Virus record (IMG/VR): IMGVR_UViG_3300047409_000303
Span: 1-42,643 of that record
Source of the DNA: a virus
Reading direction: 5' to 3' (one strand)
Length of the DNA stretch: 42,643 nucleotides
A program made the translations under genes and the position numbers. This document shows, in pieces, positions 1-42,643 of this stretch; the stretch's first letter is position 1; the number at the start of each line of letters is the position of its first letter. The notes beneath the pieces are model-generated. The model saw nothing but the letters and a program-made list of their open reading frames with translations, was not told where the DNA came from and did not search any database.

Positions 1-228
1 GCCGAGCCACGTGTCGCCGCCGGACTGGTGCGCGCGGACGAGGACGAGGCGCTGAGCGTCTCCGACGTTCTCGGTGACGTACGTGTCGCGCTCGAAGTTC
101 GCGTTGTAGTGGAACACCACGCCGGTCGCGTCGCACTCGACCGATCCGGTGTGAGCCGCCGCGGGGGTAACGGTCGCGGCGAGGGAGGCGAGGACGCCTC
201 CGAGGATCAGGAGCGGCTTGCGGATCAT
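1..228 (-). CDS. Secreted protein with signal peptide, 3' end cut by window
   Basis: The visible 76 residues start MIRKPLLILGG, with two basic residues followed by a hydrophobic stretch and an Ala-rich site (TPAAAH) that looks like a Sec signal peptide cleaved near residue 25. The mature part begins HTGSVECDATG and contains VVFHYNANFERD, which resembles no enzyme I know. The gene is the last visible member of the leftward operon. Its ATG overlaps the TGA of the gene before it (ATGA), so it is probably translationally coupled. It runs off the left edge of the window, so its full length is unknown. Export is a fair inference; function is not recognised. Confidence 0.6.
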   Translation of the reverse strand, partial: MIRKPLLILGGVLASLAATVTPAAAHTGSVECDATGVVFHYNANFERDTYVTENVGDAQRLVLVRAHQSGGDTWLG

Positions 229-455
229 GTTCCCTCCGTGAGTGTGAGTTGCCGTCGCGTCTCGACGACGGCGGTGAGGCGATGCATGTTGCTGGTCGGC
301 ACGATGACGAACTCGTCGCCTGCTTCGGTGTCGTTCTGGTTGAAGTGTGCGCGGAGCGCGGCGCTCGGGTTCGCGGCGGTCTGCACTCCGACTTCGCGGT
401 ACAGGTCGCCTGTCTCGTCGTGGTCGTACGTGAGGATCGTGTAGCTCGTCGGCAC
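225..455 (-). CDS. Small hypothetical protein, 76 aa
   Basis: The protein starts at GTG (MPTSYTILTYDHDETG) two bases after the TAA of the mIHF-like gene and ends in a TGA that overlaps the next ATG. It is a soluble-looking polypeptide with one predicted alpha/beta unit (YTILTYDHDETGDLYREVG, then AALRAHFNQND and EFVIVPTSNMHRL), with no cysteines, membrane segment or signal peptide. I do not recognise the family. Tight packing on both sides and GC-rich third positions support it as a real gene of the leftward operon. Confidence 0.6.
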   Translation of the reverse strand: MPTSYTILTYDHDETGDLYREVGVQTAANPSAALRAHFNQNDTEAGDEFVIVPTSNMHRLTAVVETRRQLTLTEGT

Positions 456-457
456 GC

Positions 458-790
458 TTATCCCTTCGGGTTGTGGAACTGGCTGGTGATGAGGCGGAGT
501 TCGAGTTCGCGGACGCGTCTGACGAGCGCGGCGTACTCGGCGGGGTTCAGTTCGCCGAGGCGAGCGGCGGCGGGCAGGCCGAGGAGGAGGCGTCGCGCGC
601 GGGTCGCGCCGACGCCGGGGATCCAGCGGAGGAGCTTCTCGACGGGCACGGCGTCTAGCTCCTCGTGGTGCCGGAGCGTGAGGAGCAGAGCGAGCGAGCC
701 GCCGTGCTGCACGTGGGTGCGTAGCTCGCTGCGGACGCGGCGCTTCTCTCGGGATAGCTCCCAGCCTTCGCGTGCGGGGATCAGCGTCAT
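458..790 (-). CDS. Integration host factor of the actinobacterial (mIHF) type
   Basis: The 110-residue protein matches the layout of mycobacterial and streptomycete IHF: a basic N-terminal helix (SREKRRVRSELRTHVQHGG), a hydrophobic helix with a Leu run, then VEKLLRWIPGVGATRARRLL, which carries the IPGVG hairpin of the helix-two turns-helix DNA-binding fold at about residues 54-72. A further C-terminal helical stretch (NPAEYAALVRRVRELELRL) follows. Cellular mIHF proteins are about 105 residues, bend DNA and help compact the chromosome; a phage copy could serve replication, recombination or transcription. The start ATG overlaps the TGA of the membrane protein gene upstream. The family call rests on motif and length, not on a search. 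Confidence 0.75.
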   Translation of the reverse strand: MTLIPAREGWELSREKRRVRSELRTHVQHGGSLALLLTLRHHEELDAVPVEKLLRWIPGVGATRARRLLLGLPAAARLGELNPAEYAALVRRVRELELRLITSQFHNPKG

Positions 791-1068
791 GCGAAGATCG
801 CCACCGCGAGGAGGAACCCGACGATGAACCCGACGAGCGCGAGGATCCCGAACGCGATCACGACGCTGCCTCCGGCGGGCGACTCGTCGTCTCGGGCGGC
901 GACGCCTCTCGCGTACCAGACCGCCCATTCCTCTCCGAGCATCTCGCGGCAGGCTCGCCAGCCTTGCTTCCATTCGTCGGTCTGGTCGTCGGGCTCGGTC
1001 GCGTCGCGGAGCCCGTAGGCGTCCTCGACGAGCGGCGAGCCGACGAGACGCAAAGGTCGGTCGTCCAT
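787..1068 (-). CDS. Small protein with C-terminal membrane anchor, 93 aa
   Basis: I chose the ATG at 1068 because a strong AGGAGGA lies 5 bases before it; an in-frame ATG at 1086 overlaps the previous stop but lacks this site. The first 65 residues are charged and Trp-rich (DEWKQGWRACREMLGEEWAVWYARG). The last 25 form one hydrophobic segment (VVIAFGILALVGFIVGFLL), so the protein is predicted to be tail-anchored with its bulk in the cytoplasm. The TGA overlaps the ATG of the mIHF-like gene. Function is unknown. Confidence 0.7.
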   Translation of the reverse strand: MDDRPLRLVGSPLVEDAYGLRDATEPDDQTDEWKQGWRACREMLGEEWAVWYARGVAARDDESPAGGSVVIAFGILALVGFIVGFLLAVAIFA

Positions 1069-1082
1069 GCGGTTCCTCCTGG

Positions 1083-1289
1083 TCATTGGACTACTCGGCG
1101 GTCGGGGTTCTGCATCGGCGCGAGGGCCGGGCACGGGTCGTCGTGCTCGGCGTGCGTCCAGCCCGGGCCGGTGACGGTCACGGCGGCTTCGCCTTCGAGC
1201 AGGAAGCCGCGGCACTTCGCGCAACGCATCTTCTTGTGAGCCTCCGGGCGGATATCGAAGTAGCGGCGGGTGATCGTGTCGGTGTTCAC
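1083..1289 (-). CDS. Small zinc-ribbon-like protein, 68 aa
   Basis: The protein starts at a GTG that overlaps the TGA of the DUF6011 gene (GTGA) and reads MNTDTITRRYFDIRPEAHKK. A metal-binding signature follows: MRCAKCRGFLLEGE (CxxC), then WTHAEHDDPCP with His and Cys ligands. Such short proteins are common in actinophage early regions and are usually annotated as hypothetical. A structural zinc site is the likely use of these residues; a nucleic acid or protein partner is possible but not shown. Confidence 0.65.
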   Translation of the reverse strand: MNTDTITRRYFDIRPEAHKKMRCAKCRGFLLEGEAAVTVTGPGWTHAEHDDPCPALAPMQNPDRRVVQ

Positions 1290-1852
1290 GCGATCACCTC
1301 GCGGACGGTGGAGGCGGCTGCTTCGAGTTCGTCGGCGATCTTGTCGTTCGCGCGCCGTGCGCGGTCGCGCTTCGCCTTCGCGGTGATCGTCGTCGTGCCG
1401 GTCTGCTTGCCGTAGCAGTCCGGGCCGATGCCGCGCTCGATCGACACCGGGTCCGTAAGCTCGCGTCCGCAGCATCCGCAGACGCTCTCTTCGTGGATCT
1501 CGACGGTGCCGTTCGGGGCGGTCGGCGTCTCGCCGGTGTACGCGAAGCCGAGGGCTGCGCGACCGGCGTACGCGAGGAGCGTGTCGTCCTTCGACTCCCG
1601 AGCGATCGAGGTCGCGCCGGTGATGAGGTTCCGGTAGAGGACCTTCTGCCGCGGCCAGGCTCCCTTTACATCGACGCTGAGCATCGGGGTGCCGTCGCGT
1701 CCCGTCCACGTCTTGACCTGGAACGTCTGGTGGTACCGCTTCTCCGCGCCGATGAGATCGACGGTGAGGACGAGGCGCGCGTTCTTGTTCTTCGAGGCGA
1801 GGAGCCCTTCGAGCATCCGGCCCGCGCGGTGTGCGGTGGTCGGGGTCTGCAT
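1286..1852 (-). CDS. DUF6011-type zinc-finger protein, 188 aa
   Basis: The C-terminal half carries CGCCGRELTDPVSIERGIGP followed by DC, the signature of the DUF6011 zinc-binding domain, often found in actinobacterial and phage proteins with a substrate- or DNA-handling N-terminal part. The N-terminal 100 residues (VLTVDLIGAEKRYHQTFQVK) look like a beta-rich domain I do not recognise. A Lys/Arg/Ala-rich tail follows. It is the first gene of the operon from the promoter at 1886-1914. I chose the ATG at 1852 because GGGAG lies five bases before it; an in-frame ATG at 1879 sits exactly at the expected transcription start and would add nine residues by leaderless translation. Confidence 0.75.
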   Translation of the reverse strand: MQTPTTAHRAGRMLEGLLASKNKNARLVLTVDLIGAEKRYHQTFQVKTWTGRDGTPMLSVDVKGAWPRQKVLYRNLITGATSIARESKDDTLLAYAGRAALGFAYTGETPTAPNGTVEIHEESVCGCCGRELTDPVSIERGIGPDCYGKQTGTTTITAKAKRDRARRANDKIADELEAAASTVREVIA

Positions 1853-1876
1853 GTTGTCTCCCTGGTAGGACGTTTG

Positions 1877-1914
1877 CATACCCCCATAATAGGGGCACGC
1901 GGTGCGCCTGTCAA
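1877..1914 (-). promoter_or_regulatory. Promoter with internal operator, copy 1
   Basis: On the minus strand TTGACA (1914-1909) is followed by a 17-bp spacer and TATTAT (1891-1886). The spacer begins GGCGCA and ends GTGCCCC, an imperfect dyad, and TATTAT is flanked by CCCC and GGGG, a second dyad over the -10. The same layout occurs at four other sites in the window. An ATG at 1879 begins on the seventh base after the -10. The -35 overlaps the TGA of the gene upstream. Confidence 0.85.
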
Positions 1915-2651
1915 GTAGCGAGGGAGGCGATTGTCTGCATCAGTGCTTCTCCCATCGGGCCGGGCAGCGGGCGAGGCTTCACGCTACGCGCGCGGATCTC
2001 CTCGACGAGCGCCGCCCGCGCGTCGCGAGCTTCGTCGTGGCTCGGCTCGCGAGGGATCGCGCATTGCTCCATGAGGCAGCGGTGCATCGCGCTGATCTCC
2101 TCGTCGTGCAGGCAGAGCCCGATCAGCGACCACTCGCCTCGCATGCGCGTCGCCTCGTCGCCGGTCGTCACCGGCCGAGCGCGGCCGAGCTCAGCGCGCT
2201 TGTCGTCCTCCAGGGTCTGCACTGTCTGGTCGCGGGCGAACGCTGCGATGCGTACCTGGCGTCCGTCGATCGTGGGACTGCGCGCGCTCATCGATCCGGC
2301 GGCGTAGTCGAGCGCCCACTCGATCGCGCGGTTCTCGTCTACGTCGCAGACGTCGAGGAGCCACTCGCGGTACTCGTCGAAGAAGCCGCGGAACGCGTCC
2401 GCCGGGGACAGGCGCATCGGCCCGCCTTCGCTCGCGCCGCGGTGCTCGCCTTTGCGGATCGCGGCGATGAACACGCCGACCTTCGACGTGAGGTTCTGGT
2501 TGCTCGCGATACTCGACGCGAGGGCGAACACGCCGTCGTGATCCTCGTCGAGCGCGTCGATGATTTCGTATCGCGCTTCGCCGCTGATCGTCCCGACGAG
2601 GCGCTGGATCTTCGCCAAGTCGTCGTTGTACTCTCGCGCGTCCGTTGCCAT
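1911..2651 (-). CDS. Hypothetical protein, 246 aa
   Basis: An acidic, mostly helical protein (MATDAREYNDDLAKIQRLVG) with no recognised domain. The middle contains FRGFFDEYREWLLDVCDVDE, the C-terminal third SLIGLCLHDEEISAMHRCLM and a basic, Pro-rich tail (SVKPRPLPGPMGEAL). It has no signal peptide or membrane segment. I prefer the ATG at 2651 with GGGAG five bases upstream; an ATG at 2693, inside the palindrome GCTTGCATGCAAGC and 8 bases after a GGAG, would add 14 residues. The gene ends ACT-TGA, and that TGA lies inside the -35 of the promoter for the next operon. Function unknown. Confidence 0.7.
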   Translation of the reverse strand: MATDAREYNDDLAKIQRLVGTISGEARYEIIDALDEDHDGVFALASSIASNQNLTSKVGVFIAAIRKGEHRGASEGGPMRLSPADAFRGFFDEYREWLLDVCDVDENRAIEWALDYAAGSMSARSPTIDGRQVRIAAFARDQTVQTLEDDKRAELGRARPVTTGDEATRMRGEWSLIGLCLHDEEISAMHRCLMEQCAIPREPSHDEARDARAALVEEIRARSVKPRPLPGPMGEALMQTIASLAT

Positions 2652-2696
2652 CTCCACTCCCGTCCTCGAAGGATTCTCTCTCGTTGCTTGCATGCA

Positions 2697-2835
2697 AGCG
2701 TCTCCGTCTAGTGCTTGATCGCGGACATGGAGAGGGACCCCTCCCCCTACCCCCTCCCCCGCATATGCCCGGCGTGCTTCGGCTCTCCAGTGGCCCGCAT
2801 TACCGGCTACCCCTGGCGCTCTGCCGCGGTGGATG
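2697..2835 (-). other. Leader region with G-quadruplex motif (2738-2760)
   Basis: Between the 78-aa gene and the 246-aa gene is 139 bp without a convincing gene. On the minus strand, the sense strand for both neighbours, four G-runs (5, 5, 5 and 4 Gs) are separated by loops of one, two and one bases at 2760-2738. This meets the usual pattern for a very stable quadruplex in DNA or in the mRNA leader of the gene downstream. No terminator or strong promoter is visible. Confidence 0.6.
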
Positions 2836-3072
2836 TCAGCGACAAGCCTCGTGCAGGAAGCGCCACCCCCCCTCGTCTCGGAGCATCCATCCGCGTTCGC
2901 CTTTCACGAGTTCGTCTCCGCACGCCTCGCAGCGGTTCGGGAAGCGGACGTACCGGAGTAGCCACTGGTCGCTCCGCTCGGACCGGCGGACGTACACCGG
3001 AGACTCGGCTCGCGGAGCTACGCGCTCGCGGCGGTTCGCGGCTTCCCAATCGAGCCCGCCTCTACGGGGCAT
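2836..3072 (-). CDS. Small Cys/His protein, 78 aa
   Basis: The C-terminal half reads NRCEACGDELVKGERGW and ends in WRFLHEACR, giving a CxxC pair and a later His-x3-Cys pair that could bind one zinc ion. The N-terminal half is Arg-rich (MPRRGGLDWEAANRRERV) and has SPVYVRRSERSDQWLLRYV, a beta hairpin-like stretch. The ATG at 3072 has AGGA about 9 bases upstream, but a better site serves an 11-codon ORF that overlaps it. Similar small zinc proteins recur in this genome. I do not recognise the family. Confidence 0.65.
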   Translation of the reverse strand: MPRRGGLDWEAANRRERVAPRAESPVYVRRSERSDQWLLRYVRFPNRCEACGDELVKGERGWMLRDEGGWRFLHEACR

Positions 3073-3097
3073 CGGATTGTCCTGGTACCGTTCTCAT
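3062..3097 (-). CDS. Possible 11-aa upstream ORF
   Basis: The best ribosome site in the leader, AGGAGA, precedes ATG at 3097, which opens a short frame (MRTVPGQSDAP, then TAG). The stop lies 9-11 bases inside the 78-aa gene in another frame. Such an overlap can couple or limit translation of the downstream gene. A hairpin, GGAGCC-5-GGCTCC at 3110-3126, sits just upstream of the ribosome site. Whether the peptide is made is unknown. Confidence 0.35.
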   Translation of the reverse strand: MRTVPGQSDAP

Positions 3098-3313
3098 CTA
3101 GCTTCTCCTGGAGCCGTCGGGGCTCCGGTCGAGTTGAAGTCGTAGCGCGCTGGCTAGTCCTGGGCCGGTGCGCTGCGCATGCCCTTCTCGGGGCGTGCGG
3201 TGCGGGCGACTCTAGCGGACCCGCACCGCCGCGTCGAGCCGCGCCGTAGGAAGCCCGCTCCGGGGATGGCCGGCGGGGCGAGGCGGATTCCCTACGGGTC
3301 GGAGCGTCAGGGT
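3098..3313. other. Non-coding gap with small hairpin
   Basis: About 215 bp between the 170-aa gene and the 78-aa gene hold no ORF I can support on either strand. The only structure is the inverted repeat at 3110-3126. On the minus strand a weak -10-like TAGAGT (around 3212) without a good -35 could start transcription of the 78-aa gene, but this is guesswork. Confidence 0.4.
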
Positions 3314-3826
3314 CTAGGTCAGGCTCCTAGGGTCTACTGCGACCCTCACGCGGCGATCCGGCGGGGGGTTCTCGCGCCGCGCGGGCTCGATCGCGTCGCG
3401 TACCGCCGGGATCTTCCGCAGCGCCTTCACGCCCGCAGCGATGACCTTCAGGGAGACGACTTGCTCGACGGCTCGGAGCTTCGCGTCGCGGCTGATCGTC
3501 CCCTCCTCCACGAGCGTGTCGAGGATCCGGTCAAGTTCCTCCGCGTCCCACGACTCCGTTCCGGCGGTCGGGCTCGGAGCCGTCACCTTCACGCCCGGCG
3601 CGCTGAGCGTCCACTCGCCGCCTTGATCCATGCGGCCGAGTAGCTCGCTGCCGATCGCGGCGTGCGCGAGGCGGAACGCGTCCGCCTGCCGGTCCGCTTC
3701 GAGCTTCACGAGCCCCAGGATCCGCGTCAGCACCGGAGTCGGAGCGTCGGCGATCGAGGGGTACACCTCGCCGGTCGTGGTGTCGAGCACGCCGCCTTGC
3801 GGGATCAGTCCGAACTCTGTGCTCAC
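3314..3826 (-). CDS. Hypothetical protein, 170 aa
   Basis: The protein starts at GTG, overlapping the TGA of the gene upstream (GTGA). It opens MSTEFGLIPQGGVLDTTTGE and then has a long helical segment (TRILGLVKLEADRQADAFRL) and a second helical part (EELDRILDTLVEEGTISRDA). The last 25 residues are Arg/Pro-rich. There are no cysteines and no membrane segment. Placement downstream of the ERF gene suggests a role in DNA metabolism, but nothing in the sequence names it. Confidence 0.7.
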   Translation of the reverse strand: MSTEFGLIPQGGVLDTTTGEVYPSIADAPTPVLTRILGLVKLEADRQADAFRLAHAAIGSELLGRMDQGGEWTLSAPGVKVTAPSPTAGTESWDAEELDRILDTLVEEGTISRDAKLRAVEQVVSLKVIAAGVKALRKIPAVRDAIEPARRENPPPDRRVRVAVDPRSLT

Positions 3827-4221
3827 GCGTCCCTCGTCTCGTCGGCGTGGCTGCGGCGAAGCTCGAAGATCCCCGCGAGGTCCCGCTCGCGGTCCATGAT
3901 CATCCGGGCGTAGTGCGGGGCGTAGTTGTTGTTCAGCTTGAAGTCCTCCCCGCGCGTCGTGAGCGACACGTTCCAGCGGAGCACCTCGAACAACTGGTTG
4001 ATGCCCATCTTCGTCCGGCCCGCCTGCCTGCCGCGCCGAGCGAGGCGCACTAGCTCGTCGTAGACGCGCGGGTTCTCGCGGTGGAACTCGGCGAACCGCG
4101 CGCTGATCGGCGGCTCGATCGTCATCGGCTCGCGTGCGGGCTCGATGCGGTGGACATGCTCGTCGCGCGTGTCGCCGGTGAAGCGGCTGCGCTCGGGATC
4201 TCCGAAACTCATCTGGCTCAT
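3823..4221 (-). CDS. Conserved phage protein next to recombination genes, 132 aa
   Basis: I chose the ATG at 4221 because GGGAG lies five bases upstream; an ATG at 4233 overlaps the ERF stop. The core (FHRENPRVYDELVRLARRG, then MGINQLFEVLRWNVSLTT and KLNNNYAPHYARMIMDRE) resembles a small helical protein often seen in phage and prophage replication regions and usually left unnamed. Its N-terminus carries DPERSRFTGDTRDEHVHR, which recurs almost unchanged at the N-terminus of the capsid protease (39351-39404). The two proteins are otherwise unrelated. Confidence 0.75.
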   Translation of the reverse strand: MSQMSFGDPERSRFTGDTRDEHVHRIEPAREPMTIEPPISARFAEFHRENPRVYDELVRLARRGRQAGRTKMGINQLFEVLRWNVSLTTRGEDFKLNNNYAPHYARMIMDRERDLAGIFELRRSHADETRDA

Positions 4222-4232
4222 GTCGTCTCCCA

Positions 4233-5099
4233 TCAGAAGGGGATGCCGTCGTCGGCGTCCTCGGGCTTGACCGGCTCGGGGTCGGTCGGATCCGGCGGAG
4301 GCGCGGTCGGGTCGGTGAACGGCACGTCGTCCTCGCCGGGCGTCGCGGTGCTGAGCCCTTGCTCTGTCTCCCACGCCACGAGCCGCTCGACGACCGTCGC
4401 TCCTGCGCCGTCGCGCTCGGGGAGCTTGTTCAGCCGGTCGATGACGTCGCTCGCGACTGCTCGGCTGATCGACGCGAACGCCGGAGCGGGGTCCCCGGCC
4501 ATACGCGCGAGCCGCCAGGCCATGTGCTCCGGGTCGCTCGTCGCGAGGTGGTGCTTCTTCACGAGCGCCGCGAGGAAGTTCAGTTGCTTCTCGCTCGCGA
4601 CGCCTCCGGCGCTCGCGGTGCCGCTCCGCGCTCGGCTCGTCGCGACCGCTCCCTGCGCCTCGCCGTCGGTGTCGTCGCTCTCGACCGCGATCAGGAGCGC
4701 CTTCTGGACGGCGTACTTCGCCGCTCCGGTCTGCGCTTTGTAGTACGCCTTGTCGGCGGGATCCATGCCCTGCCCGAACGCGGAGCACTCGACTGCCTGC
4801 CCCTGCGCGTCGCGGATCGTCAGGACAGCGGTCACGGTCGCGAGGATCTGCGGGCGCTCGTTGCCGTCCCGGTCGAACGTCATAACCGTCTCGTGCTGTC
4901 CGCTCGGGAAGCTCAGCGTCCCGGACAACCCGACCGCGGCGAGCGCCGCGCGAGCAGCCGTGAACAGAGCCGCTTCGGTCATGTAGCCGTAATTGAAGTG
5001 CTGGTTGAAGCCGTCCTTCCCGACTGTCAGGTCGTCGGCTCCGGCGAGCGCGGAGAGCCCGGCGAGCAAGTCGAGCGGGGCTGGCGTGCTATTACTCAT
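4233..5099 (-). CDS. erf: ERF-family single-strand annealing protein
   Basis: The N-terminal 150 residues match the ERF recombinase family: GFNQHFNYGYMTEAALFTAA near residue 30, a beta-rich segment (TFDRDGNERPQILATVTAVL), and GMDPADKAYYKAQTGAAKYA with the conserved Gly/Ser/Thr-aromatic helix. ERF proteins bind single-stranded DNA and promote strand annealing in phage recombination. The C-terminus is Pro/Asp-rich and ends DADDGIPF, with a second copy (GEDDVPF) about 30 residues before; both imitate the acidic tip of bacterial SSB. The leader CTACCAGGAGG precedes the ATG. The gene sits in the operon from the promoter at 5460-5488. Confidence 0.88.
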   Translation of the reverse strand: MSNSTPAPLDLLAGLSALAGADDLTVGKDGFNQHFNYGYMTEAALFTAARAALAAVGLSGTLSFPSGQHETVMTFDRDGNERPQILATVTAVLTIRDAQGQAVECSAFGQGMDPADKAYYKAQTGAAKYAVQKALLIAVESDDTDGEAQGAVATSRARSGTASAGGVASEKQLNFLAALVKKHHLATSDPEHMAWRLARMAGDPAPAFASISRAVASDVIDRLNKLPERDGAGATVVERLVAWETEQGLSTATPGEDDVPFTDPTAPPPDPTDPEPVKPEDADDGIPF

Positions 5100-5120
5100 G
5101 CGTCCTCCTGGTAGGGGATG

Positions 5121-5152
5121 ACGACCGGCCCGCTTCGGCGGGTCGGCGTCGT
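5121..5152 (-). terminator. Strong UUCG-type hairpin between RHH and ERF genes
   Basis: ACGACCGGCCCGC at 5121-5133 and GCGGGTCGGCGTCGT at 5138-5152 pair around a TTCG loop (CGAA when read on the minus strand). No T-run follows, so it may act as an attenuator or an mRNA processing or stability element rather than a full terminator. It lies in the 54 bp between the RHH stop and the ERF start. Confidence 0.5.
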
Positions 5153-5317
5153 TCAGGGCTGGATCTTGTGCTTGCGGAAGTAATCCGCGAGAGCCTCGCG
5201 GATGATCGCGCTGATCGTGCTACCGGTGTCGGCAGCGTGCCGGTCGAGCGCCAGCGCCCATTCGGGCTTCACGTACAACGCTCCGAGCCGGTGACTATGG
5301 ATCTTCGGTCGAGCCAT
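5153..5317 (-). CDS. Ribbon-helix-helix DNA-binding protein, 54 aa
   Basis: The 54-residue frame begins ATG with AGGAGG upstream and reads MARPKIHSHRLGALYVKPEW. A short strand (LGALYVKP) is followed by two helices (WALALDRHAADTG, then STISAIIREALADYFRKH), the CopG/Arc/MetJ ribbon-helix-helix pattern with the usual small-residue turn. Such dimers insert their paired strands into the major groove and usually repress their own operon. It lies in the operon from the operator-bearing promoter at 5460-5488, so it is a candidate repressor for the repeated dyad. It is too short for many gene finders. Confidence 0.75.
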   Translation of the reverse strand: MARPKIHSHRLGALYVKPEWALALDRHAADTGSTISAIIREALADYFRKHKIQP

Positions 5318-5336
5318 TCATTCCTCCTGTCCGGGG

Positions 5337-5453
5337 TTACCTCTTGAGCATGGCGTTGTACTCGTCGCGGACTTCCTGCATGCGAGCGGAGACGCGGGCG
5401 TCCTGCTCGGGGGAGTAGCGGAGGGCTTGGAGGATCCGGGCGAGCGTTTGCAT
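5337..5453 (-). CDS. Leaderless 38-aa peptide
   Basis: ATG at 5453 is the seventh base after the TATTAT of the promoter, so the mRNA should begin at or next to the start codon. The frame reads MQTLARILQALRYSPEQDAR and continues 18 residues to MLKR and TAA. It is a basic, probably helical peptide. The ribbon-helix-helix gene follows after 19 bp with its own AGGAGG. The codons after ATG (CAA-ACG) match those at the leaderless ATG of copy 1. It could be a leader peptide rather than a functional protein. Confidence 0.5.
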   Translation of the reverse strand: MQTLARILQALRYSPEQDARVSARMQEVRDEYNAMLKR

Positions 5454-5488
5454 ACCCCCATAATAGGGGCACGGGATGCGCCTGTCAA
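5451..5488 (-). promoter_or_regulatory. Promoter with internal operator, copy 2
   Basis: TTGACA (5488-5483), 17 bp, TATTAT (5465-5460) on the minus strand. The spacer begins GGCGCA and ends GTGCCCC, and CCCC/GGGG flank the -10 as in copy 1. Downstream is GGGGGTATGCAAACG, identical to the copy 1 sequence. The TGA of the HNH gene lies inside the -35. Confidence 0.85.
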
Positions 5489-5856
5489 GTTACTGGCGGG
5501 AAGTCGCCCGCGGTCGGCGTGATGCGCTGAGCGGACAAGCGATGCAGCGCGCGGAGGATGCCGACGTGCGCGACCGCCGCCGCCTGCTCCGGGAGCGTCA
5601 GGACTTCGAGGATCGACACGCGGCGCATGTCGTAGTCGTGATGACACTGAGCGCAGAGCGGGATCACGTCGTCGGGATCCACGAAGATCGCGAACGACCC
5701 GTCCTCCAGTTCGTACGCCTCGTCGTACTTCCTCGCGAGCGTGTGAGCCGCCTGCAATCCGTACACCTCCGGGCAGAGCCGACAGCGCCCCTCCCGGCGG
5801 ACCTTCTCCAGGGCTCCGATCCACACGCGCTCGACGACAGGACGCTTCCTACGCAT
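5485..5856 (-). CDS. HNH endonuclease-like protein, 123 aa
   Basis: The protein has the zinc pairs of the HNH/McrA fold, CRLC at residues 25-28 and CAQCH at 68-72, with AAHTLARKYDEA (His38) between them and DVIPLCAQCHHDYD as the C-terminal helix. HNH enzymes nick or cut DNA; phage copies serve packaging, homing or host DNA attack. The second HN residues are less canonical (HHDYD), so activity needs support. The ATG at 5856 is the seventh base after a TACCAT -10-like box, a second leaderless candidate. The gene is divergent from the HTH regulator and ends in the -35 of the next promoter. Confidence 0.75.
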   Translation of the reverse strand: MRRKRPVVERVWIGALEKVRREGRCRLCPEVYGLQAAHTLARKYDEAYELEDGSFAIFVDPDDVIPLCAQCHHDYDMRRVSILEVLTLPEQAAAVAHVGILRALHRLSAQRITPTAGDFPPVT

Positions 5857-5862
5857 CCCCGC

Positions 5863-5868
5863 ATGGTA
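5863..5868 (-). promoter_or_regulatory. Probable -10 box for leaderless HNH gene
   Basis: TACCAT on the minus strand ends six bases before the HNH ATG, which is the distance expected for a transcript starting at the start codon. No good -35 is seen and no ribosome site precedes the ATG, so the call rests on spacing alone. Confidence 0.35.
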
Positions 5869-5881
5869 GCGCGCCGATCCC

Positions 5882-5909
5882 TTGACGCGGGCACCGAGTG
5901 CGCTACGCT
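5882..5909 (+). promoter_or_regulatory. Promoter of the HTH regulator, leaderless
   Basis: TTGACG (5882-5887), a 16-bp spacer and TACGCT (5904-5909) precede the ATG at 5917 by seven bases, so the transcript should start at or next to the ATG. The palindrome GCTTGCAAGC (5907-5916) covers the -10 edge and the start point and could be an autoregulatory site. No ribosome site is present. Confidence 0.6.
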
Positions 5910-5916
5910 TGCAAGC

Positions 5917-6399
5917 ATGCCTACACACAAACCCGAGCAGCGCAACAGGATCATCGAACTCTGGCGAGACGACTGGAGTCTCGGAGAGATCGGCACCGAG
6001 ATCGGCGTCAGCCGACAGCGCGTCAGTCAGATACTCCTCGACGCGGGCTTCTCGCCCGCGCTCCGCCGCGCCGTCCGCGTAGCCGAGAACGGGGCGGCGG
6101 AGGACGCGTTCAAGCGCCAGCGAGCGGAGACGATCGCTCGCAGGAACGAGGAGCGCGAAGCCGCCCGCGTCCGCCTCTCCGCGCTCGCCGCCGCGTTCGG
6201 CGTCCGCCCCCTGACGCTCGCGATGCACGCCGACCGGAACGGGATCTACGCGGAGCAGCGCAAAGGCACCGGGTACATGTACGGGACGGGGAAGCTCCCG
6301 CCGCGCGACACGCCGGAGGGACGGAAGCTCGCCGAGCGCGTCAAGGCAGCCGCCGCGCCCTGGAGCGCCGTGCACCTCGCCCGCACCATCCGAGCGTGA
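5917..6399 (+). CDS. HTH regulator, candidate phage repressor, 160 aa
   Basis: The N-terminus reads RIIELWRDDWSLGEIGTEIG followed by VSRQRVSQILLDAGF, a helix-turn-helix with recognition helix near residues 31-41, like the sigma-like or resolvase-type HTH of small regulators. A charged helical linker (FKRQRAETIARRNEEREAAR) leads to a second small domain (LAAAFGVRPLTLAMHADRNG). The gene is apparently leaderless and divergent from the HNH gene, a layout common for phage control regions. It is the best candidate to bind the repeated GGCGCA-N5-TGCSCC dyad, though its own promoter lacks that dyad. No DNA-binding assay can be inferred from sequence. Confidence 0.7.
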   Translation: MPTHKPEQRNRIIELWRDDWSLGEIGTEIGVSRQRVSQILLDAGFSPALRRAVRVAENGAAEDAFKRQRAETIARRNEEREAARVRLSALAAAFGVRPLTLAMHADRNGIYAEQRKGTGYMYGTGKLPPRDTPEGRKLAERVKAAAAPWSAVHLARTIRA

Positions 6400-6545
6400 G
6401 ATCCGCCTGCCAGGTGTTCTTCGCGCTCAGCCTGATCTTCCTCAGCTTCTCCATAGCGGTTGCGTTCTCCTGGTGGGGACTGACGATCGGGGTCCCGCTC
6501 GGGATCTTCGCCGTCGCCGTCCTCGATCGGGTGTGGCACCCCTAG
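6396..6545 (+). CDS. Small membrane protein, 49 aa
   Basis: The frame starts at GTG overlapping the TGA of the regulator gene (GTGA) and reads MRSACQVFFALSLIFLSFSI. Two hydrophobic segments are separated by SWWG, followed by LGIFAVAVLDRVWHP at the end. It should span the inner membrane twice. Coupling to the regulator gene suggests co-expression. Function is unknown; holin-like behaviour cannot be excluded but the gene is far from the endolysin. Confidence 0.6.
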   Translation: MRSACQVFFALSLIFLSFSIAVAFSWWGLTIGVPLGIFAVAVLDRVWHP

Positions 6546-6592
6546 ACTCTCCCGAAGTTCCGCGACCCCCAATCGCAAGGAGGTAACTCCCC

Positions 6593-7132
6593 ATGAGCAA
6601 GACGCGGATCGTCACCGTGCTCGCCATCGCCGCCGCAGTCGCCACGGCTGCCCCGGCAGGAGCACACTCGAAGGTCGTCCGATGCGACCAGCACCACCCT
6701 CGCGAATGCTCGAAGCTCCGGCACCACGCCGCGCGCCTAGAGAGAGCCGTCGCGTGGCAGAAGCACGCCCGCAAAGTCGAGGTGCAGCGGGTACTCGACG
6801 CGACGCGAGGAGCGCAGCCGTTCGCGTACGCGGCGAAGCTCGCGCAGGCCGCGTGCCTCACGTTCAGCTACGACCAGAAGGCATGCCGGCCACCGGAGGA
6901 GATGCTGGCAGTCGGGCGGTGCGAGAGCGGGTTACAGAACCACGACCCGAACCCTGTCAGTACGGCGGACGGGTGGATGCAGTTCCTCGATTCGACGTGG
7001 GCGAACACGGTCCCGGCGCGTCTCGGGTTCTCGTTGTACGACCCTGTGGCGATGGCTGTCGCCGCGGAGGGGATGGCTCGCAAGGGCTGGAGCGCGTGGG
7101 CGGCGAGCGGTAGCTGCCACGGGCTCGCGTAG
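6593..7132 (+). CDS. Secreted lysozyme-like (Rpf/transglycosylase-type) protein, 179 aa
   Basis: The ATG has AAGGAGG upstream. Residues 1-24 form a Sec signal peptide (MSKTRIVTVLAIAAAVATAA then PAGAHS). The C-terminal domain reads MLAVGRCESGLQNHDPNPVS and ADGWMQFLDSTWANT, the pattern of a goose lysozyme/transglycosylase fold with Glu111 as the likely catalytic acid (CESG), and ends with conserved AAEGMARKGWSAWAASG. Such enzymes cut the glycan backbone of peptidoglycan. A signal peptide lets the product act outside the membrane without a holin, unlike the endolysin at 9698-10504. It stands in the plus-strand early region, so a role in superinfection or in host envelope change is as likely as lysis. 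Confidence 0.8.
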   Translation: MSKTRIVTVLAIAAAVATAAPAGAHSKVVRCDQHHPRECSKLRHHAARLERAVAWQKHARKVEVQRVLDATRGAQPFAYAAKLAQAACLTFSYDQKACRPPEEMLAVGRCESGLQNHDPNPVSTADGWMQFLDSTWANTVPARLGFSLYDPVAMAVAAEGMARKGWSAWAASGSCHGLA

Positions 7133-7143
7133 CGGCTCCGTTG

Positions 7144-7190
7144 TAGGGGCATCGCAGCGTCGTACTTGACAGGCGCATGCGATGCCCCTA
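7144..7190. repeat. 13-bp inverted repeat around promoter copy 3
   Basis: TAGGGGCATCGCA at 7144-7156 is the exact reverse complement of TGCGATGCCCCTA at 7178-7190, with a 21-bp gap that contains the -35. The right arm overlaps the spacer dyad and the -10. It may be an extra operator half for the same regulator or a weak terminator for the gene upstream. Confidence 0.6.
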
Positions 7191-7194
7191 TTAT
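7166..7194 (+). promoter_or_regulatory. Promoter with internal operator, copy 3
   Basis: TTGACA (7166-7171), 17-bp spacer starting GGCGCA and ending TGCCCC, TATTAT (7189-7194) followed by GGGGG. Transcription should start near 7201, leaving a 32-base leader that ends CTACCAGGAGG before the ArdC-like gene. Confidence 0.85.
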
Positions 7195-7232
7195 GGGGGA
7201 GTCAAGTTCGATCCCCTACCAGGAGGAACGCA

Positions 7233-8120
7233 ATGGCTACCGCAGCCCGCAAGTCCGGCAAGTCGAAGCCGAAGTACACGCCGGAGGAAGTCGCGGCGTA
7301 CCGCGCGGAGCAGCGCGAGAAGGGTGCCGAGCTTATGAAGGCAGCCGTCTCCGAGCTTCTCACGAGCGACGGCTGGCAGAAGTGGGCGGCGATGCGCGCC
7401 CGGCTGCACGGCTACAGCCTGAACAACACGCTCCTGATCCTCATCCAGTGCCCCGAGGCGACGATGGTCGCGAGCGGCAAGTTCTGGAAAGAGCAGAACC
7501 GGTACATCACGAGCGGTACCGGCTCGGCGCTGCGGATCTTCGCTCCGTTGTTCCGCCGCCCGACGAGCGAGGAGATCGCCGCGGGCCGGGATCCGGAGTC
7601 GAAGGTTCTCTACTCGTTCAAGCTCGTGCCGGTGTTCGACGTCTCGCAGACGGACGGGGAGCCTCTCCCCTCGAAGCCGTCGCAGCCGGTGACCGGCGAC
7701 TCGCACGCGAGCTTCCTCCGGCCGCTGGAGGTGCTCGCGCAGAAGCTCGGGTACAGCGTCTCGTTCGAGTCGCTCTCCCCCGGGCTCGGCGGGTACTGCG
7801 ACAAGCAGCGGAACCACATCGCGATCCGCAACGACGTCGCGCCGAACGCGCAAGTGCGGACGCTGATCCACGAGATCGCGCACGCGCTCGGGATCGGGTA
7901 CGAGGGCTACGGCCGCGAGCAGGCCGAGGTGCTCGTGGAGACCGCGACGTTCATCGTCTCGACGAGCATCGGGCTCGACACGACCGGCGCGAGCGTCCCC
8001 TACGTCGCGTCCTGGGGCGAGGCGAACGCCGTCGCCGCGATCGAGGCGTTCGCCGGAGTCGTGGACAAGGTAGCCCGGCAGATCGAGTCGGCCGTGAAGG
8101 ACGCCGAGGTGGTCGCGTGA
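7233..8120 (+). CDS. ArdC-like antirestriction protein with zinc peptidase domain
   Basis: The ATG at 7233 follows AGGAGG. The N-terminal domain (DGWQKWAAMRARLHGYSLNN then TLLILIQCPEATMV) matches the ArdC single-strand DNA-binding domain; the C-terminal domain has HEIAHALG at residues 213-220, an HExxH zinc peptidase motif, with Glu232 or Glu236 (AEVLVETATF) as likely third ligand. ArdC from conjugative plasmids protects incoming DNA from type I restriction; phage relatives are presumed to do likewise early in infection. The protein is 295 residues, similar to known ArdC. Its own promoter with operator and leader fits early expression. It is coupled to the gene downstream by GTGA. Confidence 0.83.
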   Translation: MATAARKSGKSKPKYTPEEVAAYRAEQREKGAELMKAAVSELLTSDGWQKWAAMRARLHGYSLNNTLLILIQCPEATMVASGKFWKEQNRYITSGTGSALRIFAPLFRRPTSEEIAAGRDPESKVLYSFKLVPVFDVSQTDGEPLPSKPSQPVTGDSHASFLRPLEVLAQKLGYSVSFESLSPGLGGYCDKQRNHIAIRNDVAPNAQVRTLIHEIAHALGIGYEGYGREQAEVLVETATFIVSTSIGLDTTGASVPYVASWGEANAVAAIEAFAGVVDKVARQIESAVKDAEVVA

Positions 8121-8332
8121 CTACCCGGTGGATAGTGGACGTGGACGGGCTCGGCTCCTGCGCGGTGGCGCAGGAGGAGTCCGGCCGGTGCAGCATCGTC
8201 AGCCCGGCTGCGTCGAGGGAGAAGTGCGAGCGGCTCGTCGCGAAGCTCCGCGAGCGCGACGCCGCGCGCCTCGCCGCCAGCCGTCGCCTCGCCGGGCAGC
8301 GCCTCGCCCGACACCGCACACTCAACACTTGA
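8117..8332 (+). CDS. Small hypothetical protein, 71 aa
   Basis: GTG overlaps the TGA of the ArdC-like gene, so translation is coupled. The first part (MTTRWIVDVDGLGSCAVAQE) is a possible beta hairpin with Cys, the second an Arg/Ala-rich helix (RLVAKLRERDAARLAASRRL). The basic tail could bind nucleic acid. It ends ACT-TGA with the TGA inside the -35 of promoter copy 4. Family not recognised. Confidence 0.6.
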   Translation: MTTRWIVDVDGLGSCAVAQEESGRCSIVSPAASREKCERLVAKLRERDAARLAASRRLAGQRLARHRTLNT

Positions 8333-8357
8333 CAGGCGCACGGGGTGCCCCTATTAT
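8329..8357 (+). promoter_or_regulatory. Promoter with internal operator, copy 4
   Basis: TTGACA (8329-8334), 17-bp spacer starting GGCGCA and ending TGCCCC, TATTAT (8352-8357), then GGGGG. The leader to the ATG at 8394 contains CTACCAGGAG as in copy 3. Confidence 0.85.
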
Positions 8358-8393
8358 GGGGGCATCCCGTTCGACCACCTACCAGGAGAAACC

Positions 8394-8795
8394 ATGCAGA
8401 CCGCCCGCTACACCGCCGAGAACGCCACCAAGACTCTCGTCCGCCCCGCGTACGTCCCCGAGCACTACAACGCCGACGCCGAAGGGTTCGTCACCTTCGT
8501 GTCGCTCTCGTGGGGCGCGGACTTCATCGGCACCTCGCTCCCCGGAACCCCGCTCCCGTCCGAGGCTCTGCGGCTCGCCGCGGCGGAAATGGAGCAGGGC
8601 TACCAGAAGTCGCTCCGCCTGCAGCCCCGCGTCGAGCAGATCATGCAGGAGACGGGTTGCTCGTTCGAGGACGCGTGGGATCGCGCCGAGGACGAGGACG
8701 ACCACAACCTCATCCCGTTCGTCTCCGGCGCGACGTGGACGACGATCGGGTTCGATCTCGACGACTCCGACCTTCTCGGACAGGAGATCCGCTAA
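8394..8795 (+). CDS. Hypothetical protein, 133 aa
   Basis: First gene of the operon from promoter copy 4, with AGGAG ahead of the ATG. It is an acidic protein with no cysteine pair: MQTARYTAENATKTLVRPAY, a middle helix (EALRLAAAEMEQGYQKSLRL) and an Asp/Glu run (WDRAEDEDDHNLIPF). There is no membrane segment or signal peptide. I do not recognise a family. The TAA overlaps the next ATG (TAATG). Confidence 0.65.
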   Translation: MQTARYTAENATKTLVRPAYVPEHYNADAEGFVTFVSLSWGADFIGTSLPGTPLPSEALRLAAAEMEQGYQKSLRLQPRVEQIMQETGCSFEDAWDRAEDEDDHNLIPFVSGATWTTIGFDLDDSDLLGQEIR

Positions 8796-9082
8796 TGCCC
8801 CTCGGACCCTTCACCTGGCGAGTGCGCGTTCTGCGCGCCTCGCCCGGCTCGGTCGTCACGGAGACGACCGCGCACCTCCGCGACGATCAGGGCCGGTCGC
8901 GCTGCGGCGTGCACTACACGCCGAACTCGAAGCCCGCGCCGATCAGCGCCGCCCGCTGCCCCGACTGCGCCGCGACGGATATCTGGCGCGACCCGGCAGC
9001 CGCGATCGAGCGGCTCCGGGCGAGCGCGAACTTCGACACGCCGATGGCGCTCGACGCCGAAGCATGGGAGGAGTACGAATGA
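8795..9082 (+). CDS. Small protein with Cys pair, 95 aa
   Basis: The ATG overlaps the TAA of the gene before. The protein reads MPLGPFTWRVRVLRASPG, then RSRCGVHYTPNSKPAPISAA, RCPDCAATDIW, which gives Cys-x-His and CxxC groups that could hold a zinc. The C-terminal 30 residues are helical and acidic. The TGA overlaps the next ATG. Function unknown. Confidence 0.6.
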   Translation: MPLGPFTWRVRVLRASPGSVVTETTAHLRDDQGRSRCGVHYTPNSKPAPISAARCPDCAATDIWRDPAAAIERLRASANFDTPMALDAEAWEEYE

Positions 9083-9363
9083 GCACTCGTTACGCAATCG
9101 TGGGCGGCGTCCGCCGGGAAACGCTGGAGGCGTACCTCCCCGGCAACTACTCCGTCGTGTGGGAAGGCTGGTACGACGGAGAGACGTACGCCGAGGAGGC
9201 GTACTCACTCGCGTTCGACGCTCGCCGCGTGTTCGTCATCGAGGGGAAGGACAACGCCGGGTGGACGCTCGACGGGTACGTGATCCCTCGCCTCGCCAGC
9301 GGGTTGTACTTCGCGGAGGAGATCGACCTATCCCACCCCGTAATGAAGAAGGTGCCCGCATGA
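9079..9363 (+). CDS. Small hypothetical protein, 94 aa
   Basis: Coupled to its neighbours by ATGA overlaps at both ends. It is rich in Tyr and Trp with alternating polar and aromatic residues (GNYSVVWEGWYDGETYAEEA), predicted mainly beta. No motif was recognised. Consistent third-position GC and tight packing support it. Confidence 0.6.
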   Translation: MSTRYAIVGGVRRETLEAYLPGNYSVVWEGWYDGETYAEEAYSLAFDARRVFVIEGKDNAGWTLDGYVIPRLASGLYFAEEIDLSHPVMKKVPA

Positions 9364-9623
9364 CCGCGCTGATCGACACGATCCAGGACGCGTTCGTCGC
9401 CGAGCGCGAGCAGGCCGACTACGCCGGGGGGGAACTGTCCTGCGGGCTCGTCGTCGAGGCGATCGAGCGGTACCTCAAGATCGACGACGAGCGGTTGGAG
9501 GGAGCGGTCGCGCGGGCGTACATCGAGGCGCGAGCGGCGTGGGGGAACGAGTGGATCTACGCCAGCGGTGACGTCGCCGAGCGGATCCTCGTGCACGTCC
9601 GCCTCGTCACGCTCTCCCTGTAA
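9360..9623 (+). CDS. Small hypothetical protein, 87 aa
   Basis: The last gene of the plus-strand block, starting at an ATG that overlaps the previous TGA. It is a helical acidic protein (MTALIDTIQDAFVAEREQAD) with a single Cys and no membrane segment. The hairpin at 9641-9676 follows its stop. Function unknown. Confidence 0.6.
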   Translation: MTALIDTIQDAFVAEREQADYAGGELSCGLVVEAIERYLKIDDERLEGAVARAYIEARAAWGNEWIYASGDVAERILVHVRLVTLSL

Positions 9624-9640
9624 GCCTCTCTAAGACGCTG

Positions 9641-9676
9641 ACGACCCGGGTCGGGGTGTTTCCCTTCCCGGGTCGT
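9641..9676. terminator. Hairpin between convergent operons
   Basis: ACGACCCGGG (9641-9650) and CCCGGGTCGT (9667-9676) form a perfect 10-bp stem with a 16-base loop; TTGCGTT follows on the plus strand. It separates the plus operon ending at 9623 from the minus lysis operon ending at 9698, so it may stop both. Confidence 0.75.
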
Positions 9677-9697
9677 TTGCGTTCGCGAGAGCTTCGC

Positions 9698-10504
9698 CTA
9701 CGCCGGTAGGCGAGGCTGGTACGCGCGAGCGGCGACCGGCGTGCGGTACCCGACGTGCTCCGCGCGAGGCCCGGCTTCCGAACCCATGCTCATGCACCAC
9801 GCCATGCTCGTCTTGACGGTGACGTGCCCGATCGGGTAGCCGTAGAACACGAACGTGAACGCCGGGCGACCGGCGTACGCGTTCACCGGCACCCCGTTCC
9901 GGATCAGCGTCCCCGTGAACCCGACGCCCGAGTAGCCGAGCCCGTTCGGGTCCGGGAAGCTCCCGCCCATCCGCCGCGCGACGCGATCCATCACGTACGC
10001 GATCCACGTCGCCTCCGACGAGCAATCCTCCCACCGCCCGAACTCCGGCGGCACCAGCTGCCCCCGAACACCGCTCATGCGGCGCGCAGTCTGCGTGTAG
10101 TGGATCACCCCCCGGTTGGCGATGACCAGGTTGCAGGCTGCGATCCCTGCCGCCTGGATGGCCGCTACCTGACGCGCCCGGTGGATCGCCCGCAGGCGGC
10201 TCGACCCGTACGCGTCGTAGTAGTTCGCGAGCTTCACGTGAGTCCGCGTGCCGTACTGACCCCCGTTCGCGATCGCGTGCACCGCCCGCCGGCCATGCTT
10301 CACGACTCCTGGCCGTTCGAGGGCGGGGAGGTGAGTGGCGGCTCCGAACTTGCGTAGCTGCCGAGCGGCGATCGGCCCGAGGAACCCGGTCGGCTTCCCC
10401 TTCCCCGGCAGGAACCCGGCGAGCCGGAGCGCGCGCTTCATCAGCACGACCGGCTCGCCGGTATTGCCGAGCTTCAAGCGCCCCGGGTACGGGGCTCGCT
10501 TCAT
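9698..10504 (-). CDS. Endolysin: peptidoglycan-binding domain plus NlpC/P60-like peptidase
   Basis: The N-terminal 60 residues (LGNTGEPVVLMKRALRLAGF then GPIAARQLRKFGAATHL) match a peptidoglycan-binding type 1 repeat. The C-terminal part has RWEDCSSEATWIAYVMDRV with Cys161 at the start of a helix and GYPIGHVTVKT with His227, the Cys/His pair of NlpC/P60 cysteine peptidases, which cut stem peptides. There is no signal peptide, so release needs one of the membrane proteins encoded upstream. The ATG overlaps the stop of the two-span membrane protein. It is the last gene of the long tail and lysis operon. Confidence 0.82.
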   Translation of the reverse strand: MKRAPYPGRLKLGNTGEPVVLMKRALRLAGFLPGKGKPTGFLGPIAARQLRKFGAATHLPALERPGVVKHGRRAVHAIANGGQYGTRTHVKLANYYDAYGSSRLRAIHRARQVAAIQAAGIAACNLVIANRGVIHYTQTARRMSGVRGQLVPPEFGRWEDCSSEATWIAYVMDRVARRMGGSFPDPNGLGYSGVGFTGTLIRNGVPVNAYAGRPAFTFVFYGYPIGHVTVKTSMAWCMSMGSEAGPRAEHVGYRTPVAARAYQPRLPA

Positions 10505-10803
10505 GGCCGGATCGGCTTCGGGTTGTCGCCGGGGTCGCTCGTCGGGATCGCGTTCGCCTCAGTGATCAGCGCGCTGACGAGCCCGCCGCCCTGCGCGCGA
10601 CCCTTGCGGACGACAGCGGCATGCACGAGCGTAAAGACGACCCACAAGGACGTGACGACCGTCGCGAGCGCCGTCTGCTTCTCGTTGCTCAGGTTCGAGC
10701 CGAACAGGATGTACGCGTTCGCGACGAGCGTGACGACGAACGTGCCGATCCCCTCTGTCGTCAGGATCGGGTCGGGCGTGGTGAGACTCTTGGCTTCGGG
10801 CAC
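10501..10803 (-). CDS. Two-span membrane protein, holin candidate
   Basis: I prefer the GTG at 10803, six bases after AGGAGG; the ATG at 10809 is too close to that site. Two hydrophobic segments (IGTFVVTLVANAYILFG and TALATVVTSLWVVFTLVH) are joined by a short polar loop, followed by a basic, Gly/Pro-rich C-terminus. This size and topology fit a phage holin, and the gene directly precedes and overlaps the endolysin gene. Other membrane proteins upstream are alternatives. Confidence 0.65.
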   Translation of the reverse strand: MPEAKSLTTPDPILTTEGIGTFVVTLVANAYILFGSNLSNEKQTALATVVTSLWVVFTLVHAAVVRKGRAQGGGLVSALITEANAIPTSDPGDNPKPIRP

Positions 10804-10813
10804 GAGCATCCTC

Positions 10814-11320
10814 CTAGTCGGGCGGTGGCCGCGTCTCTGGCGGCGGCTTGGGTGGGAGCTTCGAACAGTCGTAGTCGAACGGGACGGTCACCTGCGTCGC
10901 GAGGAACGCCTGCGCCTGCCGGATCGCGCTCACGGCGTCCTGCTTCGCCTTCAGGTTCCGCTTCTTCGTGCCTGAGCTCGCGGTGGGGTCGGCGAGCGCG
11001 GAGTTCGAGCGGGCGATGACGGTGCGATCCGCTTCGATGCCGTCCCGAGCGAGTTTCCGGAACCCGCACACGCTGCGGTTCGTGGCGTACTGGAACCGCG
11101 AGGTGGACAGGTCGAATAGCTGACGGTTGTGGTTCTGCACGACGAGCAGAGCGCGCTCCCGCGCGTGCCTGTCCTGGTCGCTCTGATACCCGACGTACAG
11201 CACCACGAAGAACCCCGCGAGGGCGAACAACGCGAGCAGCGCCGCGGTCGCGGGCAGCACCGCCTTCACGCGCTCCTGGCGGCTGAGATCCTCGACGGTC
11301 GGCTCGCCTCGATGGTTCAC
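10814..11320 (-). CDS. Membrane-anchored protein with coiled coil, 168 aa
   Basis: Starts at a GTG that overlaps the upstream TGA (GTGA) with GGAGG just before. A short cytoplasmic segment leads into one membrane span (LLALFALAGFFVVLYVGY), then a long charged helical region (RERALLVVQNHNRQLFDLST) and a Pro-rich end (CSKLPPKPPPETRPP). Two external Cys residues could bond. The layout, one inward-anchored span with a long periplasmic helix, recalls an Rz-type spanin, although Gram-positive hosts need none; a structural lysis helper is possible. Confidence 0.6.
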   Translation of the reverse strand: MNHRGEPTVEDLSRQERVKAVLPATAALLALFALAGFFVVLYVGYQSDQDRHARERALLVVQNHNRQLFDLSTSRFQYATNRSVCGFRKLARDGIEADRTVIARSNSALADPTASSGTKKRNLKAKQDAVSAIRQAQAFLATQVTVPFDYDCSKLPPKPPPETRPPPD

Positions 11321-11469
11321 TTGCGCCTCCGCGTCTCCATGAGCGCGCAGACGCCCGCCATCACGACGAGGATCAGGAGGAGCGCGATGTTCGCGGCGAG
11401 CACGCCGAGCGCGACGAGGAGGATCGCGGAGGCGCACGCCACGCAGTAGACGCGAGTGGGCACGGTCAT
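11317..11469 (-). CDS. Small two-span membrane protein, 50 aa
   Basis: The frame reads MTVPTRVYCVACASAILLVA and is almost wholly hydrophobic up to a basic end (CALMETRRRK). It overlaps its neighbours at both ends (ATGA and GTGA). It is too short for most gene callers. With four consecutive membrane-protein genes here, this is another holin or pinholin-type candidate. Confidence 0.6.
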   Translation of the reverse strand: MTVPTRVYCVACASAILLVALGVLAANIALLLILVVMAGVCALMETRRRK

Positions 11470-11684
11470 CCCTTCCGCGCCCGATCGTAGTGCACGACAG
11501 GCAGAACCCCGCAGAACGCCATCCCGATCCCGCTCAGGCCGTTCAGGTGCGCCGCTCCGGTGGAGAGGAAGTCGAGCAGGATGAACGCCACGCCGACCGC
11601 CGCTGCCAGCGCGGGCCACACGTCGTGGAACCACCGCGCGACCATCGCGCTCCGCGACTCCGGATCTTCGAACGGCTGGCTCAC
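11466..11684 (-). CDS. Small membrane protein, 72 aa
   Basis: Starts at GTG overlapping the stop of the 67-aa gene. An acidic N-terminus (MSQPFEDPESRSAMVARWFH) precedes two hydrophobic segments (ALAAAVGVAFILLDFLS and GIGMAFCGVLPVV), then a basic end. It is part of the membrane-protein cluster before the endolysin. Function not recognised beyond a probable lysis-related role. Confidence 0.6.
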   Translation of the reverse strand: MSQPFEDPESRSAMVARWFHDVWPALAAAVGVAFILLDFLSTGAAHLNGLSGIGMAFCGVLPVVHYDRARKG

Positions 11685-11884
11685 CCATCACTCGCATCCT
11701 TCGGCCGCTGCTTCGCCGCGGTCCGGGCGGGCTCGTCAGTAGCGGCTGGTTCCGTTCGAGGGATCCGCACGCCGACGATGTACCCGGCGCGCAGGAACCC
11801 CGCGATCCGCTCGTGCTTCGGATCGACGTCGCGCAGATCCCCCTCGGGCCAGTCGCTCAGGTTCACTCGGGCGACACACAACAT
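11681..11884 (-). CDS. Small hypothetical protein, 67 aa
   Basis: The ATG has GGGAGG upstream. The first half (MLCVARVNLSDWPEGDLRDV) looks like a beta unit; the C-terminal third is Ala/Thr/Pro-rich and disordered. No membrane segment. It lies between the collar-domain protein and the membrane-protein cluster. Unknown function. Confidence 0.55.
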   Translation of the reverse strand: MLCVARVNLSDWPEGDLRDVDPKHERIAGFLRAGYIVGVRIPRTEPAATDEPARTAAKQRPKDASDG

Positions 11885-11924
11885 GACGATTCCTCCCTCG
11901 CTCTGGATCGTAGCTATCCGGCTC

Positions 11925-12452
11925 TCAGAACTTGATGATCGGTAGCAGGACGACGTACGGCTGAAGGTTCGAGTGCGACGACGAGGCGGTCACGGGACCG
12001 GCCGCGGCGGTGATCCTGCCGCCCGTATCCCCCCATAGGTATCCCGCTACGCCGCCGCTCGGAGCGGACGGGTTGTCACCTCGCCCGCCGATGGTCGTGT
12101 CGTGGGTATGCGAAGGCATGCCGCTCTGAGCGCCCGTCAGGGTGACCGTCTCGACGCCGCCCGTCCCGAGTAGCGTCGGGAACGTCCCGCCCACGCTCTG
12201 CCCGACGACGACCCGGCCGCGGAGGTTCGGCAGCGTCGTCCCGCCGAGCTTCGCGACCAGCTGCCCGTACCGCGTCGCGCTGATCGTCGAGCCGTCGCAT
12301 ACCAGCCACCCATCCGGGACGGCAGTCGCGCAGTACGCGATGATCCCCGGCGGCAGCGTCGCGGTCTGCTCCAACGCGTTCACGCGATCCTGCAAGCGGA
12401 TGAGCAGGCTGTCGGTGTCGCTCGGGCCGACGAGGGGACTGGTGGTGCTCAC
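11925..12452 (-). CDS. Tail collar domain protein, 175 aa
   Basis: Starts at GTG right at the stop of the minor tail gene (TAGTG). An N-terminal helix (SLLIRLQDRVNALEQTATLP) precedes PGIIAYCATAVPDGWLVCDG, the start of the phage tail collar domain, followed by TTLPNLRGRVVVGQS and a His-rich tip region (GMPSHTHDTT). The C-terminus (LQPYVVLLPIIKF) matches the usual end of this domain, NxxPyxxxxyIIK. These proteins form the tips of short fibres that contact the host. It is likely part of the adsorption apparatus. Confidence 0.85.
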   Translation of the reverse strand: MSTTSPLVGPSDTDSLLIRLQDRVNALEQTATLPPGIIAYCATAVPDGWLVCDGSTISATRYGQLVAKLGGTTLPNLRGRVVVGQSVGGTFPTLLGTGGVETVTLTGAQSGMPSHTHDTTIGGRGDNPSAPSGGVAGYLWGDTGGRITAAAGPVTASSSHSNLQPYVVLLPIIKF

Positions 12453-14737
12453 TAGAAGCCCGCCGGTTCGAAGCTCAGTTCGACCGTCTCGCCAGCGCCG
12501 GGAGTCGTCTTGACCGTGACGCTCTGAAGCACGAGATCCGCCTGGACAGCGAAGCACGGCTCGTCGAGCCGCAGCCGGAACATGATCCCGGGGATGAGTT
12601 GCGCCATCGTCACTCCCGCGTCGGGGGACAGGCTGATCTTGTCGAGCAGAAGCGGCGTGCCGCCGAGGCTCGCGGCCTTCTGCGTGGCGCTTCCCTGCGC
12701 GCTGCCGGAGTCGCTGAGCGGCTGCGTGCTCAAGCCTTCGAGCAGCCCGAACTCGAGCTGATCGGCGGTGAACACGCCGCCGGGAGGAGTCGCGGAGCCG
12801 AGCGTCCACACCGGCTTCGGAGCCTCTTTATAGAACGAGTAGTCGCCGCCGCTCTGCTGGTTCGCGACCACGCTCCGGTTCACCTGGTCGAGGCCGCTGA
12901 GGTTGATCGCGGGCGGATCCGCGAGGGAGTAGTCGCGCAGCGTGAAGCTCGGCAGCGGAGTCCACACCTCGAAGTCGTCGAAGTAGATCCCGTGGCTGTC
13001 GATCGGAGCGCCGGTGGCGGTGATCGTGATCGGCATCGTCGTCGCCGTCGCGGTGAAGAACACGCCGACCTGGATCCACTGCGCGCGTCCGCGGTTCTCG
13101 TTCGTCGGACCGGTCGCCTGCCCGTACACGTACCAGGAGAACACGCTGCTCTCGTCGCTGCCGACCTTGATCACGCCGTCGTCGTTCGACACTTGCGCCG
13201 CGTCGAGGGCGCTGCTCGTGCCTCGCAGCCAACACCGCAACTGGTACGACTGGCCGACGACGAGCCCGGTCATCGAGCCGGTCACGTTCGGAGGCGCAGC
13301 GGTCCGGCCCGAGGCGACGCCGGAGTGGAACACCGCCGTGTCGCGCGTGAAGCCCGCCCATCCGGAGGCGTCTATCTCGAACGTCGGGTTCGTGACCGGG
13401 TTCGGGAACACCGCTTGCCACGTCGCGTGGTTGATGTACCCGTTGCGGCCGACGACCGTCCAGTCCAGCGGACCCTTCGCGAGGTCGCGGATCTCCGGCC
13501 CGACCGGCTTGAACTGCGCCGGGCTATAGGTGCGCTGAACGAGGTCGAGCGGGCGCGCGCCGTTCTGCGCGAAGAACAGGAATATCTGCCCGGTGATGCC
13601 GATATAGCTCGTCTCGACGCTGCCGCCGTCGAGGCTCAGTTCGAGCAGCACGACGTCGGAGTTCTCGCTGCCCTGGTTCGCCTGCGTCCCGCCCCACTGG
13701 TGACCGAAGTGCACGAACCTCCGGTCGAGCCACGCGCTCACGTCCCTGCCCTTGATCTGAAGCGTCGGGCCGTCCAGGATGATCTCGTTGATCGGCCCGA
13801 GCCACGCGCGTACGTCGTCGCGGTAGATGTGGAGTTCGTGCTTCCACGGCCGGACGGTGTTCAGGATCGCGCAGCACGCCGGGTCGCGAGCGATCGCCTG
13901 CCCGTCGAGCGTCACCGCGCCGAGGCTCGTGTCGCTCCGGACGCGGTTGTACTCGACCGCGGTGATGTTCGGCAGGTCGATCACGCGGCTCCCGCCGCCG
14001 CGAGTCCATATCTCCGCGCGAGCGTCGCCGCAGCCGAGGCGGTTCGCGGGGAACACCGCCGCCGCCGCGGCGACGATCTGGAGCGTGCCCTGGATCGACG
14101 CGGAGCCGATCCGCGTCCACGTCTCCCCGAGCGTCAAGTTCCCCGCGACGTTCGGGTCGAGCCACGGACCGGTGCTGCCGGGGATCTCCTGCGTCCAGTC
14201 CTTCGCGATCTGCTGGACGCTGTTGACGAGCATCCGCGTATGGAGGATCCTGCCGGGCGCTCCGTGGCTGTCGGCGTCCGTTCCGATGCGCAGCACGGGA
14301 GCGGTGCCGCTCGTCGCCTGCGGCGTCGCAGACAGCCCGGTGGACTGCGGCTGTAGCAGCGAGAACGTCAAGCCGTCGGTGCTCGCGAAGAAGCTGAACA
14401 ATCCGGCTTGCAGCGAGTGCACGATCCGCAGCCAATGCTCGCTGCCGTTCACCCACCCGGGAGCGGGGCAGGTGACAGTCAGGATGCCGCCGACGTTGTT
14501 GTAGAAGTCGTACTCGATGACTCCCGCGGCGGTCAGTCCGAGCCAGAACCGCGAGCCCGCGCCGCCGCCCGCGGTGTACTGGCTAATCAGAGGCTGAAGC
14601 GACCCGTTCGCGTAGCTGTTGAGCTGGAGCCGCTGCGTGATCGTGTAGTTGCCGTTGGTCGTCGGGTTGACCGCGAACGCGGGGTTGTCCGGCGTGCTCG
14701 CTCCGCTCGTCGCGTTCGGGACGTCGAGGTAACTCAC
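12452..14737 (-). CDS. Minor tail protein with lectin-like domain, 761 aa
   Basis: A large beta-rich protein starting at GTG. The first 200 residues (NGNYTITQRLQLNSYANG, then SEHWLRIVHSLQAGLFSFFA) resemble a concanavalin/laminin-G sandwich. A middle stretch (EIWTRGGGSRVIDLPNIT) is typical of actinophage minor tail proteins. Around residues 430-590 is a carbohydrate-binding-like module (NPTFEIDASGWAGFTRDTAV). It lies directly after the 782-aa tail gene and before the collar protein, so it is placed at the tail tip. Host receptor binding is inferred from position and folds. Confidence 0.75.
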   Translation of the reverse strand: MSYLDVPNATSGASTPDNPAFAVNPTTNGNYTITQRLQLNSYANGSLQPLISQYTAGGGAGSRFWLGLTAAGVIEYDFYNNVGGILTVTCPAPGWVNGSEHWLRIVHSLQAGLFSFFASTDGLTFSLLQPQSTGLSATPQATSGTAPVLRIGTDADSHGAPGRILHTRMLVNSVQQIAKDWTQEIPGSTGPWLDPNVAGNLTLGETWTRIGSASIQGTLQIVAAAAAVFPANRLGCGDARAEIWTRGGGSRVIDLPNITAVEYNRVRSDTSLGAVTLDGQAIARDPACCAILNTVRPWKHELHIYRDDVRAWLGPINEIILDGPTLQIKGRDVSAWLDRRFVHFGHQWGGTQANQGSENSDVVLLELSLDGGSVETSYIGITGQIFLFFAQNGARPLDLVQRTYSPAQFKPVGPEIRDLAKGPLDWTVVGRNGYINHATWQAVFPNPVTNPTFEIDASGWAGFTRDTAVFHSGVASGRTAAPPNVTGSMTGLVVGQSYQLRCWLRGTSSALDAAQVSNDDGVIKVGSDESSVFSWYVYGQATGPTNENRGRAQWIQVGVFFTATATTMPITITATGAPIDSHGIYFDDFEVWTPLPSFTLRDYSLADPPAINLSGLDQVNRSVVANQQSGGDYSFYKEAPKPVWTLGSATPPGGVFTADQLEFGLLEGLSTQPLSDSGSAQGSATQKAASLGGTPLLLDKISLSPDAGVTMAQLIPGIMFRLRLDEPCFAVQADLVLQSVTVKTTPGAGETVELSFEPAGF

Positions 14738-14740
14738 GCG

Positions 14741-17089
14741 CTACCTCTGCCGCTGCTGGAACGCCACGCTGATCGTGGACAGGTAGAGAGTCGTATCGTC
14801 TCCCCACACTTGCAGGCAGCCCGCGCCCTGGCCGGCGCATTGATCGACCCACCCGAGCGGCGTGTTGATCGGGCTCGATAGGTACTGGCTGCCGTCTACG
14901 CTCGTCGCTCCGGTGACAAGCGACGTGAACCGGCTCGTGCGCCGCGAGGCGTCCACGACGAGCGTCCCTCCGGGCGTGCCCATCTCGATGAAGTCCGTCG
15001 AGTCGCTGTAGTCGATCGAGTACCAGTTATCCCACTCCTCCGAGGTAGAGGCGGGAGCCGTGTTGATACCCGGCTGCACGGGACTGGAGATGGCGTTCAC
15101 GGTGCCGACGTTCGCTCGCAGCGGGCGGGTGAGCATCGCGTTCGTGGCGGGATCGACGAGGTAGCCGCGCAAGTCGAAGCCTTGCTGCCCGATGAGCGGG
15201 AACGCCTCGACGATGATCAGGTACGTCGTGTTGATCGCCGGGGTGAACGCCACGCTGTCGCCTTGGAGGACGCCGTTCGCGTCGTTCGACAACGCGAAGA
15301 AGTTCGAGCCGATGCCGCCGTTCGTGCTGATCAGGTACGCGCCGAAGCTGCCGTTGAACGTGACGCCCCATACGCCGTTCGTGATCGTCGCGGCGGTCTT
15401 GATCGTCGCTTGCGCCTTGCCGCCGAAGTACGCGATGTTCTTCCCCGCGGAGTCCTTCGACCGCTTGATGTTCCTGCCCGAGCCAGCGTTCAGTCCGGTG
15501 ACGGTCGGCTTGAGCTTCCCGCCGGTGATCGCGAAGTCCCCGGCGTGCGCGACTGTCCAGCGCGTCGCGAGGTCGTCCACGCTGAAGTCGTCGCTCTGGA
15601 AGCAGTCCACCCCGGCCTTGTATTGGACGCGGACGCCGTTGCTGGTCTGGATCGTGACGGGGTTCGCGTTCGGGCTGGTGAGCGTCACGATCGGACTAAC
15701 GATCCCGACGCTCACGGCGGGCATCGGGAACGTCAGCGGCTCTTTCGGGAACACGCCGTAATTCGTGCCCGTCGCGGCGCTGAAGTTCGTCACGCCCGGG
15801 CTGGTGCCGCTCTCTGTCATGCCGAGCCCGACGCTGCCGCTCGCGGGGACTACCGGGTCGTACATCGCCGCGAGGTGGATCCACGGACCCGCGCCCGCCG
15901 CCTGCCGCCACGCCTCGATGAGGTTCCCGCGACAAGTGAGCATGTATCGGTCGCCGACCGCGGCGGTGTGCGACACCGGGACCGAGAACAACGTGTATGG
16001 GGAGCCGACGCCTGCGCGGCCGAGGGTCACGAAGTCCCCGCCGCTCGCGGCGAAGTGAAGCTCCATGACGTTCGCGCTGCCGGTCAAGATCCCCGGGTTC
16101 GTGATCCGGGCCATCAGAGTGACCTTCGCGCCGCCGTTGTTATCGCCGCGCGTCCCGAGCGTGACCATGACCGCCTGGTCGGCCGCGAGGGGACCGGCGT
16201 TCCAGTACGCGCCGCCGTTCTGCGAGCCGGTCGAAGTGAGCGCGAACTGGTTGCTGATGATCTTCAGCTGCGGTCCGAACCCGACGAGCGGGCTGCTCGT
16301 CCACGACGCGCTCGGCGGAGGCCCGGCGTTCGCCCGCGTGCCGGAGTCCAGCAACGCCGGGACAGGCGGGGCGATGCCTCCGGGGACGACCGGCGGGAAT
16401 ACGCTCGACCCGCTCGACTGGAAGTTCACCGGCGCGCTACCCGCAGCTGGCCGCGTGTAGAGGTACGGGGACTGGCTCGCTATGTCGAACTCGATGCCGT
16501 CGTAATCGCAACAGTTCCAGCCGCCGTTATCCGTCCGCGTGACTCCCTTGACAAGCGCCGCTTCGTACATGATCCGCTCGCCGCGCGTGTCGTTCAACCC
16601 GTCGAGGGGAGGGCAGGATTCGCGGACGCGGATGGTGCGCTGCGAGCATCCGAGGCAGTCACTCCCGAGCTTCGAGTACAACCAGTGCCGACCGTACTCC
16701 AGCCCCGCGCACGTCGAGGCGACGAGGAGGCCATCGACGTGAAGGTTCCGCGCGGCGAACTGCTCCGGGCCGATCACGCCACCGCCGAGGCTGCCGAACC
16801 GCTGGCTGATCGTCCGCTTGATGTCGAGCGTCTGGAAGTCGAGCTTGCTGATGAGGCCGAGGAACTCGGCGCTCTCCGGGATCGTCGCGTCGTACCACGG
16901 AGCCGGGTCCGTCTGCGGAGCGACGAACGGGCCGACGCCGCCGATCTCGCGGGCGAGCACCGGGCACGGGTACACCTCCGGGACAGTCCAGTTCACGCCG
17001 CCGAGGCCGCGCCGGAGGTACTCCAGCGTGCGGTACCCGTTCGCGATCTCCACGCCGTCAATGTCGATGAATGGAAGCTCGCCGCTCAT
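14741..17089 (-). CDS. Minor tail protein, 782 aa
   Basis: Follows the tape measure gene with a TGATG overlap. It begins MSGELPFIDIDGVEIANGYR and has LGCSQRTIRVRESCPPLDG and NGGWNCCDYDGIEFDIASQS, a Cys-rich core often seen in actinophage tail-tip proteins. The later half is a beta-rich region (VMVTLGTRGDNNGGAKVTLM) with possible laminin-G-like folds. The position is that of the distal tail protein or tail hub. No enzymatic motif is seen. Confidence 0.7.
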   Translation of the reverse strand: MSGELPFIDIDGVEIANGYRTLEYLRRGLGGVNWTVPEVYPCPVLAREIGGVGPFVAPQTDPAPWYDATIPESAEFLGLISKLDFQTLDIKRTISQRFGSLGGGVIGPEQFAARNLHVDGLLVASTCAGLEYGRHWLYSKLGSDCLGCSQRTIRVRESCPPLDGLNDTRGERIMYEAALVKGVTRTDNGGWNCCDYDGIEFDIASQSPYLYTRPAAGSAPVNFQSSGSSVFPPVVPGGIAPPVPALLDSGTRANAGPPPSASWTSSPLVGFGPQLKIISNQFALTSTGSQNGGAYWNAGPLAADQAVMVTLGTRGDNNGGAKVTLMARITNPGILTGSANVMELHFAASGGDFVTLGRAGVGSPYTLFSVPVSHTAAVGDRYMLTCRGNLIEAWRQAAGAGPWIHLAAMYDPVVPASGSVGLGMTESGTSPGVTNFSAATGTNYGVFPKEPLTFPMPAVSVGIVSPIVTLTSPNANPVTIQTSNGVRVQYKAGVDCFQSDDFSVDDLATRWTVAHAGDFAITGGKLKPTVTGLNAGSGRNIKRSKDSAGKNIAYFGGKAQATIKTAATITNGVWGVTFNGSFGAYLISTNGGIGSNFFALSNDANGVLQGDSVAFTPAINTTYLIIVEAFPLIGQQGFDLRGYLVDPATNAMLTRPLRANVGTVNAISSPVQPGINTAPASTSEEWDNWYSIDYSDSTDFIEMGTPGGTLVVDASRRTSRFTSLVTGATSVDGSQYLSSPINTPLGWVDQCAGQGAGCLQVWGDDTTLYLSTISVAFQQRQR

Positions 17090-20000
17090 CAGCGCCTCGC
17101 CTTATAGGTGCTCGCGCTCGCCCCTGCGACCGCGACGACGTTCACGTCCGTCGAGGAGTCGGGCTTCTGCGCCGTCGCCTGAGTGTGCTTCTCGATGCGC
17201 TCCAGGAGCATCTCGATTCGCTGCATGCCGTACCCGCCGGTCGGCGTACCCGCCGCCGTCCCGGCGAGGCCCGCGCGGATCCCTCCCGCGTCCGGCGTCA
17301 CCGCCGCGCCGAGCTTCGCGCTGAGCCCGCTCGCGTCGAAGCCCCGGAGTAGCGTCGGAGCGAGACGCGTCCACCACGAGTCGAGGTCGCTCATCGGTCC
17401 CTTCTCCGTCGGGCTCTTGACCTTCAGGTGCGCCGCGATCACCGCCGCGACGGCTGCGGCGGCAGCGCCCACGGTCGGGATCGAGGCGCGCAACGCCGCG
17501 GCCAAGTCCTCGCCGATGCTATTGCCGCTCGCAGTCGCCATCCGCGCAAGCTCGGCGTAGTGCAGATCCCACGCGTGCTGGACGTTCTGTAGGTGCAGGA
17601 GCGTCCGGTCGTGCATCGACTTCAAGTGATCGCTGAGCCGCTGGTACTCGGCGTCCTTCGCGACGCGCTCTTTATCCGCCTTCTGCTGGAGATAGAACGC
17701 GTCCTTCGCGGCTTGCGCGTCGTTCAGCGCCTGCTTCGCGTTGAGCGTGTCGTTGTCGAAGCCCGCCTGCGCAGCCGCCTGAGCATCGGCGTCCGCTGCC
17801 TGCTGAGTGGTGATCGCCGCGCCTGCCTGCGCCTGCTGAGCGAGCGCGGTCTGCCACGTGTTGTACTGGTCGAGCAGCGTCGTCGCGTTCGAGTCCGCCG
17901 AGGCTGCGACCTTCGCGTCGTCGAGCGCGTTCGCCGCGGCGATGAACGTCGCCTGATCCGTGAGCCCCTGGTCGAACAAGCTCTTGGTGTTGTTGAACGC
18001 CTGCTGAGCAGCGATCAGGCTGGTGGCGATCGGGTCCGTTGCGCTCGCAGCCATGCCCTTGTTGAACGTGTTCCCGGCGAGCAGAGCGTCGTCCGTGTTG
18101 CTCTGGAGCGTCGCTCGGAGCGCGGCCATGTTCGCCGCCTGCTGAGCGAGGAGCTGGCTCCACGCCGCCGCCTGCTTCGCGGGGAGACTCGCGAGCGCCG
18201 CCGCCGCCGCGGACACGTCGCCCTCGACCTTCGCGACCGCCGCCGCCGCCTGCGCCTGCGCGATCTTGAACTCGGTCGGCGTCAGCTTCGCCTTCCACGA
18301 GTCGAGCCGCGCCTGCGCCTTCGTGAACCCCGCGTCGATGGTCTTGGTGGCGTGATCGACCTGAGCGTCGAACGCGGCCTGAGCGGCGGTGATCCACGTC
18401 TTATACGCCGTCTGGATCGCTGGCAGTTCTTTCTTCGTCGCCGCGCCCAGCCGCTCGGCGATCTTGTGCACCGCCGCTTCGGCTTGCGGAGCGAGCTTGT
18501 CGAACCCGTCCACGAGCCCGCTGATCGCACCCTTCGCGATCGGCTGGCCGATGAACCTCTTGCCGCCCTCCTCGACGGGGCTGAACGGGCTCAGGTGGCT
18601 GAGGCCGCTCTTGATCTCGTGCTCGGCTGCGCTCTTGATCATCCCGCCGAGCCCGGCGATTCCACTGATCGCGCCGTTCTTGATCGCGGAGCCGATCGAA
18701 GCGGCGAGGCCGAACGCCTGCCCGACGACCTGGTTCAACGCGGAGCTAACGGCTCCCCACAACGCGCCGGCCAGTCCGGAGAGCGCAGACACGGCGCTCT
18801 TGATGCCGTTGCCGATCGCCTCGCCGATCATCCTCGCCAGCGCGCCAGCGGTACCAGCGAGGCCGCGCAGGACAGACCCGATCATGCTCACCAGACCGTT
18901 CAGGATGTCCCTGACGATGTTCTTCAGTTCGCCCCACGCCGCTCCCCACCGGCCGTGGATCAGGTCGCTGAACAGTCGGATGACGTCCGCGATGACGTTG
19001 AGCTCGGTCTGCACGTACGTCTTGACTACCTGCAATCCAGCGCGAGCGAGAGGTCCGAATACGCTCCAGATTGCATCCCAATGCGCGCGGATCTGATCGA
19101 CGATGGTGCTGACGATCGTCGCGATGCTCTGCACGACGGTACGGATCGCGGTCGCCGCCTGCTGGAGCACCGCGACGACTTGCGGGCCGAAGCGGTTCCA
19201 CGCCGCGATCGCAGCGGGGATGATCGTCTGGCTGATGTAGTTGAACGCCGCGACCGCTCCGGCTCGGATCCCCGCCCACGCTCCGTCCATGATCGCGCGA
19301 GCGGTCGCGCTGCGCTGGTACAGAAGCGTCAGGCCGACGACGAGCGCGGCTATCGCGATGATCACGAGGCCGATCGGGTTCGCCGTCATCACGGCGTTCA
19401 GCGCGGCTTGCGCGATCGTGTACACCTTCACCGCCGTCGTCAGGACGACGAACGCCGCGGCTCCGATACCGATGGCTATCGCGACTTGCCTCCACGACCC
19501 GATGTTCTCGGTGATGAAGTTCCCTATGTCCTGGAGCACCTTCGCGACGTCGCCGAGGACGGTCGTAACGATCGCGACCGCGGCCGGGAGGTTCTCCGCG
19601 AGCATGCGGATGAACACGGTGAGCACCGGGATCATCTTCAACCCGATCTCCAGCTGGATCGTCTCGATCGTCGAGCGCAGCCCGGCCATCGCGCCGTTGA
19701 AGCCCTTGCTCTGAGCGTTCGCGAGTTGCTGCGCCTGCCCCGCCCTCGTGACCGCGGCGTGCTGCTTGTCCCACTGCTCCGTCGTCTGCCCGAGGATGAT
19801 CGACGCGGCGCGCGAGGCGTCGCTCCCGAAGATCGTGTTCAGCGTCGCCTGTCGCTGCTCCTGGCTCATCGCGCGGAGCTTCGGTCCCATCTGCTCGATT
19901 ACGCCGCGCATGCCGATGAACTTCCCGGCCGCGTCGAACGTGTGGACGCCCATGTCCTGCATCGCCTGCTTCGCCTGCTTGGTGTGCGGATTGAGGCGCT

Positions 20001-20679
20001 GAAGCATCGTCTTGAGGCTCGTCCCGGCGTCGCTGCCTTTGATCCCGGCGTTCGCCATCGCGGCGATCGCGGTCGTCGCGTCGCCGATGGGGATCCCGAG
20101 GCCGTGGAACGACTGCCCGGACTGCTGAAGCGCGAGCCCGACTTCGCTCATCGATGCGGTCGAGGCGTTCGCCGCTCCGGCGAAGTCATCGACGACGGTC
20201 CCGGCGTCCTTCGCTCGCAGGCCGAACGCGTGCAGCGAGTCGGCGGTGAGCGTCGCGGCGGTGGCGTTGTCGATCTGCGCCGCGGCGGACAGGAGAAGCA
20301 CGCCGTGCGCAGCCTCCATCGACTGCTTCATCGTGAACCCGCCCTTGCCCATCTCCAGCATCGCCGTCGCCGCGTCGTTCGCGCTCGTCGCGGGGAGGCG
20401 GAGATCCGCGCCGAGCGCGATCGCCTTCGCCTGCACGTCCTTAAGCGTCACGCCGCCGCTCTGCGCCGTCGCCTGTAGGACGTTCAGGGTCTGCTGGAAG
20501 TCCCCGGCGCTCTTGATCGGGTCGATGAACAACGCCTTCCCGATCGCGAGCCCGCCGAGCGCCGCCGCCGCTCCGGTAGCGATCTTCTTCACGGAGCCCA
20601 TGACGCCGCTCTCGACCTGGCTGTGGAAGCCCTTCGTGTCGGCGGTGATCCGTACGGCTTCCTCAGCGAGTACGCCCAT
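17089..20679 (-). CDS. Tape measure protein, 1196 aa
   Basis: The N-terminal 300 residues match the phage tail tape measure domain: LFIDPIKSAGDFQQTLNVLQ, LRLPATSANDAATAMLEMGK and ALQQSGQSFHGLGIPIGDA. A hydrophobic stretch lies near residues 390-460 (MTANPIGLVIIAIAALVV), followed by long Ala/Gln-rich coiled coil. At roughly 0.15 nm per residue the tail would be about 180 nm. It overlaps the assembly chaperone stop (TGATG). It occupies the tail lumen during assembly and is probably ejected with the DNA. Confidence 0.95.
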   Translation of the reverse strand: MGVLAEEAVRITADTKGFHSQVESGVMGSVKKIATGAAAALGGLAIGKALFIDPIKSAGDFQQTLNVLQATAQSGGVTLKDVQAKAIALGADLRLPATSANDAATAMLEMGKGGFTMKQSMEAAHGVLLLSAAAQIDNATAATLTADSLHAFGLRAKDAGTVVDDFAGAANASTASMSEVGLALQQSGQSFHGLGIPIGDATTAIAAMANAGIKGSDAGTSLKTMLQRLNPHTKQAKQAMQDMGVHTFDAAGKFIGMRGVIEQMGPKLRAMSQEQRQATLNTIFGSDASRAASIILGQTTEQWDKQHAAVTRAGQAQQLANAQSKGFNGAMAGLRSTIETIQLEIGLKMIPVLTVFIRMLAENLPAAVAIVTTVLGDVAKVLQDIGNFITENIGSWRQVAIAIGIGAAAFVVLTTAVKVYTIAQAALNAVMTANPIGLVIIAIAALVVGLTLLYQRSATARAIMDGAWAGIRAGAVAAFNYISQTIIPAAIAAWNRFGPQVVAVLQQAATAIRTVVQSIATIVSTIVDQIRAHWDAIWSVFGPLARAGLQVVKTYVQTELNVIADVIRLFSDLIHGRWGAAWGELKNIVRDILNGLVSMIGSVLRGLAGTAGALARMIGEAIGNGIKSAVSALSGLAGALWGAVSSALNQVVGQAFGLAASIGSAIKNGAISGIAGLGGMIKSAAEHEIKSGLSHLSPFSPVEEGGKRFIGQPIAKGAISGLVDGFDKLAPQAEAAVHKIAERLGAATKKELPAIQTAYKTWITAAQAAFDAQVDHATKTIDAGFTKAQARLDSWKAKLTPTEFKIAQAQAAAAVAKVEGDVSAAAAALASLPAKQAAAWSQLLAQQAANMAALRATLQSNTDDALLAGNTFNKGMAASATDPIATSLIAAQQAFNNTKSLFDQGLTDQATFIAAANALDDAKVAASADSNATTLLDQYNTWQTALAQQAQAGAAITTQQAADADAQAAAQAGFDNDTLNAKQALNDAQAAKDAFYLQQKADKERVAKDAEYQRLSDHLKSMHDRTLLHLQNVQHAWDLHYAELARMATASGNSIGEDLAAALRASIPTVGAAAAAVAAVIAAHLKVKSPTEKGPMSDLDSWWTRLAPTLLRGFDASGLSAKLGAAVTPDAGGIRAGLAGTAAGTPTGGYGMQRIEMLLERIEKHTQATAQKPDSSTDVNVVAVAGASASTYKARR

Positions 20680-21346
20680 CAGCCTCCCGCCTGCGGCATC
20701 CCGAGAAGCGCCATGAGTTGTTCCGTGCCTCCGCCACCCTCGCCTCCCTGGCTGGGCATTCTAGTGTCCGGCGCTGCTATCGCGACTCGCGGGATCCCCT
20801 CAAGCCACGTATCGAACTCGGCTCGCTCTTTCTCGTCCTTCCCTTCGACTAGCGCGGCATAGACGGCGTTGCAGGACCGGCGGGCGTCAAGGCTGTCAAG
20901 GTCGGCGCTGCCTCGCTGGAGGAGCCACCCGTCGAGGGCATTCCAGTTCCCGGGATCGCTGAGCCATCCGGAGAGTCGGATGGCTGCCCAGTAGGGCGCT
21001 CGACCACGCCCGCGACGAGCCACTGCGTGATCGCCGCGAGATCCTCGAAGCCGATCACGTCGTTCTCGTCGCCCTCGAAGCGCATGACGCGCCACGCGTC
21101 GTCGGTGCTGATCGGCTCTCCCGTGGCGGTGATCTCCGCGCGCGGCTCGACGAGTTCGAGCAGAGCCTCCTCGAAGTTCCGCACGGTGTTCGCGTCGTCT
21201 CCGTCCTGCCCGGCCGTCGCGTACTTGCTCAGCGCCTCCGGCGGGATCGTCGGTCGCCTCCGGAACGTGTACGGGCCGAGCACGAACCGGCGCTCGCTCA
21301 TCGAACGCGCTCGCCTCGCCTCGTTGAAGTCCATCGGTTCGCTCAC
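20679..21346 (-). CDS. Tail assembly chaperone, -1 frameshift product (gpG-T-like)
   Basis: The frame ending at 20679 has no good start of its own and continues the chaperone gene in the -1 frame. Its part reads YWAAIRLSGWLSDPGNWNAL, then DSLDARRSCNAVYAALVEG and EFDTWLEGI, the usual pattern of the second half of actinophage tail assembly chaperones. Ribosomes shift before the upstream stop at 20849. No classic XXXYYYZ heptamer is present; the best slip point I find is prolyl-tRNA moving from CCT to CCC at 20993-20996. The join is therefore predicted, not proven. Confidence 0.65.
20849..21346 (-). CDS. Tail assembly chaperone (gpG-like), 165 aa
   Basis: The GTG at 21346 follows GGAGG. The protein has MDFNEARRARSMSERRFVLG, an acidic helix (TVRNFEEALLELVEPRAEIT), and DVIGFEDLAAITQWLVAGVV, the usual organisation of the short tail assembly chaperone in front of the tape measure gene. 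The last 50 residues (GQPSDSPDGSAIPGTGMPST) look like a low-complexity tail read only without the shift. It coats the tape measure protein during tail assembly. Confidence 0.75.
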   Translation of the reverse strand: MSEPMDFNEARRARSMSERRFVLGPYTFRRRPTIPPEALSKYATAGQDGDDANTVRNFEEALLELVEPRAEITATGEPISTDDAWRVMRFEGDENDVIGFEDLAAITQWLVAGVVERPTGQPSDSPDGSAIPGTGMPSTGGSSSEAAPTLTALTPAGPATPSMPR

Positions 21347-21386
21347 GGTGCCTCCAGTAGTCCGGTTGCCGGGCACCATAGCGACG

Positions 21387-21695
21387 CTATGCACCGCCAC
21401 CGCCGAGCACCTGGTTCAAGCCCTCGACGAGGAACGGCCGTCCGGGCATGTACCGCGTGCCCTCGTGGACGTAAATGGCGTACTCGACGTTCGTGCCGAT
21501 GATCGCCGCGAGCGTCCCGCCGTCGAGGCTCATCCGCCAGTTGATCGACGAGCGCAAACGGCCGGTGTCTACCGGGCAGCGAGCCTTCGCGGCCGTCTCG
21601 ATCTTCGCGGCGTACCGCGCGAGCATCTGCCCCGTAGGACCGTTCGTCGCCTTCAGTAAGCGAGCCGCTTCCGCCTCGTGCCAGATGAACGCCAC
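21387..21695 (-). CDS. HK97 gp10-like tail completion protein, 102 aa
   Basis: Starts at a GTG inside TAGTG at the stop of the gene before. It has ARCPVDTGRLRSSINWRMS, GTNVEYAIYVHEGTRYMPG and RPFLVEGLNQV, the signature of the HK97 gp10 family, which closes the head side of the tail. The order gp10-like, then tail assembly chaperones on the minus strand fits long-tailed phages. Confidence 0.82.
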   Translation of the reverse strand: MAFIWHEAEAARLLKATNGPTGQMLARYAAKIETAAKARCPVDTGRLRSSINWRMSLDGGTLAAIIGTNVEYAIYVHEGTRYMPGRPFLVEGLNQVLGGGGA

Positions 21696-22240
21696 TACGC
21701 GCCCGCAGGGTCGAAGCCGTCGAGCTGGACAACCACGTCGATCGCCCAGCCGAGCGCGCCGCCCTCCGGCGACACGGGCAGAGCGCCGCTCATGTCGTAG
21801 AAGCGGCACGGGAACCCGGCGAACAGAGTGTTCTCGCGGGTCGCCTTCCGCAAGCCGCACCAGAGGCTCCACCCGTCGCGGTACACGACTTGCGCGTCCG
21901 CCTGCACCGCCGTGATCTTCGCGGGGCGGATCGCGACTCCGCCGCTCGGCATCGCCTGCTGGTTCACGCACCGCAACGCCGTCACCGTCAAGGGGACGAC
22001 GGGAACCACGAACGACTTCGGGTCGATCGCGGCGGTGCCGGTACTCGGCCCGCGAGCGAACGGCCCGTACCCGATCGTCCCGGTGTTCACGATCAGGCTG
22101 TCCGGACAGTCGTACGCGGGAGGCCCGTGCGCGACGTACTGATTGGCCGGCGCTCCCGCGGGCGTCGCCGCGAGGATCGCGGCGCTCTTCGCGAGAAGCT
22201 CCTGCGCGATCGCGAACAGGCTGTCGGCGGTGCTAGCCAC
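21695..22240 (-). CDS. Probable tail terminator or neck protein, 181 aa
   Basis: Starts at GTG overlapping the previous stop by eight bases. It is a beta-rich protein (SFVVPVVPLTVTALRCVNQQ and AKITAVQADAQVVYRDGWSL), without a hydrophobic helix. The position between connector genes and the gp10-like gene is that of the tail terminator or a neck protein. The family signature is not strong enough to choose. Confidence 0.6.
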   Translation of the reverse strand: MASTADSLFAIAQELLAKSAAILAATPAGAPANQYVAHGPPAYDCPDSLIVNTGTIGYGPFARGPSTGTAAIDPKSFVVPVVPLTVTALRCVNQQAMPSGGVAIRPAKITAVQADAQVVYRDGWSLWCGLRKATRENTLFAGFPCRFYDMSGALPVSPEGGALGWAIDVVVQLDGFDPAGA

Positions 22241-22553
22241 GCAGAGCTTCGAGGATGGTCGCCTTGCTCGCGCGAGCGTCGATCTCGACGCCGCGGTTCT
22301 CCGCGAGCGTGACGAGCTCAGCCTTCGTCTTGGAGTCGAGGTCGTCCTCCGCGGCTGCAGATCCGTCTCCCTGGCTGGCCTTGACGAGCGGCGTCTCCGG
22401 CGACTGTCCCTTCGCGCTGCCGTCCGTGGCGTGCGTAGGGGCGTTCTCGGTGTGGAAGTACCCGTCGTCGCCGCCGAGGGTCTGCGTGTCGAGGAACGGC
22501 GCTGCGATCCCCTCCGGCGCGAAGCCGTGCGCGTGCGTGGTGTCCTTGGTCAT
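22233..22553 (-). CDS. Small acidic protein with HeH/SAP-like C-terminus, 106 aa
   Basis: ATG overlaps the connector stop (ATGA) with AGGAGG upstream. The first 65 residues are low complexity. The C-terminal 35 (DLDSKTKAELVTLAENRGVE then ARASKATILEALRG) fit the two-helix HeH/SAP fold found in many small phage head-neck proteins, which often bind DNA or the portal region. Function inferred from this motif and position only. Confidence 0.65.
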   Translation of the reverse strand: MTKDTTHAHGFAPEGIAAPFLDTQTLGGDDGYFHTENAPTHATDGSAKGQSPETPLVKASQGDGSAAAEDDLDSKTKAELVTLAENRGVEIDARASKATILEALRG

Positions 22554-23659
22554 GACGTCCTCCTGCTGGTCGGGTACGTGTCCGGGCTGAGCACGTACGT
22601 CGGCTTGCACGCTCCGTACGCGGCGAGGAACGAGTCCACCATCGCGAGGCCGGTCGTGCCCGCTTCGAATAGGTTCACCATGCGTTGCACGCGGATACCC
22701 TGCCGCGTCATCTCTACAACGCCGGAGGGCAGCGAGCATGCGAGGCCCGAGCACGCGAGGTAGAACTCGCGGCTGAGTTGCGCCGCCGCTCGCTTCGCGC
22801 TCTCGTTCGGCGGGTAGCCGTGCTGGTACGTGACCTGGAACGTGCCCGGCTGGTCGCCGTTCGCTGCGAGGTTCTGGCAGATCGGCCACGCGCCGCCGTC
22901 GGTGCGCACGAGTTCGTTGTTCGGGTCGAGGCGGTAGCTCGACGAGGGGAGCGGCACGCCGCCGATGAGCACCTCGACCACGCTCTGCGCGATGCCGGGG
23001 AGGATGATCTTCTGGAGCCACGCGCCGCAGGCGCACGGGTCGCCGTTGTCGTCGCGCCAGCCGCGGCCGAGCCAGACGACGTGCCCGCGGGAGAGGAACT
23101 GCGTCCCGACCCCGGCTCCGCCCCAGCACCCGAAGTTCTGGCACGGACGGATGACGCTCTGGCACCACCCGGAGAACGTGCGGCCGGACAGTTCGTACAG
23201 GACCTCGCTCGCCATGCTCACCGCCGAGGAGAGGCACGCGTCCACGGCGACGTCCGAGAAGCACGCGAGCACGTCCTGCGTCGTGCACCAGTCCGTACAC
23301 GGGCCGATCACGCGGCGAGGCGCGTGGTCGTAGAACACGACGTCGAACTCCGGCGTGTCGATCGTCGTCCCGGAGAAGTCGAGGTGCCACCACGCTTTGT
23401 ACGGGCCGGGGGAGGAGTCGATCGCGGTCGTCGTATCCGCGAGGATCCAGTCGTACCGCACCTTCCCGTTCGGAGCGTCCGTGACGACGGCGGTGCCGTC
23501 CACGAGGACCGCGGATCCGAACTGGCTGCGGAGCCGGAACTTCACGCTCGTGACGCTCGTGAGGTCGATCGGCCCGACGCTGCCGTTGCTCTGGATCTGC
23601 TTCAGCGTGTCGAGGACGTCCGGCGCGGTGTTCCCCACGAACATGTTGATGGTCGCCAC
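22550..23659 (-). CDS. Head-tail connector fused to a BppU-like N-terminal domain, 369 aa
   Basis: Starts at GTG. Residues 1-115 (MFVGNTAPDVLDTLKQIQSN and FDVVFYDHAP) resemble the N-terminal beta domain of phage baseplate upper (BppU-like) proteins, which holds modular tail fibres. Residues 120-369 (SDVAVDACLSSAVSMASEVL, YELSGRTFSGWCQSVIRPC, then YQHGYPPNESAKRAAAQLSR) match an actinophage head-to-tail adaptor with many Cys. The combination in one chain is unusual. It is next to the 30-repeat protein gene. Confidence 0.7.
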   Translation of the reverse strand: MATINMFVGNTAPDVLDTLKQIQSNGSVGPIDLTSVTSVKFRLRSQFGSAVLVDGTAVVTDAPNGKVRYDWILADTTTAIDSSPGPYKAWWHLDFSGTTIDTPEFDVVFYDHAPRRVIGPCTDWCTTQDVLACFSDVAVDACLSSAVSMASEVLYELSGRTFSGWCQSVIRPCQNFGCWGGAGVGTQFLSRGHVVWLGRGWRDDNGDPCACGAWLQKIILPGIAQSVVEVLIGGVPLPSSSYRLDPNNELVRTDGGAWPICQNLAANGDQPGTFQVTYQHGYPPNESAKRAAAQLSREFYLACSGLACSLPSGVVEMTRQGIRVQRMVNLFEAGTTGLAMVDSFLAAYGACKPTYVLSPDTYPTSRRTS

Positions 23660-23663
23660 GCGA

Positions 23664-25553
23664 TCAGCCTACCTCTCCGGGGTGCGGGTCGCTCACGACT
23701 CCGCCGGTCGGCGAGTCGGCGTAACGCGTCAGGATCTCGGGCTGCGGATCGTCGTACGCCCCGGCGCGCGGATCCTCGCACGCGAAGATGATCGTGATCA
23801 CGGGATGCGCGAAGTGGTGCACGACGAGCGTGAACGCCGCCGCCTGCGGCTGCGTCGCGCTCGACACGCGCCCGACGATCCGCGTCAAGCTCGCCGCCTG
23901 CGCTTGCGTCGCGGAGCACGTGACGTGCGTGGAGCCCTTCTGCGCGGTGCAGGACGCCGCCTGCGGCTGCGTCGCGGCGCACCGATGGTTTACCCCTCGC
24001 AGGCACGCCGCCGCCTGAGGCTGCGTCGTAGACGAGGCTCGCGGGACCGAGCGGATCACGAGCGCCGCTTGCGCTTGCGTCGCCGCGATCTGCTCCGCGA
24101 CGCTCCGCTTGCACGCCGCTACCTGAGCCTGCGTCGCCGCGCACGACACGATCGTCGCCTTCGACTTGATGCAGACCGCTACCTGAGCTTGCGTGGTGCC
24201 GACGATGCGGTTCACGCTCCTCGACGAGGCTGCGCTCTGCGCCTGCGTCGCAGCGCAGGAATGCCCGGCGCTCCGCGAGCACGCCGCTGTCTCCGTCTGA
24301 GTCGCCGCGGAGGAGTGCCCGATCGTCCTCGTGAGCGCGGCGGATTGCGCCTGCGTCGCCGAGCAGAACACGAGCACCGCCTTGATCTTGACGCAGGCCG
24401 CGAGTTGCGCCTGCGTCGTCGAGCACGAGCGGTTCACGATCCGCGTGAGCGCGGCGGCTTGCGCCTGCGTCGCGGCGCTCGTGTGCCCGACGCTGCGCGA
24501 CGTCGCGGCGCTCTGCGCTTGCGTCGCCGAGCACGAGCGGCCGGGCCGTCGAATGCACGCGGCTGTCTCGGTCTGCGTGGCGGCGATGGTCTGCGCGATC
24601 GAGCGCGTTACTGCCGCCGCCTGCGCCTGCGTCGCCGCCACGATCCGACCCACGCTCCGGAGCGTTGCGGCCACCTGAGCCTGCGTCGCGCTACAGATCC
24701 TCCCGGCGCTGCGCTTGCACGCCGCGCTCTGCGCCTGCGTGGTGCCAATGATCCTCCCGACGTTGCGCGCCTGAGCGGCGAGTTGCGCCTGCGTCGCAGC
24801 GCACGCGATCTGCACCGCCTTCAACCCCACGGCGACCGCCGCCTGCGCCTGCGTGGCCGCGATGATCCGGTTCACGGTTCGCGTCGAGGCCGCGCTCTGC
24901 GCTTGCGTCGCGGCGCACGAGTGCCCGGCGGTGCGCCTACACGCCGCCGTCTCCGTCTGCGTGGCGGCGATGATCCGGTTCGCGGTGCGCAGGCAGGCGG
25001 CGAGTTGCGCTTGCGTCGCGGCGCTCGTGATGTTCACGCGCTTCAGCGCGATGCATACCGCGGCCTGCGCTTGCGTCGCGGCGATGATCCGGTTGACCGT
25101 CCGCGTGAGCGCCGCCGCTTGCGCTTGCGTGGCCGCGCTCGTGTGCCCGACCGAGCGGGTGAGAGCGGCGCTCTGCGCCTGCGTGGCGGAGCAGCGGTGC
25201 CCCGGCGAGCGGCTGCACGCCGCTGTCTCCGTCTGCGTCGCCGCGATCGTCTGGTTCACGATCCGCGTGAGCGCCGCTGCCTGCGCCTGCGTAGCGGCGA
25301 TCGAGCGGCCGACCTGGCGGGTCTGCGCGGCTGCCTGCGCCTGCGTAGCGGGAACGACCCGCCCGACTTGCCGGGTCTGCGCCGCTGCCTGCGCCTGCGT
25401 CGCCGCGACGACCCGGTTCACCGTCCGCGTGATGTCCGCCGCCTGCGCCTGCGTAGCGGCGCACGAGATCGGGAACACCGCCGCGCTGACGTCCGCGCCG
25501 CCGATGATCTGCGTGATCGTCCGGACGGTGCGAGTGCGCCAGCCGCCGGCCAT
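23664..25553 (-). CDS. Repeat protein with 30 copies of an 18-residue unit, 629 aa
   Basis: After 31 residues the chain consists of 30 repeats covering residues 32-582, with consensus AATQAQAAALTRxVNRII; 25 are 18 residues long, four are 20 and one is 21. The TQ pair is present in every repeat. A 47-residue Pro/Asp-rich C-terminus follows. The regular period suggests a solenoid or elongated rod, as in fibre shafts or spacers. It is next to the connector with the BppU-like domain and to the beta-helix protein, so a fibre role is likely. Similar ATQ repeats occur in other phage proteins of unknown function. No enzymatic residues are seen. Confidence 0.75.
   Translation of the reverse strand: MAGGWRTRTVRTITQIIGGADVSAAVFPISCAATQAQAADITRTVNRVVAATQAQAAAQTRQVGRVVPATQAQAAAQTRQVGRSIAATQAQAAALTRIVNQTIAATQTETAACSRSPGHRCSATQAQSAALTRSVGHTSAATQAQAAALTRTVNRIIAATQAQAAVCIALKRVNITSAATQAQLAACLRTANRIIAATQTETAACRRTAGHSCAATQAQSAASTRTVNRIIAATQAQAAVAVGLKAVQIACAATQAQLAAQARNVGRIIGTTQAQSAACKRSAGRICSATQAQVAATLRSVGRIVAATQAQAAAVTRSIAQTIAATQTETAACIRRPGRSCSATQAQSAATSRSVGHTSAATQAQAAALTRIVNRSCSTTQAQLAACVKIKAVLVFCSATQAQSAALTRTIGHSSAATQTETAACSRSAGHSCAATQAQSAASSRSVNRIVGTTQAQVAVCIKSKATIVSCAATQAQVAACKRSVAEQIAATQAQAALVIRSVPRASSTTQPQAAACLRGVNHRCAATQPQAASCTAQKGSTHVTCSATQAQAASLTRIVGRVSSATQPQAAAFTLVVHHFAHPVITIIFACEDPRAGAYDDPQPEILTRYADSPTGGVVSDPHPGEVG
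23808..25460. repeat. 54-bp tandem coding repeat array, about 30 units
   Basis: Each 54-bp unit encodes one 18-residue repeat; on the plus strand the words GCCTGCGCTTGCGTC and close variants recur throughout. Synonymous differences are scattered, so the array is old or diversifying, not a recent exact expansion. Five units are six or nine bases longer. The sequence invites slippage and recombination, so copy number may vary among relatives. Confidence 0.9.
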
Positions 25554-26978
25554 CTAGCTTCGCCTCATGCGAGCGGGGGTGGACGCTGCCGGGACGAACT
25601 CCGTCGCCGAGATATCCGGCGCGGAGCCCATGTAGTGCAGCGGCGCTCCGTCGCTGCCGACGCTGAACGTGACGCCGCTGATGCTCAGCGTCCCGGCGTT
25701 GATTACGGGGCTCGGCGTCGTCGTGACGGCGCTCGTGTCCATCAGGGGGTTGCTCGTCAGGTCGCTCGAGCCCTGGCCGCTGGCGGTGACCCAAGCGGCG
25801 AGGCTGTTACACCCCGTGGCGTTGAAGTTGGAGAAGAACCCGAGCGGCGAATACTGCACGTTATTGCTCTCCGTGAACGTCGCTAGGGCGGGGCTCACGA
25901 TGTAGTCGATCAGCGCGAGGTTCGACGCCGCCGCGAGCGCAGAGAAGATGTTGTTGTGCACGCGGAGCAGCGTGCCTTTCGTCGCCCCGCCGAGCACCGA
26001 GTTGTTGTAATACCGCAGCGGCGTCGAGTACGACGAGCCCGCGCCGGAGAACGGCGTGCACTCGATCGAGTTGTTGTAGATCATCCAGTTCTCGGGCATC
26101 CCCGCGACGGTGTTCCCGTTCGCGTCGATGAGGATCCCGTTCTGGACGTTCCGCATACGGTTGTAGCGGATGGTGCTGGTGCGCCCCGCGCCGGGAGCGG
26201 TCGCGTCGTCGTTGTAGAACCCGACGCCTTCGAACGCGTCGTGGAAGTAGTTCCCCTCGATCAGGATGTTCCGGAACCGCGTCGTGACGCACTGCCCGTC
26301 GGGGTCCATGACGTCGTAAATCTCGCAGAACCGGACGATCGCGTTCGGGCTCTTGGAGTAGATCCCGTGGAGGCCGAAGTTGTACGTGGCGAACTGCGTG
26401 CCGGTGTGGTGGATCTGGCAGCCCTCGACGAGCAGACTGTCGCCCCAATTGATCATCCCGGAGTCGCGCGTGTCGTACACCTCGCAACCCTTGAACTGCC
26501 AGTTGGTGTCGGCGGCGTTGCTGCACTCGTGCCCGTACTCCGTCGCGAACCCTCCGAGGAGACAGTTCTGCGTCACGATCATGTCCTTAGCGGTGCCGGT
26601 GCTCGCGCCGAGGACGTTCTTCAGGATCAGGTTGTCGATCGTCACGTTCGTGCGCGCTGCGGGCACGAGGCACCCGAGGCTGATCGTCGCTCTGCCGGTG
26701 CCGTAGCTGCCGAACACGAACGGGACGCCTGCGCTCGCGCCGTTCTGCGGAGGCGCGAGGACGGTAGTCCCGAACGTCGTGCCGCCCTCAAAGAACACGC
26801 CGTCCCCGGCGGCGAACGTGAAGCCGTTCACTTTCGCGATCGTCGCCCAGGCGTTCGCGGGGCTCGTGCCGGACAGGCCGTCACTTCCGCCCGACTTCAC
26901 GTAGTACGCCGTCTTTCCGGCGTTCGTGATGTCGGTCGGCGTGATCACCGCCGGAGGGGTGTAGACGTACAGCGTCAC
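25554..26978 (-). CDS. Right-handed beta-helix protein, candidate depolymerase, 474 aa
   Basis: The start (AGKTAYYVKSGGSDGLSGTS, then ANAWATIAKVNGFTFAAGDG) is the usual opening of a pectate lyase-type right-handed beta-helix. The core has repeated coil units (NVTIDNLILKNVLGASTG, SLLVEGCQIHHTG, NAIVRFCEIYDVM, NILIEGNYFHDAFEG, TSTIRYNRMRNVQNGILI). Such folds in phage tail spikes bind and often cleave surface glycans, although catalytic residues cannot be assigned here. The gene lies between the repeat protein and a string of small structural-like genes. Confidence 0.8.
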   Translation of the reverse strand: MTLYVYTPPAVITPTDITNAGKTAYYVKSGGSDGLSGTSPANAWATIAKVNGFTFAAGDGVFFEGGTTFGTTVLAPPQNGASAGVPFVFGSYGTGRATISLGCLVPAARTNVTIDNLILKNVLGASTGTAKDMIVTQNCLLGGFATEYGHECSNAADTNWQFKGCEVYDTRDSGMINWGDSLLVEGCQIHHTGTQFATYNFGLHGIYSKSPNAIVRFCEIYDVMDPDGQCVTTRFRNILIEGNYFHDAFEGVGFYNDDATAPGAGRTSTIRYNRMRNVQNGILIDANGNTVAGMPENWMIYNNSIECTPFSGAGSSYSTPLRYYNNSVLGGATKGTLLRVHNNIFSALAAASNLALIDYIVSPALATFTESNNVQYSPLGFFSNFNATGCNSLAAWVTASGQGSSDLTSNPLMDTSAVTTTPSPVINAGTLSISGVTFSVGSDGAPLHYMGSAPDISATEFVPAASTPARMRRS

Positions 26979-27736
26979 CGGCCCGTCCAGACTCGCCGGA
27001 CCGGATTCGGGTAGATGTGGCGGTGCGCGGAGAGGTCGCCTCCGCCCATGACGCTGATGCTGGTCGTGCGCGCCGCTCCTGCGCGGCTGATCGCAGCGAA
27101 CGGCGTGCCGTTACCCGCGATGCCGGTGTCGGTGAGGTCGTGCATCACCGTCCACGCTCCGCCGTTCGGGCAGTACCAGGTGCGGATCCTCGACCCGATG
27201 CACGTCACGCCCACGCCGTCGCCTTCTTTCACGTTCTGCGTGAACGTCCCGCCGAGGTACACGACGGCGGCGTTGATGAACCGCGCGAGCTTGAAGTTCG
27301 TCCCCGCGGATAGCTCGACGGAGTAGTGCGTGAAGTTCGCGAAGCGGTTCGTGCAGCGAGTGCAGACGTAGTACGTGTCGAGGCTCTGCGTGTACGCGGC
27401 GAACTGGCACCACCCCTCCTGATCCGGAACCGCGAGCGGTCCTCCGATCGAGCCGTAGAGGTTGCTCTGTAGCGGCCCGCCGACAGCGTTGTGAGGGATG
27501 CTGTCCGTGGTCATCGACGAGTCGCCGTTAACGTACGGGCCGGTGGCGTCCCAGCCCGCGCGAGCGGTGAGCGCCTGGCTCGCTCCCGACTCGAACGTGT
27601 CGAGTACCGGCGTGCCTGTCGGCCCTGCCGTGAGCGGGACGACGGCGGGGCTCGCGCCGATCCAGTCGTATCCGAAGTCGCGGTCGTTGCCGCCGTTCCT
27701 GCGCGCGCGGCGAGGCCGCAGCCCGGCGGTAGTCAC
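26975..27736 (-). CDS. Probable structural or fibre protein, 253 aa
   Basis: Starts at GTG overlapping the stop of the gene upstream. It has an Arg-rich N-terminus, then TPVLDTFESGASQALTARAG, CTRCTNRFANFTHYSVELSA and SRIRTWYCPNGGAWTVMHDL, which is the pattern of a concanavalin-type lectin-like beta sandwich. Cysteines occur in one CxxC. It overlaps the beta-helix gene start (ATGA). A receptor or glycan-binding tail role is inferred. Confidence 0.6.
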   Translation of the reverse strand: MTTAGLRPRRARRNGGNDRDFGYDWIGASPAVVPLTAGPTGTPVLDTFESGASQALTARAGWDATGPYVNGDSSMTTDSIPHNAVGGPLQSNLYGSIGGPLAVPDQEGWCQFAAYTQSLDTYYVCTRCTNRFANFTHYSVELSAGTNFKLARFINAAVVYLGGTFTQNVKEGDGVGVTCIGSRIRTWYCPNGGAWTVMHDLTDTGIAGNGTPFAAISRAGAARTTSISVMGGGDLSAHRHIYPNPVRRVWTGR

Positions 27737-28488
27737 GAGCCCGACCCGACGAGGCGCGAGGGGCGGTAGATGTGAGGCTTCACGCTGGCGGGCGGATCGT
27801 CGGTGAGGATCGCGGTGTACGCGTTGCAGATGGAGATCGTCGTGAACGACTGGCTGCTCGTGAAGTTGTTGACGCCGATGTTGTCCTTCCACGCCAGTCC
27901 CGTCTCGACGTTCGGGGCGGCTCCGGGGTCGGCGGGGTGCACGCCGAGCGTCATCGATGCGGGCGCTGTCACGCTCCATGTCGTCGCGCTCGGGATCGTC
28001 ATGCCGAAGCAGACGATGCCGAGGCCGTTCGCGCTCGACGCGTTCGATGCCTGCCCGGTCGTCGTCACGGGTGACGCGGTAGCGTTCGCCCTGGTCGCCA
28101 CCACTGTCGTGTCGAACTGCGCGTTGTTGTTCCCCGGCGTCCAGGCGTTCAGGACGGCTGCGCGCCTAACGGCGGCGGAGGCGAGCGTGAGCGTCACGGT
28201 GTCCGACGAGAGGATCGCTCGGGTCGTCTTGAGGCACCAGAAGATCCCGAACGTGAGTCCCGAGGCGTTCACAGTCGCGAGGCTGAATGAGTAGACGTTC
28301 GCCGCGCCTGCCTGCGTCGAGTTGTCCGCGATCGTGGAGATACTCGCGCTGGTGAGGTTGCATGCCCAGCAGCCGAAGATGGTGCTCCCGGCGGGGATGG
28401 TGCTACTCGGAGCGCCGATCCCCATCGTCGTCGCGGATGCCGCGCCGCTGAACTGCCCGTTGACGCCGCTGACGACGGTGAATGCCAC
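27733..28488 (-). CDS. Probable structural protein, 251 aa
   Basis: Starts at GTG. Small residues Ala/Ser/Thr dominate (NGQFSGAASATTMGIGAPSS) and it is predicted to be all beta; MTIPSATTWSVTAPASMTLG and NVETGLAWKDNIGVNNFTSS are typical of phage tail fibre or head fibre proteins. The C-terminus ends HIYRPSRLVGSGS, which resembles the end of the 253-aa protein (HIYPNPVRRVWTGR), so the two probably share an ancestral tip. No enzymatic motif. Confidence 0.6.
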   Translation of the reverse strand: MAFTVVSGVNGQFSGAASATTMGIGAPSSTIPAGSTIFGCWACNLTSASISTIADNSTQAGAANVYSFSLATVNASGLTFGIFWCLKTTRAILSSDTVTLTLASAAVRRAAVLNAWTPGNNNAQFDTTVVATRANATASPVTTTGQASNASSANGLGIVCFGMTIPSATTWSVTAPASMTLGVHPADPGAAPNVETGLAWKDNIGVNNFTSSQSFTTISICNAYTAILTDDPPASVKPHIYRPSRLVGSGS

Positions 28489-28498
28489 GAAGCCTCCC

Positions 28499-29146
28499 CT
28501 AGCCGATCGCTTCTACTTCCATGTACGCCTGCGCGTTGACCGTCGCAGGGGGAGTGATGCGCATGGCGATAGCGCGCTGCGTGCCGGTCGTGGAGCCGCA
28601 CTCGACTTCGCGTCCGAGCGGCAGCGGGTACACGAACAAGCCGCCGTTCGGGCTGACGTACCAGGAGCGGACGCGCACGAGCGTCGTCGGCTCAGCGGTG
28701 TGGCTACCCGAGGCGGTCGGCGCGGAGCCGCCCGTGGCGACGCCGCGCGTCTGCTGGATCGTCGGAGCGGTGCCGCCAGTGCCAGCCGCGCCTTGCGTGG
28801 AGACGCATACCTCGACGTAGACGGGTACCGCGCTGGCGGTCACGCCGTCGAAGCTGATCGCCGCCTCGACGCACGCCAGGCCGTGCCCGGCCGGGGCGAT
28901 CGTGTCGAGGATCGTGTGCACCGCGGCGGGAGCGGCGAAGATCGCGCTGTTGACGGCGTACGCGACGGCGGTCGAGCCGCCGCCGACGCCGCCGCGCAGG
29001 ATCGCGCGTCCGAGCGGCGTGTCGAGGTCGAGCCAGCGCGGCAGACGGTCGCCGTGCTCGAAGTCGAGCGGCAGCGGCCACACCGCGGGTCGCTGGCTCT
29101 TGCGCTTGCGCCACGGCGGGAGCTCTCGGCGGATGATGGTGATCAT
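28499..29146 (-). CDS. Probable structural protein, 215 aa
   Basis: ATG overlaps the upstream TGA. A basic N-terminus (MITIIRRELPPWRKRKSQRP) precedes a beta-rich body (ILRGGVGGGSTAVAYAVNSA, RVRSWYVSPNGGLFVYPLP). Lack of hydrophobic helices and its place in the fibre block support a virion role. Function not recognised. Confidence 0.55.
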   Translation of the reverse strand: MITIIRRELPPWRKRKSQRPAVWPLPLDFEHGDRLPRWLDLDTPLGRAILRGGVGGGSTAVAYAVNSAIFAAPAAVHTILDTIAPAGHGLACVEAAISFDGVTASAVPVYVEVCVSTQGAAGTGGTAPTIQQTRGVATGGSAPTASGSHTAEPTTLVRVRSWYVSPNGGLFVYPLPLGREVECGSTTGTQRAIAMRITPPATVNAQAYMEVEAIG

Positions 29147-29376
29147 GGCTTCACCGCGTCGTCGTCGTGGACGAGTTGCTCCCCGATGACCTTCCCGTCG
29201 TCGTCCTCATACTCCACGCGAAGATCCGTCCGCGGCGAGTACTTGCCGTTCGGATGCTCGGTGCCCGCCAGCGGCGGGTGAACCTGGTGACCCTGCTCGA
29301 TCTCGATCACTTCGGTGACCTTCCCGACGATGCCTGTCCTGCGGCTGCGGATTCTGGTGCCGACCTTGAAGGTCAT
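29143..29376 (-). CDS. Small SH3-like or KOW-like protein, 77 aa
   Basis: The protein reads MTFKVGTRIRSRRTGIVGKV then TEVIEIEQGHQVHPPLAG and a final acidic segment. The opening motif (Gx(R/K)hRxRxxGxhGxVxEh) is like the small beta-barrel KOW/SH3 proteins seen near phage tail genes. Coupled to both neighbours by ATGA overlaps. Function unknown. Confidence 0.55.
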   Translation of the reverse strand: MTFKVGTRIRSRRTGIVGKVTEVIEIEQGHQVHPPLAGTEHPNGKYSPRTDLRVEYEDDDGKVIGEQLVHDDDAVKP

Positions 29377-29783
29377 GGGGTGAAGTCCACCGTGATCGTG
29401 TAGCTGATGCTCTCGCCGGTCGCGAGGACAGTCGAGCCATGCGACGCGTGCACCCAGCACACGCCGCCGGTCGGAGGCGAGCCGGAACCTACGACGTCGA
29501 ACAGCGCGACTTCCGCGATCGTCGGCGTGCCCGCCGCCGTGATCGTCCCGGTCACCTGAACCTTCGAGTTCCCCTGCGCGCCGGCCACTGTGCTGATCGT
29601 GCCGGTCGTGCGCGCTTCGGTGGTGCCGGTCGTCGTCTGGATGCCGGTGTCGGTCACGAGCGCCGTAGAGACGCCGGTGCCCCACTGGATGAACTTCGGT
29701 TCGGTCTGTGTCGGGGTGGAGCCAACGTGCCTCGCAGCCGTGATGGCCTTCCCGACGTTGACCACGAATGCAGCGTTGGCCAT
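29373..29783 (-). CDS. Probable structural protein, 136 aa
   Basis: Residues such as MANAAFVVNVGKAITAARHV, PKFIQWGTGVSTALVTDTGI and PTIAEVALFDVVGSGSPPTG match small all-beta phage proteins of tail fibre or head decoration type. The protein has one Cys. It is placed in the same block as the other structural candidates. Exact role unknown. Confidence 0.6.
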   Translation of the reverse strand: MANAAFVVNVGKAITAARHVGSTPTQTEPKFIQWGTGVSTALVTDTGIQTTTGTTEARTTGTISTVAGAQGNSKVQVTGTITAAGTPTIAEVALFDVVGSGSPPTGGVCWVHASHGSTVLATGESISYTITVDFTP

Positions 29784-29786
29784 GCC

Positions 29787-30083
29787 CTATGCCTCCTCGA
29801 TGACGTGCGCGTTTGCGAGGCAGTCTGGACAGTCGTGGTCGAAGCCGTTCGGGTCGCGCTTCTTCAGCGGCAGCCCGGACGAGTCCTCGCCCTCGTCCTT
29901 CCACTTCTGCTCGCCAGGCGGATTCTTGGCGTGCTTCGCGCACGGCTCGGCGACGTTCCGGAACGACTTCCCGGGACGCTTCGGCGCTCCGGCGTTCGCT
30001 TCGGAATGCCAGAGCTGGCGCTCCTGGTACGGCAAGTCGTCCGCCGCGCCGGGCAGGCTCACCTTCTTCGGCTCAGAGGACAT
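29787..30083 (-). CDS. Small zinc-finger-like protein A, 98 aa
   Basis: The C-terminal third reads RDPNGFDHDCPDC, preceded by EPCAKHAKNP; Cys, His, Cys and Cys residues could bind one zinc. The adjacent gene has the same pattern (PCPAHAG and NPNGYHHDCPDC), so the pair is a tandem duplication with divergence outside the motif. The remainder is polar and disordered. Function unknown. Confidence 0.6.
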   Translation of the reverse strand: MSSEPKKVSLPGAADDLPYQERQLWHSEANAGAPKRPGKSFRNVAEPCAKHAKNPPGEQKWKDEGEDSSGLPLKKRDPNGFDHDCPDCLANAHVIEEA

Positions 30084-30336
30084 GCCGTGTCACCGTCCTT
30101 TCGAGTGTCTCCTGCTTGGTGGGAGTGGAGGCGCAGTCCGGGCAGTCGTGGTGGTAACCGTTCGGGTTCTGCGCGACTCGGCGTCCCGCGGGGATCGACC
30201 CGCCGACCGGGACGCGCATGCCGTCGTCGAGCACCATGCAGCGAGGGACGCTCCCCGCGTGCGCAGGGCACGGCAGGAGACGCGTGATCGTCGCCTCCAC
30301 GGTGACTTCGACTTCCTGGCTTGTCGCTTCGCTCAT
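30073..30336 (-). CDS. Small zinc-finger-like protein B, 87 aa
   Basis: ATG at 30336 follows AGGAGG. The chain (MSEATSQEVEVTVEATITRL, then LPCPAHAG and NPNGYHHDCPDCAS) has the same CxxH and HxCxxC groups as its neighbour. It overlaps the neighbour gene by 11 bp. It lies downstream of the hairpin that follows the major tail gene. No DNA-binding fold is visible beyond the ligands. Confidence 0.65.
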   Translation of the reverse strand: MSEATSQEVEVTVEATITRLLPCPAHAGSVPRCMVLDDGMRVPVGGSIPAGRRVAQNPNGYHHDCPDCASTPTKQETLERTVTRHVL

Positions 30337-30366
30337 AACGCCTCCTGTCCGGTGTCCGGAATGCCC

Positions 30367-30401
30367 GCCCCTCGCGCCAGCCGGACGCAAGCGCGAGGGG
30401 C
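30367..30401 (-). terminator. Strong hairpin after the major tail gene
   Basis: GCCCCTCGCGC (30367-30377) pairs exactly with GCGCGAGGGGC (30391-30401) across a 13-base loop. It sits in the 77 bp between the major tail protein stop and the next start. There is no T-run, so partial termination or mRNA 3' end protection of the abundant major tail mRNA is likely. Confidence 0.7.
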
Positions 30402-30413
30402 AGCCTGTTGAAC

Positions 30414-31088
30414 TCAGGTGCTCTGCGACGAGTAGCCGCAGAACGCGGTCGGCTGCGTGTTGTCCCAGAAGTACGCGCCGCCGATGAGGCTCCCGGCGAT
30501 GCCCGCGGGCCAGTCGCCGTACACGTTCGCCCAGTTCGGGTTCTGCCTCGTGAAGCCCTTGAAGGCCGGGAGGAAGAAGTCGTTCTCCAGCTTCGACGCG
30601 TCGAACTGCCAGAAGCTCATCGGGAACACCCAGCGGATGTACCGGTTCGGCGGATCGACCTGACGGTCGTTCGTCCACGCGTCCGTCCAGAACTCGACTG
30701 CGACCGGCGGCTGCGGAGTCGCCGAGCACGAGAGCTGGTTGGGGAACACGTTGCCGACGGGGACCGGCAGCGTCGAGGTATCGACGAGGACACCGGAGCC
30801 CGTGAGAAGCTCGATCAGGGCGGGGTTCAGCTTCGTAAGCTGGAACGCGAGGTTGAACCGCAGGAGCTTGTCGAAGCCCTTATACGACAAGTCGATGCAG
30901 TCGCAACCTCCGAGCACCTCTTTCGCCTCGCCGTCCTTGATCTCCGGCGTGAAGTCCACCGACATGATCGAGTCGGTGACGACGTGGTTGTTCGCGCCGC
31001 CCTTGAAGGTGCCGTCGCTGTTGAGGCGAGTGAACCGGGCCTTGCAGATGTGGATGCTGCCCGGGCAGATCGCTGTGGCTTGTGCCAT
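30414..31088 (-). CDS. Major tail protein (tail tube), 224 aa
   Basis: Resembles actinophage major tail proteins: ICPGSIHICKARFTRLNSDG, NNHVVTDSIMSVDFTPEIKD, and CIDLSYKGFDKLLRFNLAFQ, then LTGSGVLVDTSTLPVPVG. The length is usual for the family. In this genome it lies directly downstream of the capsid genes and not next to the tail assembly chaperones, about 9 kb away. Assignment is by motif. Confidence 0.7.
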   Translation of the reverse strand: MAQATAICPGSIHICKARFTRLNSDGTFKGGANNHVVTDSIMSVDFTPEIKDGEAKEVLGGCDCIDLSYKGFDKLLRFNLAFQLTKLNPALIELLTGSGVLVDTSTLPVPVGNVFPNQLSCSATPQPPVAVEFWTDAWTNDRQVDPPNRYIRWVFPMSFWQFDASKLENDFFLPAFKGFTRQNPNWANVYGDWPAGIAGSLIGGAYFWDNTQPTAFCGYSSQST

Positions 31089-31104
31089 GCTGGCCCGCTC
31101 CTCT

Positions 31105-31965
31105 CTACGTTACGGGGGTGATCGTGCGGTCTACCTGGACGGCCGCGTGGATTCGTTGATCCCAGGTGATAAGCACGTACCGCTCGGCGCGGAACGTGGT
31201 GACGTTGTGCTGCCGATCGGTCGCGGCGCTCATCGTGTCCGGGAGGATCTGCACCTCGCTCTTCCTGACTTCGACCGGCCCGGTGGCGTACAGCCAGTCG
31301 TTCGTGTTCGTCGGCGCGGTGCCGTCCGGCTTCGAGCCGACGTACCCGACGCCGGGGACGACGATCGTCCCTAGCTGCGTCTTGGCGACCCCGCGAGCGA
31401 GGTCGCTCTCCACGGTGTCCCATCCAGAGACGAGCGAGAAGATCGTGGGACGCATGTGGATGAAGCCGTTCCCGCCCTTGTCGGCGATCTCCTGCTCCAG
31501 CCGCGCAACGCCGTCCCTCACGCTCACCGCCGTGCCTGCGTTCAGTGTGTTCGTCCCCGCCGCTTGCGCGAGGTGCGGGTTGTCGGGCCGCAGCGCGCCC
31601 GACCAGAACTCCCGCTCGATCGCCCAGTGTTCGTACGCCTCCAGCGCGACTGTGACGCGACGCTGCCACTCCCCGGGGTCCCGCACCGAGCGCGTGGTGC
31701 ACGTGATCCCTTCGAGGACATTGAAGCTCGCGTACGTCTCCTCCGTCGCCGGAGTGCCCGCGTCCTTCGAGTGCCCCGCCGACGAGGCGGACTGGCACGG
31801 ATCGAACACGTCCGGCAAGTCCCGCGGGTACGGCCAGATCGCCGCGCCGTTGATCCACCGGTCGCCCGTGACCGGAACCGCGCGAGCGGCTCCGACAAGC
31901 GTGAGCGCCGGAGGGGAGGGTTGAGGCCCGTCGATAACGATGGGCGGCCCATATGTATTGGCCAC
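31105..31965 (-). CDS. Head-associated structural protein, 286 aa
   Basis: Starts at GTG, 39 bp after the capsid gene. Motifs DRWINGAAIWPYPRDLPDVF, VLEGITCTTRSVRDPGEWQR, and ALEAYEHWAIEREFWSGAL are typical of a conserved actinophage protein found with capsid and tail genes. The C-terminal half (FIHMRPTIFSLVSGWDTVES then VGYVGSKPDG) has a coat-protein-like mixture of strands and helices. It could be a minor capsid or decoration protein. Unproven. Confidence 0.6.
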   Translation of the reverse strand: MANTYGPPIVIDGPQPSPPALTLVGAARAVPVTGDRWINGAAIWPYPRDLPDVFDPCQSASSAGHSKDAGTPATEETYASFNVLEGITCTTRSVRDPGEWQRRVTVALEAYEHWAIEREFWSGALRPDNPHLAQAAGTNTLNAGTAVSVRDGVARLEQEIADKGGNGFIHMRPTIFSLVSGWDTVESDLARGVAKTQLGTIVVPGVGYVGSKPDGTAPTNTNDWLYATGPVEVRKSEVQILPDTMSAATDRQHNVTTFRAERYVLITWDQRIHAAVQVDRTITPVT

Positions 31966-32003
31966 TCGCTACTCCTCTCCGACGCTCAGTGCTCGGGTTC
32001 CTA

Positions 32004-33662
32004 TCAGCAGCCGCTCGGCGCTGCCGGAGCCGAGACGACCCCGTTGGCGCAGACGGTGCTCGTGACCGCGAGAGACTCGATGCCGATCTTCGCGTAGTTC
32101 TCGAACACCTCGCCGAACGCCTGGAAGTCGTTCGTCGCGTTCAGCACCGAATCGCGGACGATGCCGAGATCCAGCTCGCCGCCGTTCAGGCGGATCCAGG
32201 TGCCCTCCGGAGCGATGTACCACTTCACCGTCGCCGGGTAGTTCAGGTACGCGCCAGCGTTCTGCGTGCCGAACACCTGACCGCCGCCCGTCTCCCCGTC
32301 GATGAAGAACGTCGGCTCGACGCCCGCGGCGCGGAGAAGCTCGACGACTCCGTTGCGGTCACGGTCGAAGCGGTTGAACTGCCCGCGCTCCAGATCCGTG
32401 AGCAGGAGCCCCTTGACCCACTCGGGGAACCAGGCGCGGAACCGCGCGTTGGGATCCATGCGGTGCCGCGAGCGGAAGCCGTCGGTGATCGCGTTAACTT
32501 CCGCGAGCAGCGTGTTGACCGCGCCGTTGTACTGCGCGCCGGTCACGGCCGTCGAGCCGTTCTTGATCGCGTCGAGTGCCTTCGTCTCGCGGACGCGGGC
32601 GTGCGCCGCCATCGTCAGGCTCATGAAGTTGTCGACGAGTTCCGGCCAGGAGCGCGCGCCCATGTTCCCGATCGTGAGGCAGTGGTACACCGCGTCGATG
32701 AGCACCTGGGTCTGCGCCGGGCAGGGGAGCGTCTGGCACGTCTTGGTCGCCGTCGTGCCGCCGATCGCGTCGTTCGCTGCGGTCATGATCCCGACCGCGG
32801 TGCTGATGTTCGCGAGGGTCGGGGGAGCCATGAAGCGGATCCCGCCGCGGTCCGCGCCGAACAACGGCAGCGAGTCGATCACCGGCGTCGCCTCCGTCGC
32901 GAGCAGCTGGAGGTCGTAGTACGGCTCGACCGGAGCGCAGAGCCCGCCGGACGCGACGAGCGCCTCCGGGCCGACCACGGCGTCCAGCTTCTGCATGTTC
33001 CCGGAGTCGTCGCCGTCGTACAGCATCCGATCTTCGGGGATCTCCACGCTGTAGCGGATCAGCGGGACGTCCTCGCGCGGGCCGGGGGCGGTGTTGTGCA
33101 TCCGATTCCACTTGTCGCTGATCATCGCCGCTGCCTGTCGGCGGGTGATCGTCGCGCCGCCGTCGAACTCGCCCGGCTGAGCGGCGAGCGCCATCAGCTT
33201 CACTCCGGCCGGGACGCCCTTCGCGTCCTTCGGCTCGTGCGCCGCCGAGCGCCGCAACGGCTGCCGCTTCGCCGCCGCCAGGACGGGCTCCGGCTCGGTG
33301 GCCGGCGTCGCGTCAGGCTCGGGCTCGGCGTCCGCGACGGGCTCCGTCTCCGGCTCGGCGTCGTCCGCTGCGGGCTCCTCGTCGGGCTCCGGCGGGTTCA
33401 GGCGTTCGGCGAGGCGAGCGCGCGTCTCTGCGAGGATCTGCGCCTGCTCGGCGGCTGCCTCGTCGCGCTTCGTCTCCTCCGCGCTGATCGTGTCGTCCGC
33501 GGCCATCGCGTTCTCGATCAGGGTGACGGCTTCGCTGCCGAGTTCGCCGAGCTTGTCCTCGTCGTTCAGGGCTTCGAGGCGCTCGCGTACGTCTTTCGCG
33601 AGTAGCTCCAGTTCCTCGTCGCTGAGGGCGGAGAGGTCATCGGGGATAACCAGCGGCTCCAT
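32004..33662 (-). CDS. Major capsid protein with N-terminal scaffold-like domain, 552 aa
   Basis: The HK97-type coat domain occupies roughly residues 175-552 (VVGPEALVASGGLCAPVEPY, IRFMAPPTLANISTAVGIMT, ARVRETKALDAIKNGSTAVT, RAWFPEWVKGLLLTDLERGQ, VKWYIAPEGTWIRLNGGELD). The first 130 residues are acidic and helical with a Pro/Glu/Asp-rich linker (PPEPDEEPAADDAEPETEPV), as in HK97-like coat proteins with a built-in delta scaffold that the protease removes. I prefer the ATG at 33662, with GGAG upstream; an ATG at 33695 adds 11 residues. Confidence 0.92.
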   Translation of the reverse strand: MEPLVIPDDLSALSDEELELLAKDVRERLEALNDEDKLGELGSEAVTLIENAMAADDTISAEETKRDEAAAEQAQILAETRARLAERLNPPEPDEEPAADDAEPETEPVADAEPEPDATPATEPEPVLAAAKRQPLRRSAAHEPKDAKGVPAGVKLMALAAQPGEFDGGATITRRQAAAMISDKWNRMHNTAPGPREDVPLIRYSVEIPEDRMLYDGDDSGNMQKLDAVVGPEALVASGGLCAPVEPYYDLQLLATEATPVIDSLPLFGADRGGIRFMAPPTLANISTAVGIMTAANDAIGGTTATKTCQTLPCPAQTQVLIDAVYHCLTIGNMGARSWPELVDNFMSLTMAAHARVRETKALDAIKNGSTAVTGAQYNGAVNTLLAEVNAITDGFRSRHRMDPNARFRAWFPEWVKGLLLTDLERGQFNRFDRDRNGVVELLRAAGVEPTFFIDGETGGGQVFGTQNAGAYLNYPATVKWYIAPEGTWIRLNGGELDLGIVRDSVLNATNDFQAFGEVFENYAKIGIESLAVTSTVCANGVVSAPAAPSGC

Positions 33663-33826
33663 GTGGCGTGCTCCATTCGGGGTCGGGTGGATCAAGACTC
33701 GACTCCGGGGCTACGCCTCCGGCCGCACCGGTTCCGCTAGGCGGGGTGCTCGAACGCGACGGACGGTACCACACTCGTTCGGACGTGAACTCTCCACTCG
33801 CGGTGGAGTGATCCTCGACCAGTTAC
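33663..33826. other. Divergent intergenic region with hairpin 33792-33808
   Basis: The 164 bp between the capsid start and the next promoter contain CTCCAC-5-GGTGGAG-like symmetry at 33792-33808. On the minus strand TACCGT with a poor -35 (TTCACG) could start capsid transcription. I see no ORF here. A promoter for the late head genes is expected at this place because the plus cassette interrupts the minus operon. Confidence 0.4.
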
Positions 33827-33855
33827 TTGACAGGCGCATTGCGTGCGCCTACACT
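33827..33855 (+). promoter_or_regulatory. Promoter with internal operator, copy 5
   Basis: TTGACA (33827-33832), 17-bp spacer GGCGCATTGCGTGCGCC, which is a perfect GGCGCA/TGCGCC dyad, and TACACT (33850-33855). The CCCC/GGGG dyad over the -10 is absent here, unlike in copies 1-4. The leader has CTACCAGGAGG before the GTG at 33901. Confidence 0.82.
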
Positions 33856-33900
33856 GAGGCCACGAAGCGGGAATCCCCCCGCCCTACCAGGAGGCAGAAA

Positions 33901-34509
33901 GTGAACGCCATCGACAGCATGATCGCCGCGATCGACTCCGAGATCGCTTCGGTGAACGAGCCCGGCGAGACGAACTCGGAGGCCGCGGCGCGGATCCTCT
34001 CCGAGCAGACCAAGACGACCGGCGCGAAGAAGCGCGCCGCGAAGCCGAAGGCCGACGGGACGATCAACCTCGTTACCGGCGAGATCAAGATGAAGCCCGT
34101 CCCGGCGAAGCCGAAGCGCGCCGCCGCGAAGCCGAAGGCCGCTGCGAAGCCGAAGGCCGCTCCGAAGCCGAAGCCGGTCGCGAAGAAGGACGACGGGCTC
34201 GTCAAGTTCCACATCTCGACGAGCGCCTACGCCGTGCTCACGCGCACCGAGTTCGCGAAGGCGCATCCGAAGGCTAAGGCCGCTCTGCTCGACGCCGACA
34301 AGCGCCGCAGCGCCGGGGGCGCGAAGTTCCCCGGGTATCACACGCCGAGGATGCCGCTCGCGGACGCCGAGGCGTGCGCGGCGGAACTCGCCGCCGAGGC
34401 GAAGCGCCTCGCGAAGCTCCCCGCGAAGGACCGCGGCGGGATCGAACTGAAGTCGATCGAGCGTTACGCCGGGCTCGTGTCCGCAGTCGTCAAGGCCAAC
34501 CGCAAGTAG
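33901..34509 (+). CDS. Lys/Ala-rich protein with histone H1-like linker, 202 aa
   Basis: GTG start after AGGAGG. An acidic helix (NAIDSMIAAIDSEIASVNE) leads to a Lys/Ala/Pro region with AKPKAAAKPKAAPKPKPVAK near residues 75-95, like the AKP repeats of histone H1 or of bacterial nucleoid proteins, followed by a globular C-terminal domain (HISTSAYAVLTRTEFAKAHP then HTPRMPLADAEACAAELAAE). It is likely to bind DNA through the basic region. Expression from an operator-bearing promoter fits an early protein that could coat phage DNA. Repeated GCGAAGCCGAAGGCCGC words at 34117-34185 underlie the linker. Confidence 0.65.
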   Translation: MNAIDSMIAAIDSEIASVNEPGETNSEAAARILSEQTKTTGAKKRAAKPKADGTINLVTGEIKMKPVPAKPKRAAAKPKAAAKPKAAPKPKPVAKKDDGLVKFHISTSAYAVLTRTEFAKAHPKAKAALLDADKRRSAGGAKFPGYHTPRMPLADAEACAAELAAEAKRLAKLPAKDRGGIELKSIERYAGLVSAVVKANRK

Positions 34510-34520
34510 GGAACGCGTCG

Positions 34521-34548
34521 GAGCCGCCCGCCCTCGCGCGGGCGGCTC
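34521..34548 (+). terminator. Hairpin after the Lys-rich gene
   Basis: GAGCCGCCCGC (34521-34531) pairs exactly with GCGGGCGGCTC (34538-34548) over a 6-base loop and is followed by TCTTGCGT. It ends the transcript or limits read-through into the next three genes. Confidence 0.75.
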
Positions 34549-34572
34549 TCTTGCGTCCCGGAGGAGGACAGC

Positions 34573-34980
34573 ATGATCACGTTCAAGGGCATCGTTACGA
34601 CCGTCGCGATCGTCGCGGCGTGCTGCGTCCCGCAGGCAGCGGACGCTAGCTGGCATAGCAATACGTTCCAGTCTCCGAGCGGGAACCTGATCTGTAAGTT
34701 CCGGCCGAGCTTCGGGCGGATCAGTTGCGGCGCGTTCTCGTCGCAGAAGATCATCACGATGGGGACGTACTCGCGGCCGTTGCAGGGGCAGCGGATCAGT
34801 TGGGATCACGACGCGTTCCCGGTGCTCGGGTACGGCTGGACGTGGAGCGCCGGGCAGCCGATCAGTTGCCGGAGCCTGACGACGGGGATGCGGTGCCAGA
34901 ACGCGGCCGGGTGGTTCTTCGTCATCGACCGCAGCGCGATCTTCGTCGGCCGGTACGGACAGCGGTTGTACTCGCTATGA
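34573..34980 (+). CDS. Secreted DUF6636-like protein, 135 aa
   Basis: The ATG follows GGAGGAGG. Residues 1-25 form a Sec signal peptide (MITFKGIVTTVAIVAACCVP). The mature part has SPSGNLICKFRPSFGRISCG, and PISCRSLTTGMRCQNAAGWF, the Cys pairs and SPSGN motif of DUF6636, a small secreted family of actinobacteria. It is placed in the cassette under promoter copy 5, after a hairpin. A role in surface change is possible; function of the family is unknown. Confidence 0.7.
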   Translation: MITFKGIVTTVAIVAACCVPQAADASWHSNTFQSPSGNLICKFRPSFGRISCGAFSSQKIITMGTYSRPLQGQRISWDHDAFPVLGYGWTWSAGQPISCRSLTTGMRCQNAAGWFFVIDRSAIFVGRYGQRLYSL

Positions 34981-35252
34981 GCAGCACCGGCTTTCAGAGG
35001 AAGCACGTCGAGGCCGTCGCTCGCGTCCTCGCCGACACGTACCCCGACGCGCCGCACCGCGGGTATGTGTACGACGAGACAGCCGCGGCGCTCATCCAGC
35101 ACGAGCGGGTCACGGATGCGTTCGCGGCGTTGTTCGCCGACCGCGACTGGTTCGATCGCGAGTGGTTCTATCGCGCCGCCGAGCCGAGCCCGCTCATCGT
35201 CGAGTCGGAACTCGAACGCCTCCGCCGCCTGCCGGACACGAGGCCGTTGTGA
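34977..35252 (+). CDS. Small hypothetical protein, 91 aa
   Basis: ATG overlaps the TGA of the secreted protein gene. It reads MSSTGFQRKHVEAVARVLAD then YVYDETAAALIQHERVTDAF, and FFADRD-type helices. This N-terminal pattern is frequent in small actinophage proteins without known function. Coupled to the next gene by GTGA. Confidence 0.6.
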   Translation: MSSTGFQRKHVEAVARVLADTYPDAPHRGYVYDETAAALIQHERVTDAFAALFADRDWFDREWFYRAAEPSPLIVESELERLRRLPDTRPL

Positions 35253-35422
35253 CGGCGGCGTGCCGGAGGAAGATCCCGTACCCGAGCCGGGCGGAAGCCC
35301 AGCGGGCTGCGGCGCAAGCAGCGGGGCAGAAGGTGTACTCGTGCAAGTCCTGCGGCGCGTGGCACCTGAGTAGTAAGACGCCGCGGCAGGTGAAGCGGGA
35401 GCGGCGCGAGTACGGGACTTAG
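35249..35422 (+). CDS. Small Cys-pair protein, 57 aa
   Basis: The GTG start overlaps the previous TGA. It reads MTAACRRKIPYPSRAEAQRA then GQKVYSCKSCGAWHLSSKTP, a CxxC knuckle with His, seen in many short phage proteins (K-x-PYPSRxEA, CxxCGxWHL). Its TAG overlaps the stop of the convergent glycosyltransferase-like gene by four bases. Function unknown. Confidence 0.65.
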   Translation: MTAACRRKIPYPSRAEAQRAAAQAAGQKVYSCKSCGAWHLSSKTPRQVKRERREYGT

Positions 35423-36060
35423 TCTCGCGTCCAGTCGATCAGGCCCGGGTCGGTCAGGCCGATCGGGCAGGCGGCGACGCGTCGTCCCGAGGAGTACGGA
35501 TTCCTCATCAGGGACGGCGCGTCGTCGTCGTGATCGACGAGGCTCGGGATCGTCGCGTACCACGGCAGGCGGTTCGTCTGGATCCAGCGGCCGTATACGT
35601 CGTCGTCGGCGACGGGGCGCGTGCCGTCCTCGAAGGTGGCGAGGCTCGCGACGAGGCGCTGCGGGACCGCGAGCGCGAGCGCCGGTACCCACCCCGCGCG
35701 GCTGCCTTCGACCCAGTTCGCGCCGCGAGCGTCGGCGATGAGCATCGACCGCCACGTGAGGATCGCGTTGGTGCCGAGGTAGAAGCTCACGATCCTGTCG
35801 GGCTTCGCGGCCAGCGCCCGCCGCGCGTGGTACAGGAACCGCGGGCAGGGCAGGATGTCCTCCTGCACCACGAGGCGGTGCGTGCAGTCGCCCGGCGTCG
35901 CGCGCCACGCCTCGCGCGCGCAGCGCCACGGGTTCCGCTCCCCGTCCGGGTCGGGGTCGAGGATCACGCGCGCCGCGCCGCCGATCTCCCGCCGGAGCCG
36001 CCGGGCGTACTCGACGCGACTCGGGTGCGCCATGATCGCCGTAGACAAGCGCACGCGCAT
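35419..36060 (-). CDS. Glycosyltransferase-like protein, 213 aa
   Basis: Begins MRVRLSTAIMAHPSRVEYAR, then AARVILDPDPDGERNPWRCA and HRLVVQEDILPCPRFLYHAR; QED near residues 66-68 is a possible metal/sugar-nucleotide motif, and the layout recalls phage family 2 or 25-like transferases. No sugar donor can be named. A likely use is modification of phage DNA, virion or host glycans. Its ATG directly follows the methyltransferase stop (TAGATG). Confidence 0.6.
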   Translation of the reverse strand: MRVRLSTAIMAHPSRVEYARRLRREIGGAARVILDPDPDGERNPWRCAREAWRATPGDCTHRLVVQEDILPCPRFLYHARRALAAKPDRIVSFYLGTNAILTWRSMLIADARGANWVEGSRAGWVPALALAVPQRLVASLATFEDGTRPVADDDVYGRWIQTNRLPWYATIPSLVDHDDDAPSLMRNPYSSGRRVAACPIGLTDPGLIDWTRD

Positions 36061-36753
36061 CTACGCGACCGCCTCGCTGGATGGCCGGCGGATCCGACCC
36101 TGCGAGCCACGAGTCTCGAGCCAGGCGCTTAGCGCGCGTCCTACGCGCTCGGTGTACGCCGGGGGGACCGCGAGGGATAGCTCGTCTCGGTTCATCCAGT
36201 CGATCCCCATCGCGCGCTGGTAATCCTGGATCGTCGGTTTGTAGCCGAGCCGTCCTCGCGCCCAGGTCGGCATGCCGTGCCCGACTACGCTCACGACGGG
36301 CTCGGTGTGGTAGCACGGCGGGGCTTGGCGGAGGCCGCTCCAGTTCGTCTCGAACAGTCGCACGCGGCGGAGGTCGAGGCCGACGTGGCATCCGCAGATT
36401 CGGAAGTCGTCGCGGATCGGAGCGCCGGGGACGTTCTCGATGACGTACGGCAGGCCGCTCGCTTCGAGCGCGGCGCGTGTCTCGGGGATCATGTTCACGT
36501 ACTCGCGTCCTTCGCGGCGGTGCCGCGTCGTGGACACGCTATGCAACTGGCAGGGCGGCGAGGCGTGGATCGCGTCGAACTGCGAGAGGTCGAGCGCGCG
36601 CAGCGCGACGAGCGCGTCCATGCGCAGGAACTCGAACGGGTACCGCGGCTGCCGCGCGCGATCGACGCCGACGACTTCGAGCCCGGCGCGGTGATAGCCC
36701 ATCGAGCAGCCGCCCGCGCCGCAGTAGAGGTCGAGCACGCGCCGAGCGGTCAC
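36061..36753 (-). CDS. C5-cytosine DNA methyltransferase, 230 aa
   Basis: Starts at GTG (GTGA overlap). Motif I is VLDLYCGAGGCSMGYHRAGL, motif IV is HASPPCQLHS with catalytic Cys68, motif VI is YVIENVPGAP, and motif VIII RRVRLFETN (Arg131). Motif X (YTERVGRALSAWL) is near the end. At 230 residues it is shorter than most m5C methylases, as is usual for phage solitary enzymes with a small target domain. It transfers methyl groups from S-adenosylmethionine to cytosine. No restriction endonuclease is adjacent, so it likely protects phage DNA. Confidence 0.88.
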   Translation of the reverse strand: MTARRVLDLYCGAGGCSMGYHRAGLEVVGVDRARQPRYPFEFLRMDALVALRALDLSQFDAIHASPPCQLHSVSTTRHRREGREYVNMIPETRAALEASGLPYVIENVPGAPIRDDFRICGCHVGLDLRRVRLFETNWSGLRQAPPCYHTEPVVSVVGHGMPTWARGRLGYKPTIQDYQRAMGIDWMNRDELSLAVPPAYTERVGRALSAWLETRGSQGRIRRPSSEAVA

Positions 36754-37463
36754 CGAGAGGGGAGGTCGTTCAGTACGGTCGCGTCGCCGCCTTCGGCGAG
36801 CAGCGCGCTCATCGTGGTGTAGCTCACCCAGCCGAGGCTCGGCCAGCCCGCGCCCCACGTATTCGACCACGCGAACGCTTGCCGACGATCCGAGCACGCC
36901 CACACGCCGATCTGGTGCCCGCCCGCGACCGCGCCCGCGGCGCTGAGCTCGGCCAGCCAGTAGTCGCCGCTGCGGTCGGGTTTCGGGTCGAACCACGCCT
37001 CGCGCCAGGAGACGCCGGTGAGGCACGGACGGTTGCTCGCGAGGATCGCGCGGATTCCGTCTACGCTCGTCGCCCACGAGTTCGATGCGATGCCGTGCGC
37101 CTTCTGCGGTCCCGCCTTGACGCGGTGCCCGCTGATCGTGCGCCAGTGCCCGAGGCGTCGCAGGACGTCGCATGCGTAGCGCGCGCTGGTGCCGTCCTCG
37201 CCGGGCCACGGGTCGATGAGCTTGCACTGGTCGTAGAGCCAGTTCGCGTCGAACGCGTACCCGTTGTACTTGTTGATGACCTTCGAAAAGGAGAAGCCGA
37301 CGCACTCCGGCGTCTGCCCCTGGTCGTACGTCGATAGCGCCGGGCGCTTGATGAGCACCTCGACGTTCGACACGACCGCGGCGGCGTACGGGTGCGCTTC
37401 GACGTGCGCCTGATCCGGCGGCGGCTTGCGGCCGAGGAGGTGCGGGCCGACCTTCACAGGCAT
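36750..37463 (-). CDS. Papain-like (C1A) cysteine protease, 237 aa
   Basis: The catalytic pattern is complete: DQGQTPECVGFSFSKVINKY with oxyanion Gln48 and Cys54 six residues apart as in papain, GGHQIGVWACS with His183, and WSNTWGAGWPSLGWVSY with Asn201. There is no signal peptide, and the first 30 residues before the domain are short, so no long propeptide is visible. Papain-like enzymes are uncommon in tailed phage genomes. It lies in the operon with portal, MuF-ADP-ribosyltransferase and capsid protease, so it may be packaged, or processed with the virion, or act on host proteins. Confidence 0.78.
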   Translation of the reverse strand: MPVKVGPHLLGRKPPPDQAHVEAHPYAAAVVSNVEVLIKRPALSTYDQGQTPECVGFSFSKVINKYNGYAFDANWLYDQCKLIDPWPGEDGTSARYACDVLRRLGHWRTISGHRVKAGPQKAHGIASNSWATSVDGIRAILASNRPCLTGVSWREAWFDPKPDRSGDYWLAELSAAGAVAGGHQIGVWACSDRRQAFAWSNTWGAGWPSLGWVSYTTMSALLAEGGDATVLNDLPSR

Positions 37464-37464
37464 G

Positions 37465-37569
37465 TCAGACCCTTCCGCGCAGGAGACTGATCAGGCCGAA
37501 CAACGCCAGCACGACGATGACGACGACGACGATGAGGAGGCCGAGCCCGGCGAGAGCGAAGGGGATCAT
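37465..37569 (-). CDS. 34-aa membrane peptide
   Basis: The frame is MIPFALAGLGLLIVVVVIVV then LALFGLISLLRGRV and TGA, a single membrane span with a short basic end. It sits between the two neighbours with TGA-C-ATG junctions on both sides, a spacing that suggests translational coupling. It could be a miniprotein holin or an assembly helper. Confidence 0.55.
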   Translation of the reverse strand: MIPFALAGLGLLIVVVVIVVLALFGLISLLRGRV

Positions 37570-37570
37570 G

Positions 37571-37831
37571 TCAACCATCCACGGGGATCGGAGGGGACAC
37601 CGCGGTCAGCGGCGTGGTCTGCCCGGGGCTCGGCACCGGAGCGGGCGTGATACCCCACGCGGCGAGCTTCTCCTCGTCGCTCCCCGACCGCTCGCGGCGG
37701 TGCAGCATCCGCAGGTGAGTGCCGCAGACGTAGACGAGGACGTGGGTGTCCGTCTCGTGGGTGTGGCTCGCGGGGTTCGGGCAGGGCGAGCCGTTCTTCC
37801 GTTTCGCTTGGCACTGCGCGCTGGTGCTCAC
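37571..37831 (-). CDS. Small zinc-binding-like protein, 86 aa
   Basis: GTG overlaps the TGA before it. It reads MSTSAQCQAKRKNGSPCPNP then LVYVCGTHLRMLHRRERSG, with Cys, Cys, Cys and His ligands typical of small phage zinc-fingers (CxAxxxxGxxC and CxxH). The rest is Pro-rich. Function unknown. Confidence 0.65.
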   Translation of the reverse strand: MSTSAQCQAKRKNGSPCPNPASHTHETDTHVLVYVCGTHLRMLHRRERSGSDEEKLAAWGITPAPVPSPGQTTPLTAVSPPIPVDG

Positions 37832-38436
37832 TTCAGCCTCCGCTTCAGGGCCTTCCGCGCCACGCGTAGGCGCAGCTGGTCGCGGGGATCGTTCACGACG
37901 AGGCCGCTCGCGACGAGGGCGAGCGACTCGTTCCCCGCAGCGACTAGTGCCCGCTCCCGCTCGATCGGGAACCCGGGGACGTTCACGGCCAGGATGCCGA
38001 TCAGTTCGCGGCGACCCTGGTATCCGCGCCAGTCGCCGCTCGGCGTCGCGGCGCGCAACGCTTCGACCGTCGCGTCGTCGAGGTTCTTCGCGAGCCGTCC
38101 GCAGAACCAGCCGCCGTGCTCGTCGTCCCCGGCGCGGACGTACGCCGCCACGGTGCCGGTGTTCTCGTAGTGCGCGACGGCTTGCTCGCTCGACACGCGC
38201 AACCCGGCGTGCGTGGTGTGCAGCGTGATCTTCCCGACGTCGATCTCCGACCCGTCGTCGAGCTGGTAGCCGGACAGGTGGAAGTACCGGTACCCGCTCT
38301 GCGATCGGGGCGGCGTGACGTTCGGCATCGCGAGGTGCGGCGTGCCCCACGCGCAGAAGTGTCCGCTGATCGTGTCGCCGTCGATCCGTAGCGGCGTCGG
38401 CCGCGAGAAGCCCGGGTTCTTGAACGCCTCGATCAT
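37828..38436 (-). CDS. Capsid-module protein next to the protease, 202 aa
   Basis: ATG overlaps the protease stop (ATGA). It contains PGFSRPTPLRIDGDTISGHF, TLHTTHAGLRVSSEQAVAHY, then VNVPGFPIERERALVAAGNE, a pattern common in the second half of the maturation module of actinophages. The N-terminal part resembles a second, inactive copy of the prohead protease fold (GHFCAWGTPHL). An accessory capsid-maturation role is inferred. Confidence 0.65.
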   Translation of the reverse strand: MIEAFKNPGFSRPTPLRIDGDTISGHFCAWGTPHLAMPNVTPPRSQSGYRYFHLSGYQLDDGSEIDVGKITLHTTHAGLRVSSEQAVAHYENTGTVAAYVRAGDDEHGGWFCGRLAKNLDDATVEALRAATPSGDWRGYQGRRELIGILAVNVPGFPIERERALVAAGNESLALVASGLVVNDPRDQLRLRVARKALKRRLK

Positions 38437-39437
38437 CGCCTTCCCCTCTTGTCGAAGTGCTCGTTCAGGATCGCCATCGCCACTTCGACGCCAGCGCGGG
38501 AGGCGGCGGCGTCCTCGCCGGGCTCGCTGCCGTCCGGCTTCGCGGGCGGGAACTTGATCGTGGTGTCCTTCCCGTCGATCGTCACGACGACCTGGCCGTC
38601 CATGCCCGGCCAGCCGTTCACGGCGTCCGTGATATCCGCGATCGCCTCCGCGGCGTCGCTGTTCGCGTCCTGCGGGTCCGCCTCGTCGTCGCCTCCGCTC
38701 GCCGGGCCGACAGGGAACGGCGCGAACGGCAGCGTCACGCTCACGACCATGCGGCCGTCCTCGCGCCGCGCGTGGCGGAGGGTCATCGCCGCGCCGGCCA
38801 CTATCGCGATGCGAGCGTTCTCGAACGCCGGGAACGGGACGAGCGTCGCGCCGAGGATGGTGCCGTCGAGGACGTTCAGGGTGCCGCCGAACATCGCTTC
38901 GATCTCGTCGGCGGGGTCCTCCGGCGGGATGATCTCTGCCTCGTTCACGGCCAGGTCGATGCTGATACCGGTGAGCATCCCCTCGCGGACGAGGCGCTCC
39001 GCTTCGATGCCCGCCTCGCTGGTGTCGAAGATCCCCGCGCCGACGATCTCCTCGCCTGCGCGGTCGAGTGTCTCGATGCGCCCGGCGATCGCGGCCGGGC
39101 CGGGGTCGCCGAAGCCGTGCGCGCTGGTCGTCTGCGCCATCAGCGGGATCGGTAGCTCGCGCCAGTTCAGCGCGCCTGCCGTGATGATGCGGCCGTCTCC
39201 GGTGTCCACGCCCTCGAACGCGATCGCGCCGCTCCACGCCGCGCCGACCGCGACGTCTACCTCTTGAGTAGCCATGCTTCCTCCTGCGGTCAGACCGGCT
39301 CGCCGGTCGAGTAGCTCTCCGAGTTCCTGCGCCTCCGCTTCCGTAAGGACGCGGTGGACGTGCTCGTCTCTCGTGTCGCCCGTGAAGCGGCTGCGGTTCG
39401 GGTCTGCCTCTCCGGGCTCGAACGGGATCGTCGTCAT
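38433..39437 (-). CDS. Capsid maturation protease, 334 aa
   Basis: HK97-type (U35-like) prohead protease: FEGVDTGDGRIITAGALNWR, LPIPLMAQTTSAHGFGDPGP with His107, GMLTGISIDLAVNE with Ser159 as likely nucleophile, and VPFPAFENARI. The first 54 residues are not part of the usual domain and carry DPNRSRFTGDTRDEHVHR, shared with the 132-aa protein at 3823-4221. The ATG at 39437 overlaps the previous stop (ATGA); an internal ATG at 39275 behind AGGAGG could give a second, shorter product without the peptide. The Asp/Gly/Pro-rich C-terminus is scaffold-like. Confidence 0.85.
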   Translation of the reverse strand: MTTIPFEPGEADPNRSRFTGDTRDEHVHRVLTEAEAQELGELLDRRAGLTAGGSMATQEVDVAVGAAWSGAIAFEGVDTGDGRIITAGALNWRELPIPLMAQTTSAHGFGDPGPAAIAGRIETLDRAGEEIVGAGIFDTSEAGIEAERLVREGMLTGISIDLAVNEAEIIPPEDPADEIEAMFGGTLNVLDGTILGATLVPFPAFENARIAIVAGAAMTLRHARREDGRMVVSVTLPFAPFPVGPASGGDDEADPQDANSDAAEAIADITDAVNGWPGMDGQVVVTIDGKDTTIKFPPAKPDGSEPGEDAAASRAGVEVAMAILNEHFDKRGRR

Positions 39438-41053
39438 TGGATCTTCCCTTCGGTGCGGAGCTTCGCGAGCATGCTACGCGCCCAGTCGTCGCCCTTCCCC
39501 GGCGGCATCACGATGACGTCGTAGACGGGGCGTCCCTGTCCTGTCTCCGGCGGCTCGCCGACGAGGCTCGGGTCGGTGTAAGAGTCGATCCGCGTGGGGG
39601 ACTTCTGCACCACGAGGTAACGCGTGCCGGGCTCGAAGATGTACTCGAACTCGCTGCGGTTCCCGGCCAGTACCTTCGTGCCCTTCGGGACTTGCATGCG
39701 CAGCATGACTCCCTGTAGCTGCTCGCCTTCGACGATCGTGTCGCTCGGCGTGAACGAGTAACTCGTCTTATACGACAGGCTGGTGCTCATCCAGGCGGGG
39801 TCGGTGTGGATGGTGCCCGCCTCGCCCTTCTCGTGGAACAGCGTGCCGCGGAATAGCTGCGTGTCCTCGCTGAGCGTCGTCGCGTGCTCGTTGAAGAACT
39901 CGCGCATGTACTCGTTCTGCTGGTCGTACACCTCCGGGCCGGTCACGCGGCTGCGGTACCCGCGGAGGACAGAGTTCATGGCGTGATGCTTATGGCCGAT
40001 GTAGCCGTTCCAGGACGACCATTCGCGCTTCTGCCGACCGAGGTCGAGGATCTCCTCCGGCGTCATGCTCGCCGTGTCGCCGTAGAGCTTGTCGTTGATC
40101 TTGTTCTCCATCGCGTAGAGCTTGCCAGACGCGTCGCTCCATTCCTGTACCTGGTGCTTCTTCCAGCCGAGGTTCGAGCCCCACGACGAGGGGACGCCGA
40201 CGTCCTCCTCGACGCTCGGGACGAACTCGGCGGGGGGCAGCGTCCCGCCGAGGCCGGTGCCGTACCCGGGGTCGTCGGTGTACCCCATCGTGCAGCGGCA
40301 CATGATCACTTCCTCGCCGGGTCCGCTCGGGTCGCCCGGGTACTCCAGCGGCCAGCCTCCCACCGAGAACGCCGCGTCGATCGGGACGGTCTGCCCGTCC
40401 GCCTCTTTGTGGTGCAGCCGCGTGCGGCCGTCGTTCGTCGCCATCCACAGTTTGTACGGAATGGTCGTCCCGGCGGTGACGGCGGCGAGGCTGCCCGCGT
40501 TCACGACTCCGATGAGTTCGGTGCGAGCGATGCGCTCGGCGTAGTACTTCGAGTGCGCGTACCCCGCTTCGCGCATGAGCCGCGCCGCCTTGGGAATCGA
40601 GTGCCCCGCGTCGTAACTCTTCTGGAGGCTGATCATCATGTTCGTGACGATCTCTGCGGGGGCGGTCGTGATCTTCGCGCCTGCTTGTCGTTCGATCACT
40701 CCGCGGAGGAGGTTGTTACGCATACTCGGCCCGATGCCGAGGACGCTGCTCATGTGGTCGATCGTCGAGGCGGCGATGATCCCCTGATGCTTCGCTGCGG
40801 CGGCGTCGATCGCGGTCTGCGCCGCGACGTGATCGAGCAGCGTCGAGGGGATCGGCATGCGCCACTCGGGAGGCCCGCCCGCGGCGACGAGGACAGGCAC
40901 TCCCCGCGTGAAGCTCGCGACCGCGCCGCGCGTGTACCGCCGCAGGATCCGCTCGAAGTCCGCCGCGGCTGCCGCCTCGTGCTCCTCCTCCGCCCGCACG
41001 AACGCTTCCTGATGAGCCGCGCTGGCTAGAGACGCATCGACACGAGCCCGCAT
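39434..41053 (-). CDS. MuF head morphogenesis protein with C-terminal ADP-ribosyltransferase domain, 539 aa
   Basis: Residues 165-260 are the Mu gpF domain (YYAERIARTELIGVVNAGSL, TNDGRTRLHHKEADGQTVP, and EEVIMCRCTMGY). Residues 395-485 look like an arginine-specific ADP-ribosyltransferase: LFRG with Arg402, WMSTSLSY (Ser-Thr-Ser 423-425), and RSEFEYIFEPGTRYLVV with Glu468-x-Glu470, the order Arg, STS, ExE of VIP2-like toxins. MuF proteins enter the prohead and can be injected, so the domain may modify a host protein early in infection. I chose the ATG at 41053; the start overlaps the portal by 28 bp. Confidence 0.85.
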   Translation of the reverse strand: MRARVDASLASAAHQEAFVRAEEEHEAAAAADFERILRRYTRGAVASFTRGVPVLVAAGGPPEWRMPIPSTLLDHVAAQTAIDAAAAKHQGIIAASTIDHMSSVLGIGPSMRNNLLRGVIERQAGAKITTAPAEIVTNMMISLQKSYDAGHSIPKAARLMREAGYAHSKYYAERIARTELIGVVNAGSLAAVTAGTTIPYKLWMATNDGRTRLHHKEADGQTVPIDAAFSVGGWPLEYPGDPSGPGEEVIMCRCTMGYTDDPGYGTGLGGTLPPAEFVPSVEEDVGVPSSWGSNLGWKKHQVQEWSDASGKLYAMENKINDKLYGDTASMTPEEILDLGRQKREWSSWNGYIGHKHHAMNSVLRGYRSRVTGPEVYDQQNEYMREFFNEHATTLSEDTQLFRGTLFHEKGEAGTIHTDPAWMSTSLSYKTSYSFTPSDTIVEGEQLQGVMLRMQVPKGTKVLAGNRSEFEYIFEPGTRYLVVQKSPTRIDSYTDPSLVGEPPETGQGRPVYDVIVMPPGKGDDWARSMLAKLRTEGKIQ

Positions 41054-42643
41054 ACCGCCAGCACCTCCTCCGGCAAGTCGCCGGGCTCCGGCTCGAACAA
41101 CGTCCGCGCTGCGTGCTCCTCCACTCGGCGGACGAGCGTCTCGGCGAGGCCCGGGTCGAGGCCGAGCTTCCGCAGGCCGGACAGGAACACTTGTCCCGCT
41201 CCTGCGACGAGCGTGTCGGGATCGACGTCGCCGCGGACGTCCTCGCCGAGGCGGTGCGCGACGTCGGCGTTCTGCGCCGTCTTGATCCGGACGCGGAGGT
41301 TCGCGGGAGCGTCGCCGTTCAGTTTCGTCCGTAGGCGGGATCCGGCGAGTTCGCGGCAGCGGAGAACCGCCGCTTCGGCCATGCCGATCACGCGTTCCGG
41401 TGTCACGCTGGCTTGTCCCTGCTTCGGCTCTCCCCTCGCGGGGTTCGAGGTGCTGCTCTTGATCGCCTGGTTGTTCGCGGCGCGCGTCGCGTACTCCTCC
41501 GGCGTCGGCGCGTCGTCCTCCTCCCACCCCGTAGCCTCGCGGTACGCCGCGTCGCTGATGACGAGCCGGTCGTGCGCTTCCATCGCAGCGCGGCCACGGT
41601 CGGGGTCCTCCACGACGTCCGTCGCGTCGTACCAGACGCGGACGTTGCGGGGATCGTCGCCGATGCTCAGGGCGACGGGGGCGAGCAGCGCGCTCGTGAG
41701 CTGCTCGACGAGTTCGCGGGCGACGGGAGCGCCGTGGTTCTTCCACGCCGCCTCGTCGATCTGCCACGCCGTCCAGTGGTTCACGCCTGCCGTGCCGAGC
41801 AACGCTTCGGGGGGCATGTCAAGGCCGATCGCGATGCGGCGGATGCACTCGTCGCGCAGGCCCGTCTCGCGGTACAACGCCGCGCCACGCAAGTCGATGT
41901 GGAACGCGTTCTGGCTCGTCACGTCGCTGCCGAACATGATCACGGGAGTGACGGCGGAGGCGGACTGCTCGTTCGCGATCGGAGCGGTCAGCGCGTCGTA
42001 GATCGCCTTCGCGTTCTTCGGCACCATCACGCCGTCGCCCATATCTACCTCGTTGCCGCCGAGGCTCGGCGGGAGGCAGAGGATCCCCGCGCCCGCGCCG
42101 CGGTTCCGCGCGGTGTTACGGATGCTCTGCTTCAGGAGCAGTAGCTCCTCGCAGTCCGCCAGTACCGCGCGCATCGACGAGTCCGCGAGGCCCGAGAACT
42201 CCGGGTCGCGGTGGTAGAAGCGGTACGCGATCATCGTGCCCGGCTGCGGGTCGTCCGGGTCCGTCTCGGGGATCGTGACCGCCGCGCCTCCGCCCTGCCC
42301 GCCGGTCTGCCGTTTGTACTCCCGGTTTGTCCGGCTGTACGTGAGCTCGGCCGCGCTGAGCATCTCCCAGCACTCGGTGTACGCGAGGCCGTCGGGTCCG
42401 GCGAGCGGGTTCCCGGCGGCGTCGTAGCCGATCTCCTCCAGGGTGCACGCGAGCATGCTCTCGCCCTGCACGAACGTCAGCGTCCCGTACTGCCCCTGGA
42501 TCCCGGCCATGCCGCCACGCGAGTTCTCCAGGCGTTCGAGTTGCGCGATGTAGGGAGAGTCGCCTTCGACTTCGACCCATTCGCCTGTCTCGTCTCGCGC
42601 CTCGATGTACAACCGGACGCCGCTCAGCATGCGAGCGTAGAAC
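41026..42643 (-). CDS. Portal protein, N-terminus beyond window
   Basis: The chain continues upstream of the ATG at 42630 (FYAR before it), and actinophage portals have further residues there, so the gene very likely starts outside the window. It has YIAQLERLENSRGGMAGIQG, IAYRFYHRDPEFSGLADSSM, IRNTARNRGAGAGILCLPPS, then MPPEALLGTAGVNHWTAWQI, which is the usual SPP1/HK97-like portal core of actinophages, and a helical C-terminus (SGLRKLGLDPGLAETLVRRV). The dodecamer sits at the DNA-packaging vertex. The terminase genes should lie just beyond the right edge. Confidence 0.88.
   Translation of the reverse strand, partial: FYARMLSGVRLYIEARDETGEWVEVEGDSPYIAQLERLENSRGGMAGIQGQYGTLTFVQGESMLACTLEEIGYDAAGNPLAGPDGLAYTECWEMLSAAELTYSRTNREYKRQTGGQGGGAAVTIPETDPDDPQPGTMIAYRFYHRDPEFSGLADSSMRAVLADCEELLLLKQSIRNTARNRGAGAGILCLPPSLGGNEVDMGDGVMVPKNAKAIYDALTAPIANEQSASAVTPVIMFGSDVTSQNAFHIDLRGAALYRETGLRDECIRRIAIGLDMPPEALLGTAGVNHWTAWQIDEAAWKNHGAPVARELVEQLTSALLAPVALSIGDDPRNVRVWYDATDVVEDPDRGRAAMEAHDRLVISDAAYREATGWEEDDAPTPEEYATRAANNQAIKSSTSNPARGEPKQGQASVTPERVIGMAEAAVLRCRELAGSRLRTKLNGDAPANLRVRIKTAQNADVAHRLGEDVRGDVDPDTLVAGAGQVFLSGLRKLGLDPGLAETLVRRVEEHAARTLFEPEPGDLPEEVLAVCGLVSMRL

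What the first reader, a model, noticed from the sequence alone, without database searches (positions are those of the whole stretch)
1886..33855. Five operator-bearing promoters form a phage regulon
Five sites (1886-1914, 5460-5488, 7166-7194, 8329-8357, 33827-33855; the first two on the minus strand) share ACTTGACAGGCGCA, a 17-bp spacer with a GGCGCA-N5-TGCSCC dyad and a -10 (TATTAT in four, TACACT in one). In four copies CCCC and GGGG flank the -10 as a second dyad. A repressor binding within the spacer would block RNA polymerase. Candidates in the window are the HTH protein (5917-6399) and the RHH protein (5153-5317). Sequence features are seen directly; the repressor link is inference.
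Basis: partly seen in the sequence, partly recalled or inferred. Interest (0 to 1): 0.8.

Follow-up and report, generated by a model that had tools for sequence, protein, structure and literature searches.

The report
Phage early promoters sharing one operator
An uncultured phage drives its early genes from five nearly identical strong promoters, each with the same palindromic control site inside it, and a sixth, weaker copy lies in front of a phage regulator gene, so the phage probably makes its own repressor to switch these genes off; it is a new example of a familiar arrangement.

Summary
The five sites are real and exactly as described. Each is a near-consensus sigma-70-type promoter (TTGACA, 17-bp spacer, TATTAT or TACACT) whose spacer holds GGCGCA-N5-TGCSCC. 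No other promoter in the genome reaches the same match. In four copies the 5-bp centre is fully variable while the other 31 columns are identical, as expected of a dimer-binding operator. A sister record, 100% identical where it overlaps, brings the genome to about 57.3 kb. In it the core GSGCA-N5-TGCSC occurs six times, always behind TTGAC: the five sites plus a weaker sixth (5882-5909) in front of the HTH gene at 5917. None was expected in 300 simulated genomes. This autoregulation-type site favours the HTH protein over the RHH protein, though binding is unproven. One more copy of the 14-mer (outside the window) lacks the right half and the -10. The second dyad around the -10 is better read as the CCCC of the half-site plus a G-rich discriminator. 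No integrase was found, so a lytic early-gene shut-off is more likely than classical lysogeny. Best filed as a new member of a known kind.

The parts
1886..1916 (-). Promoter-operator 1: ACTTGACA-GGCGCA-CCGCG-TGCCCC-TATTAT, then GGGGGTATG
   Evidence: +1 is predicted at or next to the ATG at 1879 (leaderless start, inference)
5460..5490 (-). Promoter-operator 2: N5 = TCCCG, then GGGGGTATG (ATG at 5453)
7164..7194 (+). Promoter-operator 3: N5 = TGCGA
8327..8357 (+). Promoter-operator 4: N5 = CGGGG
   Evidence: 85% identical to site 3 over 66 bp
33825..33855 (+). Promoter-operator 5: N5 = TTGCG, symmetric half-sites GGCGCA/TGCGCC, -10 TACACT
5882..5909 (+). Sixth, weaker promoter-operator in front of the HTH gene: TTGACG-C-GGGCA-CCGAG-TGCGC-TACGCT (16-bp spacer)
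   Evidence: all six occurrences of the core GSGCA-N5-TGCSC in the 57.3-kb genome have TTGAC at the same distance; none in 300 simulated genomes
5917..6399 (+). HTH protein, 160 aa, preferred candidate regulator (sigma-70 region 4-like HTH at residues 6-41, then a 47-residue helix)
   Evidence: Pfam Sigma70_r4 3.8e-6; AlphaFold2 mean pLDDT 80
5153..5317 (-). RHH protein, 54 aa, alternative candidate, second gene after promoter 2
   Evidence: Pfam RHH_1 3.3e-6
5337..5453 (-). 38-aa ORF directly after promoter 2, predicted leaderless
   Evidence: no family match
1286..1879 (-). DUF6011-containing protein gene after promoter 1; a second in-frame ATG with a ribosome site lies at 1852
   Evidence: Pfam DUF6011 1.3e-13
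4233..5099 (-). Erf-like single-strand annealing protein gene, downstream of promoter 2
   Evidence: PF04404 1.3e-7; phrog_155 5.1e-15
7233..8120 (+). Metallopeptidase/anti-restriction-like protein gene after promoter 3
   Evidence: phrog_7245 anti-restriction 2.5e-8; DUF6782 3e-5
8394..8795 (+). First gene after promoter 4, function unknown
33901..34509 (+). Gene after promoter 5: 202-aa protein with a lysine/alanine/proline-rich tract, function unknown
7144..7156 (+). TAGGGGCATCGCA, exact reverse complement of 7178-7190 inside site 3: an extra half-site-bearing arm upstream of that promoter
   Evidence: DNA fold z = -6.6; role unknown

Best explanation
The sites are the phage's early promoters for host RNA polymerase, and each carries one operator in the -35/-10 spacer. 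A phage-encoded dimeric DNA-binding protein, most likely the HTH protein made from 5917-6399, binds the two half-sites GGSGCA, whose centres are 11 bp apart on one face of the helix. There it blocks formation of the open complex and shuts off several scattered operons together (DUF6011 gene; small ORF, RHH and Erf genes; anti-restriction-like metallopeptidase; two sets of unknown genes). The same protein binds a weaker variant in front of its own gene and so sets its own level. Shown: the promoters, the dyad, its separate conservation, the complete set of six, and the position of the sixth. Inferred: that a protein binds, that it is the HTH protein, that it represses, and early timing.
For: Exact sites. 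With at most one mismatch in TTGACA and two in TATAAT, these five are the only promoters in the genome, and such strong promoters need a brake rather than an activator. In four copies the only variable columns of 36 are the five of N5 (P about 8e-5). The core occurs six times in 57.3 kb, all six behind TTGAC; simulations give 0.3-0.7 cores per genome and no full sites. The sixth copy faces the HTH gene 13 bp upstream of its ATG. The protein has a confident HTH and a long helix that could form a dimer. The motif is absent from 84,980 bacterial and archaeal species genomes in strict form and from 399 genomes of the guessed host class in relaxed form, which speaks for a phage-encoded rather than a host regulon.
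Against: No binding or expression data. Half-sites at the HTH gene differ at the outer base and its -10 is poor. By PWM alone this site does not stand out from the best chance hits (13.1 against top chance scores of 9.8-14.9); its support is the conserved core plus position. The long-helix dimer idea rests on a single-sequence model with no significant structural match. The RHH gene is itself inside the regulon.
Confidence: 0.5

Rival explanations
1. The 54-aa RHH protein is the repressor: two RHH dimers bind the spacer dyad, as Arc does at P-ant of phage P22, and repress the operon that holds the RHH gene together with the other promoters.
For: RHH_1 match. Gene is second after promoter 2. 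Size and spacer-centred operator match the Arc case (established knowledge, from memory).
Against: Does not explain why the sixth and only other copy of the core lies in front of the HTH gene, although a repressor controlling a second regulator would. No close relative in phage records or solved structures.
Confidence: 0.22
2. Another factor binds the dyad: the second phage RHH protein (L017:6386-6640, outside the window) or a host protein.
For: The second RHH gene exists. Spacer dyads of similar sequence occur in promoters of unrelated phages.
Against: Motif absent from 399 genomes of the guessed host class and from genome contigs in strict form. The second RHH gene has a different dyad, CCGGG-TATAAC-CCCGG, at its own -10. 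Control scans show that spacer dyads are common in phages generally (5 contigs for an unrelated dyad), so the similarity is not specific.
Confidence: 0.15
3. There is no operator. The sites are recently copied promoter cassettes, and the spacer sequence is kept for promoter strength only.
For: Sites 3 and 4 are 85% identical over 66 bp; sites 1 and 2 share GGGGGTATGCAAACG. Cassette spread probably did occur.
Against: Recent copying does not leave five variable columns only in the centre of a dyad with all flanks invariant. The divergent sixth copy keeps the dyad core and TTGAC but not the -10 or spacer length.
Confidence: 0.13

Closest known systems
P22 Arc at P-ant (spacer-centred operator; from memory)
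   Same: Operator dyad lies between -35 and -10 of a strong phage promoter; a very small phage DNA-binding protein is encoded in a controlled operon.
   Different: Arc is RHH and acts mainly at one promoter. Here the set holds six promoters and the favoured regulator is an HTH protein. Sequences unrelated.
Cluster A mycobacteriophage repressor with operators and stoperators (PMC6550527, PMC9283540)
   Same: Repeated repressor sites scattered over the genome, some inside promoters; the incomplete 14-mer at L017:10655 lies between genes and points along transcription.
   Different: Cluster A sites are asymmetric 13-mers, more than twenty per genome and mostly outside promoters. Here the site is a dyad, with six copies, all at promoters.
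Cluster O (Corndog) phages: SigA promoters with leaderless starts and a 17-bp dyad repeat (PMC4351075)
   Same: Actinobacterial-type phage with strong SigA-like promoters, some predicted leaderless, and a repeated dyad with invariant arms and a variable centre.
   Different: Corndog has TGTTCGG-N3-CCGAACA in 34 copies, many within ORFs and not tied to the promoter spacer.
Start-associated sequences of Cluster K mycobacteriophages (PMC3203893)
   Same: A conserved element around the ribosome-binding site of a gene subset: here CTACCAGGAG before the genes of promoters 1, 3, 4, 5 and Erf.
   Different: GGGATAGGAGCCC in Cluster K; different sequence and fewer copies here.

Membership tests
Phage repressor regulon (shared operator over several phage promoters) | One operator sequence at several promoters of the same phage | tested here: met
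   Six promoter-associated copies, no others in the 57.3-kb genome
Phage repressor regulon (shared operator over several phage promoters) | Phage-encoded DNA-binding protein | tested here: met
   HTH and RHH genes present
Phage repressor regulon (shared operator over several phage promoters) | The protein binds the operator and represses | not testable with these tools
   Needs binding and reporter assays
Phage repressor regulon (shared operator over several phage promoters) | Operator and regulator conserved together in relatives | tested here: inconclusive
   No relative of the HTH, RHH or Erf genes with the sites was found; best terminase match 45%
Cluster A stoperator system | Asymmetric site, more than twenty copies, mostly outside promoters | tested here: not met
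   Dyad, six copies, all at promoters; one incomplete 14-mer only
Arc-type RHH repressor | RHH protein binding a spacer-centred operator | tested here: inconclusive
   RHH protein present and operator is spacer-centred; binding not testable, and Arc itself is not a sequence match in PDB chains
Lambda-like lysogeny switch | Integrase and CI-like repressor | tested here: not met
   No tyrosine integrase or resolvase family match in window or sister record; only a sub-threshold HTH_3 match, the HTH gene itself

The most novel reading that the evidence does not exclude
A non-integrating phage controls all its strong promoters with an orphan autoregulated HTH repressor of a new family, and the lone half-site 14-mer between structural genes acts as a roadblock to elongation, which would combine a symmetric promoter operator with a stoperator-like half-site.
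Probability: 0.1. Interest if true: 0.6.

Novelty: new member of a known kind. Interest (0 to 1): 0.4.

Why it matters
It gives a complete, sequence-defined regulon (six sites, two named candidate regulators) in a phage with no known relatives, probably of a poorly studied actinobacterial group, and makes the repressor assignment testable with one binding assay. The operator-bearing promoters would also serve as compact, repressible promoters for high-GC hosts.

Tried and rejected
Relatives of the HTH, RHH, Erf and metallopeptidase proteins in viral contigs, phage and plasmid records: none with the sites. Terminase-alignment search: 80 loci of at most 45% identity; tblastn of 16 window proteins against them and the other side loci gave no hit. 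Related motifs in other phages: several true-looking promoters with GCGCA-N5-TGCGC spacers, one record with two; but a control dyad also gave 5 contigs and a scrambled right half 0, so this shows that spacer dyads are common, not that these share a regulator. Host guess: the collagen-like gene (L017:8719-9534) hits a Solirubrobacteraceae MAG at 34%, weak. Two hits to the HTH region in that class had no operator nearby and no recognisable relative. Structure searches of both candidate regulators gave nothing significant. The second dyad as a separate operator was rejected because CCCC is part of the half-site. The reading of the sites as RNA elements was not supported (no Rfam match; ordinary fold energies for sites 1 and 5).

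Full report
Observation. Each is followed by N5, TGCSCC and a -10 at 17 bp. At a cut-off of one mismatch in TTGACA and two in TATAAT these five are the only promoters in the window, and none was found in the rest of the genome. An A lies about seven bases after each -10 except at site 3 (A or G), which places the start of transcription on the ATG in sites 1 and 2 (leaderless, inference).

Genome. The window is an IMG/VR record of 42,643 bases. A sister record (IMGVR_UViG_3300045284_000156, 43,500 bases) is 100% identical to window 1-4751 and 18538-42643 and joins the two window ends through 14.6 kb of further sequence. The genome is therefore about 57.3 kb and circular or circularly permuted, and could be searched completely. 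No tyrosine integrase or resolvase match was found. Terminase, head and tail genes are present, so this is a tailed phage. The nearest terminases are about 40-45% identical.

The dyad. In the four TATTAT copies the only variable columns of 36 are the five between the half-sites (P about 8e-5 for such clustering). That pattern is the mark of a symmetric protein site and not of recent copying alone, although cassette copying did happen (sites 3 and 4 are 85% identical over 66 bp). The core GSGCA-N5-TGCSC occurs six times in the whole genome. All six have TTGAC at the same distance; simulated genomes give 0.3-0.7 cores and no full sites. The sixth, at 5882-5909, precedes the ATG of the HTH gene by 7 bases after its -10 (TACGCT) and has weaker outer half-site bases (C and A in place of G). 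By weight matrix alone it would not stand out; its support is the intact core, the TTGAC and its position.

Which regulator. The HTH protein (5917-6399) has a sigma-region-4-like HTH and, in a single-sequence model of mean pLDDT 80, a 47-residue helix that could dimerise. A weak operator at its own promoter is the classical form of autoregulation. The 54-aa RHH protein lies in the operon of site 2 and would fit a spacer operator as Arc does in P22 (from memory). I put the HTH protein at about one half and the RHH protein at about one fifth. A host regulator is unlikely: the motif is absent from 84,980 species genomes in strict form and from 399 genomes of the guessed host class in relaxed form, but the host is a weak guess (Solirubrobacteraceae).

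The second dyad. CCCC-TATTAT-GGGG is present in four copies, but CCCC is the end of the TGCCCC half-site and GGGGG is where a G-rich discriminator sits. Site 5, with TGCGCC, lacks both. A second protein is not needed. A different dyad, CCGGG-TATAAC-CCCGG, frames the -10 of the second RHH gene, which is curious and unexplained.

What the promoters drive. A DUF6011 protein; a 38-aa ORF, the RHH protein and an Erf annealing protein; an anti-restriction-like metallopeptidase; and unknown proteins, one with a basic lysine-rich tract. These look like early takeover and recombination genes (inference). Because the promoters are strong on their own, repression is likelier than activation. With no integrase, shut-off of early genes during lytic growth, or control in an extrachromosomal state, is likelier than a lambda-like lysogeny switch.

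Other phages. Relaxed scans found unrelated phage promoters with GCGCA-N5-TGCGC in the spacer, one record with two. A scrambled right half gave none and an unrelated dyad gave five contigs, so spacer dyads are a general phage design; shared regulators are not implied.

Verdict. The regulon reading is well supported at the DNA level and unproven at the protein level. It resembles Arc/P-ant in layout, and Cluster A and Cluster O phages in having repeated sites (PMC6550527, PMC9283540, PMC4351075), but is a member of none of these. New member of a known kind.

Noticed in passing
L017:10655-10668 (+), outside the window: A further exact 14-mer ACTTGACAGGCGCA directly after a stop codon and before a glycosyltransferase-like gene, with no right half-site and no -10: a deleted promoter or a lone half-site.
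   Followed up: partly
1852-1869 (-), 5099-5113 (-), 7217-7224, 8380-8387, 33885-33892 (+): CTACCAGGAG (CTACCAGGGAG at site 1) precedes the start codons of the genes after promoters 1, 3, 4, 5 and of Erf, like the start-associated sequences of Cluster K phages; an unrelated phage (L008:3640) has CTACTAGGAG after its dyad promoter.
   Followed up: partly
7144-7156 and 7178-7190: A perfect 13-bp inverted repeat spans promoter 3, adding a third half-site upstream.
   Followed up: partly
L017:6365-6388: CCGGG-TATAAC-CCCGGGTATG: a dyad frames the -10 of a predicted leaderless second RHH gene (L017:6386-6640).
   Followed up: no
23664-25553 (-): A 629-aa ORF made of diverged 54-bp (18-residue) repeats rich in A-A-T-Q-A-Q-A.
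   Followed up: no
4144-4201 and 39348-39405: Two separate genes (3823-4221 and 38433-39437) share a near-identical stretch encoding RSRFTGDTRDEHVHR.
   Followed up: no
5485-5857 (-): An HNH-like gene is divergent to the HTH gene, so the sixth site lies between them.
   Followed up: no

Follow-up and report, generated by a model that had tools for sequence, protein, structure and literature searches.

The window analysed here is the whole 42,643-nt stretch of DNA of the IMG/VR virus record IMGVR_UViG_3300047409_000303. Its minus-strand gene order begins with a portal, a Mu F-like protein and a protease-like protein, followed later by a probable tail tube protein, and goes on with the small gene at 29373-29783, several other proteins, a gene coding for a protein with tandem repeats, a head-tail adaptor and the tape measure. 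The features considered are the following:

41026-42630, minus strand: portal
39434-41767, minus strand: Mu F-like head morphogenesis protein
38433-39437, minus strand: protease-like protein
30414-31088, minus strand: probable tail tube protein, from position and appearance
29373-29783, minus strand: Gp80-like small protein of 136 aa with homologues beside repeat genes; proposed fibre base or anchor
28499-29146, minus strand: 215-aa protein between the Gp80-like and repeat genes; possible fibre or adsorption component, from position only
27733-28488, minus strand: 251-aa Ser/Thr-rich protein; possible fibre component, from position only
26975-27979, minus strand: ORF whose C-terminal part is weakly similar, in profile comparison, to ConA-like inserts of the repeat proteins of contigs L249 and L250
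25554-26978, minus strand: 474-aa protein directly upstream of the repeat gene, parallel beta-helix-like by eye
23664-25553, minus strand: repeat protein gene (ORF, translation and composition), without Pfam, PHROG or PDB family
25458-25553, minus strand: N-terminal 32 residues ahead of the first unit (unit parsing)
23805-25457, minus strand: array of 30 TQ units, residues 33-583 (unit parsing and shuffle test)
23667-23804, minus strand: C-terminal 46-residue non-repeat tail, holding most acidic residues (translation)
22550-23659, minus strand: head-tail adaptor directly downstream of the repeat gene (PHROG_783, E 1.1e-48, residues 121-364)
17089-20679, minus strand: tape measure

The repeat gene starts with an ATG and encodes a protein of 629 aa with a pI of 11.1. 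Packing within the operon is tight: the upstream stop codon is directly followed by the ATG of the repeat gene, and the start of the following gene lies 5 nt past its stop. With a GC3 of 0.90, similar to that of the neighbouring genes, and a dN lower than dS (see below), the repeat ORF behaves as a true gene. No relative of the protein was found in Pfam, PHROGs or the PDB, and it matched no tape measure profile.

The usual unit length is 18 residues (25 of the 30 units); it rises to 20 in units 8, 12, 20 and 24 and to 21 in unit 28. The consensus is roughly A-T-Q-A-Q-x-A-A-x-x-R-x-V-G/N-R/H-x-x-A. TQ is kept in every unit, with the second Q changed to E in four of them; in the 18-residue units T2, Q3 and A7 are invariant and R11 nearly so, and turn positions 13-14 are occupied by G, N or P in most units. 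Alanine makes up 27% of the array, and the repeat region contains 52 K+R versus 6 D+E (pI 11.6). From one TQ to the next the distance is 17-21 residues in all 29 steps, whereas 20,000 shuffles of the repeat protein gave a mean of 0.008 such steps and a maximum of 2; therefore, the array is not due to chance. The first-pass annotation had described thirty 18-residue units of precise period at residues 32-582 (23808-25460). The repeat gene, the number of units and the strictly kept TQ were confirmed, while the uniform length has to be given up for the five units of 20-21 residues and the limits had to be moved by one codon.

Cysteines within the units are confined to position 9 and the next-to-last position (17). 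Both are present in 9 of the 30 units, a significant within-unit association (Fisher P 6e-4), and no association was found across neighbouring units (P 0.95). The distance between the two cysteines is 8 residues in the 18-residue units and grows to 10-11 in the long units, so that the insertion of the latter lies between them. Judged from these positions, paired cysteines flanking a variable loop would fit a hairpin, or one coil, per unit.

The array carries traces of its own history. Long units recur at a distance of 12 units (8/20 and 12/24), as do units with TQTE (5/17 and 10/22), and unit identity at lag 12 is 0.61 versus 0.46-0.53 at other lags; thus, one old block duplication is visible. 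Apart from lag 12, unit identity is about 50% at the protein level and about 60% at the DNA level whatever the lag, and the longest exact DNA repeat within the gene is 22 nt. The dN/dS values between two internal 8-unit blocks of the duplicated block were approximately 0.29/0.71. The array is thus old and preserved for its protein sequence under purifying selection, and is not prone to slippage. The only other contig with this gene, IMGVR_UViG_3300045284_000156 (L002, L014 and L215; 43,500 bases), matched the window at 100% identity across the 15 kb that were compared, the repeat gene with its 30 units included. Among distant phages the array length does differ, with about 5 units in L252 and L261 and, at the other end of the range, 29 TQ-like motifs in the 1087-aa protein of L242.

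Relatives were searched for with exact DNA-pattern scans for spaced TQxQ codons. Similar arrays were found in about ten other viral records, myo- and podophages among them (contigs L016/L108, L124/L144, L125, L143, L174, L176, L210, L219 and L220), with L016/L108 being a myophage-like contig with, by eye, a tail sheath downstream. TQxQ, a basic turn and the 18/20 spacing are shared by the window, L016, L125, L143, L174, L210, L253 and others, and acidic residues are scarce in the arrays of the relatives too. In a joint alignment across phages the TQ/Q columns are kept and length changes fall in the loop. In L252 a LamG domain (PF13385, 1.4e-11) is fused to the repeats, six further contigs show LamG-type fusions by eye, and in L016 the array is split by an insert that looks CBM-like by eye and had no match in PDB or Pfam. 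The window protein has no LamG domain, unlike several of these relatives.

A tblastn search with the L125 array retrieved MW202615 and MW202796, named records with the titles Podoviridae and Myoviridae sp.; their 18-residue repeats mostly lack TQ but have the basic turn. The same search with the window protein and two relatives against phages found nothing, probably in part due to low-complexity masking, and DNA patterns proved the better tool. The pattern scans also returned matches that were set aside. Most of those in genome contigs came from reading frames within bacterial SD-type repeats, many viral ones were plain TQTQ/TPTQ low-complexity proteins, and two related virus contigs (L112/L166) carry GIAxLSA-type units with an occasional STQxQ, which is a different repeat. 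The same DNA pattern picked up another virion-like family with GQTQGQL(T/A)xQQ repeats in L007/L008, L005, L027 and L153. The 17-motif array of L253 (7386-9047) has 18- and 20-residue units in nearly regular alternation, which suggests a higher-order structural period. Since the repeat profile A4 also scores bacterial periodic ORFs, it was used solely within Gp80-bearing viral contigs; in viral control loci it scored 2/129 at E<1e-3, with low scores. Literature searches found nothing relevant on this repeat class, and the searched libraries and papers seem to contain no account of the TQ-repeat family or of the pairing presented next.

The small protein encoded at 29373-29783 lies on the same strand as the repeat gene, about 4 kb upstream with about four genes between. 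In 7 other phages it has homologues next to repeat genes, with which it shares 36-48% identity. Six of the eight aligned homologues matched PF23140, the fibre I protein Gp80 of podophage GP4, above the cut-off (best 2.3e-7), whereas the window protein alone gave no match to this family at E<=1. The profile of the set had a single PDB match at E<=1, a weak one (E 0.043) to 8jou_a, 'Virion-associated phage protein', in what we take to be an entry of podophage GP4. In MW202796, a small gene annotated 'tail collar fiber protein', which is the one matching PF23140 at 2.3e-7, is directly followed by the repeat gene and then by 'tail fiber' genes.

With a profile that some of the members had themselves seeded, Gp80-like homologues were found near the repeat gene in nine loci (the window and 8 others) versus 0/127 control viral loci and, at the record level, in 12/13 repeat-bearing records (11/12 once a near-duplicate was dropped) versus 0/50 controls; the 43-kb contig of the repeat-bearing record L176 lacks such a gene. 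The window protein alone finds seven other members (E 1e-7 to 1e-28), and tblastn with a Gp80-like protein against 50,697 named phages retrieved only MW202796 and MW202615, the same pair as the repeat search. In the reverse test, Gp80-like proteins as the sole starting point led to 25 viral contigs, four known and 21 new. A repeat ORF lay downstream on the same strand in 18 of the 21 new contigs, several of which are closely related so that independent cases are fewer than 18, and the remaining three stop 97, 243 and 776 nt further on. This two-way linkage shows a shared function of the repeat and Gp80-like proteins, short of proving one common fibre.

The genes between the two were also inspected. 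The 215-aa protein had no family match, and the 474-aa protein none in families or phages. A likeness of 27733-28488 to domains fused to repeats in L125, L250 and L220 looked plausible by eye and failed when tested. The C-terminal part of 26975-27979 reached, in one comparison, an hmmsearch E of 0.001 and an hhalign P of 0.009 against the ConA-like inserts. The head-tail adaptor has about 120 extra N-terminal residues, similar by eye to phage fibre or baseplate N-terminal domains and without a family match, and the Mu F-like protein is extended at its C-terminus by a long region that matches an ADP-ribosyltransferase exoenzyme below the threshold (E 0.11). Since the relatives of the adaptor are mostly from phages of Actinomycetota, a host of this phylum is likely for the window virus.

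We consider it fairly probable that the 30-unit array serves as an extended, mostly beta shaft or linker in an adsorption fibre built on a Gp80-like base. Of the functions that the first-pass annotation had offered, the fibre shaft or length spacer gains support because of the Gp80-type linkage in unrelated phages and the fusion to LamG or CBM-like domains. The array, its recurrence in other phages, the linkage in both directions to Gp80-like proteins and the LamG fusion in relatives are observations, whereas the virion location, oligomeric state, fold and role of the repeat protein are inferred.

One point on which the competing readings diverge is the fold. A length of 18 residues corresponds to exactly five helical turns, and AlphaFold predicted units 13-19 of the window to be almost entirely helix (pLDDT 78, pTM 0.47), which, together with the alanine content, would suit a spacer or ruler comparable to a tape measure, in the form of a long alpha-helix or coiled coil. 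However, most units have a turn residue at positions 13-14, the exact 18-residue register is broken by the 20- and 21-residue units, and the virus has a separate tape measure gene. Most relatives contain 1.2-1.6 Gly/Pro per 18 residues and many are richer in Thr/Val/Ile; units of one of them, modelled with a more diverse alignment, came out all-beta (pLDDT 63, pTM 0.52). Both models are of monomers, and they disagree at modest confidence each. Fold searches gave no match at E<0.001, the weak top PDB matches, obtained with the all-beta model, being mainly beta-solenoids (best E 0.69). The array may form the solenoid proposed at first: the relative was modelled as all-beta and the window segment as helix, both at low to moderate confidence. 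Because of the Gly/Asn/Pro turns, the Thr/Val/Ile-rich relatives, the loop insertions and the cysteine pairing, a mainly beta-structured array is tentatively favoured, and we regard the helical ruler as unlikely.

The other readings concern what the protein does. Its strongly basic composition, with a scarcity of acidic residues that is common to the relatives, could point to an internal or DNA-binding virion protein instead of an external fibre part; the linkage to a fibre family, the fusion to lectin-like domains acting outside the virion and the paired cysteines, which suggest exposure to an oxidising medium, make this very improbable. Even less credit can be given to slippage altering the number of units in what would then be a phase-variable antigen or a variable decoy on the surface. 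The array is tandem and its length differs between distant phages, but with units of 54, 60 or 63 nt any gain or loss leaves the frame intact, and the short exact repeats, the even divergence at all lags except for the old 12-unit duplication, the purifying selection and the identical unit number in the second copy of the virus all speak against phase variation as initially suggested; nothing in the analysis supports a decoy. Another reading is a multivalent string, in which each unit would give a strand or hairpin to one bead subunit, Gp80-like or from a neighbouring gene, and the unit number would fix the number of beads threaded. The linkage in both directions with one small protein agrees with it, as does the neck fibre of cyanophage A-1(L), in which about 14 small trimeric beads are joined via N-terminal beta-hairpins (PMC10966104), while the Gp80-like profile had no match to the A-1(L) structures in the PDB; we give this string little weight. 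We are similarly doubtful of the broader proposition that TQ arrays are a widespread fibre-assembly device whose units dock Gp80-like or other small subunits, with unit number setting both length and valency.

For the shaft or linker reading, the following arrangement can be proposed. The product of the repeat gene would be a virion protein, with the array extending as shaft or linker from a fibre base formed by the Gp80-like protein of the same gene cluster. Each unit would probably be a beta-hairpin or one solenoid coil, consisting of a TQxQ strand, a turn (RSVGR, RTVNR or RSPGH) and a return strand; the units of 20-21 residues would carry a longer turn, and Cys9 and Cys17 may staple some units after virion release. 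Reach or flexibility would be set by array length, and binding would come from the lectin-like domains, which are fused in relatives and possibly encoded by separate genes in the window virus. The TQ-repeat protein probably represents a widespread component of phage adsorption fibres that has so far gone undescribed. A repeat family absent from Pfam, PHROG and PDB thereby receives a role that can be tested, and is connected with a type of fibre for which one podophage structure is known. As genomes of sipho-, myo- and podophage type are among those with the pair, it may account for a common but unannotated part of the apparatus with which phages adsorb, and the reach of a fibre might be read from the length of its array.

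Fibre components with short repeats are already known from phages; the TQ-repeat family itself appears to be new within this kind. In the adenovirus-type triple beta-spiral, a trimeric shaft with conserved hydrophobic core positions, units of 15-20 residues have a Gly/Pro/Asn turn and loops of variable length. The window units are likewise short, with such turns and variable loops, but they lack a strong hydrophobic core pattern, have the conserved TQxQ and the paired cysteines, and gave no fold match. Likeness to virion proteins with LamG (PF13385) is confined to the several relatives with this domain at the N-terminus. To Gp80 of GP4, the resemblance is through the partner at 29373-29783, whose set matches PF23140, and not through the repeat protein; Gp80 of GP4 itself is not known to have such an array. 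The neck fibre of A-1(L), gp82-gp81-gp80, is an analogy, as no homology to gp82 was found with the Gp80-like profile in the PDB at E<=1. There, small neck base proteins carry long flexible fibres with repeated elements and a carbohydrate-binding end (PMC10966104), and the likeness lies in the small base protein, the repeated middle, the carbohydrate-binding end and the adjacent genes. In A-1(L), however, repetition is achieved with many copies of one protein, whereas in the window virus the repeats are written within one chain.
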